Below, piece by piece: positions 1-64,000 of a stretch of DNA of 64,000 bases. The position numbers and the translations under genes are program-made. The notes under the pieces were generated by a model, which was not told the origin of the DNA, did not search any database, and was given only the letters and a program-made list of their open reading frames with translations. The stretch is from Bacteroidaceae bacterium (lineage in GTDB: Bacteria; Bacteroidota; Bacteroidia; Bacteroidales; Bacteroidaceae): contig JAEESE010000009.1 of assembly GCA_016286165.1 (NCBI GenBank), positions 62,001 to 126,000 on the forward strand. The letters run 5' to 3'. Position 1 is the stretch's first letter. The number at the start of each line of letters is the position of its first letter.

Positions 1-2
1 CA

Positions 3-284
3 CCCGACAGCGTTGCCGAGAAAGCTTACTATGTGCTCACCGGCAGCGAAGGCAAGATATCCACAGGCGTGGTTCCACTGCCACTGACAAAGCAGCCCAC
101 AAAGGTGACAGCCGTAATCGTGGCTCCCAACGCCCCGGCTAAGTATCTTGAGGCATGCTCTGAAATTCATTTCATTGACCAGAAGACATTCAACAAACTG
201 CGTGAGTTCGTTAAGGACCGACAGAAAATCTGGCGAGCCACCTACGCAAAAGAGCTTGGGCTGGCCGAGGAAAGTGAAGAATGA
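3..284 (+). CDS. C-terminal part of a hypothetical protein, truncated by the window edge
   Basis: Frame is open from the window edge (PDSVAEKAYYVLTGSEG...) to the TGA at 284; the ORF-track GTG at 33 is probably not the start. Confidence 0.6.
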   Translation, partial: PDSVAEKAYYVLTGSEGKISTGVVPLPLTKQPTKVTAVIVAPNAPAKYLEACSEIHFIDQKTFNKLREFVKDRQKIWRATYAKELGLAEESEE

Positions 285-435
285 AGAGTGGAGAATGAAT
301 AATGAAGAATGAAAGTTACTTCAGACATACAAGTTTAACTAATATATATCTACAAGACAGAAATTAAGGAGTAATTATCAACTGTAATCATTAAAACGTA
401 AAAATTATTAACCCATTTATTAAAAACAAAACAAA

Positions 436-1557
436 ATGAAAAAGTTTATGTTTTTGGCAGCAATGCTCTTTGCTGCATTTACCACGGCTTCCGCTCAGGA
501 GGACCAGGTAATTGAAGAGTTCCAGCCCCACTGGTTCCTGCAGCTGCAGGGCGGCGGTGCCTACACTCTTGGCGAGGCCAAGTTCAAGGATCTCCTCTCA
601 CCTGCTGCTCAGATTGCCGTAGGTTATCAGTTCAATCCCGTGCTTGGTCTGCGTCTGCAGGGCAGCGGTTGGGAGAGCAAAGGCGGTTGGGTAAGCCATC
701 CCAAGGCAGACTACAAGTGGAACTATGCTTCTGCAGGTCTCGACCTTAAGGTAAGCCTCACCAATCTCATCGGTGGCTGGAAGCCCAAGCGTTTCCTCAA
801 CGTTGGTCTTATCCTCGGCGGTGCTGCTAACATCGCTTGGAACAATGACGAGGCTTGGGATGTTCAGAAGGTGATTGCTAGCATGCCTCCCGTGTTCGAT
901 CCCGATGGCTACACCCACGAGCTCGAATATCTTTGGGATGGCACCAAGGTTCGCCCCGTAGGCCGTGCTGGTCTTGACTTCGACTTCCGCTGCTCGGATC
1001 GCGTTGCCATCACCCTCGAGGGTAATGCCAACGTCCTCTCCGACAAGTACAACTCGAAGAAGGCTGAGAAGAAGATGAAGGCTGACTGGTACTTCAACGC
1101 TCTCCTCGGTGTGAAGATCGCTCTCGGTCCCACCGTTAAGCGCACCATCATCCCCGCTCCCGTTATCGAGGAGCCCGCTCCTGTTGTTGAAGAGCCGAAG
1201 CCCGTTGTCAAGAAGCCCGAACCCGTTGTTCAGAAGCCCGAGATGCGCACCGAGATCTTCTACGCTATCCGCGAGACTGTTGCTGTTGGTGCCGAGAAGG
1301 CTAAGCTCGACAACCTCATTGCTTTCCTGAAGGCTAACACAGATACTAAGGTTAATGTTACCAGCTATGCCGATGCCGGCACAGGTAACCCCCGCATCAA
1401 CCAGATGTATGCTGCTAAGCGTGCTGAGAATGTCAAGAAGGCTCTCATCGAAGCTGGTATTGCTGAGTCACGCATCACAGTCGACAGCAAGGGTGACACC
1501 GTTCAGCCGTTCGCTGAGAATGACAAGAACCGCGTCTCAATCGCTATCGCAAAGTAA
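436..1557 (+). CDS. OmpA-family outer membrane protein (beta-barrel, Pro-rich linker, OmpA-like C-terminal domain)
   Basis: Signal peptide MKKFMFLAAMLFAAFTTASA; PVVKKPEPVVQKPE linker; C-terminal NVTSYADAGTGNPRINQMYAAKRAENVKKALIEAGI...NRVSI. Confidence 0.85.
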   Translation: MKKFMFLAAMLFAAFTTASAQEDQVIEEFQPHWFLQLQGGGAYTLGEAKFKDLLSPAAQIAVGYQFNPVLGLRLQGSGWESKGGWVSHPKADYKWNYASAGLDLKVSLTNLIGGWKPKRFLNVGLILGGAANIAWNNDEAWDVQKVIASMPPVFDPDGYTHELEYLWDGTKVRPVGRAGLDFDFRCSDRVAITLEGNANVLSDKYNSKKAEKKMKADWYFNALLGVKIALGPTVKRTIIPAPVIEEPAPVVEEPKPVVKKPEPVVQKPEMRTEIFYAIRETVAVGAEKAKLDNLIAFLKANTDTKVNVTSYADAGTGNPRINQMYAAKRAENVKKALIEAGIAESRITVDSKGDTVQPFAENDKNRVSIAIAK

Positions 1558-1573
1558 ATATTTGAAAGAAATG

Positions 1574-1604
1574 AAAAAAGCCGTCCTATAGGGCGGCTTT
1601 TTTC
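1574..1604 (+). terminator. Rho-independent terminator after the OmpA-family gene
   Basis: AAAAAAGCCGTCC-TATA-GGGCGGCTTTTTT hairpin with T tract. Confidence 0.85.
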
Positions 1605-1616
1605 GTTTTATTATTG

Positions 1617-1624
1617 TATCTTTG
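1617..1624 (+). promoter_or_regulatory. Bacteroidota-type -7 promoter element upstream of the OPT transporter
   Basis: TATCTTTG matches the TAnnTTTG consensus. Confidence 0.5.
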
Positions 1625-1675
1625 CGGCGCATAACCATAATGCAGGCATGTTTAGGCCTGATAAACCATTTTTGT

Positions 1676-3637
1676 ATGGAAGAAAAGAACGAACAGATGC
1701 AACTGCCGGAAAATGCGTTCCGCGAGTTGCGCGAAGGCGAACAGTATGAACCTTTGATGCGTGCCGACCGCTCTTATCCTGAAGTTAATGCCTGGAGCGT
1801 GTCATGGGGTGTCATCATGGCGGTGCTCTTCTCTGCAGCTGCCGCTTATCTTGGGCTGAAGGTAGGCCAAGTCTTTGAGGCGGCCATTCCCATTGCCATC
1901 ATCGCCGTGGGCCTGGGCAGTGCAGCTCATCGCAAAGGCGCTTTGGGCGAGAATGTCATTATTCAAAGTATTGGTGCTTCGTCCGGCGTAATTGTGGCCG
2001 GTGCCATATTTACTTTGCCAGCGTTGTATATACTTCAGGCTAAGTATCCCGACATCACCGTCAACTTCTTCCAGGTATTCCTCTCGTCGTTGCTCGGCGG
2101 TTGCCTTGGCATACTCTTCCTTATTCCTTTCCGCCGCTATTTCGTCAAGGACATGCACGGCAAGTACCCGTTCCCTGAAGCTACGGCTACAACGCAGGTG
2201 CTTGTCAGCGGTCAACAGGGGGGCAACCAGGCTCGTCCACTCATTTGGGCTGCCGCTATCGGTGGCCTCTACGACTTTGTTGTCAGCACGTTTGGTCTGT
2301 GGCACGAGAACCTCACCACCCGTATGACCGCCTGGGGCGAGGCTTTGGCTACTCGTGTCAAGCTTACCTTCTCCATCAACACCGGCGCTGCCGTCTTGGG
2401 CCTTGGCTATATCGTAGGTCTGAAATATGCAGCAATCATTTGCGCCGGCAGTCTGTTTGTGTGGTGGTTCCTCATTCCGTTGCTTGGCATGACAACCGTA
2501 GACTCTGTTATGCTGTCGGAGATGGATCCTCAGTTTATCTTCACCAACTATGCACGCTACATAGGCATTGGAGCTATTGCCATGGCCGGTGTCATCGGTA
2601 TCGTCAAGAGTTGGGGCGTAATCAAGAGTGCCGTTGGACTTGCCGGTCGCGAATTGCGTGGTAAGTCGGGTGCTGTAGCAGCTGCCACTCTTCGCACCGA
2701 CCGCGACCTCAGCATGCGTTTCCTTGCCATTGCCGTTATTGTGGCGCTGGCGATTGTCTTCGTGTTCTTCTATGCTGGCGTGATTCATAATTTCGCTATG
2801 GCTCTCGTTGCCTGGCTTGTAGTGGCTGTGATTGCATTCCTTTTCACTACTGTAGCGGCCAATGCCATCGCCATCGTCGGCACTAATCCGGTGAGCGGCA
2901 TGACTCTCATGACCCTCATCATCGCTTCAATAGTGCTTGTGGCCGTAGGTCTCGAGGGTACGAGCGGCATGATTGCGAGCATGGTCATCGGCGGTGTCGT
3001 TTGCACAGCTCTTTCTATGGCCGGCGGCTTCGTCACAGACCTTAAGATAGGTTACTGGTTGGGTACAACTCCGGCCAAGCAGGAAACATGGAAATTCCTG
3101 GGCACACTGGTGTCGGCAGCCACCGTAGGCGGCGTCATCATCATCCTGAACAAGACATATGGTTTCACGGGCGAGAATGCTCTGGTGGCACCTCAGGCTA
3201 ATGCCATGGCCGCCGTCATAGAACCATTGATGATGGGGCAGGGTGCTCCCTGGTTGCTCTACGGTGTAGGTGCCATGCTGGCCCTGCTGTTGAACGTCCT
3301 TGAGGTTCCTGTTCTGGCTTTTGCCCTTGGTATGTTCATTCCTTTGCAGCTTAATGTGCCTCTTGTCGTTGGTGGTGCCATCAACTGGTTCGTGACAACC
3401 CGCAGCAAGGACGCTTCCGTTAATCAGGCTCGTGGCGAGCGCGGCACACTACTTGCCAGCGGCTTCATCGCCGGCGGTGCCCTCATGGGTGTTGTGTCTG
3501 CCCTGCTCCGTTTCCTTGGTTTCGATTTGATGAACGCCGATTGGCTGGCAACAGGTGCTTCAGAGATATGCTCTATCATAGCTTACGTCCTGCTTATCAT
3601 CTACATGGTAGTAGCCAGTATGAAGAGTAAGGCTTAA
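1676..3637 (+). CDS. OPT-family oligopeptide transporter
   Basis: Polytopic membrane protein; GLKVGQVFEAAIPIAIIAVGLG, NVIIQSIGASSGVIVAGAIFTLPALYIL, FPEATATTQVL; ATG at 1676 chosen over the upstream TTG at 1622. Confidence 0.85.
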   Translation: MEEKNEQMQLPENAFRELREGEQYEPLMRADRSYPEVNAWSVSWGVIMAVLFSAAAAYLGLKVGQVFEAAIPIAIIAVGLGSAAHRKGALGENVIIQSIGASSGVIVAGAIFTLPALYILQAKYPDITVNFFQVFLSSLLGGCLGILFLIPFRRYFVKDMHGKYPFPEATATTQVLVSGQQGGNQARPLIWAAAIGGLYDFVVSTFGLWHENLTTRMTAWGEALATRVKLTFSINTGAAVLGLGYIVGLKYAAIICAGSLFVWWFLIPLLGMTTVDSVMLSEMDPQFIFTNYARYIGIGAIAMAGVIGIVKSWGVIKSAVGLAGRELRGKSGAVAAATLRTDRDLSMRFLAIAVIVALAIVFVFFYAGVIHNFAMALVAWLVVAVIAFLFTTVAANAIAIVGTNPVSGMTLMTLIIASIVLVAVGLEGTSGMIASMVIGGVVCTALSMAGGFVTDLKIGYWLGTTPAKQETWKFLGTLVSAATVGGVIIILNKTYGFTGENALVAPQANAMAAVIEPLMMGQGAPWLLYGVGAMLALLLNVLEVPVLAFALGMFIPLQLNVPLVVGGAINWFVTTRSKDASVNQARGERGTLLASGFIAGGALMGVVSALLRFLGFDLMNADWLATGASEICSIIAYVLLIIYMVVASMKSKA

Positions 3638-3669
3638 GTGCTTGGCAAAGACGTGCGGTCATGCAGGTT

Positions 3670-3687
3670 GTTCGGTCGCGACCGAAC
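3670..3687. repeat. 18-bp perfect palindrome GTTCGGTCGCGACCGAAC
   Basis: Sequence equals its own reverse complement. Confidence 0.8.
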
Positions 3688-3722
3688 GACCGATACCTTA
3701 AGGCTTGCAGTCAGGAACGACT

Positions 3723-3832
3723 GGCCTTACATCCAAATTAGGTTGGCCTTACATCCAAATTAGGTTGGCCTTATATCCAAACTAGGTTGGCTTTACAGCC
3801 GAATTAAGTTGGCCTACTTTTTTGAAGATTTA
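3723..3832. repeat. Intergenic tandem array 1, 22-bp period (five units, last one degenerate)
   Basis: GGCC/GGCT unit starts at 3723, 3745, 3767, 3789 and 3811; unit ggccttacatccaaattaggtt. Confidence 0.9.
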
Positions 3833-3874
3833 TAGAAATAAGAATTTGCAAATCATCGTTAACAACCGTATACA

Positions 3875-6800
3875 ATGAAAAGACTAGTTTTATGCTTAGC
3901 CGTAGTAGCACTGAGTCTGGCCTGTCAGGCTCAGGAGTGGCAGCGCCTCTCGGCTCCGGTGATGACGCCATGGGGCGAAGAGATTAATCCCGAAGCCGTG
4001 TGGCAGGAATATCCGCGCCCGCAACTGGTGCGCCCCGACTGGATCAACCTCAATGGAGTTTGGCAGTATTACCGCCGCGACAATACGGTACGTTTGGTGG
4101 CAGAGCGTTCGGCGAGCAGATTCAGCCAGCGCATTCTCGTGCCTTTTGGTGTGGAATCAGCACTCTCGGGCATCAAGCACACCGACTTAAGTACAACGGC
4201 AAATTCCACGCTGATGTATCGGCGCACGTTCACTCTGACTGATGCCTTCAAGGGTAAACGCACACTCCTGCACTTCGGTGCAGTGGACTGGCGTTGCGTA
4301 GTCTTCGTGAACAAACAGAAAGTAGGGCAGCACGATGGTGGCAACGACCCATTCACGTTTGATATTACCGAATACTTGACTACTGATGAAGAGCAGGAAC
4401 TTCAGGTCGCAGTTTACGACCCCTCAAACCGTGGCGGTCAGCCGGTCGGCAAGCAGACAGTAAATCCCGGCAGTATCTGGTACACCAGCTGCAGCGGTAT
4501 CTGGCAGACGGTGTGGCTTGAGCCTGTGAACGTTTCATATATAGAGCGCTACGAACTTGTTCCAGATGCAGCTTCAGGCACGGTGAAGGTTCGCGTCATA
4601 GCTAATGATCCCGCATGCAAGTACACTCTTATTGCCCGTGATGGCGAGGAGATTGTTGCTACTACTGAGAAAACGCGTGTGGGTGAGGAAGTTACGGTGA
4701 CTATTCCCAACCCTAAGTTGTGGAGCCCAGACTCGCCTTTCATCTATAACCTCGACATCGTTCTTAGCGGCGACAACTGTCAGGAGTGCGACCGTGCCCG
4801 TGGTTATTTCGGCCTGCGAACCCTTTCGCGAGGTATGATAAATGGGCATCCAGGCTTCCTGCTCAATGGCAAACCGTTGTTTATGTATGGTCCCTTGGAT
4901 CAAGGTTGGTGGCCTGATGGTCTGCTGACGCCGCCTTCATACGAAGCTATGATCTACGATCTCAAGACCATTAAGGCTTTGGGCATGAACATGGTGCGTA
5001 AGCATATCAAGGTTGAACCCGATCTCTGGTACGAGTGGTGCGACCGCAACGGTCTAATCGTGTGGCAGGATATGCCCAACGGCAACAGTGGCGGTAGCCT
5101 CGGCACCAAAGCCGAACTGCAGCATATATTCTACGATGAGTGCGAGCGCATCGTTACGGCTTTGAAGCAGCACCCGTGCATCTGCGTGTGGGTACCATAT
5201 AATGAGAGCTGGGGTCAGGACTCTGATGCCGGTGCAGGTCACACCATGCGCGGCTACCTCGTAGTGCGCAATGCCGATGCCGACACGGGACGTCTGATGA
5301 ATGCAGCTTCCGGCTGGACTGATTTCAAGATAGGCGACATTACCGATGCCCATAGTTATCCCTCGCCCAATGGAACTTCCAACCCAGGCAACAACCGCGT
5401 AAATGTCTGCGGAGAGTTTGGCGGTATCACCTATCTTATCGAAGATCACCTCTGGGCTGGCAGCCAACAGGTCTACACGTCGGTGGACAACAGTGACGAC
5501 TATACTGAGCGCTTCAATCAATACACTGAAGCATTGCAGGGCCTGCAATATGAGAAAGGCCTCTGGGCTGGTGTATATACCCAGATTACTGATGTAGAGC
5601 AAGAAGTCAACGGTATACTTACCTACGACCGCAAGGTGCTGAAGGTTAATGAACAACAACTGGCTTCCATTCGTGCCAACGTGGAGAGAACCATACATAA
5701 GCGTATGGATGGAGCCACAAGCGTGGTCAGTGCAGGCGACAATTCAAACGGCGTCTTATGGCATTACACCACCGACAAGCCCGCCGAGGGCTGGAATCAA
5801 CCTGGCTTCGACGACAGCTCGTGGAAGCGCGGAGCAGCCGGTTTCGGTGATATCAGTCAGCCGGCAGCCCGTGTTCGTACCAAGTGGAGCACACCCGAGA
5901 TATGGATTCGCCGTACATTCACTCTTACGGGCGTCACCGCCGACAACATCAAAGACCTGTGCTTGCGCCTGTTCTACGACGAGGATTCCGAGGTCTACAT
6001 CAACGGAGTGCTCGCCATGAGCATCACAGGCTACAACACCACTTATCAGCTCTTTGGAATCTCCGAGGCTGCACGGCAAACCATCAATCTCGAAGGCGAC
6101 AACGTCATAGCAATACACACCAAGCAGACAAGCGGCGGACAGTATATCGACGCAGGCTTCAGCATACGTTCCTATGTTGACAACGATGAACTGACCTTTA
6201 ACCCGATGACTGTCAACACCCTCCCCAAACCCACTACGGACGAGCAGCGAGCTTATCTGCTTTGCTATTCCAAGGCTGACGACGATCGCCTTTATTATGC
6301 TTGCAGCTACGATGGACTCAAGTGGCAAGAACTCAACGACGGCAATAGTATCTATGGCGCAACCGCCACGCAACCCGCTGTGCGCCGCCCTTTCATCTAT
6401 AGGCTGGTGGACGAAGAAGGTGCATCGACCTTTCATCTCGTTTTCGGAGGTAACGACGATGCCCCCGGCCTCTACAACCTAACCTCCACTGACCTCGTGA
6501 CTTGGAAACCTTTAGAAGGGCTAGATGCTAAGATTGTCGATGCAAAGGTTATAGCGCCAGAGGTATGCTTCGACAAGTCTTCGCAGTTCTTGGTATATTA
6601 CTGGACAGCTCCCAGCGGCGTCCTTTTCAAGTCACAGTTCTCCCGTACACGCAACTACACGACCTTCTCGCGTCCTGCATCGTTCATCGAACCAGGCTAT
6701 TCTGTTTCGGATATTAACATTTTCCCCGTCGGTAACACATACGTGGCATTATTCGATGGCTCTGAGGAACTTGGACTCTGTATGGGTTATAGTCCTTCCG

Positions 6801-7225
6801 TAAATCCATCACGTGGGCAGTTTTCCAATTTCGCACCCGTATTCGATACGCCTCATAAGATATTGTCGCCAACCGTGTTCGAAGCCTTCGACGACAACGG
6901 GTGGCTGATGCTCGGTATCGAGGACGGCGAATACAAAATCTTCGGAGCCATGAAAGCAGAGGCTGCAAACATTAAGTGGTGGGATTACATGACGATGCGC
7001 CCCACGCTTCCAGCCGATGTCAATGGAGGCAAGGTCCTGGTTGTAACGCGCGACGAACTGGTTAAGCTGCAACAAACGCTTGCCGACCTCGACGATATAC
7101 GTGATTTACCTGCTGCTAAGCAAGGTCGCGGCAGTTCCGTAACATATAACCTTCAGGGTATCCGTGTAGCCGACACCAACCGTCATGGCATTTATATTAC
7201 TGGCGGTAAGAAGATAGTCAGGTAA
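3875..7225 (+). CDS. Multidomain glycoside hydrolase: GH2 N-terminal part, galactose-binding-like middle, GH43-like propeller-type C-terminal part
   Basis: PRPQLVRPDWINLNGVWQYYRRD and VWVPYNESWGQD (GH2); repeated DRLYYACSYDGLKW / PGLYNLTSTDLVTW motifs (GH43-like); C-terminal YNLQGIRVADTNRHGIYITGGKKIVR. Confidence 0.8.
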   Translation: MKRLVLCLAVVALSLACQAQEWQRLSAPVMTPWGEEINPEAVWQEYPRPQLVRPDWINLNGVWQYYRRDNTVRLVAERSASRFSQRILVPFGVESALSGIKHTDLSTTANSTLMYRRTFTLTDAFKGKRTLLHFGAVDWRCVVFVNKQKVGQHDGGNDPFTFDITEYLTTDEEQELQVAVYDPSNRGGQPVGKQTVNPGSIWYTSCSGIWQTVWLEPVNVSYIERYELVPDAASGTVKVRVIANDPACKYTLIARDGEEIVATTEKTRVGEEVTVTIPNPKLWSPDSPFIYNLDIVLSGDNCQECDRARGYFGLRTLSRGMINGHPGFLLNGKPLFMYGPLDQGWWPDGLLTPPSYEAMIYDLKTIKALGMNMVRKHIKVEPDLWYEWCDRNGLIVWQDMPNGNSGGSLGTKAELQHIFYDECERIVTALKQHPCICVWVPYNESWGQDSDAGAGHTMRGYLVVRNADADTGRLMNAASGWTDFKIGDITDAHSYPSPNGTSNPGNNRVNVCGEFGGITYLIEDHLWAGSQQVYTSVDNSDDYTERFNQYTEALQGLQYEKGLWAGVYTQITDVEQEVNGILTYDRKVLKVNEQQLASIRANVERTIHKRMDGATSVVSAGDNSNGVLWHYTTDKPAEGWNQPGFDDSSWKRGAAGFGDISQPAARVRTKWSTPEIWIRRTFTLTGVTADNIKDLCLRLFYDEDSEVYINGVLAMSITGYNTTYQLFGISEAARQTINLEGDNVIAIHTKQTSGGQYIDAGFSIRSYVDNDELTFNPMTVNTLPKPTTDEQRAYLLCYSKADDDRLYYACSYDGLKWQELNDGNSIYGATATQPAVRRPFIYRLVDEEGASTFHLVFGGNDDAPGLYNLTSTDLVTWKPLEGLDAKIVDAKVIAPEVCFDKSSQFLVYYWTAPSGVLFKSQFSRTRNYTTFSRPASFIEPGYSVSDINIFPVGNTYVALFDGSEELGLCMGYSPSVNPSRGQFSNFAPVFDTPHKILSPTVFEAFDDNGWLMLGIEDGEYKIFGAMKAEAANIKWWDYMTMRPTLPADVNGGKVLVVTRDELVKLQQTLADLDDIRDLPAAKQGRGSSVTYNLQGIRVADTNRHGIYITGGKKIVR

Positions 7226-7347
7226 CTGCCGCGGGATTGAGCTCATCGTAGCGACGGTTAAAGTTTACAATGAAAAGACATCAAAACGCAATAAAACCAG
7301 CATTTGCAAATCATTAAATATAAAACAATTAAACAATAAATCACTCT

Positions 7348-8355
7348 ATGACATTGATTGAGAAAATCATTGCACGGGCGCAGGCTAATCCTCAGCGCAT
7401 CGTGCTGCCCGAGGCTGAAGAGGAGCGCACGCTTATCGCAGCCGACAAGGCGCTGGCCGACAAGTTGGCCGACATCATTCTCATCGGTAATCCTGCCAAG
7501 GTGCAGGCGCTGGCCGAGAAACATGGTCTTACACACATCGGCGAGGCTACGCTCATCGACCCCGAGAAATACGAACGCAGCGAGGAACTGGCCCAGCTGC
7601 TCTGCGAACTGCGCAAGAGCAAGGGCATGACTATCGAGCAGGCTCGCGAGCTTGTGAAGAATCCCTTGTACCTCGGTTGCATGATCATCAAGACCGAAGG
7701 CGCCGACGGTCAGATCTCCGGTGCCCTCTCGACCACGGGCGAGACGTTGCGTCCAGCCCTGCAGATTATCAAGTGCTCGCCGGGCATCACCTGCGTCAGC
7801 GGCGCTATGCTCCTCATCACCGACCGTCCTGAGTACGGCGAGGATGGCGTGCTCGTCGTGGGCGACGTGGCCGTGACGCCGATGCCCGATGCCGACCAGC
7901 TGGCTCAGATTGCTGTATGCACCGCCCAGACCGCCAAGAGCGTCGCGGGCTTCGAGGATCCCCGCGTAGCCATGCTGAGCTTCTCCACCAAGGGCTCTGC
8001 TAAGCACGAAGTAGTCGATAAGGTCATCGAGGCAACACGTCTGGCCAAGGAGCGTTGTCCCGAACTGAAGGTTGACGGTGAGTTGCAGGCCGATGCCGCC
8101 CTCGTGCCGTCAGTAGGTGAGAAGAAAGCGCCCGGCAGCCCCATTGCCGGCCATGCCAACGTCCTTGTCTATCCGAACCTCGAAGTGGGCAACATCAGCT
8201 ATAAGCTCGTGCAGCGCCTCGGCGGCGCCATTGCCATCGGTCCTATCCTCCAAGGCATTGCCCGTCCCGTCAACGACCTCAGCCGCGGCTGCTCCGTCGA
8301 TGATATTTACTACTTAATCGCTATAACTGCCTGTCAGGCAATGGATGCAAAATGA
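7348..8355 (+). CDS. pta: Phosphate acetyltransferase
   Basis: RIVLPEAEEERTLIAADKALADKLADIILIG; ATLLSFSTKGSAKHE-like motif; GSPIAGHANVLVYPNLEVGNISYKLVQRLGGA; overlaps ackA start. Confidence 0.97.
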   Translation: MTLIEKIIARAQANPQRIVLPEAEEERTLIAADKALADKLADIILIGNPAKVQALAEKHGLTHIGEATLIDPEKYERSEELAQLLCELRKSKGMTIEQARELVKNPLYLGCMIIKTEGADGQISGALSTTGETLRPALQIIKCSPGITCVSGAMLLITDRPEYGEDGVLVVGDVAVTPMPDADQLAQIAVCTAQTAKSVAGFEDPRVAMLSFSTKGSAKHEVVDKVIEATRLAKERCPELKVDGELQADAALVPSVGEKKAPGSPIAGHANVLVYPNLEVGNISYKLVQRLGGAIAIGPILQGIARPVNDLSRGCSVDDIYYLIAITACQAMDAK

Positions 8356-9545
8356 AAATACTTGTTTTGAACTGCGGAAGCAGCAGTATAAAATATGCTT
8401 TGTACAACATGGATGACCGCTCGGTCATCGCCAGCGGTGGCATCGAGAAAATCGGGCTGCCCGACTCCTTCATCAAGGTGAAGGCCAAAGGTCAGAAGGA
8501 CCAGTTCGATGTCTTAGTGCCCGAGCACACAGCCGGTGTGCAGGTGATCTTCAAGGTACTCACCGAGGGTAACCTCGCCGTCCTCAACGACCTCCACGAG
8601 ATTGACGCCGTAGGCCACCGCATGGTGCACGGCGGCGAGAAGTTCCAGAAGAGCGTGGTGCTCACGCCCGAAGTAATGGAGCAGTTTGCTGCTTGCAACG
8701 ACCTCGCTCCCTTGCACAATCCCGCCAACATCAAGGGCGTCAATGCCGTCAAGGCCCTGCTGCCCGACCTGCCGCAGGTAGGCGTCTTCGACACCGCCTT
8801 CCATCAGACCATGCCCGATTACGCTTATATGTACGCCCTTCCTTATGAACTTTACAAGAAGCATGGCGTGCGTCGCTACGGCTTCCACGGCACCAGCCAC
8901 CGCTACGTCTCGCAGCGTGTGCTCGAATACCTCGGTATGCCTAAGGAGGGCAGTAAGGTCATCACTTGCCACATCGGCGGCGGCGCATCCATTGCAGCCG
9001 TCAAGGATGGCAAGGTCGTCGATACCTCTATGGGCCTCACGCCTCTCGAAGGCCTGATGATGGGCACGCGCTCCGGCGATATCGATGCCGGTGCCGTCAC
9101 ATTCCTCATGGACAAACTCGGCCTCGACACCAAGGGTATCTCCAACCTGCTGAATAAGCAGAGTGGTCTGCTCGGCGTCAGCGAGGGTCGCAGCGACTTC
9201 CGCGATATCCTCGCCGGCATTGCCGAAGGCAGCGACCTTGCCCGTCTTGCCAAGGAGATGTATACCTATCGCATCAAGAAGTATATTGGTTCCTACGCTG
9301 CTGCTATGGGCGGTGTCGATGTCATCGTGTTCACTGCCGGCGCAGGCGAGAACCAGTACGAGGTGCGCGAAGGAGCTACCCGTGGCTTGGAGTTCCTCGG
9401 TGTGGAGCTCGATGATGAGAAGAACCACGCCTGCCGTGCCAAGGAAGCCGTCATCTCAAAGGATTCCTCACGCGTCAAGATTTGCGTCATACCTACCGAC
9501 GAAGAGCTGATGATTGCCATGGACACGCTGGCATTGGTCAGCTGA
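8352..9545 (+). CDS. ackA: Acetate kinase
   Basis: MKILVLNCGSSSIKYAL; VGHRMVHGGEKF; RRYGFHGTSHRYVSQR; CHIGGGASIAAV. Confidence 0.98.
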   Translation: MKILVLNCGSSSIKYALYNMDDRSVIASGGIEKIGLPDSFIKVKAKGQKDQFDVLVPEHTAGVQVIFKVLTEGNLAVLNDLHEIDAVGHRMVHGGEKFQKSVVLTPEVMEQFAACNDLAPLHNPANIKGVNAVKALLPDLPQVGVFDTAFHQTMPDYAYMYALPYELYKKHGVRRYGFHGTSHRYVSQRVLEYLGMPKEGSKVITCHIGGGASIAAVKDGKVVDTSMGLTPLEGLMMGTRSGDIDAGAVTFLMDKLGLDTKGISNLLNKQSGLLGVSEGRSDFRDILAGIAEGSDLARLAKEMYTYRIKKYIGSYAAAMGGVDVIVFTAGAGENQYEVREGATRGLEFLGVELDDEKNHACRAKEAVISKDSSRVKICVIPTDEELMIAMDTLALVS

Positions 9546-9574
9546 ACATTGAAGTTTAGATAATTTAAAAGAGC

Positions 9575-10627
9575 ATGAAGTATAGTATCATCATACCCGT
9601 TTACAACCGTCCCGATGAGGTGGCGGAGCTGCTGCTCAGTCTGTCGAAGCAGACATGTCGCGACTTCGACGTTCACATCGTTGAGGACGGCAGCAGCGTA
9701 ACGTGCCGTGAGGTGTGCGACCATTTTGCCAACCGCCTGGACATCCATTACTATATGAAGGAGAACGGCGGACCGGGTGCGGCACGCAACTACGGCGCCG
9801 AACGTGCCACGGGTGATTACTTCATTGTTCTTGACTCCGATGTAGTGCTGCCTCCAGGCTATCTTGCCGCCATAGACCAGGAGCTGACGGAGCGCCCCTG
9901 CGACGCCTTCGGCGGTCCCGACCGCTCTCACCCCGACTTCACGCCGGTGCAGAAAGCCATCAGCTACTCGATGACGTCGTTCTTCACCACTGGCGGCATT
10001 CGTGGCGGTAAGAAGAAACTGGATAAGTTCTACCCCCGTTCGTTCAACATGGGCGTGAGCCGCCAGCTGTGGCAACAGCTGGGCGGCTTCCGCGCCATGC
10101 GTTTCGGCGAGGACATCGATTTCAGCATCCGCATCTTCAAGGCAGGTGCACGCTGCCGTCTGTTCCCCGATGCCTGGGTATGGCATAAGCGCCGCACGGA
10201 TTTCCGTAAGTTCTTCCGTCAGGTGCGTAACTCCGGAACTGCACGCATCAACCTGCATCTCTTGCATCCCGGTTCGATGAAACTGGTGCATCTGTTGCCT
10301 GCGGTGTTCACGCTTGGTTGCCTGGTGCTGCTCATCCTCTTCCTCTTCGGGCTCGCTTTGTACCTGTTCGGTCCCGATCACATGAACAAGGCGGTAGGCT
10401 TTGCACTCTGCGAGCTGACCCTCCTGCTGCCCTTGCTCTATGCATTGCTCATCTTCGTCGATTCCTCCATCCGTAACCGTAGCCTTTGGGTCGGTCTGCT
10501 CTCCATCCCCGCCTCCTTCATCCAGCTAATAGGCTATGGTTTAGGTTTCCTTTCCGCAGCATGGAAACGGTTGGTATTGAAGCAGAAGGCTGAAGGATTT
10601 GATGACAACGAAAGGCTATACAAATGA
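9575..10627 (+). CDS. Glycosyltransferase family 2 protein
   Basis: KYSIIIPVYNRPDEVAELLLSLSKQT; ENGGPGAARNYGAERATGDYFIVLDSDV; C-terminal TM segments. Confidence 0.9.
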   Translation: MKYSIIIPVYNRPDEVAELLLSLSKQTCRDFDVHIVEDGSSVTCREVCDHFANRLDIHYYMKENGGPGAARNYGAERATGDYFIVLDSDVVLPPGYLAAIDQELTERPCDAFGGPDRSHPDFTPVQKAISYSMTSFFTTGGIRGGKKKLDKFYPRSFNMGVSRQLWQQLGGFRAMRFGEDIDFSIRIFKAGARCRLFPDAWVWHKRRTDFRKFFRQVRNSGTARINLHLLHPGSMKLVHLLPAVFTLGCLVLLILFLFGLALYLFGPDHMNKAVGFALCELTLLLPLLYALLIFVDSSIRNRSLWVGLLSIPASFIQLIGYGLGFLSAAWKRLVLKQKAEGFDDNERLYK

Positions 10628-11307
10628 ACATCAAGGATCTCCCTTCCGATGAACGGCCCCGTGAGCGATTGATGGAGCAAGGCGCTGAAGCCTTGTCCCC
10701 GGCTGAGCTGTTGGCTATTCTCATCGGCAGCGGCAACACTGAGGAGTCGGCAGTGCAGCTGATGCAGCGTCTCTTGGGTGATTGCGAAGGGAGTCTGAAG
10801 GCCTTGAGCCGCTTGTCGTTGAATGACCTCACGAAGAACTATAAGGGCCTGGGGCCAGCTAAGGCCGTCAGCATCCTTGCAGCCTGCGAGTTGGGCAAGC
10901 GACGCATGATGGAAGCGGCTGCCGAGAAGCGTAAGGTGGAGAGTTCCACTGACATCTACAATATCATGTACCCTCGGATGCGAGATCTGGCACACGAGGA
11001 AAGCTACGCGCTGTATCTGCGCACCGACAACAGCCTCGAAGGTCAGCCTTTCCTCATCAGCAAGGGGGGTATTGCAGGTACACAAGTGGACATTCGCTTG
11101 GTGTTGCGTGAAGCGTTGATTCGTCAGACGCCGACACTTGTGCTCGTACACAACCATCCTTCGGGCAACAAGCACCCTTCGCGCGACGACGACAACCTCA
11201 CCGACCGCCTCTCCAAAGCCTGTCAGGTCATGAACATCAGGCTGTTGGACCACGTCATCGTCACCGATGGCGACTACTACAGCTATCGTGAACAGGGGAA
11301 GGTGTAG
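10624..11307 (+). CDS. radC: RadC family JAB-domain protein
   Basis: PSDERPRERLMEQGAEALSPAELLAILIGSG; LVHNHPSGNKHPSRDD JAMM motif. Confidence 0.95.
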   Translation: MNIKDLPSDERPRERLMEQGAEALSPAELLAILIGSGNTEESAVQLMQRLLGDCEGSLKALSRLSLNDLTKNYKGLGPAKAVSILAACELGKRRMMEAAAEKRKVESSTDIYNIMYPRMRDLAHEESYALYLRTDNSLEGQPFLISKGGIAGTQVDIRLVLREALIRQTPTLVLVHNHPSGNKHPSRDDDNLTDRLSKACQVMNIRLLDHVIVTDGDYYSYREQGKV

Positions 11308-11339
11308 GGGAATGTATAATGGATAACGTGAAATGAATA

Positions 11340-11654
11340 ATGGATAAAATTCAATTAGAAGATAAGATCGTAGAGATGCTCAAGACGGTCTACGACCCTG
11401 AGATCCCTGTCAACGTGTACGATTTAGGGCTTATCTACCGTATCGAGCTAAGCGACGACCTCACGCAGTTGGACGTAGATATGACCATGACGGCACCTTC
11501 GTGTCCCATGGCCGATTTCATCATCGAGGACGTGCGTCAGAAACTCGAGAGCATCGAGGGCCTTACCTCTGTTAATGTCAACCTCGTATTCGAACCTGAG
11601 TGGACGCAAGATATGATGACCGAGGAAGCGAAGCTCGAATTAGGCTTGCTCTAA
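11340..11654 (+). CDS. DUF59/SufT-like iron-sulfur cluster assembly protein
   Basis: VYDPEIPVNVYDLGLIYRIEL; MTMTAPSCPMADFI. Confidence 0.9.
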   Translation: MDKIQLEDKIVEMLKTVYDPEIPVNVYDLGLIYRIELSDDLTQLDVDMTMTAPSCPMADFIIEDVRQKLESIEGLTSVNVNLVFEPEWTQDMMTEEAKLELGLL

Positions 11655-11680
11655 CTCTTTTACAAATAGGTTTTGTTATG

Positions 11681-11703
11681 TTTCCACCTCCGGAAGGTGG
11701 AAA
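11681..11703. terminator. Hairpin downstream of the SufT-like gene, possible terminator
   Basis: TTTCCACCT-CCGGA-AGGTGGAAA, 9-bp stem; no long T tract. Confidence 0.4.
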
Positions 11704-11778
11704 AAGGGTGGAATAATTCGACCTATTATTCTGTGAATAAGGCGCTTTTGTATGTAATGTAGGTTTCCACCATAATCA

Positions 11779-11810
11779 TTTGCAGAGCGTTAGTTTTCGC
11801 CGTACCTTTG
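11779..11810 (+). promoter_or_regulatory. Bacteroidota promoter (TTTG-N20-TACCTTTG)
   Basis: TTTG 11779-11782, 20-nt spacer, TACCTTTG 11803-11810. Confidence 0.7.
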
Positions 11811-11839
11811 CAGCGCAATAATAAGCGAATGCAAATCTT

Positions 11840-11992
11840 ATGAAACGAAAAGAGCTACAGATTCCCATCATCGTCCTGTCCCTTGTCGTCATAGGCAGTT
11901 TGATCTCGACTGCTTGCAGCACTCGTAGTGGACGGCTTATTGATGAGGCTCTCGCTTCCTACCGCATGGACGTGAGGACTGTCGTGCGGTAA
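11840..11992 (+). CDS. Small (50 aa) putative lipoprotein/membrane peptide
   Basis: MKRKELQIPIIVLSLVVIGSLISTACSTRSGRLIDEALASYRMDVRTVVR*; hydrophobic segment then lipobox-like STAC; own promoter motif; absent from ORF track by length. Confidence 0.6.
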   Translation: MKRKELQIPIIVLSLVVIGSLISTACSTRSGRLIDEALASYRMDVRTVVR

Positions 11993-12017
11993 AGAACGTT
12001 AAAAAACGGGCCGACTG

Positions 12018-12049
12018 TTTGGTCGTAATGCATCATAGTATTACTTTTG
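12018..12049 (+). promoter_or_regulatory. Bacteroidota promoter for the lpxH-like gene
   Basis: TTTG 12018-12021, 20-nt spacer, TACTTTTG 12042-12049. Confidence 0.65.
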
Positions 12050-12076
12050 CACTCAAAAGCAAAAGAACAAGCGACG

Positions 12077-12841
12077 ATGAAACCTATTTATTTCCTTTCC
12101 GATGCCCATTTGGGCAGCCGTGCACTCAAACACGGCCGTACTCAGGAGCGCCGTCTGGTGCGTTTCCTGGATAGTATCAAGGACAAAGCCGGCGCCGTAT
12201 ATATGCTGGGCGATATGTTCGACTTCTGGCACGAGTACAAGATGGTCGTGCCAAAGGGATTCACACGCTTTCTGGGTAAGGTGAGTGAACTTACGGACTT
12301 GGGTGTTGAAGTTCATTTCTTCACCGGTAACCACGACATATGGGCTTATGATTATCTAGAGAAGGAATGCGGGCTCATCATACATCGCAAGCCGCTGACC
12401 ATCGAGCTGGGCGATAAGATTTTCTATTTAGCACATGGCGACGGCCTTGGCGATCCAGACCCTAAGTTCAAGCTCCTGCGCTTCATCTTCCATAATCGCA
12501 TCTGCCAGATTCTGTTTGCGGCTTTGCACCCTCGTTGGGGCGTTGATCTCGGAATGGCATGGGCCAAGCATAGCATGCAGAAGCATATGGCCGAGGAGCC
12601 TCCGCGCTATGAGGGAGAGGACAAGGAGCATCTGGTTCTTTTTGCTAAAGACTATCTGCGCACGCACCCCGACGTTAACTTCTTTGTTTTCGGGCACCGC
12701 CATATAGAACTTGATTTGATGCTCTCGCGCTCAACACGCGTGATGATCCTTGGCGACTGGATATCGCAGTTTACCTACGCTGTCTTTGATGGAGAACGAT
12801 TGTGGATGGAGAACTACATTGAAGGAGAAACGGAACCATAG
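12077..12841 (+). CDS. lpxH: UDP-2,3-diacylglucosamine diphosphatase (LpxH-like metallophosphoesterase)
   Basis: YFLSDAHLGSRALKHGR; YMLGDMFDFWHEYK; FTGNHDIWAYDYLEKECG; FVFGHRHIELD. Confidence 0.9.
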   Translation: MKPIYFLSDAHLGSRALKHGRTQERRLVRFLDSIKDKAGAVYMLGDMFDFWHEYKMVVPKGFTRFLGKVSELTDLGVEVHFFTGNHDIWAYDYLEKECGLIIHRKPLTIELGDKIFYLAHGDGLGDPDPKFKLLRFIFHNRICQILFAALHPRWGVDLGMAWAKHSMQKHMAEEPPRYEGEDKEHLVLFAKDYLRTHPDVNFFVFGHRHIELDLMLSRSTRVMILGDWISQFTYAVFDGERLWMENYIEGETEP

Positions 12842-12860
12842 TTAAGTACAGACTGAAAAA

Positions 12861-12948
12861 TGCGACCGGTCGTATCATCGAATACGACCGGTCGCATTAA
12901 GCATTATGACCGGTCGTGTGTGCATGTTCGACCGGTCGTGTATTTTGT
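12861..12948. repeat. Intergenic tandem array 2, four 22-bp units each containing (C/T)GACCGGTCG
   Basis: GACCGGTCG cores at 12863, 12885, 12907 and 12929, exact 22-bp spacing. Confidence 0.95.
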
Positions 12949-12954
12949 TATGTC

Positions 12955-13521
12955 TTAGGCTTTCACGCGGCCCTGATAGCTGCCGTCGCGAGTGTCAACC
13001 TCGATAATCTCGCCTTCGTTGATGAAGAGAGGTACGCGCACCTCGGCACCTGTCTCCACGCGGGCGGGCTTGAGGGTGTTGGTGGCGGTGTCGCCCTTGA
13101 GTCCGGGTTCGGTCCAAGTCACGGCGAGCTTAACCTTTACAGGCACATCGGCATAGAGGACAGTCTCAGTGGAGGCGTCGGTGACGACTTCAACATTCTC
13201 ACCTTCCTTCATGAAGGCAACGCCGTTGATCTGATCCTTGGGGATGGGAATCTGCTCGTAGGTCTCGTTGTTCATGAAGATGTAGTCTTCGCCTTCCATG
13301 TACAGGAACTGGTAGCTGCGGCGCTCTACGCGCACGTCCTCGAGTTTCTCGCCGATGTTGAAACGACGCTCGAGCACGTTGCCGCTAACCACGTCCTTGA
13401 GGGTAGTGCGCATGATGGTGTTGCCCTTGCCAGGCTTCACATGCAGGAAGTCGATGCAGAAATAGAGCTTGCCGTCCATGCGGATGCAGGTGCCCTTCTT
13501 GATGTCTTGTGAGTTAATCAT
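12955..13521 (-). CDS. efp: Translation elongation factor P
   Basis: [54 protein letters not shown]. Confidence 0.97.
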
Positions 13522-13586
13522 ACTTTAGAGGATGTAAAAATGTAAAATATTAATTATAAAAGTGTTCTTTGTCTTGAAATCGGGGG

Positions 13587-13594
13587 CAAAGGTA
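13587..13594 (-). promoter_or_regulatory. -7 promoter element for efp
   Basis: CAAAGGTA on + strand = TACCTTTG on - strand. Confidence 0.55.
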
Positions 13595-13633
13595 ATGAAA
13601 AATAGCGAAAATAAGCAAAAGTTTAAAGAAAAT

Positions 13634-13665
13634 CTTGCGTGAATGAAAAAAAGTATCTACTTTTG
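13634..13665 (+). promoter_or_regulatory. Promoter for rpmH
   Basis: CTTG 13634-13637, 20-nt spacer, TACTTTTG 13658-13665. Confidence 0.55.
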
Positions 13666-13712
13666 CAGCCCGATAAGCACAATGCTCGAACAAATATATA
13701 ATATATACAGCA

Positions 13713-13868
13713 ATGAAAAGAACATTCCAACCCTCCAACCGCAGAAGAAAGAACAAGCACGGTTTCCGTGAACGTATGTTGACAGCTAATGGCCGCCGCG
13801 TGCTCGCAGCACGTCGTGCAAAGGGTCGCAAGAAGCTCACCGTTTCCGACGAGCGTCACGGCAAATAA
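13713..13868 (+). CDS. rpmH: 50S ribosomal protein L34
   Basis: [51 protein letters not shown]; 51 aa, below the ORF-track cutoff. Confidence 0.98.
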
Positions 13869-14028
13869 CCTCACGTTAACACGTTACACGTTAACACGTT
13901 AACAGACTAACAGAACGAGTGCCTCGCGGCCTGTTAACTGATTAGCCTGTTAGCGTGTTAATTTGTTTTTATCATTCTTGGTTCATCAGCTCATCGTTCA
14001 ATAGTTCATCGTTCAATAGTTCAACGGA

Positions 14029-14673
14029 ATGGCTTTCTTCAAGAAACTCTTCAGCGCATATCTCTGGGGCAATCTGCTGGCTATGGCGGCAGTCGCTGCT
14101 TTGGTTCTCTTCCTCTTGTGGAAAGGTTTGGCGCTATATACCAATCATGGCGAGACAGTAGATGTGCCGTCGCTCGTTGGCATGCAGGAGAGCGATGCGT
14201 TGTATACGCTCGAGCGACTGGGCCTGCGAGGCTTAGTGGCCGATTCGGCCTTCAATAAGCGTAAGCCCACGGGCTGCATATTAGATCAGCTTCCGGCAGC
14301 AGGCGCCAAAGTTAAAGCCGGTCGCGAGATACGTCTGACTATCAATTCTGCACAGACACCAACGTTGCCCCTGCCGGACGTGGCTGATAATAGTTCACTT
14401 CGTGAGGCCCAAGCCAAGCTGACAGCCATGGGCTTCAAACTTGGTCCTGTGGAATACATTCCAGGCGACAAGGACTGGGTGTATGGTGTCAAGAGCCGGG
14501 GCCGTAATGTCTATTCAGGAGAGCGTGTGCCGCTTGATGTGCCGCTCATCCTTCAGGTAGGCAATACTTCGTCCATAGAGGCTGAGGAGGAGATGCTCGA
14601 TTCGCTCGACGACATCGATATCGGGGATATAGATGATGAGACTATCGGAATCGACGATATCTTTGACCTATGA
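14029..14673 (+). CDS. PASTA domain-containing membrane protein
   Basis: N-terminal TM; VDVPSLVGMQESDALYTLERLGLRGLVADS and LPDVADNSSLREAQAKLTAMGFKLG PASTA-like repeats. Confidence 0.85.
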   Translation: MAFFKKLFSAYLWGNLLAMAAVAALVLFLLWKGLALYTNHGETVDVPSLVGMQESDALYTLERLGLRGLVADSAFNKRKPTGCILDQLPAAGAKVKAGREIRLTINSAQTPTLPLPDVADNSSLREAQAKLTAMGFKLGPVEYIPGDKDWVYGVKSRGRNVYSGERVPLDVPLILQVGNTSSIEAEEEMLDSLDDIDIGDIDDETIGIDDIFDL

Positions 14674-15752
14674 TTGACGACGACGAACTTATCGTTGACG
14701 ACGATGCGTTGGAACTCGACGATGAAGGTCTTGAGGTAGGCGCTGACGGCACTCTCTATGAGCACCGCCGCGTGGTAGCCGACAAGGGGCAGACGCTGTT
14801 GCGTGTGGATAAGTTCTTGATGGAACACTTGCGCGACACCAGCCGTGCACGAATTCAACGTGCAGCAGAGGCTGGTTGCATACATGTCAATGACCGTCCC
14901 GTAAAGAGTAATTATCGCGTCAAACCATTCGATGTGGTGACGCTTATGCTCGACCATCCGCGCTTTGAAACCGAGATTACCGCAGAGGACATACCTCTCG
15001 ATATCGTTTATGAGGACGATGATTTGCTCATAGTGAACAAGCCAGCAGGCATGGTCGTACATCCAGGAGTTGGCAACTACACAGGAACATTAGTCAACGC
15101 TTTGGCTTGGCATCTGCGCAACGATCCGAAATACAATCCAAATGACCCCAATGTAGGTCTCGTTCACCGTATAGACAAAGATACGAGCGGTTTGCTCGTA
15201 GTCGCGAAGACGCCAGAAGCGAAGACGCATCTGTGTCATCAGTTCTTCGTTCATTCCACACGCAGGCAGTACAATGCATTGGTGTGGGGCGGTTTCGAAG
15301 AGACCGAAGGTCGGATAGAAGGCAATATAGCCCGCGACCCACGTGATAGGCAGCGCATGACCGTGCTGCCACCTGGTAGCAATCAGGGCAAGCCTGCCGT
15401 TACTCACTGGCGCGTCGCAGAAGCCTTTGGACCTGTCACATGGGTGGAATGTGTCCTTGAAACGGGACGGACCCATCAGATCCGCGCTCACATGAAGTCA
15501 ATAGGCCATCCGCTTTTTGCCGACGAACGATATGGGGGTATGGAAATATTGCGCGGGCAACCTACGGCTACATATAAAGCCTTTGTCCGCAACGCCTTCG
15601 ACCTTTGTCCGCGGCAGGCGCTGCACGCTCGCACACTCGGTTTTCAGCACCCGCGTACTCGCGAGGAAATGTTCTTCGAAAGTCAGTTGCCAGAAGATTT
15701 AACGCAATTAACCAACAAATGGCGCACGTATGCGCAAACATATAATAAATAA
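14670..15752 (+). CDS. rluD: RluA/RluD-family 23S rRNA pseudouridine synthase
   Basis: S4-like LLRVDKFLMEHLRDTSRARIQRAAEAGCIHVN; VGLVHRIDKDTSGLLVVAKT catalytic motif. Confidence 0.9.
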   Translation: MIDDDELIVDDDALELDDEGLEVGADGTLYEHRRVVADKGQTLLRVDKFLMEHLRDTSRARIQRAAEAGCIHVNDRPVKSNYRVKPFDVVTLMLDHPRFETEITAEDIPLDIVYEDDDLLIVNKPAGMVVHPGVGNYTGTLVNALAWHLRNDPKYNPNDPNVGLVHRIDKDTSGLLVVAKTPEAKTHLCHQFFVHSTRRQYNALVWGGFEETEGRIEGNIARDPRDRQRMTVLPPGSNQGKPAVTHWRVAEAFGPVTWVECVLETGRTHQIRAHMKSIGHPLFADERYGGMEILRGQPTATYKAFVRNAFDLCPRQALHARTLGFQHPRTREEMFFESQLPEDLTQLTNKWRTYAQTYNK

Positions 15753-16762
15753 TGGAAAAGAGAAAGGTGATAGCCATCGTTTGCGGTGGCGACAGTTCTG
15801 AACACGACGTTAGTCTGCGCAGTGCTCAGGGAATATATAGTTTTATCGACAAGGAACGCTTTGAGGTCTATGTAGTTGAACTCAAAGGTCTGACATGGGA
15901 GGCTCATCTTGAAGGAGACAAGCGTGTCCCTGTAAGTCGCGAGGATTTCTCGTTCAAGGTGGGACGCCGTATTGTGAAGCCAGACTTTGCTTACATCACT
16001 ATTCACGGCACTCCGGGTGAGGATGGAACTCTTCAGGGGTACTTCGACCTCATCCGCATGCCTTACTCGACTAGTGGCGTTTTGGTGGAGTCGATGACTT
16101 TCAACAAGTTCACTCTGAACCAGTACCTGAAAGGCTTCGGAGTGAGCGTCAGCGAGAGCCTCGTTGTACGTAAGGGTAGCGAAGACCTTGTAACCGACGG
16201 AGAGATAATCGACCATATAGGCTTGCCTTGCTTTGTCAAACCAAATGCGGGCGGCTCAAGTTTCGGTGTCACGAAGGTAAAGACACTCGAGCAGTTGCGC
16301 CCCGCTATAGCCTTGGCAATGGGCGAGAGCGACGAGGTGATGGTTGAAGCCTTCATGCCAGGCACGGAGCTTACATGTGGTTGCTATAAGACAGCCGCCG
16401 GTTCACATGTGTTCCCCGTGACTGAAGTTGTCACACACAACGAGTTCTTCGACTATGATGCTAAGTACAACGGCTCAGTCGACGAGATAACACCAGCCCG
16501 CATCAGTGATGATTTGCGCGACCGTGTTCAGGCTCTTACCTCAGCCATCTACGATATTCTCGGTTGCTCGGGAATTATCCGCATTGATTATATAGTGACG
16601 AAGGTAAAGGACGACGAAGGGCATGAACGTGAGCGTATTAACATGCTCGAAATCAACACTACACCAGGCATGACCGTCACCAGTTTCATCCCACAGCAGG
16701 TGCGCGCCGCTGGGCTTGACCTCAAGGATGTGCTCACCGATATTATCGAAGACAAACTATAA
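15752..16762 (+). CDS. ddl: D-alanine--D-alanine ligase
   Basis: VIAIVCGGDSSEHDVSLRSAQGIY; LPCFVKPNAGGSSFGVTKV; EINTTPGMT. Confidence 0.96.
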   Translation: MEKRKVIAIVCGGDSSEHDVSLRSAQGIYSFIDKERFEVYVVELKGLTWEAHLEGDKRVPVSREDFSFKVGRRIVKPDFAYITIHGTPGEDGTLQGYFDLIRMPYSTSGVLVESMTFNKFTLNQYLKGFGVSVSESLVVRKGSEDLVTDGEIIDHIGLPCFVKPNAGGSSFGVTKVKTLEQLRPAIALAMGESDEVMVEAFMPGTELTCGCYKTAAGSHVFPVTEVVTHNEFFDYDAKYNGSVDEITPARISDDLRDRVQALTSAIYDILGCSGIIRIDYIVTKVKDDEGHERERINMLEINTTPGMTVTSFIPQQVRAAGLDLKDVLTDIIEDKL

Positions 16763-16817
16763 TAGACCAACCCCTCAGCCCCTTCCAACAGCGAGGGGAG
16801 AAAAACCGCCCTTAGAT

Positions 16818-18035
16818 ATGCTTAGCTCACAAATCCCTGAAGAATTCAAGGACATACGTCCTTACACCCCAGACGAATTGCCACAGGTCTTTGCAGAGTT
16901 GATGGCCGATGAGCAGTTCATGGCTGTCGCATCGAAAATGGTGCCTGACCTTAAGGCTAAACTCGGACAGTTGCAAGCTGCCGCCTCAGCCTCTGGGACA
17001 TCATCCCTGAGCAACCTCGATGTTCAGAAGATGTTCTTTTATCCTCTCGTCAAGCACATAATATCTTCCTGCTCCGAAGGTATTGATCTTTCCGTGCCCG
17101 AAGGCTTCCATCGCGAGCAGCCCCACACCTTTATCACCAACCATCGTGATATAGTGCTTGACTCAGCGTTCCTCAGTTTCCTGCTCGTAGAAAACTGCTT
17201 TCCGACGACCGTAGAGATAGCCATCGGCGACAACTTGCTCATATATCCGTGGATAAAGAAACTTGTGCGCATCAATAAATCTTTCATTGTGCAACGTTCT
17301 TTGTCAATGCGCGAGATGTTGCGAGCCTCACAGGTAATGAGCCGTTACATGCACTTTGCTATTGAGGAAAAACACGAGAATATATGGATTGCGCAGCGCG
17401 AGGGGCGTGCCAAGGATAGCGATGACCGCACTCAGGATGCCCTGCTTAAGATGATGGTTATGGGAGGTGAGGGCACAGTGATAGAGCGTCTGCGACAGTT
17501 ACATCTCACACCTATGGCCCTGTCCTACGAGTACGACCCTTGCGATTTCCTGAAAGCCGAGGAGTTCCAATTGAAGCGTGATGTCGAAGGTTTCAAGAAG
17601 AGCAAGCAAGATGATCTCGTTAATATGCAGACGGGTATCTTTGGAAAGAAGGGACGTATACATTTCGAGGCTGCAGATTGTATTGACACTTGGCTTGACA
17701 CACTTGATGCGGAAATCTCCAAGACAGAGCTGTTCCCACTCGTGGCTAAATATATAGACCGCGGAATTCATCGCTCTTACCGTCTCTTTGCTGGCAACTA
17801 TGTAGCAGCTGACATGCTGAGCGGGTCTGTAGGGCGCGCTAAGTATTATGATGAGGCCGAACGCGGCGTGTTCGAAAGTTATCTTGCTGAACGTGTTGCT
17901 TTAGCGGCTAAGAATATTGAGGCGCGAGGCTTGAAACCTGACACGACTTTCTTGCGCGAGCGCATTCTTACAATGTATGCCAATCCTGTTTTCAACTATG
18001 AAAAAGCTACTGATACTGACGGCTGTTGTGCTTAG
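16818..18035 (+). CDS. 1-acyl-sn-glycerol-3-phosphate acyltransferase-like protein
   Basis: MLSSQIPEEFKDIRPYTPDELPQVF; FITNHRDIVLDSAFLSFLL; FIVQRSLSMREML; WIAQREGRAKDSDDRTQDALLKM. Confidence 0.8.
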   Translation: MLSSQIPEEFKDIRPYTPDELPQVFAELMADEQFMAVASKMVPDLKAKLGQLQAAASASGTSSLSNLDVQKMFFYPLVKHIISSCSEGIDLSVPEGFHREQPHTFITNHRDIVLDSAFLSFLLVENCFPTTVEIAIGDNLLIYPWIKKLVRINKSFIVQRSLSMREMLRASQVMSRYMHFAIEEKHENIWIAQREGRAKDSDDRTQDALLKMMVMGGEGTVIERLRQLHLTPMALSYEYDPCDFLKAEEFQLKRDVEGFKKSKQDDLVNMQTGIFGKKGRIHFEAADCIDTWLDTLDAEISKTELFPLVAKYIDRGIHRSYRLFAGNYVAADMLSGSVGRAKYYDEAERGVFESYLAERVALAAKNIEARGLKPDTTFLRERILTMYANPVFNYEKATDTDGCCA

Positions 18036-18627
18036 TTTCGTGGGCTGTAGTGAAGAAGATGAACAGACCTATCCGCCCATGATTACTGAGATGGCGGTAA
18101 TGAGTTCTGATGCTTCGGGCACGATACGCAACTTTACTACAGATGCCGGCAACAGCTATTCGTTGACTACCCCATACACCGGTGTGACGGAAAATGCCCT
18201 TTGGCGTTTCCTCATCGGTTATGTAGCCGATAGCGATGGACGTGCTACGGTATATTCGCTTGAGGGCGTTGTGGTTCCGCGCGACAGCACAAGCCGAGCT
18301 GGAGTGGCGATTGATCCGGTAGGATTTGTAAGTGCTTGGCCAGGCGGCGGTTTCGTGAATATGCATCTTCAGCCAAAGACGAAAGGCGGAGTGCATACCT
18401 GGGGTTATGTTAGAGATAGCTTAACTACTAACACTGCAGGTGGTTCCACTCATTTCATCACCCTCTTTCACCGACAGGGCAACGACCCTATGGCCTACAG
18501 CGCTGAGGCTTACGTTAGCATCCCTGTTGACAGCCTTTCAGAGGCTCCTGGGGCAGCTGACTCGATATGTTTGACAGTGAAATCTTTCTCAGGAACAATA
18601 AGAAAAAGCTTCGCATTCTCACGTTGA
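17998..18627 (+). CDS. NigD-like lipoprotein
   Basis: MKKLLILTAVVLSFVGCSEEDE lipoprotein signal; overlaps the upstream CDS by 38 bp. Confidence 0.7.
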   Translation: MKKLLILTAVVLSFVGCSEEDEQTYPPMITEMAVMSSDASGTIRNFTTDAGNSYSLTTPYTGVTENALWRFLIGYVADSDGRATVYSLEGVVVPRDSTSRAGVAIDPVGFVSAWPGGGFVNMHLQPKTKGGVHTWGYVRDSLTTNTAGGSTHFITLFHRQGNDPMAYSAEAYVSIPVDSLSEAPGAADSICLTVKSFSGTIRKSFAFSR

Positions 18628-18645
18628 GAGTGCGAAGCTTTTTCT
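18601..18645 (+). terminator. Strong terminator hairpin overlapping the 3' end of the NigD-like CDS
   Basis: AGAAAAAGCTTCGCATTCTCA-CGT-TGAGAGTGCGAAGCTTTTTCT: 21-position stem with one non-Watson-Crick position; TGA stop at 18625-18627 inside the stem. Confidence 0.85.
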
Positions 18646-18705
18646 ACTTAAAGTATGAAACTGTTTTAGACAGGCTTAATCTCTAATCCGTGTTAACAAT
18701 AATCC

Positions 18706-19314
18706 CTAACCCTTCTTGCCATATAGCACGGGGTTGGTGCTGGGATCATTGTACATCTTCATCTGTTTATAAACCTTCATCCACTTTCGCCCTTCGGCCA
18801 AGTCCTCCAATAACTGGTCAATGGCAGTTGAAAGGTCTTGTTGTTGTTCGAGCAGCACGTCGAGCTTTTTCTGACAGTTGGCTCGGTGCTCCTCCGAAGC
18901 GTCGGTGCGTCGGACCTGTTCTGCCATGTGGTAAATCTTAAGTGCAAGAATGCTCAAACGGTCAATGGCCCAAGCGGGGCTCTCTGTGTTGATGGTGGCT
19001 TGGAACTTGGGCTCTACGTCGTGGAAACGGGTATAGAAATAGCTGTCGATGGTTTCAACGAGATCTGTGCGCTCTTGGTTGCTTCTGTCAATGCGGCGCT
19101 TCAAGGCGAGAGCTTCCACGGGATTGATTTCCGGGTCGCGGATGAGGTCCTCCAGATGCCATTGCACGGTGTCGATCCAGTTCTTAAGATAGAGGTCATG
19201 CTCAATGCAACCTTCTGTGTAAGGGTTGTTTATGGGCGCGTCGACATCATTTTTAACATGGAAGTCTCTGATAGCCTTTTCGAATATAGGCCAAGCTTTT
19301 TCAGTGAATGTCAT
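18706..19314 (-). CDS. DUF4254 domain-containing protein
   Basis: MTFTEKAWPIFEKAIRDFHVKNDVDAPINNPY; NWIDTVQWHLEDLIRDPEINP. Confidence 0.8.
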   Translation of the reverse strand: MTFTEKAWPIFEKAIRDFHVKNDVDAPINNPYTEGCIEHDLYLKNWIDTVQWHLEDLIRDPEINPVEALALKRRIDRSNQERTDLVETIDSYFYTRFHDVEPKFQATINTESPAWAIDRLSILALKIYHMAEQVRRTDASEEHRANCQKKLDVLLEQQQDLSTAIDQLLEDLAEGRKWMKVYKQMKMYNDPSTNPVLYGKKG

Positions 19315-19340
19315 AGTCGTATATTTTTGATTGGTTTGTG

Positions 19341-19371
19341 CAAAGTTACTACTTTTATGGCTTCGAGCAAA
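19341..19371 (-). promoter_or_regulatory. Promoter for the DUF4254 gene
   Basis: On - strand TTTG-N19-TAACTTTG (+ strand CAAAGTTA 19341-19348, CAAA 19368-19371). Confidence 0.6.
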
Positions 19372-19494
19372 AAAAAACGCCTAAACAAAGGTTAAAATGA
19401 TTGCTTTGTGAGATAATCTTCAAGAAATAGTGTTATTTTTGCACCCAATATAGAGGCTCGTCTCAAAAAAGCAAACTAACTAATAAATAAAATA

Positions 19495-22400
19495 ATGAGA
19501 AAGAGATTCTTTTCGTTCTGTCTGCTTGTTTTGTTGACTTCTGTTGGCTTCGCCCAACGCACAACTGATCGCCTAGACCGCGGCCTTGTGGCTGTTCCGG
19601 CCAATGTCAATGGCGGCACAGGCAGTGGCAATTTCGTCAGTTGGAAAATCTTTGGCGAGGAATACTACGACGTGACATATAACCTATATGCCAACGGCGC
19701 GCTATTGAAAGCGGGTCTCAAGGTTGGGTGCTTCTCCCATACCGCAGGTAATGCCAGTACTAAATACCAAGTGGCAGCGGTAGTGAATGGCGTAGAGCAG
19801 GAGAAGTGTGCCGAAGTCGTAAGATGGAATAATGGCTATAAGGATATTCCTATAGCTCCCGCTATCAATCGTGCCGGTGCGGATGTCAGTACTAAATACA
19901 TCCTCAACGATGTTTCGTTGGGTGATGTCACGGGCAATGGCGTACCGGAATTCATTGTTAAGCGCAATTTCACTGGCGGCGTCAACGATGCTGCCAACAA
20001 AACCAACTTCCACCGTTATGAGTGCTATACTTTAGACGGACAACGCCTATGGTGGATAGATCTCGGGCCAAACCTCATGGCTGGTCCTGATGAGCAGTGG
20101 GATCTTGTAGCTTTCGACTGGGACGAGGATGGCAAGGCAGAGTGCATCATGCGCGGTGCTGACAACATGATAATCCACACCGCCACTGGTCACGACATAG
20201 AGATAGGTAATATGAATTATTATGCTCCGCGTGACGAATATACCCGCAATGGTGCCGAATACCTTCTCTATCTTAACGGTGCTACCGGAGAACCTTACGG
20301 ATGGAATGGTCAGACCGATAAATTTACTCCCATGGCTTATCCTTTGCCACGTTTTGAAACTGGAGAGAGCGACTATGCGACCGTTTGGGGTGAGAATGAT
20401 ACTGGACACCGTGCTACCAAGCACTATTTCGGAGCGCCCTTCCTCGACGGCCGTCATGCCAGTATCTTCCTCGGCCGTGGTTGTTACACTCGTCATAAGT
20501 TCTGCGCTCTGGATGTTGATCCGGCTACGCATAACCTGACTCAGCGTTGGCGTTGGAATGAGTACAGCGAAAGCTCGCTTTGGTTCGGCAATGGTTTCCA
20601 CAACTTCGCTATCGGAGATGTCGACTGGGACGGCCGCGATGAGATTATCTTCGGTTCCATGATTATCGACGACAATGGCAAGGGGCTCTGTACTACCGGA
20701 CTTGGTCACGGCGATGCCCAGCATTGTGCAGACCTTGACCCCTATCGTCACGGCAACGAACAGTTCACGTGCAACGAGACACGACCAGCTTGCACTTTTT
20801 GGAACGCAACGACAGGTAAGATATACTACCGTTTGCAGTCAACCGCAGACGACGGCCGTGCCTTGTGCGGCAATTTCACAAATGATTATCCTGGCAGTGT
20901 AGGACGTACCACACAGACGGGCTTGGTCTCTTCCGTTGCCGACAAGATTATCAGTGGAGCACCTGGCATGGACGGTTCCAATGACGCTTTGTTCTGGAGT
21001 CATCTTAACCAACGTATTTATTGGGACGGCGACCTCTGCGACGAAGTATATGACTCTCCGGGTTCGGCTAACGAAGGCCGTGCGGCTGCGATATATAAAT
21101 ATCCCTCAGGCCGACTATTTAACAGCGATGGTTGCTTGACAAATAATGGCACGAAGAACAATCCCGGAGCCATAGCCGACATCTTTGGTGACTGGCGCGA
21201 AGAAGTGGTCATGCGAACCTCCGATAGCAAGGCTCTTCGTATCTTCACAACGGCTATTCCCACAACCTTCCGTATTTACACACTCTGGCACGACCATCAG
21301 TACCGCAACGCTATGGTTTGGCAGTGCGTGGGCTACAATCAGCCGCCTCACAAGAGTTACTTCCTCGGACAGATGGAAGGCATTACCACGCCCCCACCAC
21401 CACTTATGCTTGCTGGTCGCTCAGAGGTAGCTAATGGTGGCACCATTGCAGCAAGTCACAATGGTCAGCATGTCATCGTATGCGAGGCGGGTAATACTAC
21501 TGTTACTCTGGATGATGGCGTAACCCCCAGCGTAGTTACTTTCTATGTCCCCACTTGGGTGCAGGGCACAAATAGCAATATCCTCAACGGCACGGCAAAG
21601 GTTAATACCGAAGTCTATACCTGTTCAGTCAACGGCGGCGGCCTGACGGGCAAGGCGCGTCTGGTTAAGCAGGGTGATGGTGTGTTGACGCTTCCGGCCG
21701 CGGAGTTTACTCACACGGGTAACACTGACGTTTGGGCTGGTACAGTCAACTTCGATGGTAAGATGCTCACGAGCAGCCTTTGGCTCAACCGTTTCGCTGA
21801 ACTTAACTCCAATGGCGGACAGTTCCGCCGCATCAAGATGGACTATGCTTCCATACTTCGTCCGGGCGGTGCAGATACCAAGGGAAATATTATCACAGAC
21901 TCACTGATGCTCGGCTTCGGTTCACGTTTGCAGATAGACCTCTTCAGTGACGACACCTCTACTGACATTATTAAGGCACGTTTTGTAAACATCGAAACCA
22001 AACTCACCGGCAACTGGCTTACCTACGGGCCTCGTTACCTGGCTCCTGTTGTGGATCTTGTCCCGCATTCCGGCGACGGCAGCATTACTAATGGTCGCTA
22101 TCTGCTTTTCGAGGGCGTAGAGACGTTGAAGGGAAAACTAACCGATGTCATCATCGAAGGTTTAAGCTCCGACATCAAGACCTCTCTTGAACAGCAGGAC
22201 GATAAAATCTATCTTGTCATCAGTGAAACACGACAGCCGTCGGATGTGATGTGGACCGGTGCCGTCAGTACTACGTGGCAATTTGGCGGCGATGAGAACT
22301 TTGTCCTTACAGCCAATCCGACTTCTTCTGAAAGCTTTGTCACGGGCGATGTAGTTCGTTTCACCGACGATGCCAATAAAGTTACAGCCAGTTTGAAGGG

Positions 22401-24102
22401 CGATATTGAAGCCGACAGTATCATTGTTGATGCTTCCAAGAACTTCACGTTCTCGGGCACCGGTGCTATCATCGGCTCCACAACTCTTGTCAAGCGTGGC
22501 ACAGGCTCGCTTACTGTAAACACCGATAACACTTATACAGGTGGAACCCGCATAAGCGGCGGCGCTGTGGTAGTGGGCAGCTTGAGCAATGAAAACCAAG
22601 CTTATGGTAACCTCGGCAGCGTGAGTTCTGTTGCCAACATGTTTATAATTGAGAATGGTGCTGAATTGCGTACTGCTGTAGCTGTAACGCAAGGCTCGCC
22701 GATGCAGATACTTACTACGGACGGCGGTGTCGTTAACAATGCAGCCGACTTCATCGTAAACAAGGCTATGACAGGAACTGTGCTCACAAAGAAAGGCACA
22801 GGTTGGATGAAGATGAACACGGCCAGCACTCTACAGCGCCTTGTCCTGGTGGCAGGTACCGTGCAGTGCTACAATGCAAACAAGGTGGCAAATGTCGTTG
22901 AGTTCCAGGGCGGTACCTATAGTGAGAACACAGGCTCGAGCTTTGAACTCAATGTGCCCAAGGGTAAGTCCGGCATTTGGAACTCAGCTAACCGTTCATC
23001 GTATTCTAATAAGGTTACTGGCGAAGGCACTTTGACAATCTACTGTGAAGAGGAGAAGGGTGGCTCGTGGTTTGCCACACGTACTCAACTCGGCTTGGAC
23101 TTCCGTCAATTCGAAGGCACTATAAAAGCCACGGGCCGTGGTGACGATAGCGGTGCACGCTGGACGCTGAATTCATCAAATGGCATGCCAAAAGCAACAC
23201 TCAATATTGCCGACAACCTCGAGGTCCAGAATACTGGCAAGACCTTTGCCATAGGTAGGGTTAGTGGCGATAAGGGTAAGCTTGGAGGTTTCGCTTCATT
23301 TGCCAATGATGGAAAAACAGGCGTTAACACATGGCAGCTTGGTAACGATGACAACTGGACATGGGGCGGAATAGTGACCGCTAACTCTAACCTCGTAAAG
23401 GTTGGTGAAGGCAAGGCTACCTTCGGTGGTAAGAGCAACCACACCGGCACCACGCAAGTCAAAGCCGGCGAACTCTGCCTGAAGAGTGGCGCACAGCTCG
23501 GTACGGGTGCCTTGACAGTGGCTAAGGGCGCTAAACTATCAGGTGTTACAACTGCTGACGCACCGCTTCTCAATAGCTCCGTCACTGTCAACACAGGTGC
23601 CACATTGGCCGTCGGTGCAAGTGCTACGTCTATTACGGGCATGATTAATTTCGGAGGAAAGAATGTGTCAATGGCCAAGGGCTCGTTCCTTGAAATGGGA
23701 ATTAGCCGTGCTGCCACCGAAACATCAACGGGCGGCACCAGTCTTCAGAATATTAATAAGCTGACTATTAATTCCACTATAAAGTTGCACTATTCACAGA
23801 CCTTCGCTGACGAAATCAAGGAGGGCGACATAGTGCGCTTGTGGACTGGAGTAACGAGCGTCACCGGAACTCCGGTACTTGATGAGGAATCCCAAGTGAT
23901 CAGTCTTGAGAAAGGACTCATCTGGGACACTTCGGAGTTGGCTAAGGGCATACTGAAGGTGGCGAAGGGTGTACCTGTAGGCATTAGTGGCATCACTTCC
24001 TCTGAGAGCAAGGATGTTTACGACCTTGATGGACGCCGTGTGGAATCACCCCGCCGTGGGCAGGTATACATCGTAGGCGGACGTAAGGTGCTGGTTAAAT
24101 AA
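19495..24102 (+). CDS. PL11-type rhamnogalacturonan lyase fused to autotransporter-associated beta-strand repeats and a C-terminal tail
   Basis: RTTDRLDRGLVAVPANVNGGTGSGNFVSWK; HRYECYTLDGQRLWWIDLGPNLMAG; repeats such as LVKRGTGSLTVNTDNTYTGGTRISGGAVVVG; C-term VYDLDGRRVESPRRGQVYIVGGRKVLVK. Confidence 0.88.
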   Translation: MRKRFFSFCLLVLLTSVGFAQRTTDRLDRGLVAVPANVNGGTGSGNFVSWKIFGEEYYDVTYNLYANGALLKAGLKVGCFSHTAGNASTKYQVAAVVNGVEQEKCAEVVRWNNGYKDIPIAPAINRAGADVSTKYILNDVSLGDVTGNGVPEFIVKRNFTGGVNDAANKTNFHRYECYTLDGQRLWWIDLGPNLMAGPDEQWDLVAFDWDEDGKAECIMRGADNMIIHTATGHDIEIGNMNYYAPRDEYTRNGAEYLLYLNGATGEPYGWNGQTDKFTPMAYPLPRFETGESDYATVWGENDTGHRATKHYFGAPFLDGRHASIFLGRGCYTRHKFCALDVDPATHNLTQRWRWNEYSESSLWFGNGFHNFAIGDVDWDGRDEIIFGSMIIDDNGKGLCTTGLGHGDAQHCADLDPYRHGNEQFTCNETRPACTFWNATTGKIYYRLQSTADDGRALCGNFTNDYPGSVGRTTQTGLVSSVADKIISGAPGMDGSNDALFWSHLNQRIYWDGDLCDEVYDSPGSANEGRAAAIYKYPSGRLFNSDGCLTNNGTKNNPGAIADIFGDWREEVVMRTSDSKALRIFTTAIPTTFRIYTLWHDHQYRNAMVWQCVGYNQPPHKSYFLGQMEGITTPPPPLMLAGRSEVANGGTIAASHNGQHVIVCEAGNTTVTLDDGVTPSVVTFYVPTWVQGTNSNILNGTAKVNTEVYTCSVNGGGLTGKARLVKQGDGVLTLPAAEFTHTGNTDVWAGTVNFDGKMLTSSLWLNRFAELNSNGGQFRRIKMDYASILRPGGADTKGNIITDSLMLGFGSRLQIDLFSDDTSTDIIKARFVNIETKLTGNWLTYGPRYLAPVVDLVPHSGDGSITNGRYLLFEGVETLKGKLTDVIIEGLSSDIKTSLEQQDDKIYLVISETRQPSDVMWTGAVSTTWQFGGDENFVLTANPTSSESFVTGDVVRFTDDANKVTASLKGDIEADSIIVDASKNFTFSGTGAIIGSTTLVKRGTGSLTVNTDNTYTGGTRISGGAVVVGSLSNENQAYGNLGSVSSVANMFIIENGAELRTAVAVTQGSPMQILTTDGGVVNNAADFIVNKAMTGTVLTKKGTGWMKMNTASTLQRLVLVAGTVQCYNANKVANVVEFQGGTYSENTGSSFELNVPKGKSGIWNSANRSSYSNKVTGEGTLTIYCEEEKGGSWFATRTQLGLDFRQFEGTIKATGRGDDSGARWTLNSSNGMPKATLNIADNLEVQNTGKTFAIGRVSGDKGKLGGFASFANDGKTGVNTWQLGNDDNWTWGGIVTANSNLVKVGEGKATFGGKSNHTGTTQVKAGELCLKSGAQLGTGALTVAKGAKLSGVTTADAPLLNSSVTVNTGATLAVGASATSITGMINFGGKNVSMAKGSFLEMGISRAATETSTGGTSLQNINKLTINSTIKLHYSQTFADEIKEGDIVRLWTGVTSVTGTPVLDEESQVISLEKGLIWDTSELAKGILKVAKGVPVGISGITSSESKDVYDLDGRRVESPRRGQVYIVGGRKVLVK

Positions 24103-24141
24103 AAGGTGATGAAGGCTGCTTCGGTAGCCTTCCACCTTTTT
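24101..24141. terminator. Bidirectional terminator between the lyase gene and recO (convergent)
   Basis: AAAAGGTG-at-GAAGGCTGCTTCGGTAGCCTTC-CACCTTTTT hairpin with A/T tracts on both flanks. Confidence 0.8.
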
Positions 24142-24862
24142 AACTGAATACATCCCTGAGCACTGCCAGGCTCTTTAGCTCCGGCAGCTCAGGGATGTGA
24201 AGTCTGTAAAACAAGACAACAATCTCAAGTGCACGGCGACGCATGGCTCCGTTCAGCCCGACAGATTGCATGGAACGAATGTTCATGCGCAGGAACTTGG
24301 GCACAAGCGCTGACTCATTTGTTTCAAGATAATAAGGATGTGAAGGGACAGTGTCGACAAACGTTGCCGATTCGAGATCAAAGAGTGCGCCTTCGTGCCA
24401 GTAGTCGATGTTAGGCATGAAACCTAGAAATCGTGTCAACTTCATCAAGAACACGATATGGAAGTTTGCAAAATGTTCTTCGCTCTCATCCAACCATTCA
24501 AGGCTGTTGAATACGAAATCGAATAGTGGGGGATTGGCTTGTTCTGAACGCAGGGCATGGCTAAGCAGTTCGCCGAGGAACATGGCAATGGCCGCTTTAG
24601 AGGGTTGGAACGGCAGTGAGCGCCATGGATGGCATAGGTTCAGCTCGCGTGGCTTTTGCAAGGTGACGTTCAGGCGCGGCTCCCATACTGCTTCCACCAG
24701 CGTGAGTGGAGCGAGTATGCTGGCTCTCACGGCTGTGCGCCCCTTGGTTGAGCGACGAACGATGAAGTCCACCGTCCCCGATGTCTCGGTGAAGATGCTT
24801 ACTATCGCTTGGGTGTCGCTGTAGCGTAGCGAGCGAAGAACTATACCACGTGTACGATTCAT
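24140..24862 (-). CDS. recO: DNA repair protein RecO
   Basis: MNRTRGIVLRSLRYSDTQAIVSIFTETSGTVDFIVRRSTKGR; start set at 24862, not the longer ORF. Confidence 0.88.
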   Translation of the reverse strand: MNRTRGIVLRSLRYSDTQAIVSIFTETSGTVDFIVRRSTKGRTAVRASILAPLTLVEAVWEPRLNVTLQKPRELNLCHPWRSLPFQPSKAAIAMFLGELLSHALRSEQANPPLFDFVFNSLEWLDESEEHFANFHIVFLMKLTRFLGFMPNIDYWHEGALFDLESATFVDTVPSHPYYLETNESALVPKFLRMNIRSMQSVGLNGAMRRRALEIVVLFYRLHIPELPELKSLAVLRDVFS

Positions 24863-24867
24863 CGATG

Positions 24868-24875
24868 CAAAAGTA
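24868..24875 (-). promoter_or_regulatory. -7 promoter element 5 nt upstream of the recO ATG
   Basis: CAAAAGTA on + strand = TACTTTTG on - strand. Confidence 0.5.
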
Positions 24876-24946
24876 TTAAAAAAAACAACAGAACAAGGCC
24901 TTTTGAGCCAAAATACGGGCAAGAATAAGATTTTTTTTCAGAATTA

Positions 24947-24978
24947 TTTGGTGCGTATTACATTTTGCACTACCTTTG
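24947..24978 (+). promoter_or_regulatory. Promoter for tRNA-Glu/rpsT
   Basis: TTTG 24947-24950, 20-nt spacer, TACCTTTG 24971-24978. Confidence 0.75.
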
Positions 24979-25030
24979 CACCCGCAAATCAGCCCCATAA
25001 GCTAAAAGGTCGCTGATTCAAGCACGGTTC

Positions 25031-25102
25031 GGTCCATTCGTCTATCGGTTAGGACGAGAGATTTTCATTCTCTAAAGAGCAGTTCGACTCTGCTATGGAC
25101 TA
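25031..25102 (+). tRNA. tRNA-Glu (anticodon TTC)
   Basis: GGTCCAT...ATGGACT acceptor; AGAGA-TTTTCAT-TCTCT anticodon arm; GTTCGACTC T arm. Confidence 0.95.
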
Positions 25103-25140
25103 CAATTTAATAAAACGTTAAACAATAAAACTTTAAAACT

Positions 25141-25154
25141 TCGCGAATTCGCGA
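25141..25154. promoter_or_regulatory. 14-bp perfect palindrome in the rpsT leader
   Basis: TCGCGAATTCGCGA equals its reverse complement; ends 13 bp before the rpsT ATG. Confidence 0.5.
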
Positions 25155-25167
25155 GTTATACTAAGAA

Positions 25168-25422
25168 ATGGCAAATCATAAGTCATCACTCAAGAGAATC
25201 CGTCAGGAGCAGAAGCGCCGCCTCCACAATCGCTACTATGCAAAGGCTATGCGCGCTGCTGTACGTAAACTGCGTGCTACAACAGATAAGGCTGAGGCCG
25301 TGAACATGTATCCTTCTGTTCAGAAGATGCTCGATAAGCTCGCTAAGGTGAACATTATCCACAAGAACAAGGCTTCCAACCTCAAGTCGAAGTTGCAGCG
25401 CTACATCCAGAAGCTCGGTTAA
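25168..25422 (+). CDS. rpsT: 30S ribosomal protein S20
   Basis: [36 protein letters not shown]. Confidence 0.97.
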
Positions 25423-25481
25423 TATATCGGGCTTTGGTTGCTTTGAATCCATAGCATTTTAGTAAATATACAAACATTTAG

Positions 25482-25516
25482 GAGCGGTTGGCCGTGAGGT
25501 TCACCGCTTTTTTTTG
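25482..25516 (+). terminator. Rho-independent terminator after rpsT
   Basis: AGCGGT...ACCGCT followed by eight or more T. Confidence 0.65.
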
Positions 25517-25587
25517 TGCCTTGAAAAAAGTTGTAAAAAGCATGCGTTTTTTTTGTGTTTTCGCTTTTCTATTTCCGTTTTTTTTCA

Positions 25588-25595
25588 TAACTTTG
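25588..25595 (+). promoter_or_regulatory. -7 promoter element for gyrB
   Basis: TAACTTTG. Confidence 0.5.
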
Positions 25596-25639
25596 CACGC
25601 AAAATAGAAGAAGTAAATTATATACGCAAAACAGCATAA

Positions 25640-27619
<1,980 letters not shown>

Positions 27620-27665
27620 AATAATCTTCTGTTTGAAATAGATTTCAGACTTAAGGTTCCCATTG

Positions 27666-27712
27666 CCGCGAGGACGTTATCATATGACGAACGTCCTCGC
27701 GGTTTCCTTTTC
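27666..27712 (+). terminator. Terminator after gyrB
   Basis: CCGCGAGGACGTT...AACGTCCTCGCGG, perfect 13-bp stem, followed by TTTCCTTTTCT. Confidence 0.8.
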
Positions 27713-27720
27713 TCACATAT

Positions 27721-27852
27721 ACGTCATGACGTATTACCAGACACGTCCTATTATGAAGGTAAACACGTCCTAATGTAGAGCCATATACGTACTAATGTAA
27801 AGCCATATACGTCCTATTGTAAAGGCTTGCACGACCGGTCGTAAAACGGGCC
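27721..27852. repeat. Intergenic tandem array 3, six 22-bp units beginning ACG
   Basis: ACGT(C/A) or ACGAC at 27721, 27743, 27765, 27787, 27809, 27831 (and ACGTC at 27853); exact 22-bp spacing, degenerate bodies. Confidence 0.92.
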
Positions 27853-27927
27853 ACGTCTTTTCATGGTTATTAATGAAGCGGTGGAGGTTAAATTGAAGGT
27901 TGGGGAGTCAGAAGACGTGGAATAAGA

Positions 27928-27964
27928 AAATGGAGGGCGCTTCACCACGAAGCGCCTTCCATTT
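27928..27964 (-). terminator. Terminator for the lipoprotein/ABC genes on the - strand
   Basis: AAATGGAGGGCGCTTC-ACCAC-GAAGCGCCTTCCATTT hairpin. Confidence 0.7.
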
Positions 27965-27990
27965 GTGTGTAAGTTGCTGTTGCTGAGAGC

Positions 27991-28797
27991 TTATTCAATG
28001 AGGCTGTTACGGGCTTCAGCAATCTGATCCTTAGCGTCGTTGAGCTGATCTCTGAGTTCGTCAACAGTGATAGCGTTGATCACGGTGAGAGGATCGAAAG
28101 CTTCTGCTACGGGGATAATCTCGGGATCATACTCGGTGAGGCGGTTCAGGGCGTCCTGGATGAGGATGATGCGGAGCGAAACATTTGAAGCAGCGTTGTC
28201 GTCGAAAGCAGTGAGGAACTTGTCGGTGTTCTGCGAGATGACGTACAGCTGCTCGATGAGTGCTGTGGATGCAATCTGCCAGAAGAAGTTGATGCGTCCA
28301 TTCTCCTCCATAGCGTTGTAGAGCTCTGATGAAGCTTCGTAGACGTCACCGTCGGTTTCATCAAGAACCTTGAATGAGGGATCGTTGATGTCGACAATAA
28401 GCTTTGCAATCTCATTCTCGTACTCAGATACGGGCATGCCGTAGAGTTCAGCAATCTCGCGGTCAATCTGGAGGGCGGTGAGAACGCGGTACTGCTCAGC
28501 CAGAGTCGTGGCCTTCTCGGCGATGCCGGGCTCGAGGAGGTAGGCGGGCTTAGCCAGACGCTCTTCTTCGGTAAGCACAATCATGCCGTCCTTCTTGCGG
28601 ATAGGCAGTTGCTTGAGCTTTGCCATCTGAGCAGCGAGGCTGTCGATGTTGAGTTTGATGCTGGCTTCAATCTGCTCCTGCTCGAACACTTTCAGTGAAT
28701 CGACGGTGTCAGTGGTCTCAGCCTGTTTGTTGCCACCGCAAGCAGCGATAACCATAGTAGCAATAGCTACTGCGAAAAACTTAACTTGTTTCATCAT
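27991..28797 (-). CDS. Hypothetical lipoprotein
   Basis: MMKQVKFFAVAIATMVIAACGGNKQAETTD lipobox. Confidence 0.75.
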   Translation of the reverse strand: MMKQVKFFAVAIATMVIAACGGNKQAETTDTVDSLKVFEQEQIEASIKLNIDSLAAQMAKLKQLPIRKKDGMIVLTEEERLAKPAYLLEPGIAEKATTLAEQYRVLTALQIDREIAELYGMPVSEYENEIAKLIVDINDPSFKVLDETDGDVYEASSELYNAMEENGRINFFWQIASTALIEQLYVISQNTDKFLTAFDDNAASNVSLRIILIQDALNRLTEYDPEIIPVAEAFDPLTVINAITVDELRDQLNDAKDQIAEARNSLIE

Positions 28798-28845
28798 TCT
28801 GTTTGAATTAAATGGTTAATATTTGGTTTGTTTTCTCGTTTCTGA

Positions 28846-31758
28846 TTAATTATCCTTTCTCATCCATCGGCCGGGGCAGTCGGCGAAGAGCAACGATGCG
28901 GCGATAATCGACATGATTAGCAGAACCGTCAGGTTGAACCATAAAGTCTTCACGCAGCAGTTGCCCAGCAGCTTACGGCTGCTGTAGAACGGCGCCCGGC
29001 CGATCTTGCTCTGTGGTGTGAGGTAAATGGCCCCGGTGCGCGGCACGAAGTGGTTGCTGACGATGTCGAGTACCCGTTCCTGATCTGCAGAGGTGACTAT
29101 CTCTTCAAGCTTGAGGTTGAAGTTGTCGTTCTTGATTTGGAGCACGGCATCCTTGCCCAGTTCGCGCACCATGGCCGATATTTTCTTGTCTACAGCGAGC
29201 GTTAGCTGGTTGCCTCGTTTCTTGAGAATGCTTTCGGCTTCGTCGATGTAAGCTTTCAGAGGCTCGTATTCATAAAGGCCGTCGTAGGGCTTCATACCGC
29301 AGAAAGCGGTTATGCTTGGCAGATTCGTTCTTATGATTTCCATGTGCTGCTTATCGCCTTCCTCGCCACGTCTTAGTTCGTCGCGGAAGGTTTCGAGCTG
29401 CGACTGCATCTCATGTACGGGCCCGACGAGTTGCCATTGTGCCTCGTGTTTCTGCTGATGTAGTTCGAACAGGGGGCGTTCGTAGGTGTTGTCGGAGAAC
29501 TGAGTCACGGCCAGAGCCTCGAATGACCAGCGTGACGGAATCACATCGCCAACTAAGGGAACGTTGCCAGTGGTGCTGCGCGGAGTGAGGTCCGAGAAGT
29601 CTACCACAAGTCCGCAGAGCAGAATCTGTGGGATAAGCAGCAGCGGAATAGTGATGTAAATGGCTACCACGGAGCTGAGGCACTGCGATAGCAGCAGACC
29701 AGTGAGGTTCGCCAGTACGGCAGTGACGAACAGCACGAGCCACCAGATGAATGTTAAACCGTGCAAGCCCATGATGGTGTTGCCGACAAGGGTGAACAAC
29801 AGCGTTTGTAGGGCTGATACGCCAGCCAGGAACACTATCTTGGACCATATATAACTCCCGTGTGAGAGCCTGAGGAAGCGCTCGCGTTTTAGCAGGGCGC
29901 GGTCCTTGATTATCTCTTCGGCGCTGCCGCTCATGCCCACGAAAGTAGCCACAATGACAGCCATGAACAGGTAGCTGACAAGGTTTTTGTTGTGCATCAC
30001 GCTGTAGCCTTCGGGCGGGGTGTAGCGCGTCAGCATGGCGCAGATAGCAGCCAGCAGGGGTGATACAAGTGCCGTGCTTAAGATGTACTGTAGGTTGGCA
30101 ACCTTAGCCTTGGCATTACGCTGCAGGTAGATTATGAATTGCTTCAGGCGACTGGGGCGCCGTTGATCGGAAGGCGGCACTTCGCTTACGTCTGGTTCAT
30201 CGAGCTTGGGCCTGTTCTTCAGGTAGAGAGCATGCCATTCCTCGGGCGTAGTCTTACGCTCGTCGGATTCCTCGCCACTGCTTGTCAACGCTTTTTCGTC
30301 AATGATGTTGAGCACAATCTCAGGGTTGACGTTGCCACAAGTGGGGCAGGCGCTGGTGTCGGCATCGGCGTAGTCGGCCGCTGTCTTGAAGTAAGTGATG
30401 GCGTCGATGGGGTTGCCGTCGAACACAGGATAGCCACCGCGGTCGAGCAGCCATAGGCGGTCGAAGAGCTTGTATACGTCGCTCGACGGCTGATGGATGT
30501 TCACCACGATGAGTTTGCCCTTGAGTGTCTGCTCCTTAAGCAGGCTTACCACTTTCTCAGTGTCAGCCGATGAAAGGCCTGAAGTGGGCTCGTCAAGGAA
30601 AAGTACAGCGGGTTCGCGGATAAGTTCGAGGGCGATGTTCAGGCGTTTGCGCTGGCCTCCCGAGATGTATTTATTGAGCGGTGAACCGGCTTTGAGGTGA
30701 GCCACGGCATCCAGGCCGAGGTCCTTGAGAGTTTTGTCTACACGGCGCTCCAACTCATCATCGGCCATTCCGGCGAAGCAAAGGCGGGCTGTGTAGTGCA
30801 GGTTCTGGCGCACGGTGAGCTCTTCGATGAGAAGATCGTCCTGCGGAACATAGCCTATCAGGTCGCGTGCTTCGGGCTCATCGATGGAGTGTCCGTTGAT
30901 GGTTATGGTACCCTGCTGTGGTATGAGCGTTCCGTTGAGTAGCGAAAGAAGTGTTGTCTTTCCCGTGCCGGAGCCGCCCATGATGGCCACGAGCTCGCCG
31001 CTATGAAGCGTGAAGCTCATGTCGTGCATGCCATTGTCGCTGTTGGGGTAGCGGAAATTGATGTTGCGTCCGCAGAACTCCACTTGCGAGGTTTGGCCAA
31101 CGGCTTCACCTCGTTGGCGCAAATGGGCTTCGTGAATGGTAGAGTAGTAGACCGGCTTTCCTGTGCGGCCCTTGAGCACACTACTCTGCAGCCACAGCTG
31201 ATAGGCTCCCGAGAGCACGGGGACGTCGTTGAGCGTCACAGTGTCGGGGCCCAGGTATGTGAACAGCAGCTGGCCTGTCTCGTCGCTGAGGAGTGTGCGC
31301 AGCTCGCCCTCTGTGTCGTCGAGGTGATGAACAAGCACATGCTCGGTGGTGCGGCCGCTGACGTAGTCTACGTAGTCGCGCATAGCCTCTTTGCTGACGC
31401 CGAAGCACTTAGCCATGGCGCTGAACATGGGATGCTCTGCTGTGAGCGCCTTGCCGCTGCCGCCTGCAGAAAATTCCAACAGACGCAGGACCAGCATGGC
31501 TGCTTCGCGCTGGCTAATCTTACCTTTCAGCTGCTCGCAGATGGAGGCTACTACGGTGCTTGTGTCGAGCTCGTCGGTCATCTCATACACTTCGCGTGAG
31601 TCGGTGTAGAGATTGAGATAGGCATCGGTGTTGCGAATGCCGAAATGGTGACGCAGATAGCTCGCGAGCATCTTTTTTGCACGCGACTCATCGACCTGCT
31701 CCGCCTTGCCGAACAAGGCGAAGAGACTCAGGAAACTCGAGAGTATGATATCATTCAT
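28846..31758 (-). CDS. ABC transporter: TerB-like N-terminal region, ABCG-like ATPase and ABC-2 type permease in one polypeptide
   Basis: VAIMGGSGTGKTTLLSLLNG Walker A; YISGGQRKRLNIALELIREPAVLFLDEPTSGLSS signature/Walker B; C-terminal TM helices; N-terminal alpha-helical LSLFALFGKAEQVDESRAKKML. Confidence 0.85.
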   Translation of the reverse strand: MNDIILSSFLSLFALFGKAEQVDESRAKKMLASYLRHHFGIRNTDAYLNLYTDSREVYEMTDELDTSTVVASICEQLKGKISQREAAMLVLRLLEFSAGGSGKALTAEHPMFSAMAKCFGVSKEAMRDYVDYVSGRTTEHVLVHHLDDTEGELRTLLSDETGQLLFTYLGPDTVTLNDVPVLSGAYQLWLQSSVLKGRTGKPVYYSTIHEAHLRQRGEAVGQTSQVEFCGRNINFRYPNSDNGMHDMSFTLHSGELVAIMGGSGTGKTTLLSLLNGTLIPQQGTITINGHSIDEPEARDLIGYVPQDDLLIEELTVRQNLHYTARLCFAGMADDELERRVDKTLKDLGLDAVAHLKAGSPLNKYISGGQRKRLNIALELIREPAVLFLDEPTSGLSSADTEKVVSLLKEQTLKGKLIVVNIHQPSSDVYKLFDRLWLLDRGGYPVFDGNPIDAITYFKTAADYADADTSACPTCGNVNPEIVLNIIDEKALTSSGEESDERKTTPEEWHALYLKNRPKLDEPDVSEVPPSDQRRPSRLKQFIIYLQRNAKAKVANLQYILSTALVSPLLAAICAMLTRYTPPEGYSVMHNKNLVSYLFMAVIVATFVGMSGSAEEIIKDRALLKRERFLRLSHGSYIWSKIVFLAGVSALQTLLFTLVGNTIMGLHGLTFIWWLVLFVTAVLANLTGLLLSQCLSSVVAIYITIPLLLIPQILLCGLVVDFSDLTPRSTTGNVPLVGDVIPSRWSFEALAVTQFSDNTYERPLFELHQQKHEAQWQLVGPVHEMQSQLETFRDELRRGEEGDKQHMEIIRTNLPSITAFCGMKPYDGLYEYEPLKAYIDEAESILKKRGNQLTLAVDKKISAMVRELGKDAVLQIKNDNFNLKLEEIVTSADQERVLDIVSNHFVPRTGAIYLTPQSKIGRAPFYSSRKLLGNCCVKTLWFNLTVLLIMSIIAASLLFADCPGRWMRKDN

Positions 31759-32070
31759 CTTTGCTATCTGTTGCTTGCTTGAAGCTTGTAGAGGTTTACC
31801 TGTACTGCGTTTCTAATGCGTCACGCACGTGTATATGTGCGCGCAGTATGCATACATTCAGCCGACAAATGTAAAAAAATAATCCGTATCTTGGGTACAT
31901 CTTATGGTTAAAAAGGATTAAACCGACTAATTTATGTAAAAAATATGAACTGCAAAAAGCAAAACAACGCTTTTACATACCACTTCGCTTTCCCTATAAC
32001 CACACTTTGCTTCTCCGTACATTATATTATTATATGAGCGGATACGGAGAGAAATGAAACCTGATTTTTA

Positions 32071-32202
32071 TTTAATCAGGTTGGGCATTCGTTCAATTTA
32101 AGTTAGGCATGAACGCAAATAAGGTTAACTTAAAGTGCCAATTAGGTTGGCTTAATATGCCAATTAAATAGGCTTAATACGCCAATTAGGTTGGGTTTAT
32201 AT
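32071..32202. repeat. Intergenic tandem array 4, six 22-bp units
   Basis: Units start at 32071, 32093, 32115, 32137, 32159 and 32181; best units gccaattaggttggcttaatat / gccaattaaataggcttaatac / gccaattaggttgggtttatat. Confidence 0.92.
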
Positions 32203-32277
32203 TTGTGATAAGGCCGAGCTTGTGTGGAAGTGAGGCGGCAGAGATTGAAAGAGCTGTAAGGAATGCGGCCTGAAGAC

Positions 32278-32369
32278 GTTAATCGTTGTACTTTTCGGGG
32301 CCTAAATGGCAGACGCTGAGGATGTTAATCGTTGTGTTTTTCGGGACCTAAATGGCAGACGCTGAGGAT
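32278..32369. repeat. 46-bp tandem duplication covering the 3' end of the PPTase gene
   Basis: gttaatcgttgt(ac/gt)ttttcggg(g/a)cctaaatggcagacgctgaggat twice, 3 mismatches. Confidence 0.95.
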
Positions 32370-32978
32370 GTATTTGGCATTATCACTTTCACGTACATCA
32401 AAGATGTAGCCGAGGGCTGCGGCATCAGTCAGCACCATGGGAAGTTCGTCGACAAGTCCGGTTCCAGTCAACTTGAGGTATGCCTCCTTCTGGGTCCACA
32501 ACCGTATGAATGCTCGGCGAGGATCATCGTCGGTGTTGATGACGGCTGATTCTTCAGCACTCATGGTGCGGCTGAGCAGGGATGGCGAGAAGGATCGGAG
32601 GCTTTCAACGTCAATGCCTACAGGGCTGTCGCTTACTGCACAGGCAGCAGCTTCGCGGCAGTGGCTGAGGCTGAAGTATATATCAGGCCGTTCGGCCAGG
32701 AAAGGCTTGCCGTGCTCTCCGAAAGCGAACACGGGTGGTTCGGTGATGCCATACAGCTCGCGCAGCCCTTGGCAGAGGAGCATGTAGGCGGCAGCTCCTG
32801 CACGTTGGCTCCGCTCGTGGCGGAATCGCAGCAGGTAGTCGTGCCGCTGAGGGCTCATCTTGGCGAGTGCCTCGTCAAGGTCGAAGGCGTCGAGATGGTC
32901 GTTGACATACACTTTCAGCATAAGGCGATGAGGTTTTGGGGTTAGGATATAGCAGGCGTTCTTTTTGCCCGATTTCAT
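32325..32978 (-). CDS. Sfp-type 4'-phosphopantetheinyl transferase (alternative start at 32921)
   Basis: HGKPFLAERPDIYFSLSHCREAAACAVSDSPVGIDVESLR; LWTQKEAYLKLTGTGL. Confidence 0.9.
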   Translation of the reverse strand: MKSGKKNACYILTPKPHRLMLKVYVNDHLDAFDLDEALAKMSPQRHDYLLRFRHERSQRAGAAAYMLLCQGLRELYGITEPPVFAFGEHGKPFLAERPDIYFSLSHCREAAACAVSDSPVGIDVESLRSFSPSLLSRTMSAEESAVINTDDDPRRAFIRLWTQKEAYLKLTGTGLVDELPMVLTDAAALGYIFDVRESDNAKYILSVCHLGPEKHND

Positions 32979-32982
32979 CGTG

Positions 32983-32990
32983 CAAAGGTA
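32983..32990 (-). promoter_or_regulatory. -7 promoter element for the PPTase gene
   Basis: CAAAGGTA on + strand = TACCTTTG on - strand. Confidence 0.5.
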
Positions 32991-33084
32991 TGAGTTTTTC
33001 GTTTATGCTGAGGTGTGAGGTCAATTTTATTTGCTTTATGACAAAAAAAATACGTTCGGGAGCGTACGTTTTAACAAATTATTG

Positions 33085-33092
33085 TAACTTTG
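33085..33092 (+). promoter_or_regulatory. -7 promoter element for the SpoIIE-like phosphatase operon
   Basis: TAACTTTG, 21 nt before ATG 33114. Confidence 0.5.
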
Positions 33093-33113
33093 AGCGGTTA
33101 TTATGTACCAAAG

Positions 33114-35366
33114 ATGGATAAAATTAGCGACAATAAGCATTCCGGCCTTTGGATCATTCTTGCTGCCGCGCTGCTCATAGCACTCATTATCGGTGTACAA
33201 TATTATTATACTAGACGCATCATGGGACGTGAGTTGGAGCGGCGAGCCGAGAACGAACTCACGCTGAAGGCCATACTCATAAAGGGCAATCTCAACGCCA
33301 TGGAATATGCGCTGAGCGACCATGCCCGTGAGGCAGCACGGTCTTGTGCCCACCCCGACTCTATGTTTACAGTGGTTAAGAACCTATTGGATGCTCACCC
33401 CAACATAGTCGGCGGCGGCATAGGTTTTGTGCCTAACTATTACCCTGGCAAGGGACGTCTGTTCGAACCATGGGCCGGCAGTCACAGCAACGGCAATGTG
33501 TTGAAGGATTTGGCAGGGCCTAACCACGACTACACGACCATGCCATTCTATACTGAGGCTATGGACCGCAAGGGAATCTACTGGAGCGATCCGTACGTTG
33601 ACGTCGACGGAGGACTCGGCTTTATCACTACTGCCGCACTGCCAGTGCTGGCCGCCAATGGCGATGCGATAGGAGTGCTGGGTGCTGACGTCCGTCTCAG
33701 TTGGCTGGGCGATACCATCAATTCGCGCTGTATGTATCCTTCATCGTTTAACCTTCTGCTTACCGAGGAAGGCGAGTTGATAGCCGGACCGCCGGCCGAT
33801 AGCGTAGATGTTTCCAAGGTTGTCCATGCCGCAGACCTCATCAACGACAGCAGTGTGGTGCGACACAAGAGTCAGTCGGGGCATACCACTATAATCCGTT
33901 TTACCGACAAGGCTCGCGGCAAGGCCAGCATCATCTATGCTTTCATGCGCGGACGACCTCACTGGCAGATTGCTGTGGTGTGCTACGACGACGAGGTCTA
34001 TAGCCCTCTGCGCTCCATGGGGTTCATCATTCTGTTGCTGACGTTCATGTCTCTGAGCCTGCTGGCTTACATCGTATATCGTACAGTGAAGAGCGTGTTG
34101 CGCCTGAACCAAACGACTTTGCAGCAGGAACGCCTGAACGGAGAGCTGCAGACGGCCAAGCGCATACAGGCTGACATGCTTCCTGTGCAAAGCACGGAGT
34201 CCACCGGCCGCAACGATATAGCTGTGTATGGAGTGCTGGAAGCTGCGAAGGAAGTGGGCGGCGACCTGTTCGACTACTTCATCCGCGACGAGAAACTTTT
34301 CTTCTGCATAGGAGATGTGTCGGGCAAAGGTGTGCCCTCGGCAATGGTCATGGCCGTGACTCATACCCTGATACGTTCGGCTTCTGCACACGAATCCAAT
34401 CCTGCACGTATCATGCGATCCGTAAATGAGGACGCTTGCAGCGGCAATGTATCCAACATGTTTGTAACCCTTTTCATCGGAGTGCTCGACCTGCCGACGG
34501 GACGATTGCGGTTCTGCAACGCCGGCCATGACCGCCCTGTGGTGATAGGTACCCGTGCTGTGGAACTCGACACTAAGGCTAATATACCCATAGGACTCTT
34601 CAACGACTTCGAGTATGAAGGTGAGGAGACAATGTTGCAGCCGGGCTCAATGCTCTTCCTCTACACCGACGGCCTCACTGAAGCACGTAATCCCGAGGGT
34701 AAGCTCTTCGGCGAAGATCGGATGATGGAGGCTCTTGATGCCTGTATCGAAGAAGGGCTCACCCCCAAGAAACTGCTTGAGAAGATGAATGCTTGCATGC
34801 GTTCGTATATAGACATAGCAGAGCAGAGCGACGACCTGACGATGCTCGCGCTGAGATATACCCCGCAGGGCGAGCGATGCTTGTTGCACGAACAACTGGT
34901 CCTCGACAACGATGTGCAGCAGGTGACCCAGCTGGGTCTGTTCCTCAAATCGCTCGCCTCGCGCATAGGGCTCGAGAACAGCCTCGCAGCCAACATGCGC
35001 CTTGCCATCGAGGAGGCAGTCGTCAACGTCATGCAATATGCTTATCCCAAGGGAACGAGGGAGAAAATTAAGCTCGAGGCTGACGTGCTGGAGCCCGAAA
35101 GCACGGCCGACACGGCCGACAAGGAACTGTTGCGCATAATAATAAGCGACGAGGGCGTGCCATTCGACCCCACCGAGATGCCCGAAGCGGACACGTCTCT
35201 TTCGGCCGAAGAGCGGCCCATAGGCGGGCTGGGGATATTCCTCATGCGCGAACTTATGGATTCTATTAATTACGAACGAAACGATGGGCGGAACACGCTC
35301 ACATTGAAAAAGTATATTACAGCAAAACCAATAAAACCTATAGACAATGAAAACAACAATCAATGA
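33114..35366 (+). CDS. Membrane sensor: Cache-like extracellular domain, SpoIIE-type PP2C phosphatase and C-terminal RsbW-like HATPase domain
   Basis: Two TM segments flank a periplasmic domain (YWSDPYVDVDGGLGFITTAALPV); AAKEVGGDLFDYFIRDEKLFFCIGDVSGKGVPSAMVM; LAIEEAVVNVMQYAYPKG and GGLGIFLMRELMDSINYER. Confidence 0.9.
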   Translation: MDKISDNKHSGLWIILAAALLIALIIGVQYYYTRRIMGRELERRAENELTLKAILIKGNLNAMEYALSDHAREAARSCAHPDSMFTVVKNLLDAHPNIVGGGIGFVPNYYPGKGRLFEPWAGSHSNGNVLKDLAGPNHDYTTMPFYTEAMDRKGIYWSDPYVDVDGGLGFITTAALPVLAANGDAIGVLGADVRLSWLGDTINSRCMYPSSFNLLLTEEGELIAGPPADSVDVSKVVHAADLINDSSVVRHKSQSGHTTIIRFTDKARGKASIIYAFMRGRPHWQIAVVCYDDEVYSPLRSMGFIILLLTFMSLSLLAYIVYRTVKSVLRLNQTTLQQERLNGELQTAKRIQADMLPVQSTESTGRNDIAVYGVLEAAKEVGGDLFDYFIRDEKLFFCIGDVSGKGVPSAMVMAVTHTLIRSASAHESNPARIMRSVNEDACSGNVSNMFVTLFIGVLDLPTGRLRFCNAGHDRPVVIGTRAVELDTKANIPIGLFNDFEYEGEETMLQPGSMLFLYTDGLTEARNPEGKLFGEDRMMEALDACIEEGLTPKKLLEKMNACMRSYIDIAEQSDDLTMLALRYTPQGERCLLHEQLVLDNDVQQVTQLGLFLKSLASRIGLENSLAANMRLAIEEAVVNVMQYAYPKGTREKIKLEADVLEPESTADTADKELLRIIISDEGVPFDPTEMPEADTSLSAEERPIGGLGIFLMRELMDSINYERNDGRNTLTLKKYITAKPIKPIDNENNNQ

Positions 35367-35649
35367 ACAGGACGACAGAATCATCGTCGTCTTAGAAGGA
35401 GAACTTGACACGGCGGCAGCTCAAGAGACAGAACAAACACTGCAACCGCTGATGGACAATAATGGGCGCGATATCCTCTTTGATTGCGCTCAACTCGACT
35501 ACATCGCGTCGAGCGGCCTACGCATACTCATCAGTATCCTGAAAAGTGCTCGGGCTCAAGGGCGTAAGGTCATCATGAAGGATGTCAACGACGATATCAA
35601 AAACGTGTTCAAGCTCACCGGCTTCATTAACCTTTTCGAATTCGAATAA
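35347..35649 (+). CDS. STAS-domain anti-anti-sigma-factor-like protein
   Basis: IIVVLEGELDTAAAQETEQTLQPL; DYIASSGLRILISILKSARAQGRKVIM. Confidence 0.93.
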   Translation: MKTTINEQDDRIIVVLEGELDTAAAQETEQTLQPLMDNNGRDILFDCAQLDYIASSGLRILISILKSARAQGRKVIMKDVNDDIKNVFKLTGFINLFEFE

Positions 35650-35661
35650 AACTTTAATACC

Positions 35662-37017
35662 ATGAGGAGCAGCAACTGTTTTAGCTTAGCTTTTTGCATC
35701 ACCGCCCTGTTCTGCATGGCGGCAGCCAGTGCCGTGGCCGACGAACTTCCCCAGGCCGAAGAATCGGCCAAAGAAGAACGTGACACTGCGACCGCTGTCA
35801 ATAAGTTGGACATTGATGCCCAATTATTCACTCGTGGAGAAATACGCGTAGGCGGCCTGCCAGAAAACAGCGAAAAGGTCAAAGAGGATCTTGCAGCGTT
35901 CCTTATGGAACGTACACGTCTTGTCGTAGGCTACGAGCGTCCCTACTTCGATGCCAAAATCAGCGTTCAACACGCGGGTGTTTGGGGACAGGCCGGCAAG
36001 GGTACCATTAACCTGTACGAGACATGGGCGAGGTTCAAGTTGCCCATAGGCCTGTTTGCCAAGATAGGCCGTCAGGAACTGACGTACGACAACGAACGCA
36101 TTATCGGTAGTGACGACTGGGCGATGGCAGCCGCATCGCATGACGTAGGCAAATTCGGCTACGAGGGTCACGGCCATAAGGCTCACCTCATCTTAGGCTT
36201 CAACCAAAATGCCGAGAACACCAACGGCGGCACGTACTACGAGGACGGTGCCCAACCATACAAATCAATGCAAACCTTGTGGTACCATTACGACTTTGAG
36301 CGCGCCAAGTTGGGAACTTCTGTGCTGTTCATGAACCTGGGCGTGCAGGACGTCCATTACCGCTTGACGCGATTCCAACATCTTGCCGGCGTGTACATGC
36401 TCTGGGAACCGAAATCGTGGCAGTTCGAGGGCTCGTACTACCGGCAGTTCGGGCGTAGCGAAATAAACCTGCCCATCAAGGCTTGGATGGCCAGCGCTAT
36501 GGTGAAGTACCAATTGAATCCACAGCTGAACTTCGCAGCCGGCTACGACTATTTGAGCGGTGACGAGTTCTACTATGTGCGCGGTCAGGGCAAGGCCGGA
36601 TTGGTGCACCATAAGGACATGAGGGGATTCAGCACTCTCTATGGCTCGCACCACCAGTTCTATGGCGCTATGGACTTCTTTTATCTCAGCGCCTATGCCG
36701 ACGGCTTCTCACCAGGCTTGCAGAACCTTTACACCGACATCGAATATAAACCCGTCAAGCCCTTGGCCATCAAAGCTTCTTACCATTATCTGGCAACGTC
36801 TGTCACGCTGAAAAATTTAAACCGTTCGCTCGGTCATGAAATAGAGCTCTCGGCCGACTATAGATTCATGCCCTTTGCTAAACTTTCAGCAGGCTACTCG
36901 TTCATGGTCGGTACTGACACTATGAAAGCGCTCAAGCGCACGTCCGATTCAGGTCGTTTGCACTGGGCCTGGCTCTCGCTGAACATCACTCCAAGGATTT
37001 TCTCTACGAAGTGGTAA
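35662..37017 (+). CDS. Outer-membrane porin-like beta-barrel protein (alginate-export-like)
   Basis: Signal peptide; FKLPIGLFAKIGRQELTYDNERIIGSDDWAMAAASHDVGKFGYEGHGHKAHLILGFNQNAENT; C-terminal amphipathic strands ending SLNITPRIFSTKW. Confidence 0.7.
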   Translation: MRSSNCFSLAFCITALFCMAAASAVADELPQAEESAKEERDTATAVNKLDIDAQLFTRGEIRVGGLPENSEKVKEDLAAFLMERTRLVVGYERPYFDAKISVQHAGVWGQAGKGTINLYETWARFKLPIGLFAKIGRQELTYDNERIIGSDDWAMAAASHDVGKFGYEGHGHKAHLILGFNQNAENTNGGTYYEDGAQPYKSMQTLWYHYDFERAKLGTSVLFMNLGVQDVHYRLTRFQHLAGVYMLWEPKSWQFEGSYYRQFGRSEINLPIKAWMASAMVKYQLNPQLNFAAGYDYLSGDEFYYVRGQGKAGLVHHKDMRGFSTLYGSHHQFYGAMDFFYLSAYADGFSPGLQNLYTDIEYKPVKPLAIKASYHYLATSVTLKNLNRSLGHEIELSADYRFMPFAKLSAGYSFMVGTDTMKALKRTSDSGRLHWAWLSLNITPRIFSTKW

Positions 37018-37064
37018 GGCTAATATAAACTTCATTCATAATTCTTCATTCTTAATTCATTGCA

Positions 37065-40000
37065 ATGCTTTCCTCCGCTCCTCTCTCTCAATCTCAATTC
37101 GGGATTTACGTAGAATGTGCAAGCCACGCTGGCGAGGCATACTACAACCTGCCGTATATATACGTCCTCGACCCAAGCCTCGACGGCGAGCGTCTATGCC
37201 GCGCAATAGAAACAGCTGTGCAGGCTCACCCTACACTCTTTACCAGAATCAGCGTCAACGATGAGGGTGAACCCTTGCAGACCGTGGACGACACGGAATC
37301 TTTCTCCATTCAAATCGAGGTTATCGATGAGCTTGAACCGATGAAGGCTCAGCTCGTGGTGCCTTTCGACCTCATGGGCGGACGCCTCTTCCGCATGCGT
37401 TTGCTACGGGATTCGTCACATTATTATCTGTTTATCGACTATCATCATATTATCGCTGATGGTACGTCGATGAGCTTGATGCTTAAGGATATAGACAGGG
37501 CCTATAAGGGGGAAATGCTGGAACCTGAGATGTGGACGATGGCTCAGCAGGCGCAGACGGAAGTGGAGGAGAGGCAGGCAGAGGCTTTCGATGAGGCTAA
37601 GCGGTGGTACGCCCAGAACTTCGACTGTGCTGACACGTTCACTCAGTTACTTCCTGACCTTGAGGGTGCAGAATACCTCGAAGACAGTCTTGTGAGGGTG
37701 TTGGGCATTGAGATGGAACGGGTCGATGATTTCTGCCGCAAGACAGGGATTTTCCGTAGCTCGTTGTTCACTGCCGCATACGCGTTCCTGCTGGCTAAAT
37801 ATAATAATGAGCAGGAGTCGCTATTCACAACGGTTTACAACGGAAGAAAGGATAAATCTCTAAGTCGTACAGTTGGAATGTTCGTGAAGACCTTTCCCGT
37901 ATATTCCAAGTTCACTGCAGACACGTCAGTAGTAGATTTCCTGCGTGCCGGCCAGCAGCAGATGAGCGGCTGTCGCGAGCACGATGTGTATAGCTTCGGT
38001 GACATAGTCAACGATCTGGGACTTCAGAGTAATTCTATGTTCGCCTGGCATGGCATGCTTTTCGCAAATGAGAAAATGGGCGGGTTGCCTATGCAGACCG
38101 TGCGTATCGGCAATAGCACCCTCGATGCTTCGCTCTACCTGAAGGCTTTCATACATAATGGAGCTTACCATATCAAGGCCGAATACAATGCCAACGAGTA
38201 TTCAGCCCAGCTCATCGCACAATTCCTCGAAAGCTATGAGGCTGTTGTCGAAGGTTTCATGACAAGAGAGTACCTGCGCGATGTCAATATCACCACCGAA
38301 GCGCAGGTGGAAACGCTCGACAGTTTCAATCAAAATGATGTTGATTATGACGACACTCAGACCATAGTCTCACTGTTCCGTAAGCAGGCAGCTGCAACGC
38401 CACGCAATGTCGCAGTAGTGTATAAAGACAAGCAATACACTTACGATGATGTCGATAAGATGAGCGATAACATAGCTTCGCTAATCGCTTCGAAAGGTCT
38501 GGGCGCAGAGGATGTAGTGTCGGTAATCATCCCTCGGTGTGAATGGATGGCCATAGCTTCCTTGGGCATATTGAAAGCAGGCTGTGCTTATCAGCCGCTT
38601 GATCCCACCTATCCTAAAGAGCGTCTGAACTTTATGATGCAGGACGCCAATGCTAAGTTGCTGATAGCCGATGAGGAGTTGCGGCAACTTGTAGATGAAT
38701 ATCAAGGTGATGTTGTGCTGACAAAGGAGCTTGGTCAGTGTACTGTTGCACAGAAGCCTACGCCGCCGACTCCCGCATCTCTCTTCATCTTGCTTTACAC
38801 TTCAGGTTCGACGGGCGTACCGAAGGGCTGCCAGCTCACACATGCTAACCTCGTGGCCTTCTGCCACTGGTATCAGCACTTCTACAACCTGAGCCCCGAG
38901 CATCGCGTGGCTGCTTACGCCAGCTATGGTTTCGATGCTTGCATGATGGATATGTATCCAGCTCTCACATGCGGAGCAAGTCTTCACATCGTACCTGAAG
39001 AGCTACGTCTCGACCTCATCGCGCTCAACGACTACTTCGAGAAGAACGGAATCACTCATTCCTTCATGACGACGCAGGTTGGCTATCAGTTTGCCACGAG
39101 CATCGAGAATCATTCTTTGCTCAACCTCTCGACGGGAGGCGAGAAACTCGCTGCCATCACACCACCCACGGATTACAACTTCTTTAATATTTACGGTCCG
39201 ACAGAAACCACCGTGCTCATCACTTCCTATCAGGTGACGCATAAGATGAAGGAGATCCCCATTGGTAAGGCTATAGAGAACATTCGATTGTATATCGTCG
39301 ATCCGCAAGGCCATCGTCTGCCTGTAGGCGCTGCCGGCGAGCTTTGGGTGAGCGGACCTCAGGTGAGTCGTGGCTATTTGAATCGCCCTGAGAAGACGGC
39401 AGAATTGTATGTCCCGAATCAATTTGCCGATGATTTTAAATATGCTCGCATATATCGCACGGGAGACATAGTCCGCTATTTGCCAGATGGAAATATCCAA
39501 TTCGTCGGCCGTCGCGACGGGCAAGTGAAGATACGTGGTTTCCGCATTGAGCTCAAAGAGGTAGAGGCAATTATCCGTGAGTTCCCGGGCATCAAGGACG
39601 CCACAGTGCAAGCCTTCGACGAAGAAGGAGGGGGCAAATTTATTGCGGCCTATATCGTCGGTGACGAGAAGATTGACATCGAGGCTCTGAATAACTTCAT
39701 CCTTGACCAAAAACCGCCTTATATGGTGCCTGCCGTGACGATGCAAATAGACGCTATACCATTGAACCAAAACCAAAAGGTAAATAAGCGTGCACTGCCA
39801 AAGCCTGAGAAGAAGTCAACGGCGGTTGAAGAGAGCAACGTTCCTATGAATGTCCTCGAGGAAGAACTACACGAGATTATAGCCAGCATAGTGAACAACA
39901 AGGATTTTGGCATAACCACTGTACTTGGCTATGCCGGTCTTACTTCAATCTCTGCTATTAAGCTGGCCGTGCAGATAAACAAACGCTACGGCGTAACACT

Positions 40001-43000
40001 TGACTCCAAGTCGCTCGTCAAGACAGGAACGCTTCAAACAATCGAGAATGAGATTCTCACTTCACTCCTTGAAGCAAAGGACGCACCCGCTCCCATTCAT
40101 GACAAAGAGGCCAGTCCTTCCAAGTCTCAGGGGAAAGTGGCTATATCTTATGCGCAAACAGGTGTTTACTTTGATTGCTTGAAAGATCCCACGTCCACTA
40201 TTTATAATATTCCTTATCTCCTCACCTATCCCGAGGGCGTTGATGCAGAACGATTAGCAGAGATGGTGAAACGTGTGGTGGAGAGTCATCCAGAATTAGG
40301 CGTGCATTTCACCACAGAAGGCGACACCATCATTCAAACCACCGAAGGTGCCGTGCCGGTGAAAGTGCCTATTACCACGATGTCCGATGAACAGCTCGTC
40401 ACTTACAAGAATGAGTTCGTTCAACCTTTCAACCTTCAGAAAGCGCCTCTCTATAGGCTCGAAGTGGTAAAAACGGAAAGCGCCGTACATCTTTTGTTGG
40501 ACTTCCATCATCTTATCTTCGATGGCGGATCGGCGGACTTGTTCATTCGTCAAATAGGTAACGCACTCGAAGGTGCTGCGATTGAACCTGAAACCTATAC
40601 TTATCTCGACTTTGTTGCCGACCAACAGGCTTCAGAGGATAGCGATGACTTTCGTCAGGCACAGCAGTTCTTTGCCGAGCGCCTTCAGACCTGTGAGGGT
40701 GCGAGCGAGATACCGGCCGATCTCCCCAAGACCGACCAACAAGGCTTTATCGGTGAGGCAGTCTGCAAACCTGATTACGAGCGTGCCACAGCCTTCTGCC
40801 GGCAGCAAGAGATTACACCAGCCCATCTTTTCCTGGCTGCCACGGCCTATGTTGTTTCACGCTACACGAATAACCGAGAAGCATTCCTCTGCACAGTCAG
40901 CAGCGGTCGTTCAAACCTCAAGATTTCTGATACTGTCGGTATGTTCGTCAACACTTTGGCACTCGGACTCAACATTGATGATGTCGATGTAGCCCGTTTC
41001 CTCCAACAGGTCAGTAAGACTTTCGACGAGACATTACGCCACGAGGATTATCCCTTTGCACGCGTAGCCACAGACTATGGTTTCCGTCCCGCTATAGCCT
41101 ACGCCTATCAGGTCGGAGTGCTTTCGCAATACACTGTTCATGGAAAGCCCGTTGGTCAGGAGCTGTTGGAATTGAATGTACCCAAATTCAAGATAAACAT
41201 AAAGATAGAATCGCGCGGAGTCGTCGTTCAGTACGACGATTCGCTCTACTCTCATCGTTTGGCTGAGGGTATAGCCGAGAGCATCGTTGCTGTGGCCGAA
41301 CATATGATGGCGCAACCCCAGACCTCCGTGCGCAAGCTCTCTATCGTCAGCGCCCGTCAGGAGCAGGAACTAAGCCATCTGCGTCAGGTGGCCACGGGCG
41401 AAGCGCCTTTCCGCTTATTCCACGAATGCATCCATCATTTTGCCCAAGAGCACCCGGAGCAGGACGCACTCGTAGCTGTCGATGCTACTTATTCATACCA
41501 TGAGATGGACAAACTTACAGACCGCATAGCTGCTGCCCTACGTGCTCGTGGTGTGAAAGAACGCGACCGTGTGGCGTTGCTGCTGCCGCGTACTAGCCGT
41601 CTCATTCTTTCGCTCTTCGGCGTACTTAAGGCAGGAGCCGCTTATATTCCTTGCGACCCCGAATATCCTGCCGACCGCATCCACCTCATCCTAGAGGACA
41701 GTGAAGCTCGTTACATCATCACTACTGCTGACCGCCTCTCCATGGTTCCTGCAGACAAGGCCATCGACGTAGAGGAACTGCTAAATAGTTCCATAAGCTG
41801 CAATGGTATCTCAGTCGACATCACCCCCGATGACCTTGCCTATCTTATCTACACCTCAGGTTCCACAGGACGTCCCAAGGGCGTCATGCTACGCCACGAA
41901 GGCATCTGCAACTACCTCTATGGGCATCCCGCCAATGTCTTCGCAAATGCTGTATTAACGGATGCCGAGCGCATTCTCAGTGTGACTACCATCTCGTTCG
42001 ACGCTGCCCTCCAGGACATCGGTATGGCTTATTTCAACGGCAAGACGCTAATTGTTGCCACTGAGGAACAGGCCAACAACCCGCTTGACTTGGCACGTCT
42101 CATCCGCGACCAACGTATCAATATGGTTTCTGGCACACCTTCACGCTGGCAAACCTGGCTCACGAGCGATGACTTCTGTCAGGCTCTTGCTGACGTCAGG
42201 ATCTGTCGTGCAGGCGGCGAGAAGTTCTCCGACCAGTTGCTCGCGCAGATGCGTGGTGTCACGCGTGCGCGTATCTTTAATTGTTATGGTCCTACGGAAA
42301 TCACTGTAGCTTCCAACAACAAGGAACTGACGCATGCCGAGATAGTAACAGTAGGCAAACCGCAATTGAACGTCAAGGAGTTTATTGTTGACAGCGATGG
42401 CAACGAACTGCCCGTAGGCGTCGTTGGCGAGCTTTACATCGGTGGCCGCGGGGTGGCTCGAGGTTACAACAACCTCGACGATATGACACGAGAACGCTTT
42501 GCCGACTACCACGGCGTGCGTATCTACAAGTCGGGCGACTATGCCCGTTGGCTGCCCGATGGTGATGTAGTCATTCTCGGCCGCACAGACCATCAGATTA
42601 AATTGCGCGGTCTGCGTATTGAACTGGGTGAAATCGAGAATGTTATGCTTAAGGTGCCTGGTATCGAGAAAGTCGTCATCATCATCCGTAAGCTGGGCGG
42701 CAAGGAGCACCTCTGTGCATACTACACCGCCGACCATGAGATAGCACATGACGCCCTCAAAGCCGAGATTTCCAAGAGCCTCACACAGTACATGGTGCCC
42801 ACAGCCTACCTGCAGCTGGCCGCCATGCCAATGACGCCCAACGGCAAGACCGATGTTAAGGCTTTGCCTGAACCGCAGTTGGCCATCACCTCTGCCTATG
42901 AGGCTCCTGCCAATGCCACCGAGAGCACCTTCTGTGATATTTTTGCCAACATCCTGCAGATGGACAAGGTGGGTGCTACCGACAACTTCTTCGAGTTGGG

Positions 43001-44339
43001 TGGCACTTCGCTGGTGGTCACACGTGTCATCATCGAAGCCGACAAGGCAGGCCTTCACGTAGCCTACGGCGATGTCTTTGCCAATCCTACGCCGCGCCAG
43101 TTGGCAGCTTTAATCACTGGAGATTTGGAAGAGTCCGAGAAAACAGGCGATGAAGTCAGTACCTTCGACTATACAGCTATAGATAACCTGCTTTCTCATA
43201 ATACTCTTGCAGCCTTCCGTAAAGGTGAGCGTCAAAGTCTCGGCAATGTGTTATTGACAGGCGCAACAGGTTTTCTTGGCATACACATCCTGCGTGAACT
43301 CATTGATTCTGACGCTGAAACTATCTACTGCCTCGTGCGTGGTAAGACGCAGGAAGCTGCCGAACGACGGTTGCGTACGCTCCTATACTACTATTTCGCC
43401 GACGCTTTTAAGGATATCTTTGGTTCCCGCTTGCGCATTGTCTTGGGCGATGTCACTGAAAACCTTATAGATAAGCTCTCACCTCTAAGCCCTCAACCTT
43501 CAACCATCATCAATTGTGCTGCTGTGGTTAAGCATTTCAGCGAGGGTACTGAGATTGAGGACGTCAATATTGGTGGCGCTAAGCGTTGCGTTGATTACTG
43601 CCTCAGCACAGGTGCCCGGCTTATCCACATCTCAACGGCCAGTACGCGCGGCCTGTGGGCAGGCGAAGTCAAGAACGAGACCTTTACAGAACAGCGCCTT
43701 TATATGGGGCAGTTCCTCGGCAATAAGTACATCTACTCCAAGTTCATGGCTGAGCGTCTTATCCTTGATGCCGTGGCTTTGCATGGGTTAAATGCCAAGA
43801 TTATGCGCGTTGGCAACCTCGCAGCCCGCTCTACCGACGGCGAGTTCCAAGCCAACTTCTCCACCAATTCGTTCATGGGACGCATCAAGGTCTACAATAT
43901 GCTTGGCTGCTGCCCTTATGCCATGCGCAACAAGCGTGTGGAGTTCTCACCCATCAACGAGGTTTCGGAAGCTATCATTCTATTGGCATCAACGCCCTCA
44001 GCCTGCTGCGTATTCCATCCTTACAATATCCACACACAATTCCTTGGCGACGTGTTGATGGGACTTACTTCTGTCGGCGACGGTGTGCGTTTCGTGGAAC
44101 AGGAAGAGTTTGCTGCAGCCATGGACGAAGCTAAGGGTGACCCGACGAAGGCTCGTCAGATGTCCAGTCTCCTTGCTTATCAGGATATGGCACACGGACA
44201 GAAGACAACAGATGTTAACCGAGACAATGACTATACCACCCAGGTGCTTTATCGCCTAGGCTTCGCGTGGTCGCCCACATCGTGGGATTATGTAGAACGC
44301 ATGCTTACCGCCATAGGGGGCTTCGGCTTCTTTGAATAA
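37065..44339 (+). CDS. Nonribosomal peptide synthetase, predicted C-A-T-C-A-T-R (terminal thioester reductase)
   Basis: C motifs HHIIADG and HHLIFDG; A motifs LLYTSGSTGVPKG and LIYTSGSTGRPKG, NIYGPTETT and NCYGPTEIT; T motifs GLTSIS and DNFFELGGTSL; R motif NVLLTGATGFLGIHILRELI. Confidence 0.95.
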   Translation: MLSSAPLSQSQFGIYVECASHAGEAYYNLPYIYVLDPSLDGERLCRAIETAVQAHPTLFTRISVNDEGEPLQTVDDTESFSIQIEVIDELEPMKAQLVVPFDLMGGRLFRMRLLRDSSHYYLFIDYHHIIADGTSMSLMLKDIDRAYKGEMLEPEMWTMAQQAQTEVEERQAEAFDEAKRWYAQNFDCADTFTQLLPDLEGAEYLEDSLVRVLGIEMERVDDFCRKTGIFRSSLFTAAYAFLLAKYNNEQESLFTTVYNGRKDKSLSRTVGMFVKTFPVYSKFTADTSVVDFLRAGQQQMSGCREHDVYSFGDIVNDLGLQSNSMFAWHGMLFANEKMGGLPMQTVRIGNSTLDASLYLKAFIHNGAYHIKAEYNANEYSAQLIAQFLESYEAVVEGFMTREYLRDVNITTEAQVETLDSFNQNDVDYDDTQTIVSLFRKQAAATPRNVAVVYKDKQYTYDDVDKMSDNIASLIASKGLGAEDVVSVIIPRCEWMAIASLGILKAGCAYQPLDPTYPKERLNFMMQDANAKLLIADEELRQLVDEYQGDVVLTKELGQCTVAQKPTPPTPASLFILLYTSGSTGVPKGCQLTHANLVAFCHWYQHFYNLSPEHRVAAYASYGFDACMMDMYPALTCGASLHIVPEELRLDLIALNDYFEKNGITHSFMTTQVGYQFATSIENHSLLNLSTGGEKLAAITPPTDYNFFNIYGPTETTVLITSYQVTHKMKEIPIGKAIENIRLYIVDPQGHRLPVGAAGELWVSGPQVSRGYLNRPEKTAELYVPNQFADDFKYARIYRTGDIVRYLPDGNIQFVGRRDGQVKIRGFRIELKEVEAIIREFPGIKDATVQAFDEEGGGKFIAAYIVGDEKIDIEALNNFILDQKPPYMVPAVTMQIDAIPLNQNQKVNKRALPKPEKKSTAVEESNVPMNVLEEELHEIIASIVNNKDFGITTVLGYAGLTSISAIKLAVQINKRYGVTLDSKSLVKTGTLQTIENEILTSLLEAKDAPAPIHDKEASPSKSQGKVAISYAQTGVYFDCLKDPTSTIYNIPYLLTYPEGVDAERLAEMVKRVVESHPELGVHFTTEGDTIIQTTEGAVPVKVPITTMSDEQLVTYKNEFVQPFNLQKAPLYRLEVVKTESAVHLLLDFHHLIFDGGSADLFIRQIGNALEGAAIEPETYTYLDFVADQQASEDSDDFRQAQQFFAERLQTCEGASEIPADLPKTDQQGFIGEAVCKPDYERATAFCRQQEITPAHLFLAATAYVVSRYTNNREAFLCTVSSGRSNLKISDTVGMFVNTLALGLNIDDVDVARFLQQVSKTFDETLRHEDYPFARVATDYGFRPAIAYAYQVGVLSQYTVHGKPVGQELLELNVPKFKINIKIESRGVVVQYDDSLYSHRLAEGIAESIVAVAEHMMAQPQTSVRKLSIVSARQEQELSHLRQVATGEAPFRLFHECIHHFAQEHPEQDALVAVDATYSYHEMDKLTDRIAAALRARGVKERDRVALLLPRTSRLILSLFGVLKAGAAYIPCDPEYPADRIHLILEDSEARYIITTADRLSMVPADKAIDVEELLNSSISCNGISVDITPDDLAYLIYTSGSTGRPKGVMLRHEGICNYLYGHPANVFANAVLTDAERILSVTTISFDAALQDIGMAYFNGKTLIVATEEQANNPLDLARLIRDQRINMVSGTPSRWQTWLTSDDFCQALADVRICRAGGEKFSDQLLAQMRGVTRARIFNCYGPTEITVASNNKELTHAEIVTVGKPQLNVKEFIVDSDGNELPVGVVGELYIGGRGVARGYNNLDDMTRERFADYHGVRIYKSGDYARWLPDGDVVILGRTDHQIKLRGLRIELGEIENVMLKVPGIEKVVIIIRKLGGKEHLCAYYTADHEIAHDALKAEISKSLTQYMVPTAYLQLAAMPMTPNGKTDVKALPEPQLAITSAYEAPANATESTFCDIFANILQMDKVGATDNFFELGGTSLVVTRVIIEADKAGLHVAYGDVFANPTPRQLAALITGDLEESEKTGDEVSTFDYTAIDNLLSHNTLAAFRKGERQSLGNVLLTGATGFLGIHILRELIDSDAETIYCLVRGKTQEAAERRLRTLLYYYFADAFKDIFGSRLRIVLGDVTENLIDKLSPLSPQPSTIINCAAVVKHFSEGTEIEDVNIGGAKRCVDYCLSTGARLIHISTASTRGLWAGEVKNETFTEQRLYMGQFLGNKYIYSKFMAERLILDAVALHGLNAKIMRVGNLAARSTDGEFQANFSTNSFMGRIKVYNMLGCCPYAMRNKRVEFSPINEVSEAIILLASTPSACCVFHPYNIHTQFLGDVLMGLTSVGDGVRFVEQEEFAAAMDEAKGDPTKARQMSSLLAYQDMAHGQKTTDVNRDNDYTTQVLYRLGFAWSPTSWDYVERMLTAIGGFGFFE

Positions 44340-44382
44340 TATATTTGCTGGAAATTGCATAACAATATAAACTTCAAACCTA

Positions 44383-45735
44383 ATGAAAACAATAGAATTA
44401 GACGAAGCTAAACGCCTCGTTGCTGAGGGCCAAACGTTGTCCAGATCAGAACGATTGAGATTACAGCAACAACGTCTTCGTGAGTTGGTGGCTTATGCAC
44501 GTGTCCACTCTCCCTATTTTGCCAAGCACTATGCTGGCGTGCCAGATGATTTTAAACTCACCGATCTGCCCATCACTACGAAGACCACGTTGATGGATAA
44601 TTATGACGAATGGGTGACCGACCGTCGTCTGAACCGTGCAATGGTAGAAGAGTATGTCAATCGAGATAGCAGTCATGACCAAAGTAAACTTTTAGGTGAA
44701 TATACGGCATTGCACACCTCTGGTTCTACAGGTAATCCTCTGCTGATGGTGCGCGACGACTTCCGCAATAAAATCCACGGACAACTTATAAGCCAGCGTC
44801 TCTTGGGTGGAGTGGATCCCGAAGTGTTGAACTTCCGCAAGCACAAGCGAGCCTCGTGTATCTACCTTTCCAACGGGGCTTCCAGCTATGGCGCCCTACT
44901 CCGTATGCGAGCCGCCAATCCTGGATATGAGCATCATCTCTTAGGCGTGTCCGTGCTTGACAGCATTAGTCATATCGTAGAGATTCTCAACGACTACCAG
45001 CCTGAAACTATGGCTGGCTACCCGTCGGTGATGGTCCCGCTTGCCGTTGAGCAGAAGAAGGGTAATCTGCACATCAATCTGAAGCATTTGGCCACTTCCT
45101 CAGAGATGCTCAGCGAGAAGAACTACTATCTGTTGCGCGATGCCTTCGGCTGTCCAGTTGCCAATAATTACTGTATGACCGAGGGTGGTGAGATTGCTAT
45201 GACGCACGACTGTCCCCATCTTCACATCAATGACGACTGGGTAATAATAGAGCCCGTTGACAAGGATGGGCGAGTTATCACCAATGAGGAGGAATGGTCG
45301 GAAGGTATTCTTGTGACCGATCTGACCAACTATGTACAACCTGTGATACGATATTATGTAGGCGATGTCGTGCGCATTCACCCGTCTACTTGCGACCATT
45401 GTCAGTTGCCTGTCATGGAAATCAAAGGGCGCAGTTACGATGCCTGTACGCTCGGCGGTCAGACTTTCAGCATGATAGGTCCTGACAGCGAGGCAGAGGT
45501 GTGGCCAGGCGTCTGTCGATATCAATTCGTGCAGACGTCTGAGAATACCTTGGAAGTGCGAGCCACCATTGAGGCTGGCAAGGATGCAGCCGAGGTCTTA
45601 GGTGGTTTATGCCGTCGCTTGGAAGAGGTCTTCGTCGCTCAAGGATGTCGCGACGTCACAGTGACATGGTCCACGGAACCATTCATTCCAAACAAAAAAG
45701 GTGGCAAAGTTCCACTTCTGGTCAAGCAATTTTAA
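44383..45735 (+). CDS. PaaK/CapK-like adenylate-forming ligase
   Basis: LHTSGSTGNPLLMVRDDF; ETMAGYPSVMVPLA; NNYCMTEGGEIAMTHDCPHLHIN; RYYVGDVVRI. Confidence 0.85.
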   Translation: MKTIELDEAKRLVAEGQTLSRSERLRLQQQRLRELVAYARVHSPYFAKHYAGVPDDFKLTDLPITTKTTLMDNYDEWVTDRRLNRAMVEEYVNRDSSHDQSKLLGEYTALHTSGSTGNPLLMVRDDFRNKIHGQLISQRLLGGVDPEVLNFRKHKRASCIYLSNGASSYGALLRMRAANPGYEHHLLGVSVLDSISHIVEILNDYQPETMAGYPSVMVPLAVEQKKGNLHINLKHLATSSEMLSEKNYYLLRDAFGCPVANNYCMTEGGEIAMTHDCPHLHINDDWVIIEPVDKDGRVITNEEEWSEGILVTDLTNYVQPVIRYYVGDVVRIHPSTCDHCQLPVMEIKGRSYDACTLGGQTFSMIGPDSEAEVWPGVCRYQFVQTSENTLEVRATIEAGKDAAEVLGGLCRRLEEVFVAQGCRDVTVTWSTEPFIPNKKGGKVPLLVKQF

Positions 45736-45928
45736 GAACTTTGATAATATGGAAGTTAAATGAGATAATGTAGTTTAAAGATTATACCCTAGGCCATTGT
45801 ACTCGTTTCATGTTGCTGAGACAGCGAGCAAGACATCCGTCTTCAACTCCTTTGTCTTCTTTAACTTCCTCAATAATTATCTTTCTTAACTCATTTAACT
45901 CTTATAACCTTTTACCTTTTAACCTTTT

Positions 45929-47251
45929 ATGAATAGTGATGAAAGAGCTGCGCTCACTACTGAATTTTGGCGTTATCTGTGGTCGGCCATATTGATTACG
46001 TTGTCGGGTTGCCTCGGCAACGTTGTCGATGGTATCATTGTGGGCAATCTCATAGGCGAAGACGGCGTAAGTGCCATCAATTTGTCGAAGCCCGTCATTC
46101 AGCTTATGTTCACGTTGAGCATACTTGTTGAAACGGGTGCCGGAATGTTGGTCGGCTTTGCGCTCGGTAAAAAGGATATGGTCCGTCTGCGCTATCTCTA
46201 CACTCAGTCGATGTTGGGTTGCCTGCTTATAGGATTGGCATTCACTGCTGTTGGCCTATTTGCGCCGATGCAAACGGCCAACCTCCTTTGTGACAACGAG
46301 CACCTTCTGCAGCCTACCTTAGCATATCTGCGTCCTTTGTTGCTTGGCGCACCCGCTTATCTCATGATGTGGGCAATAAGTACTATGGTGGGTGTTGACG
46401 GCAGCCCTCGTTTGGTATCGCTGGCGATTGTTATCGACAATGCTGTCAACCTGTCCCTTGACATTGTCTTCATCCAGTGCTTCGACTGGGGAATAGCCGG
46501 TTCGTCCTTGGCAACCATCGTTGGTCATCTGGTATGTATAGCCATTATGCTGCGGCACTACTGGTATAAGGACAACCATTTGCTTTTCTCATTTCAGCAT
46601 GAGAAGCCTGAGTGGGCAAACATCATCTCGCAAGGAGCCCCGCTGGCTGTGGCATCAGTGTGCTTGACACTCTTACTCTACTCGGCCAATAGCATCGTTT
46701 TGGCCACTGCAGGCCGTAGCGGTATCTTTATCTTCGCCGTATGCATGAACCTCCTTCAAATCTATAATCTCTTTCTTGCAGGTTCTTGTCGCACACTACA
46801 GTCTCTGGGTGCTATTCAGGTGGGAAAGGCTGACAATGAAGCTTTCGGCCTGATGATGCGCAAGTCGTTTGGTTTCATTACGTTGTCGATGGTCATCACT
46901 TGCACACTCGTGTGCATATTTCCTCAGTATGTCGCGGGCCTTTTCGGAGCATCTACAAATGAGGTGCTTAGCGAGTGTAACAGTGCCCTGCGCATCTTCG
47001 CTCTAAGTTTCATGCCTTTCTGCTACATCTATCTTCTTATGATTGTTTACAAGCTCTATGGCTATCACCGAATGGCATTATTCATATCCGTTGCGCTCTC
47101 GCTGACTGTCATACCCGTGATGTGGCTTGTGGCTCGGTGGGCACCCGATTACCTTTGGTATAGTTATCTCATAGCTTACGCCATAGAGGCTATAGCCATT
47201 GCACTTATTCATAAACTTGGCAATATTAAACTGACATTAAACAAATCCTAA
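45929..47251 (+). CDS. MATE family efflux transporter
   Basis: Multi-TM; GCLGNVVDGIIVGNLIGEDGVSAINLSKPVIQLMFTLSILVETGAGMLVGFALGKKD. Confidence 0.88.
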   Translation: MNSDERAALTTEFWRYLWSAILITLSGCLGNVVDGIIVGNLIGEDGVSAINLSKPVIQLMFTLSILVETGAGMLVGFALGKKDMVRLRYLYTQSMLGCLLIGLAFTAVGLFAPMQTANLLCDNEHLLQPTLAYLRPLLLGAPAYLMMWAISTMVGVDGSPRLVSLAIVIDNAVNLSLDIVFIQCFDWGIAGSSLATIVGHLVCIAIMLRHYWYKDNHLLFSFQHEKPEWANIISQGAPLAVASVCLTLLLYSANSIVLATAGRSGIFIFAVCMNLLQIYNLFLAGSCRTLQSLGAIQVGKADNEAFGLMMRKSFGFITLSMVITCTLVCIFPQYVAGLFGASTNEVLSECNSALRIFALSFMPFCYIYLLMIVYKLYGYHRMALFISVALSLTVIPVMWLVARWAPDYLWYSYLIAYAIEAIAIALIHKLGNIKLTLNKS

Positions 47252-47271
47252 TCTACAATCTTCAAATTTCT

Positions 47272-49287
47272 ATGAAACTTCTACGTACATTCAGCGTGCT
47301 TTTCCTTCTCGCCGCAGCGCTTTGCACAAGCGCTCAGCGTCCTATGAAGGCACCCGCTGGTGGCAAGGCCATCAGCGACGAACTCATTGGTATCTTCTTT
47401 GAGGACATCAGCAGCAGTGCCGACGGCGGTCTCTACGCCGAACTTATCCAAAACGGTTCCTTCGAGTATAATCCCACAGAACGTAATGGCTGGGGACCCG
47501 CTACAGCGTGGACCTTTGAACGCCCAGGACACTCGCTAGGACGTGTTGAATCGCACATGAAGCAGCCTTTGAATGATAATAATCCCACCTTCATGCGCAT
47601 CTTTGTTGAGCGTGTCGGTCATTACTATGACTTTGACGGTTGGACTGGCGTGGGCATTCAAAATAATGGCTTCGACGGAATCAGCGTTAAAGGTGGTGCC
47701 AAGTATGATTTCTCGGCATTCTTCCGTAATAGTGGTGAGGCAACACAGATGCAGGTTCGTGTCGCTCTCGTGGTGCCTCAAGGTTGGGGTAAAAGTCCTA
47801 AGCTGTTGGCCGATACTACGATGCAAATCAGTTCAGAATTCTGGATTAAAAAAACAGCAGTGTTGACACCATCTGAGGATGCGACTAATGCAGCGTTGCA
47901 GATTCTCGTCCTTACAAAGGGGTATATGGATATCGACTTTGTCTCACTGATGCCCCAAGACACATACAAGGGCCACGGCCTGCGCAAGGATCTAGCACAG
48001 GCGCTTGCCGACCTTGAGCCTAAGTTTATGCGCTTCCCCGGTGGATGCGTAGTACATGGCGGTGGTGATGGTTTCTGGAACACCTATCGCTGGAAAACAA
48101 CTATCGGTCCCAAGGAGCAGCGTCGTGCCTTGAAGAACACATGGGGTTACCACCAATCCATGGGTCTCGGCTATTATGAGTATTTCCAGTTCTGCGAGGA
48201 CCTCGGCATGCAGCCCGTGCCAATCCTACCCTGTGGAGTCAGTTGTCAGGGCACCAACGGCGGATGGAGCATGCGCACCCAGGCACAGGACGTAGTGCCC
48301 ATGTCCGAAATGGACGAATGGGTCGATGAAGCCCTTGACCTCATCGAATGGGCTAACGGCGATCCCGCCACCTCCAAATGGGCTAAGATGCGTGCTGATG
48401 CAGGCCATCCCAAGCCCTTCAATCTCAAATATCTAGGCCTTGGTAACGAGGAGAAGATAACGCCCGAATTCGAGGAACGATTCACATATATCTATAACAA
48501 AGTACACGCACGATACCCCGACATCGTCATCGTAGGCACAGCAGGCCCAGGTTCACATGCCGGTAACCCCGACCTCGAGAACGGTTGGCGCATAGCCGAT
48601 AAGCTCGGTATGCCCATCATCGATGAGCACTACTACGAGCCCAATACCTATTTCCTCAACAAACGTCAGTACGACAACTATCCCCGCACCCGCAAGACTA
48701 AGGTCTATCTCGGAGAATATGCTTCCAAAGACAAGAAACTCATTGATGCTCTGGCCGAAGGGCTCTATTTGCTCCACGTCGAGCGCAACGGCGACATCGT
48801 ATGTATGACCAGCTACGCACCCCTCTTTGCTCGCAAGAAAGCCACCAACTGGAATCCTGACCTTATTTATTTCGACAACGAGCGACCCTTCCTTACTTGC
48901 AGCTACTATGTGCAGCAGATGTTCGGCCACTCAGCGGGACAATACTACTATGGCGATTGTGTCACCTTCGAGGGCGATGCCAAGGGCTTGCAGCAGCCCC
49001 AGGAGAATGTGCATTACGGCCAGTCTGTAGTCCTCAACACCAAGACGCGCCGCCTCTTCGTTAAGCTATGCAACGCCGGAGCCGAAGCCAAGCGCGCAAA
49101 TATCAACCTCTCTCGTTTCGGCATTAAGAAAGTGGCCACAAAGACTCTCCTTACAGGCCAGCCCGACGACGAGAACAACTACGAGGCACAGCCCATAGCG
49201 CCTCAACGCACTTCTTTCAAGCCTCAGAAGCGCTTCACCCTCGACCTTCAGCCCTACTCCTTTGTTATGCTCGAATACGAGCTTTAA
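47272..49287 (+). CDS. GH51-type alpha-L-arabinofuranosidase
   Basis: Signal peptide; ISDELIGIFFEDISSSADGGLYAELIQNGSFEY; LEPKFMRFPGGCVVHG; NLKYLGLGNEEKI; IDEHYYEP. Confidence 0.9.
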   Translation: MKLLRTFSVLFLLAAALCTSAQRPMKAPAGGKAISDELIGIFFEDISSSADGGLYAELIQNGSFEYNPTERNGWGPATAWTFERPGHSLGRVESHMKQPLNDNNPTFMRIFVERVGHYYDFDGWTGVGIQNNGFDGISVKGGAKYDFSAFFRNSGEATQMQVRVALVVPQGWGKSPKLLADTTMQISSEFWIKKTAVLTPSEDATNAALQILVLTKGYMDIDFVSLMPQDTYKGHGLRKDLAQALADLEPKFMRFPGGCVVHGGGDGFWNTYRWKTTIGPKEQRRALKNTWGYHQSMGLGYYEYFQFCEDLGMQPVPILPCGVSCQGTNGGWSMRTQAQDVVPMSEMDEWVDEALDLIEWANGDPATSKWAKMRADAGHPKPFNLKYLGLGNEEKITPEFEERFTYIYNKVHARYPDIVIVGTAGPGSHAGNPDLENGWRIADKLGMPIIDEHYYEPNTYFLNKRQYDNYPRTRKTKVYLGEYASKDKKLIDALAEGLYLLHVERNGDIVCMTSYAPLFARKKATNWNPDLIYFDNERPFLTCSYYVQQMFGHSAGQYYYGDCVTFEGDAKGLQQPQENVHYGQSVVLNTKTRRLFVKLCNAGAEAKRANINLSRFGIKKVATKTLLTGQPDDENNYEAQPIAPQRTSFKPQKRFTLDLQPYSFVMLEYEL

Positions 49288-49436
49288 GCGCAAGACTATG
49301 CGCTGATCCCTCTACGGGCCTGTAAGGCTGCCGACGTAAACTTCGACGGCAGCGGGATCATAGCACGTCACAGCGCTGGTTAATATCATTTTAGGTAAAA
49401 AGAAGCATGAAGAACTAAGAATGATGAGTTAAAGAG

Positions 49437-49474
49437 AAAAGTAACTTTAGGAAAACCTGAAGTTACTTTTTTCT
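49437..49474 (+). terminator. Rho-independent terminator
   Basis: AAAAGTAACTTTAGG-AAAA-CCTGAAGTTACTTTTTT. Confidence 0.75.
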
Positions 49475-49613
49475 TTGTGAGGTGTTCTCTGTGCCTTCTA
49501 TTCTTTGTTCATATACGTAAGTTTTGCAAGCGAAAACCGGGATTTGGCTTGTGAGACAGGGATTTATTTCTATCTACAAGGGTGAAAGCGATACAACTTT
49601 CAGCTTTTATTCT

Positions 49614-49621
49614 TACATTTG
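49614..49621 (+). promoter_or_regulatory. -7 promoter element for the vsr-like gene
   Basis: TACATTTG. Confidence 0.4.
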
Positions 49622-49674
49622 CAGGCGAAAAGATAGAAGAAGACCATCATTAAGACATCAAAGATATACTTTAA

Positions 49675-50271
49675 ATGGACCACCTTACCACTCAACAACG
49701 GCACAGAAATATGGCGGCTATTCGCTCGAAAGGCACTAAGCCAGAGATGATAGTGCGGAGAGGGCTGTGGAAACGAGGGTTCAGATACAGATTGAACGAC
49801 AAGCGGCTGCCGGGACATCCTGACTTGGTTCTGAAAAAATACCGCACATGTGTGTTTGTGAATGGCTGCTTCTGGCATGGCCACGAGCTGCGCGCGCAAA
49901 ATGATGAGTTTAGAATGGATAATGAAGAATCCCTCGAGAGCTCTGCATGCTGCAAGATACCAAAAACGAATCGGGAGTTTTGGGTAGCTAAGATTCGGAG
50001 GAATATGAAGCGCGATCGCGAAGAGCAACGTAAGTTGGCAGATATGGGTTGGCATTGCATAACGATATGGGAATGTGAACTCAAGCCGAATCGTCGTGAG
50101 GAGACGTTGGAAGCCCTTGCCTTTACATTGAATCATATATGGTTGGAGGACCAAATAGGATGTAATACGGCTGTACGAAGAGTCAAAAAGCATAATGGAG
50201 TATTGTATCCGCAACTTGAGGATGAGGAAGAACAGTTGCCGATAGCGGCGGAGAATGGCGATAATGTATGA
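49675..50271 (+). CDS. vsr: Very short patch repair (Vsr-like) endonuclease with an internal insertion and C-terminal extension
   Basis: RNMAAIRSKGTKPEMIVRRGLWKRGFRYRLNDKRLPGHPDLVLKKYRTCVFVNGCFWHGHE; KIPKTNREFWVAKIRRNMKRD; GWHCITIWECELK. Confidence 0.9.
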   Translation: MDHLTTQQRHRNMAAIRSKGTKPEMIVRRGLWKRGFRYRLNDKRLPGHPDLVLKKYRTCVFVNGCFWHGHELRAQNDEFRMDNEESLESSACCKIPKTNREFWVAKIRRNMKRDREEQRKLADMGWHCITIWECELKPNRREETLEALAFTLNHIWLEDQIGCNTAVRRVKKHNGVLYPQLEDEEEQLPIAAENGDNV

Positions 50272-50393
50272 GAGAATTTATTTATAGTGAATTAGAGTTA
50301 TTGGAAAGGGCTTAAAGTTAAAGTACTACTTTAATGTGTAAACGCACGATTTAACAGCTAATTATACTTTTTTTAAAAAAATATTCAAAATTG

Positions 50394-50425
50394 TTTGCGT
50401 GAAATAAAAAAAGAATTTATCTTTG
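50394..50425 (+). promoter_or_regulatory. Consensus promoter at the head of the dcw cluster
   Basis: TTTG 50394-50397, 20-nt spacer, TATCTTTG 50418-50425; rsmH ATG at 50430. Confidence 0.75.
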
Positions 50426-50429
50426 CGGC

Positions 50430-51365
50430 ATGGAAACGGAACAGTACCACATCCCCGTGCTACTAAGTTCCTCAGTAGAGGGCTTGAATATCCGGCAAAA
50501 AGGCACGTATGTGGACGTGACGTTAGGCGGCGGAGGACACAGCAGGCATATACTGCAACAACTTGGTTCTCAGGGACGTCTATTCAGTTTCGATCAAGAT
50601 GCCGACGCTATCGCCCGTTGCGCTCGTGAGCGCGACGACGCCGGCCAGAGCGAGCGATGGACGCTTATACGTTCTAACTTCCGTTACCTAAAAAATTGGA
50701 TGCGCTACTACGGGATCGATGAAATTGATGGCATACTAGCAGACTTGGGTGTTTCAAGCCATCACTTCGACGACGGTAGTCGCGGCTTCAGCTTTCGCAG
50801 CGACGCGCCTCTGGACATGCGAATGAACCAGCAGGGCGGACTGACGGCAGCGGATGTGTTGCAAACTTATGGAGTAGAACAACTCACCACGCTGTTCCGA
50901 CTGTACGGAGAGCTCCGGCAAGCTCATCGACTGGCGGATGCCGTAGTCAAGATGCGCCAACGACAGGCTATTGCTACTACAGGTCAGCTCGCGGAGCTCT
51001 TCAGGCCTATATTAGGTCGTGAGCACGAAAAAAAGGATCTGGCACGAGCCTTTCAGGCATTGCGTATCGAGGTGAATCACGAGATGGAGGCTCTGAGCCA
51101 AATGCTTTTGGCTGCAACCGAGTTGTTGCGCCCTGGCGGCAGATTGGTTGTGATATCCTACCATTCGCTCGAGGATCGCCTTGTAAAGAACGTGATGAAG
51201 GCAGGCTCTATTGACGGCAAGGTGACTCAAGACGCCGTCTATGGTCATGCTCTTGCACCGTTGCGACAGATAGGCAAGGCTATTGTGCCTGACGCCAAAG
51301 AGCAGGAAGCTAATCCACGAAGCAGAAGCGCCAAGCTAAGAGTAGCCGAGCGCTTAGACGTCTGA
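50430..51365 (+). CDS. rsmH: 16S rRNA (cytosine(1402)-N(4))-methyltransferase
   Basis: YHIPVLLSSSVEGLNIRQKGTYVDVTLGGGGHSRHIL; ADLGVSSHHFDDGSRGFSFRSDAPLDMRM; YHSLEDRLVKN. Confidence 0.96.
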   Translation: METEQYHIPVLLSSSVEGLNIRQKGTYVDVTLGGGGHSRHILQQLGSQGRLFSFDQDADAIARCARERDDAGQSERWTLIRSNFRYLKNWMRYYGIDEIDGILADLGVSSHHFDDGSRGFSFRSDAPLDMRMNQQGGLTAADVLQTYGVEQLTTLFRLYGELRQAHRLADAVVKMRQRQAIATTGQLAELFRPILGREHEKKDLARAFQALRIEVNHEMEALSQMLLAATELLRPGGRLVVISYHSLEDRLVKNVMKAGSIDGKVTQDAVYGHALAPLRQIGKAIVPDAKEQEANPRSRSAKLRVAERLDV

Positions 51366-51393
51366 CGGTCAGCGAACGGACGTCCGTCAGACG
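51359..51393. other. Inverted repeat overlapping the rsmH stop codon
   Basis: CGTCTGACGG (51359-51368) and CCGTCAGACG (51384-51393), perfect 10-bp arms. Confidence 0.6.
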
Positions 51394-51488
51394 AGGCGTA
51401 ACGCGCGCGGATAGGTGTGACAACAAAATAAGGAGTAGAACGCACCTCGGTCCCCGCCGATTGATTGATTTAGGTAAAGCGAGATCCC

Positions 51489-52055
51489 ATGAAGATTGAC
51501 AGCAACGAACAAGCGGACGACTTGACGCTCGTGTTCAACGAGACGGAAGCCGATGACGCTTCGCTCCGTGACGGTATGCCAGAGGCAGCCGCTGACGAGG
51601 CGGAAGATGGAGAAAGTTTGAGCTTTGAACTTCCCATCGACGATATCCCCGATGCCACGCTTGACGAGGCCTCGGGTGAGTCTGTTGATGAAGGACAGCG
51701 TTCGGGCTGGCGTATCTTCTCGGCTGAGGACTTGCCTCAGGTATCGCTGCGCGAGATTCTTGGCGGCGACTATCTCATAGGCAGTTTCCTTCGTCGTCAG
51801 ATATGGTTTATCCTGTTCTTAGTGCTGCTATCAATTGTGTACATCACCAACCGCTATGCCTCGCAACAGGAGATTCTCGAAGAGGAGGAGATGCGTAAAG
51901 AACTCGTAGAGAAAAAAAACTATGCCCTCACACAGTATGCCGAGCTGACTATGCGCACTCGGCAGAGCAGTTTGGAACGCATATTAAAGAATTTCGGCGA
52001 CAGCACGCTCCTCTCAGCCAAAGAAGCTCCATTCATTATTTACAAGAAACGTTGA
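51489..52055 (+). CDS. FtsL-like cell division protein
   Basis: Acidic N-terminus, single TM (IWFILFLVLLSIVYITNRYASQQ), coiled-coil; position between rsmH and the PBP. Confidence 0.75.
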   Translation: MKIDSNEQADDLTLVFNETEADDASLRDGMPEAAADEAEDGESLSFELPIDDIPDATLDEASGESVDEGQRSGWRIFSAEDLPQVSLREILGGDYLIGSFLRRQIWFILFLVLLSIVYITNRYASQQEILEEEEMRKELVEKKNYALTQYAELTMRTRQSSLERILKNFGDSTLLSAKEAPFIIYKKR

Positions 52056-52118
52056 CAGGTTGACAAACTAATAAGTTAACAGGCTAACATATTAGGAATT
52101 AGGAAATAGTTCGCACGC

Positions 52119-54167
52119 ATGAATTTCGACAGCAAACGCACCATACCACGCTATCTCTTCGTCATCATATTGATGACGATTGCCGGTCTGGCTATAATTG
52201 GCAAGGCTGGCTATGAGATGTTTTTCCGCGATGACTATTGGCATACGGTGCGTGAGCGTATGGCTACCCAGCAGAAGGATATCCCCGCTGTGCGTGGTAA
52301 TATATATTCTGCCGATGGCCAACTGATGGTGGGTTCTATGCCGGTGTATACATTACGTATGGATTTCGTTGTCAAGGATCCTAACGATAGTATCGCCGAG
52401 CGCAAACTGCAGGTATGGCGCGATAGCGCCTTCATGGCCGACTTGGACAGCTTCTGTATCGGCTTGAATCAACTCTTCCCGGAAGTGAGTAAGGCGGAAT
52501 TCCGCGCCAAGCTGCTCGAAGGTAAGCGTCGCGGCAGAAGGAATCTGGCTATCAAGCATAACGTTTCCTATATTAAATATAAGGAAAGTCTGCACTTGCC
52601 TTATGCTCGCCATGGACGTATCAAAACGGGCTTTTATGCAGAAGAAATACCCCAGCGACAGAAACCTTACGGCAGTATGGCAACGCGCACCTTGGGCTCA
52701 CTTATGACCACGAATGACTCGGCTCGCAATGGTTTAGAGTTGGCTTACGACAGTATACTGCGAGGTATAAACGGGAAAATGCATCGTGAGAAAGTGCGCC
52801 GCCAGTGGATGGATAAGACAGACGTGGAGCCTATCAACGGCCTGGATCTCATCACCACCATCGATGTGGGGATGCAAGATGCCGCCGAGAAGATCCTTGA
52901 ACGTAAACTTAAGGAGATAAATGCAGAAATAGGCGTCGTGGTGCTGATGGAGGTGCAGACAGGCGATGTGAAAGCCATCGTGAACCTGACACGCATCGGT
53001 CCCGGCGTGTATGCAGAAGTGAAAAACAACGCCATCACAGACCTTTGGGAACCTGGCTCCACGTTTAAGACAGCTTCCATGATGGTTGCTTTGGAGGATG
53101 GAATGGTGAAGCGCGGCGACATGGTGGACGTGGGCAATGGACAGTGGCTCATGCACGGCCGCGTGATGAAGGATCACAACTGGCGCAAAGGCGGCTATGG
53201 ACGTGCCATTTCGGTGGATGAGTGTCTGATGTTCTCGTCAAACGTAGGTGTGAGCCGTATAATAGACGAGCATTACCACGATCATCCCGAACGCTACGTC
53301 GACGGCCTCTACCGCGAGGGCGTAGGTGTGCCTTTTGATCTGCCCTTCCCAGGTGCCGGCAAACCTTATGTGCGCCGTCCGAAGCCCGACGGTTCCAATT
53401 GGAGCAAGACGGCCCTCCCCTGGATGAGCATTGGATATGAAACTCAAATACCCCCTATATATACAGTGGCATTTTACAATGCCATTGCCAACAATGGTCG
53501 CATGGTGCAGCCAAGATTTGTACGGGAGATACGCCGTGACGGCCAGACGCTGAAAGAATTTCCGATAGTGACAGTCAAGGAACGCATTTGCAAACCCAGC
53601 ACCTTGCGTGATGTGCACGCTATACTGGAGCGCGTAGTGAATGATCCATTAGGCCTCGGAAAGAAAGCCGGCTGCAAACAGTTCAAGGTGTGCGGCAAGA
53701 CAGGCACGGCACAGGTGGCCGATGAACATGGTAGCTACCACGGCTCGCCCGCCCGCTACATGGTGAGCTTCGCAGGCTTCTATCCGAGCGAAGCACCTAA
53801 ATACTCGTGTGTGGTATGCATAAAGAAGAGCGGGCTGCCTGCATCGGGCGGCGCACAGGCTGGGCCTGTGTTCAGTGAACTGGCTCAGTTCGTGATGGCC
53901 AAGGGAGTGTTCCGCGAACCATCAGAGGCAGCCGACAGCACATCGGTATTTGAGGCTCCAGAAGCAGCACCGCTGCCTGAGACCGTAAATGGCATGGTGC
54001 CAGATGTTCGAGGATTAGGCTTACGTGACGCTGTGCACTTGCTCGAGGCTCAAGGCCTTAAAGTACGTGTTAGCGGTCAAGGCGTTGTTAAGAACCAAAG
54101 TATAGCCCCTGGCAACAAGGCCTTGAAAGGCCAGACCATAGGCTTGCAACTCACTACAGACAAATAA
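52119..54167 (+). CDS. ftsI: Penicillin-binding protein / FtsI-type transpeptidase with a C-terminal PASTA domain
   Basis: [18 protein letters not shown] (SxxK); [44 protein letters not shown]. Confidence 0.93.
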
Positions 54168-54178
54168 AAAACAATATT

Positions 54179-55633
54179 ATGATATTATCAGACGTTCTCT
54201 CAGCCATCACGCCAATTAAAGTGGCAGGCTCCACGGATATCGACATCACTGATATCCAGATAGATTCCCGCAAGGTAAGCACTGGCGCGATGTTTGTGGC
54301 CGTAGCTGGTACTCAGGTCGACGGTCACACGTTCATCCCAAAAGCCTTAGAGCATGGCGCCAAGTCCATAGTATGTCAAGTTCTGCCGGCAGAACTGCAG
54401 CCTGACGTGACCTACATACAGGTTGCCGATAGCGAGGCTGCCGTGGGTCCTTTGGCTCATGCTTTCTTCGGGCGGCCAACGGGGAAACTTGACCTGATAG
54501 GCGTGACGGGAACCAATGGCAAGACCACTATTGCCACTCTGCTATATAAGTTGTTTCGCCGCTTTGGATATAAATGTGGACTAGTGTCTACGGTATGCAA
54601 CTTTATTGATGATGAGGCTATTCCCACAGACCACACGACACCTGATCCCATCACGCTGAATCGTCTTTTGGGACGCATGGCTGATGAAGGCTGCCGCTTC
54701 GCCTTCATGGAGGTGAGTTCGCATAGTGTGGCTCAGCATCGTATAGGAGGTCTCAACTTCAGAGGCGGCATCTTTACAAACCTCACTCGTGACCACCTCG
54801 ACTATCACAAGACATTCGAAGCCTATCGCGATGCCAAAAAAGCATTCTTCGACCTATTGCCTAAAGGCGCCTTCGCAGTTACGAATGCCGATGATAAGAA
54901 TGGCCTCTTCATGACACAAAACACGCGGGCTGAGGTTAAGACATACAGTCTGAGAGGTGTTGCTGATTTTCATGCTCGTATTCTCGAAGAGAGTTTCGAA
55001 GGTATGACTTTGGACTTCTGCGGTCGCGAGGTATGCGTGCAGTTTATTGGCCGATTCAACGTGGCGAACTTGTTAGCTGTGTATGGTGCAGCTATATGCC
55101 TTGGCAAGCCTGCTGAAGATGTACTGATAGGTTTGAGCACGCTGAAGCCAGTTAATGGCCGTTTCGAAACAATCCGTTCGCGAGAAGGCGTAACGGCTAT
55201 TGTGGATTATGCTCATACCCCAGACGCTCTTGACAACGTGCTTGCTACGATTAATGAGATATTGAAGAAACCAAACCAGTGCATAACCGTTTGTGGCGCA
55301 GGCGGCAACCGCGACAAAGGCAAGCGTCCGTTGATGGCTCAGTCGGCAGTGCGCGCTTCTGACCGCGTTATCATAACCTCTGACAATCCCCGTTTTGAGG
55401 AGCCTCAGGCTATTATCGATGATATGCTTGCAGGCGTGATGTCAGCCGAGGATAAACGTAAGGTTATAAGCATTGTGGACCGTCGCGAGGCTATACGTAC
55501 AGCTTGTATGATGGCTCAGCCTGGCGATGTAATTCTCATAGCAGGAAAAGGTCACGAGGATTATCAGGAAGTGCAAGGCGTAAAGCATCATTTCGACGAC
55601 CACGAAGTAGTGCGCGAAGCCTTTGGATTATAA
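54179..55633 (+). CDS. murE: UDP-N-acetylmuramoyl-L-alanyl-D-glutamate ligase
   Basis: [59 protein letters not shown]. Confidence 0.95.
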
Positions 55634-55706
55634 ACCATAACTATCAAAGTGTTAACTGCAAACTAGTTACCTAGTCAACTGTCAATTCTCAACTGTCAAT
55701 TAAAAT

Positions 55707-56969
55707 ATGCTCTACTATCTCTTCCGTTATCTCAATGAGTTTGGCATCCCAGGCTCGCACATGTGGAGCTATATCTCGTTCCGCGCTATCTTGACGTTAG
55801 TGCTGTCGCTGATGATATCCGCTTGGTTTGGCGAATGGTTCATCAAGTATATGAAGCGCCGCAACTATAGCGAGGAGCAACGTGATGCCAGCATCGATCC
55901 CTTTGGAGTCGAGAAAAAAGGAGTGCCCACTATGGGCGGTATTATCATCATCGTTGCCACCGTAGTACCTGCTCTGCTATTCGGTCGATTGCGCAATATT
56001 TACATGTTGCTTATGCTGGGCACTACGGTGTGGCTAGGCCTGCTAGGTTTTGCCGACGATTACCGCAAGATGACCAAGAGCAAAGATGGCATACGTCCTA
56101 TCGTGAAGCTTGCAGGCCAAGCTCTGTTAGGCCTAGTCGTAGGACTTGTGTTGTGGCTCAGTCCCGATGCTGTGATTCGCGAGAACATTACCACGCAAAA
56201 ACAAAACGGAGTAGAGATAGTGCATAAAAGTGAACCAGTCAAGAGCACCCTCACCACTATTCCGTTTGTAAAGAACAACAATCTCAGCTATACGGAGGCT
56301 TGCTCGTGGTTGGGAAAGTACAAGAATGCTGGTGGTTGGATATTTTTTGTGCTTGTAACAATCTTCATTGTCATGGCTGTAAGCAACGGAGCTAACATGA
56401 ACGATGGCATGGATGGTATGTGTGCCGGCAACTCGGCTATTATGTGCTTCGCGTTGGCAATATTGGCTTATGTGTCATCGCACACTGAGTTTGCAGCATA
56501 CCTTAACATAATGTATATCCCTGGCTCCGAGGAGCTTGTAGTGTTCCTGATGGCGTTCGTGGGTGCTCTCATCGGTTTCCTTTGGTACAACGCCTATCCG
56601 GCTCAAGTGTTTATGGGCGACACGGGATCATTGGCTATCGGCGGCATTATAGCTGTGACGGCTATCATCATTCACAAGGAACTGCTGCTGCCGCTCATTT
56701 GCTTCATCTTCTTTATTGAGAGTGTGAGCGTGCTGGCGCAAACTAACTATGCTAGATATGGCAACCGCAAGGGACTGAAGCTACGCGTGTTCAAGCGTGC
56801 GCCTATACATGACGCTTTCCGCGTACGCCCAGAACAGATACCATCGGATTTCAGGATCCTTTTCAATTGGCCAAAGGGCTGCTGGCTGGAGTCTAAGGTG
56901 ACGACCCGTTTTTGGATCGTGTCCATAATGATGTGTGCATTGGCTATCGTAACGTTAAAGATAAGATAA
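55707..56969 (+). CDS. mraY: Phospho-N-acetylmuramoyl-pentapeptide-transferase
   Basis: KKGVPTMGGIIIIVATVVPALL; GFADDYRKMTKSKDGIRPIVKLAGQ; NMNDGMDGMCAG; VFMGDTGSLAIGG. Confidence 0.97.
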   Translation: MLYYLFRYLNEFGIPGSHMWSYISFRAILTLVLSLMISAWFGEWFIKYMKRRNYSEEQRDASIDPFGVEKKGVPTMGGIIIIVATVVPALLFGRLRNIYMLLMLGTTVWLGLLGFADDYRKMTKSKDGIRPIVKLAGQALLGLVVGLVLWLSPDAVIRENITTQKQNGVEIVHKSEPVKSTLTTIPFVKNNNLSYTEACSWLGKYKNAGGWIFFVLVTIFIVMAVSNGANMNDGMDGMCAGNSAIMCFALAILAYVSSHTEFAAYLNIMYIPGSEELVVFLMAFVGALIGFLWYNAYPAQVFMGDTGSLAIGGIIAVTAIIIHKELLLPLICFIFFIESVSVLAQTNYARYGNRKGLKLRVFKRAPIHDAFRVRPEQIPSDFRILFNWPKGCWLESKVTTRFWIVSIMMCALAIVTLKIR

Positions 56970-56970
56970 G

Positions 56971-58302
56971 ATGAAAAGAATCGTTGTTTTGGGAGCTGCT
57001 GAGAGTGGCGTTGGCGCAGCCGTCCTTGCTAAGAAGGAGGGCTTCGACGTTTTTGTGACAGATATGGGTAAGATCAAACCCCACTACAAGGAGATGCTCG
57101 ACGAACGCGGCATTGCTTGGGAAGAAGGACAACATACAGAGCCCTTGGTGCTGAACGCTGATGAGATAGTGAAAAGCCCAGGTATACCTGATTCGGCACC
57201 TATGGTTGAGAAAGTGAGGGCAGCAGGAATACCTATTATCAGTGAGATAGAATTCGCTGGGCGTTACACCAATTCGCAGATGATATGCATCACAGGTTCT
57301 AATGGTAAGACCACAACTACTAGCCTCATATATCATATTTTCAAGCGTGCAGGCTACGATGTGGGCTTGGCAGGCAACATAGGTCGTTCGCTGGCTCTGC
57401 AAGTGGCCGAGGATCCGCATGCGTATTACGTTATTGAGTTGTCAAGTTTTCAGTTGGATAACATGTATGATTTCCGCGCGAACATCGCTATACTCCTGAA
57501 TATCACACCAGACCACCTTGACCGCTATCACAACTCGATGCAAGAGTACACTGATTCGAAAATGCGTATTGTTCAGAATCAGACCAAGGACGACGCCTTC
57601 ATATACTGGAACGAAGATCCTGTAATTAAACGGGAACTTGAAAAATACCATATTGAAAGTCGCAAATGCCCCTTTAGCATACTCAAGCGCGACGGCATGA
57701 TAGGTTACATAGCAGATGGCGAATATGTGATCGAGCGTCCTACGCCATTCAATATGGAGCAGGAGGAACTCGCGCTTACGGGTAAGCATAATATGTACAA
57801 CTCTCTTGCAGCTGGCATAGCTGCCGATTTGAGTGGCATATCAAACGATGTCATTCGCGAGAGTTTGAGTGATTTCGAAGGAGTAGAACATCGTCTGGAA
57901 TACGTGTGCAAGGTGCATGGTATCACCTTTATTAACGATTCCAAGGCCACAAATGTCGATGCTTGTTGGTATGCTCTTGAGAGCATGACACAGCCCACCG
58001 TGCTCATACTCGGAGGCTTGGACAAAGGCAATGACTACGAACAGATTAAGGACTTGGTCAAACAGAAGTGCAGGGGCTTGGTCTACCTTGGCGTGGACAA
58101 CAGCAAGCTTCATGCTTTCTTCGATCCGCTGGGCCTGCCTGTAGCTGAAACACATTCGATGAAGGACTGCGTAGAAGCTTGCTATCGTATGGCCGAGCCC
58201 GGCTACACGGTCCTGCTCTCACCTTGCTGTGCCAGCTTTGACCTTTTCAAGAACATGGAAGATCGTGGTAAGCAGTTCAAGACGTTGGCCAGAGCATTGT
58301 GA
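56971..58302 (+). CDS. murD: UDP-N-acetylmuramoylalanine--D-glutamate ligase
   Basis: VLGAAESGVGAAVLAKKEGFDVFVTD; ITGSNGKTTTTSLIYHI; INDSKATNVDACWYALE. Confidence 0.95.
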   Translation: MKRIVVLGAAESGVGAAVLAKKEGFDVFVTDMGKIKPHYKEMLDERGIAWEEGQHTEPLVLNADEIVKSPGIPDSAPMVEKVRAAGIPIISEIEFAGRYTNSQMICITGSNGKTTTTSLIYHIFKRAGYDVGLAGNIGRSLALQVAEDPHAYYVIELSSFQLDNMYDFRANIAILLNITPDHLDRYHNSMQEYTDSKMRIVQNQTKDDAFIYWNEDPVIKRELEKYHIESRKCPFSILKRDGMIGYIADGEYVIERPTPFNMEQEELALTGKHNMYNSLAAGIAADLSGISNDVIRESLSDFEGVEHRLEYVCKVHGITFINDSKATNVDACWYALESMTQPTVLILGGLDKGNDYEQIKDLVKQKCRGLVYLGVDNSKLHAFFDPLGLPVAETHSMKDCVEACYRMAEPGYTVLLSPCCASFDLFKNMEDRGKQFKTLARAL

Positions 58303-58338
58303 TTATAGTTCAGAGTTAATTTAGATATATTCAATAGT

Positions 58339-59553
58339 ATGAGCATAAAAGAAAGGACAGAGAACCTGAGTACTCTCTTCGAGGGCGACAAAGTGCTGTG
58401 GATGGTGCTTTTCTTCCTCTGCATAATCTCCATCTTGGAGGTCTATAGCGCTTCGAGCAACATGACTTTCAATAAGGGAGCTTATTGGAGTCCCGTGCTC
58501 ATGCATAGCGTTTACTTGGCTGTTGGCGTTGGCGTGGCCTGGGTTGTACATCGCATTCCATGCCGTTATTTTGGTTGGATAGCAGCAGCTGGCCCTGTTA
58601 TCAGCGTTGTATTGCTGATTGCGGTGTTCTTTTCAGGCAGTCTTAACGATACGAACCGCTGGATGTCTATCGCGGGCATATCATTCCAGCCTTCGGAGAT
58701 AGCCAAAGGGTCGCTTGTTGTCGTTGTAGCTTGGATTCTAAGTGTCATGCGCGATGAGCGCGGAGCTACCGCTGCGGCGTTCAAATGGATAATGGGCTTT
58801 TCCGTAATCATTTGCGGGCTCATAGTGTCTGAAAACCTGTCTACGGCCATGCTTACCTTCATGGTGGTGCTGTTGATGATGTTCGTGGGCGGTATTCCAT
58901 GGAAATATCTGGGCTCGCTTGTCGGCATACTTGCCATAGCAGGTTCGCTTGGTTATTCCATACTTCGCTTTACACCCGACACGACGTTGGCACAGCTTGA
59001 GCAAGTACCGGTACTGAAGCGCTTGCCTACGTGGGCACACCGCGTGCGCAACCATACAGATTTCGCTGCTGATCCTGCCGATTTCGACCTTACTATGAAC
59101 CCCCAGGTGGTGCAGTCGCATATCGCAGTGGCTTCAAGCAATATAGTAGGTTGCGGACCAGGCAACTCTTCTGTTCGCGACTTCCTACCACAAGCCTATT
59201 CCGACTTCATATATGCCATCATCATTGAGGAGCTAGGATTAGCTGGCGGCCTGTTTGTGCTGCTTTTGTATATAGCACTCCTCTATCGAGCGGCGCGTAT
59301 AGCCGGTCGTTGTGAGAAGAATTTTCCGGCATTCCTCATCATGGGACTTGCATTGCTCATTGTTACACAAGCCATCATAAACATGATGGTCGCCGTCGGG
59401 ATCTTCCCAGTAACCGGTCAACCATTGCCGCTTGTCAGCCGCGGCGGTTCGTCGATAATGGTTAATTGTGCATACATAGGCATGATGTTATCTATAAGTC
59501 GTTCGGCATCGATGGTGCCAGATAAAAAAGTATCGGCAGAAGCTCTTGTATGA
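58339..59553 (+). CDS. ftsW: FtsW/SEDS-family cell division protein
   Basis: NDTNRWMSIAGISFQPSEIAKGSLVVVVAW; DFIYAIIIEELGLAGG; TGQPLPLVSRGGSSIMVNCA. Confidence 0.95.
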   Translation: MSIKERTENLSTLFEGDKVLWMVLFFLCIISILEVYSASSNMTFNKGAYWSPVLMHSVYLAVGVGVAWVVHRIPCRYFGWIAAAGPVISVVLLIAVFFSGSLNDTNRWMSIAGISFQPSEIAKGSLVVVVAWILSVMRDERGATAAAFKWIMGFSVIICGLIVSENLSTAMLTFMVVLLMMFVGGIPWKYLGSLVGILAIAGSLGYSILRFTPDTTLAQLEQVPVLKRLPTWAHRVRNHTDFAADPADFDLTMNPQVVQSHIAVASSNIVGCGPGNSSVRDFLPQAYSDFIYAIIIEELGLAGGLFVLLLYIALLYRAARIAGRCEKNFPAFLIMGLALLIVTQAIINMMVAVGIFPVTGQPLPLVSRGGSSIMVNCAYIGMMLSISRSASMVPDKKVSAEALV

Positions 59554-59626
59554 TGCTTTGGCGGTATAATTTCACTTTTTCAAAGAAAAAGTTAGTGTTA
59601 AACATCTTACTTTGAATAATAATTGC

Positions 59627-59634
59627 TACTTTTG
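59627..59634 (+). promoter_or_regulatory. Possible internal promoter (-7 element) upstream of murG
   Basis: TACTTTTG in a 121-bp intergenic gap; no clear TTTG at 20-nt spacing. Confidence 0.4.
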
Positions 59635-59674
59635 CAAGCAAAATAGGACTTTTGTAGTCCTTGCAATATAAATC

Positions 59675-60781
59675 ATGGATAAACCACTACGAGTAATAAT
59701 AAGCGGAGGCGGAACGGGAGGCCACATCTTTCCTGCTATAAGCATAGCTGGAGCTCTGCGCGAATTGCGTCCTGACACAGAGATCCTATTTGTGGGTGCA
59801 GAGAATCGCATGGAGATGCAACGTGTGCCGGCAGCTGGTTACGAGATAAAGGGCCTGCCTGTTGCAGGTTTCGATCGTAAACATCTGTTGAAAAATATCA
59901 GCGTGTTGTGGAAGCTCATGAAAAGCCGCCGTATGGCTCGTCGCATCATCAAGGATTTCAAGCCTGATGTGGCTGTGGGCGTTGGCGGTTACGCAAGTGG
60001 CCCGACCCTTAATGTAGCAGCCAAGATGGGCATCCCTACGCTCATTCAAGAACAGAACTCATACGCTGGTGTGACGAACAAACTATTAGCTAAGTCTGCT
60101 AAGCGTATTTGTGTGGCTTACGAGGGAATGGAACGCTTCTTCCCGGCCGAGAAGATTTTGCTCACGGGAAATCCCGTACGTCAAGCATTGCTCGACTGCA
60201 AGCTCAGCCGTGCCGATGCCATTATCAAACTGGGCTTCGATCCCGTACTCCCTGTAATACTCATAGTAGGTGGCAGTCTCGGCGCCCGCACCATCAACGA
60301 GAGCGTATTGTCCCATCTGAAACTTATCGGTGAAAGCCGTGTGCAGATAGTGTGGCAAACAGGTGGCTATTATTTCGAAGAAATCAAGCGCCAGCTATCA
60401 GAACTTACTTGCCCTCCGAATCTTAAGGTAACCGACTTCATCAATCACATGGACGAAGCGTATCGTGCTGCCGACTTGGTCATCAGTCGTGCAGGTGCCA
60501 GCAGTATTTCAGAACTATGCCTTTTAGGCAAGGCTTCAATATTGGTGCCCTCTCCAAATGTTGCTGAAGATCATCAGACAAAGAATGCCAAGGCCCTGTC
60601 CGACCGTGGAGCTGCCATCTTCGTCAGCGACGCAGATGCACGAGAGCAGTTGTTGCCGTTGGCCATCACAACCGCCAAGGACATCAATGCCCTCAAGCAG
60701 ATTTCCGAACAAGCCAAGGCCATGGCTTTGCCCGATTCGGCACGCATCATAGCCGAGGAGGTAATCAAATTGGTGCAATAG
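59675..60781 (+). CDS. murG: UDP-N-acetylglucosamine transferase
   Basis: VIISGGGTGGHIFPAISIAGALRE; VGVGGYASGPTLNVAAKMGIPTLIQEQNSYAGVTNKLLAK; VISRAGASSISELCLLGKASILVPSPNVAEDHQTKNA. Confidence 0.96.
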   Translation: MDKPLRVIISGGGTGGHIFPAISIAGALRELRPDTEILFVGAENRMEMQRVPAAGYEIKGLPVAGFDRKHLLKNISVLWKLMKSRRMARRIIKDFKPDVAVGVGGYASGPTLNVAAKMGIPTLIQEQNSYAGVTNKLLAKSAKRICVAYEGMERFFPAEKILLTGNPVRQALLDCKLSRADAIIKLGFDPVLPVILIVGGSLGARTINESVLSHLKLIGESRVQIVWQTGGYYFEEIKRQLSELTCPPNLKVTDFINHMDEAYRAADLVISRAGASSISELCLLGKASILVPSPNVAEDHQTKNAKALSDRGAAIFVSDADAREQLLPLAITTAKDINALKQISEQAKAMALPDSARIIAEEVIKLVQ

Positions 60782-60823
60782 CCATTAATGATGTAAAGAA
60801 TCAGTAGAAAAGTAAATATCAAT

Positions 60824-62221
60824 ATGTATCCAAACGAGCCCCAAAACGTTTATTTCATAGGAATAGGAGGCATCGGTATGAGTGCCATCGCTCGATACTA
60901 TCTCAAGCGAGGCTCTGCTGTGGCAGGCTACGACAGGACGCCGACGCCGCTGACACGCGACCTTGAATCTGAGGGCGCCGTTATCCACTACACCGACGAC
61001 GTGTCGCTCATCCCAGAAACGTTTCTTGATGATACATCAACGCTTGTTGTATATACGCCGGCCGTACCATCCAATCACACCGAACTGCAATATTTCCTTG
61101 CCCATCACTTCAATGTGCAGAAGCGCGCACAAGTGTTGGGCACACTCACTCATACACACAAGGGGCTTTGCGTGGCAGGTACTCATGGTAAGACGACCAC
61201 CAGCAGCATGACTGCTCATCTGCTTCACCAAAGTCATATTGACTGCAACGCCTTCCTCGGAGGCATCACCAAGAACTACGGCACCAACTACATCCTTGCT
61301 TCAGAAAGCGACTATGTGGTCATTGAGGCCGATGAGTTCGACCGCTCCTTCCATTGGTTGGCACCCTTTGCCACCGTGATTACAGCCACCGACCCTGACC
61401 ATCTTGACATCTATGGCACAGAGGAAGCATATCTTGAGAGCTTTCGCCATTATACTGAGTTGATTAAGACGGGCGGTTACCTCGTAATACACACGGGCTT
61501 GAAGATGCAACCGAATGTGCACGAGGGCGTAACCACTTTCACCTATTCTCGCGACGGTGGCGATTTCCATGCCGACAACTTGCGCATCGGTGGGGGTGAA
61601 ATCCGTTTTGACCTTATCTCTCCTCTTGGCAATATTGCCGACATTAGCCTCGGTGTGCCAGTGGGCATTAATATAGAGAACGGCATTGCAGCTATGGCTC
61701 TCGCTCAGATAGCGGGTGCCACAGCCGATGAAATACGAAATGGTATGGCCTCGTTCCGAGGTGTCGATCGCCGCTTCGACTTCCATGTGCGTAATGCCCA
61801 CAAAGCCTACTTAAGCGACTATGCTCATCATCCTGAGGAGATACGCCAGAGCATTGCCAGTATCCGTGAAGTATACCCCGATAAGCGTATAGTGGGCATT
61901 TTCCAACCACATCTTTATACCCGCACGCGCGACTTCTACCTTGATTTTGCTGATGCCTTGTCTCAGCTAGATGAGGTAATTCTCACCGAAATATATCCAG
62001 CTCGCGAGCAGCCTATTCCTGGCGTCACAAGCCAACTCATACTAGATAATCTCAAACCAGGCGTAGCCCATCGCTTGATTCGCAAGGCTGATGTTCTCGA
62101 CGTGGTGCGCCACACCGACTTTGATGTCCTCATAACACTCGGTGCAGGTGATCTCGACGACTATGCTCCGGCAATAGCTGATATCGTGGCTCAAAAAACT
62201 CCCATTTCACCGATTCAATAG
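60824..62221 (+). CDS. murC: UDP-N-acetylmuramate--L-alanine ligase
   Basis: YFIGIGGIGMSAIARYYLKRG; VAGTHGKTTTSSMTAHLL; DYAHHPEEIRQSIASIRE. Confidence 0.96.
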   Translation: MYPNEPQNVYFIGIGGIGMSAIARYYLKRGSAVAGYDRTPTPLTRDLESEGAVIHYTDDVSLIPETFLDDTSTLVVYTPAVPSNHTELQYFLAHHFNVQKRAQVLGTLTHTHKGLCVAGTHGKTTTSSMTAHLLHQSHIDCNAFLGGITKNYGTNYILASESDYVVIEADEFDRSFHWLAPFATVITATDPDHLDIYGTEEAYLESFRHYTELIKTGGYLVIHTGLKMQPNVHEGVTTFTYSRDGGDFHADNLRIGGGEIRFDLISPLGNIADISLGVPVGINIENGIAAMALAQIAGATADEIRNGMASFRGVDRRFDFHVRNAHKAYLSDYAHHPEEIRQSIASIREVYPDKRIVGIFQPHLYTRTRDFYLDFADALSQLDEVILTEIYPAREQPIPGVTSQLILDNLKPGVAHRLIRKADVLDVVRHTDFDVLITLGAGDLDDYAPAIADIVAQKTPISPIQ

Positions 62222-62230
62222 TTCCTATAG

Positions 62231-62962
62231 ATGTACAAAACCCTGCTGAAAATCTTTATACTCTTAGGCGTTGCTGCATATCTCATCTTCGCCTTGGTAA
62301 CCTTCAATCGTCCTGTTGAAGGCCAGGATTGTGTGGGCTTGGACATCGTCATTGACGACAATTACGGCACTGGCTTTATAGGTGAGAACGAAGTCCGTGA
62401 GTGGCTCGTCAGTCACGCCAAGTTCCCTGAAGGTGAGAAACTGACAGATATCGATTTGGCAGAGATGGAACAGGTGTTGGAAAAGAACCCTTACATCGAC
62501 CATGCCCTTTGCTACACGACAGCTGAGGATAAAGTGGCCATACGCGTAACGCCTCGTATACCGCTTCTGCATGTAATAAACCAAAAGGGCGAAGATTTTT
62601 ATATTGACAACCAGGGTGGCACAATGCCTCGCGGTCATCATACCATCGATCTCATCGTAGTCACGGGTAATGTGCCACGCTCCACGGCTGGAGCGCTTTA
62701 TTCGCCTATGGCCCGCATTATATCAAATGACAGCCTATGGTCAAGCCAGATACAGGAAATACATGTCGATGCAGATGGTGAAATATCCCTAACGCCCAAG
62801 GGCGCTAACCATATAGTAATTCTGGGCGACACTTCAAACGTAGCAGACAAACTCTCGCGACTGGCCGTGTTCTATGATGAAGGCCTGAGCAAAGCTGGAT
62901 GGAACATCTACAAGACCATCAGCCTGAAATACGACAACCAGGTTATTGCCACTAAACGATAA
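62231..62962 (+). CDS. FtsQ-like cell division protein
   Basis: Single N-terminal TM; POTRA-like region; located between murC and ftsA. Confidence 0.75.
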   Translation: MYKTLLKIFILLGVAAYLIFALVTFNRPVEGQDCVGLDIVIDDNYGTGFIGENEVREWLVSHAKFPEGEKLTDIDLAEMEQVLEKNPYIDHALCYTTAEDKVAIRVTPRIPLLHVINQKGEDFYIDNQGGTMPRGHHTIDLIVVTGNVPRSTAGALYSPMARIISNDSLWSSQIQEIHVDADGEISLTPKGANHIVILGDTSNVADKLSRLAVFYDEGLSKAGWNIYKTISLKYDNQVIATKR

Positions 62963-62968
62963 AAATAT

Positions 62969-64000
62969 ATGGAAAAAAACATTGTTGCTATAGAACTCGG
63001 CTCGTCCTCCATTCGGGCCATGATAGGGCAGAAAATGCCAGACGGCACTCTGCACGTGCTTGGCTATGAGAAAGAAGTAGCCCCTGATAGCGTTCAAAAA
63101 GGTGTCGTATATAATATCGACAAGACCATCCAGGCTATTGCTGCCGTGGTGAAGCGCATAGAGGAGCGCCAGAAGGTCTTTGTCAATAAGGTCTATGTCG
63201 GCGTTAATGGCCAGTCGCTACGCACTGTAGGCAACGTCATCCGTCGTCAGCTCGACGTGAAAGTTGCCATCAACGATGAGATTGTCGACAATCTCAACGA
63301 TGAGAATCGCACACAGCAATACCCAGGTGCCGAGATCCTTGATGTCGTGCCGCAAGAGTTCCGTGTAGGCTCGCATTTGACAACTACGCCCGTGGGCATT
63401 ATGTCCGACCGTATTGAAGGCTGCTATAAGAATATAGTAGCTCGCCGCGACCTCTGCGAGAACATACGTCGTTGCTTGCAAGGTGCCAAGCTGGAGGAAG
63501 CCGGTGTGTTCATCACACCCCTCTTGCTTTCTGGCTATCTGCTTACCGATTTGGAGAAACGTTCAGGTTGCGCCCTTGTCGACTTCGGTGCAGAAACGAC
63601 CACCATAGCAATCTACGAGAAGAATATTCTACGCCACCTCGTAGTTATTCCTCTGGGAGGAAACAATATCACCAACGATATAGCATCCATCCTCCATATT
63701 GAGCATGATGAGGCTGAAACACTTAAACGCACCTATGGCAGCGCATATGTTGATGATGCCTTGATGGCTGACACGCGCACCGTGAGCCTGAGCAACGACC
63801 GTCATATTGAAGAGCGCCGTCTTGCCAGCATCATAGAGGCACGTCAGCAGGAGATACTTGCAAACGTATGGGCGCAAGTGAAGGATTATTCCGATCGCCT
63901 GCTTTCCGGCATTATCTTTACGGGTGGTGGAGCTAATATGCGCGATATGGCACTCGCTTTCAACAACTTCTTTGGCTTTGACAAGGTACACGTACGTATC
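62969..64000 (+). CDS. ftsA: Cell division protein FtsA (truncated by the window end)
   Basis: ATG at 62969: MEKNIVAIELGSSSIRAMIGQKMPDGTLHVLGYEKE; FTGGGANMRD near the end; frame open to the edge. Confidence 0.9.
   Translation, partial: MEKNIVAIELGSSSIRAMIGQKMPDGTLHVLGYEKEVAPDSVQKGVVYNIDKTIQAIAAVVKRIEERQKVFVNKVYVGVNGQSLRTVGNVIRRQLDVKVAINDEIVDNLNDENRTQQYPGAEILDVVPQEFRVGSHLTTTPVGIMSDRIEGCYKNIVARRDLCENIRRCLQGAKLEEAGVFITPLLLSGYLLTDLEKRSGCALVDFGAETTTIAIYEKNILRHLVVIPLGGNNITNDIASILHIEHDEAETLKRTYGSAYVDDALMADTRTVSLSNDRHIEERRLASIIEARQQEILANVWAQVKDYSDRLLSGIIFTGGGANMRDMALAFNNFFGFDKVHVRI

Follow-up and report, generated by a model that had tools for sequence, protein, structure and literature searches.

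The window, by which the whole 64,000-nt stretch of DNA analyzed here is meant, carries four arrays of short units that step at 22 bp (Table 1). Array 1 lies in a codirectional gap whose flanking genes encode an OPT transporter and a family 2 glycoside hydrolase, and it is followed by CTTTTTT. Array 2 lies in the convergent gap between the gene at 12047-12841 and the elongation factor P (EF-P) gene (12955-13521, minus strand), with AAAAA at its left edge and a T-rich run at its right edge. Array 3 occupies a convergent gap 3' of gyrB, where its two clear palindromes are separated by 110 bp (5 x 22 bp), and array 4 is found in a codirectional gap 3' of the 4'-phosphopantetheinyl transferase gene (32325-32978, minus strand). 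A 46-bp direct repeat (32270-32371; 2.2 copies, 91% matches) adjoins array 4 at the 3' end of the latter gene, and a tRNA gene is located at 25031-25102. The four arrays had been listed in the initial annotation of the window as intergenic and stepping at exactly 22 bp; their positions and steps were confirmed, each lies between predicted genes, and the agreement given for arrays 1 and 4 (17 of 22 positions) was reproduced. The 12-mer ACGACCGGTCGT, given there as common to arrays 2 and 3, occurs at full length in array 3 only (27831), whereas array 2 holds 10-11 bp of it, with CGACCGGTCG at 12863, 12885, and 12929. When lags of 10-60 were scanned across the window, only lags 22 and 44 yielded several stretches of 66 bp with at least 40 of 66 positions matching, and the other lags gave a single array at lag 21 and a single array at lag 46.

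Table 1. Array features of the window and motifs of the unit families. A slash marks the center between two bases.
Feature	Sequence or units	Position	Center(s)	Strand	Remark
Family A site	ACGTGC/GGTCAT	3651-3662	3656/3657	no strand	1 mismatch to motif; opens the array 1 grid; from site list
Family F palindrome	TTCGGTCG/CGACCGAA	3671-3686	3678/3679	no strand	A site 22 bp before, first B site 66 bp after
Array 1	Family B units (TTAGGYY/RRCCTAA type)	3722-3813	3744, 3766, 3788, 3810	no strand	
Array 2	Family A units (CGACC/GGTCG)	12859-12942	12867, 12889, 12911, 12933	no strand	
Array 3	TACGTCA/TGACGTA; degenerate ACGTCCTA.TGT units; ACGACC/GGTCGT	27720-27845	27726/27727 (first palindrome), 27836/27837 (last palindrome)	no strand	
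Array 4	Degenerate family B units	32071-32201	32126, 32148, 32192 (recognized)	no strand	Lag-22 segment 32115-32201
Family A motif	AYGWMC/GKWCRT				152 sites at ≤1 mismatch
Family B motif	TTAGGYY/RRCCTAA				
Family C motif	CTCTA/TAGAG				
Family D motif	TTCCCAYY/RRTGGGAA				
Family F motif	TTCGGTCG/CGACCGAA				

The array units are palindromes of 10-18 bp belonging to at least five families, with ACGACC/GGTCGT, TTAGGCC/GGCCTAA, CTCTA/TAGAG, TTTCCCACC/GGTGGGAAA, and TTCGGTCG/CGACCGAA as examples; the symmetry of a further unit type with GTCGCATC is less clear. Tested array by array with column shuffles, symmetry was significant (p < 0.05) in 12 of 42 arrays, and the center always fell between two bases. 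In all four array-forming families, a G/C step is commonly found at a distance of 11 bp from the core center, the DNA in between being A/T-rich. Family A sites occur at a density of 1.15 per kb in intergenic DNA vs 0.07 per kb in genes, and their conserved positions, A.G..C/G..C.T, are arranged as for a putative half-site contacted by one protein subunit. The initial annotation saw the four arrays but missed the palindromic units, their multiple families, and, as described below, the genome-wide and largely species-private nature of the class and its bias toward gene 3' ends.

The genome that contains the window (G000), whose relatives are Bacteroidales, comprises 3.45 Mb in 44 contigs, of which 1.24 Mb was scanned: genes were called using a hexamer gene finder, and the gaps between them were searched. 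Some of the scanned stretches were picked because they contained matches; an unselected 458 kb shows the same pattern. Lag 22 gave 59 intergenic arrays in 46 gaps, far above the 0-1 arrays at each of the intergenic lags 17, 19, 20, 23, 25, 26, and 27, and lag-22 arrays were absent from the coding DNA of the same 1.24 Mb and from all 20 dinucleotide-shuffled versions of the full set of gaps. This lag comparison is the one that the initial annotation had put forward as a test able to refute it. Extrapolation gives more than 100 chromosomal arrays. Lags 14, 21, and 28 are elevated jointly across the genome, which is consistent with a separate class of short-unit (period-7) repeats. This second class of intergenic tandem repeats, with 7-8 bp units often in 15-bp pairs, was seen in the window at 13872-13904, 13981-14024, and 45894-45929. 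The gaps of the genome also contain many other repeats, dispersed and 60-300 bp long, that have no relation to the arrays; comparing array-free gaps with one another gave 761 matches. In addition, three adjacent, mutually similar genes of about 3100 codons each lie at C25:256810-287480.

The strongest result of the analysis is that different families share one 22-bp register. When motifs were located regardless of spacing, nearest same-family neighbors 12-32 bp apart were found at 22 bp in 146 cases and at 21 bp in 2. Adjacent same-family units differ by 850 substitutions vs 2 indels, and in the 146 pairs at 22 bp, substitutions affect 40% of the positions in spacers and 19% of those in cores. 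Of 42 consecutive pairs from different families, 24 are separated by a multiple of 22 bp, where about 2 are expected. Using stricter motifs and one nearest cross-family pair per gap, the distance was an exact multiple of 22 in 16 of 19 gaps (p ~3e-19), and for each of the other moduli from 15 to 30 at most one gap fits. The pairing of family F with family A accounts for 6 of the 16 fitting gaps and is perhaps a copied pair, so that the independent count is somewhat below 16. At C36:214815, 214837, and 214859, sites of families D, A, and D follow each other in 22-bp steps; at C36:123909-124217, families A, B, and C keep one phase over 300 bp; and in the window, the A site at 3656, the F site at 3678, and the B sites from 3744 share one register. 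A motif-free test of palindromes lying just outside arrays and unlike the array units placed 7% of them in register vs about 1.5% at other offsets. The suggestion in the initial annotation that spacing is kept while unit sequence drifts is thus borne out both by the rarity of indels and by the exact 22-bp multiples between families, and slippage or the copying of single units is insufficient to explain unrelated families on one grid.

Arrays are most frequent in convergent gaps (1.37 per kb) and less so in codirectional (0.39 per kb) and divergent gaps (0.13 per kb). A run of four T residues 3-22 bp from the last core was present at 24 of 76 transcription-exit edges vs 1 of 38 other edges (Fisher, 2e-4); downstream of stop codons, gaps free of sites show such runs at a general rate of 14% per 19-nt window. 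Stems are better paired in last units with T-runs than in the other units (0.83-0.90 vs 0.65-0.72; k=3-5), which suggests that terminal units often double as intrinsic terminators. Inspection by eye of the genes flanking divergent array gaps showed no clear regulator gene; membrane, IMP dehydrogenase-like, HU-like, and restriction-enzyme-like proteins are encoded there.

Several species of the genus have 22-bp arrays, built from differing palindromes, and the palettes are largely species-private. Among the 61 genomes searched, family A (three sites in a row, each with ≤2 mismatches) was found in 7, with 127 places in the genome of the window, 142 in G017, and 16, 15, 4, 2, and 1 in the others, the 2 being at the control level. 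The family A half-sites of G017 are changed to ACGTCC and ACGTGC. Family B occurs in the genome of the window only, and the CTCCCCTAGGSGAGT family has about 100 pairs in G002 and none in the other 60 genomes. Arrays in G002 consist of 4-7 units at 22-bp steps, in which a 16-bp core of its own is kept and a 6-bp spacer is free, while the units of G330 are of the GAAAAAAATTTTTTTC type and those of G003 of the GTCTCACTGGTGAGAC type. The gap between the gene at 12047-12841 and the EF-P gene has a true ortholog in G003, with 84% identity of the upstream protein, and changed A-type sites, CGAATGGTCG or similar, lie there at 731, 775, 797, 819, 929, and 951 in one phase modulo 22. The gyrB gaps that were compared have different downstream genes and are therefore not orthologous. 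Among close relatives, arrays occur in a patchy manner. Near family A sites, a recurring inverted element, AGGTGGATCACC...GGTGGGACACCT (or GGTGGTCCACC), was observed in the G000 gaps C36:47971, C25:44537, C25:228686, C43:91555, C12:30637, and C12:74419, and it is present too in G003 (L101) and G339 (L221).

We propose, with about an even chance of being right, that the arrays, at gene 3' ends, offer dimeric DNA-binding proteins helically phased sites for cooperative binding and probably serve as transcription boundaries. Palindromic sites placed 22 bp apart, that is two helical turns, would set neighboring dimers on one face of the DNA, where they could touch, and the occurrence of several families on one grid suggests that the spacing is dictated by contact between neighbors and not by base sequence. 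Different families would presumably be read by different or diverging proteins. Arrays at gene 3' ends, chiefly in convergent gaps, would then probably act as a transcription boundary, either a roadblock or an insulator, and their last unit would often also supply the hairpin of an intrinsic terminator. The dimers and their neighbor contacts are inferred by analogy with 434-type operators, and the boundary function by analogy with stoperators. The repeated protein contact on one DNA face that the initial annotation had offered as one option thus gains support as a reading, from indel avoidance and from the cross-family multiples of 22 bp. A survey of 837 predicted proteins (36% of the genome) gave no candidate binding protein and no large paralogous DNA-binding family; this result and the patchy occurrence of arrays among relatives are the weakest points of the proposal.

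Protein-bound phased arrays might instead serve chromosome organization, such as nucleoid folding or segregation, and the 3' bias could then reflect mere avoidance of promoters and genes. The genome-wide spread, over all contigs that have matches, and the long clusters of several families, which reach 300 bp, would suit this explanation, as would the A/T-rich DNA between the core and the G/C step 11 bp away, which fits DNA bending around a protein. It is nevertheless unlikely, since the enrichment of convergent over codirectional gaps and the confinement of T-runs to transcription-exit edges both follow transcription.

Selfish dispersed repeats of the REP, MITE, or BrickBuilt kind, moved or amplified in 22-bp steps by an enzyme and without host function, are a distinctly unlikely source, although the families are patchy and species-private, show a 3' extragenic bias like that of REP elements, and include the F-A combination, perhaps a copied pair. 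Unrelated loci in G003 (L101 395-1501) and G339 (L221 ~1463-2093) share, at 71% identity, a 550-bp segment that carries arrays and has TIR-like ends (TATTTAAGTGAAAA-like), and its presence at different loci in two species suggests that a MITE-like element may carry some of the arrays. The masked flanks of array gaps in G000, however, show no preferential mutual matches, which speaks against a MITE origin there. The RAYT Y1 transposase domain (PF01797) is absent from G000 and G017, the two genomes richest in family A, so a REP/RAYT origin was rejected, as were IS21 terminal repeats, for which the only genome-wide hit was one weak IstB-domain match (34 bits) away from the window arrays. Spacers are 56-57% identical between adjacent units vs 31-39% between arrays; the difference between arrays does not fit dispersed copies, and the greater likeness of adjacent units indicates that local duplication is also involved.

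A structured 3' RNA, which the initial annotation had offered as a further option, would make the units 3' UTR hairpins acting as tandem terminators or stability elements. The palindromes do sit at the 3' ends of genes, those last units that have T-runs resemble intrinsic terminators with better-paired stems, and array 2 folds far better than its shuffles. Folding z-scores for the arrays nevertheless range from -9.9 to +0.6, and for array 3 neither strand folds better than its shuffles. No compensatory changes were found between arms, within a unit or between neighboring units, and pairing was no better than with shuffled arms. Rfam gave a tRNA as its sole match in the window and none for the arrays, and hairpins need no exact 22-nt step common to unrelated hairpins. 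RNA structure is therefore not general and is improbable as the basis of the arrays, and the lack of covariation, the mixed folding, and the half-site-like positions of family A together favor recognition of DNA. Neutral slippage minisatellites, the remaining option of the initial annotation, are extremely improbable: the likeness of adjacent spacers does indicate local unit duplication, but slippage alone cannot put unrelated sequences in one register, and it would have to account for dozens of unrelated unit sequences with 22 bp as their only period, for different families on one grid, and for the 850 substitutions vs 2 indels.

The proposed phased protein sites can be compared with several known systems. 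Operators of the 434 repressor are palindromes of about 14 bp spaced about 22 bp apart, at which dimers make contact on one face of the DNA, and such operators are limited to a few promoter sites per phage. The arrays here likewise present palindromic sites at a helically phased fixed spacing but differ in their number on the chromosome, extrapolated to more than 100 arrays, in lying mostly at the 3' ends of genes, and in having several families in one register. REP/BIME elements are extragenic palindromes that are often clustered and prefer gene 3' ends and convergent gaps. The arrays resemble them as extragenic palindromes with a 3' bias (convergent 1.37 and divergent 0.13 per kb), whereas they differ from REP/BIME with RAYT in the absence of RAYT from the two richest genomes, the exact 22-bp grid, and the several unrelated families, and no guide tetranucleotide was recognized. 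Within the open-access literature, the nearest described repeat is BrickBuilt, a minisatellite/MITE of Porphyromonas gingivalis with 23-nt head-to-tail intergenic repeats in 19 copies, one unit family, leader and tail flanks, and up to 6% indels within an element (PMC4596501). Both are intergenic repeats of nearly equal unit length dispersed in a Bacteroidales genome; unlike the single 23-nt family of BrickBuilt, the arrays here step at 22 bp, place at least five palindromic families on one grid, and almost lack indels, and those of G000 have no shared leader or tail flanks, the 550-bp shared segment being confined to G003 and G339. The stoperators of Cluster A mycobacteriophages are repressor sites found in large numbers across the phage genome and away from promoters, where they block transcription elongation; their motifs vary between related phages along with their repressors, and they are single asymmetric sites oriented with transcription (PMC6550527). 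Unlike stoperators, the units here are palindromic and form multi-unit arrays in bacterial chromosomes, and a roadblock activity is suggested here by location and terminator-like edges.

No described class that keeps unrelated palindromes in one genome-wide register, or that swaps palindromes between species at a fixed step, was found in the open-access literature. We suggest, tentatively and at less than an even chance, that the arrays represent a new class of chromosomal element, in which unrelated palindromes on a fixed 22-bp grid would each have their own fast-evolving protein, the proteins would form one filament marking gene ends, and species would swap palindromes while keeping the grid. 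If a protein system does so, the ends of bacterial genes would carry a DNA-bound structure of a new kind, whose binding specificities change fast between close species.

Rumen Bacteroidaceae MAGs, a Candidatus Azobacteroides MAG, and the actinobacterium Intrasporangium chromatireducens contain strict GACCGGTC triples at 22-bp spacing; the 295 other genomes of the order that were searched gave few matches. I. chromatireducens has 32 pair matches vs 0 for the reversed control, and its loci L060, L061, L064, L065, L066, and L152 contain 22-bp arrays of TYGACCGGTCAC in several ordinary intergenic places beside ordinary genes. Placement at 3' ends is not clear in these arrays, and because the GACCGGTC type is the sole motif seen in 400 kb of this genome, they may be the operators of one regulator there. 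No transposase was present next to the Intrasporangium arrays tested, and a plasmid search with an Intrasporangium array gave no match. Two phage-type contigs with three spaced sites showed no link to a repressor. L195, a GC-rich IMG/VR viral contig, has at 6870-6960 three TTAGGCTAGCCTAA-like sites in 22-bp steps, which may form a phage operator array.
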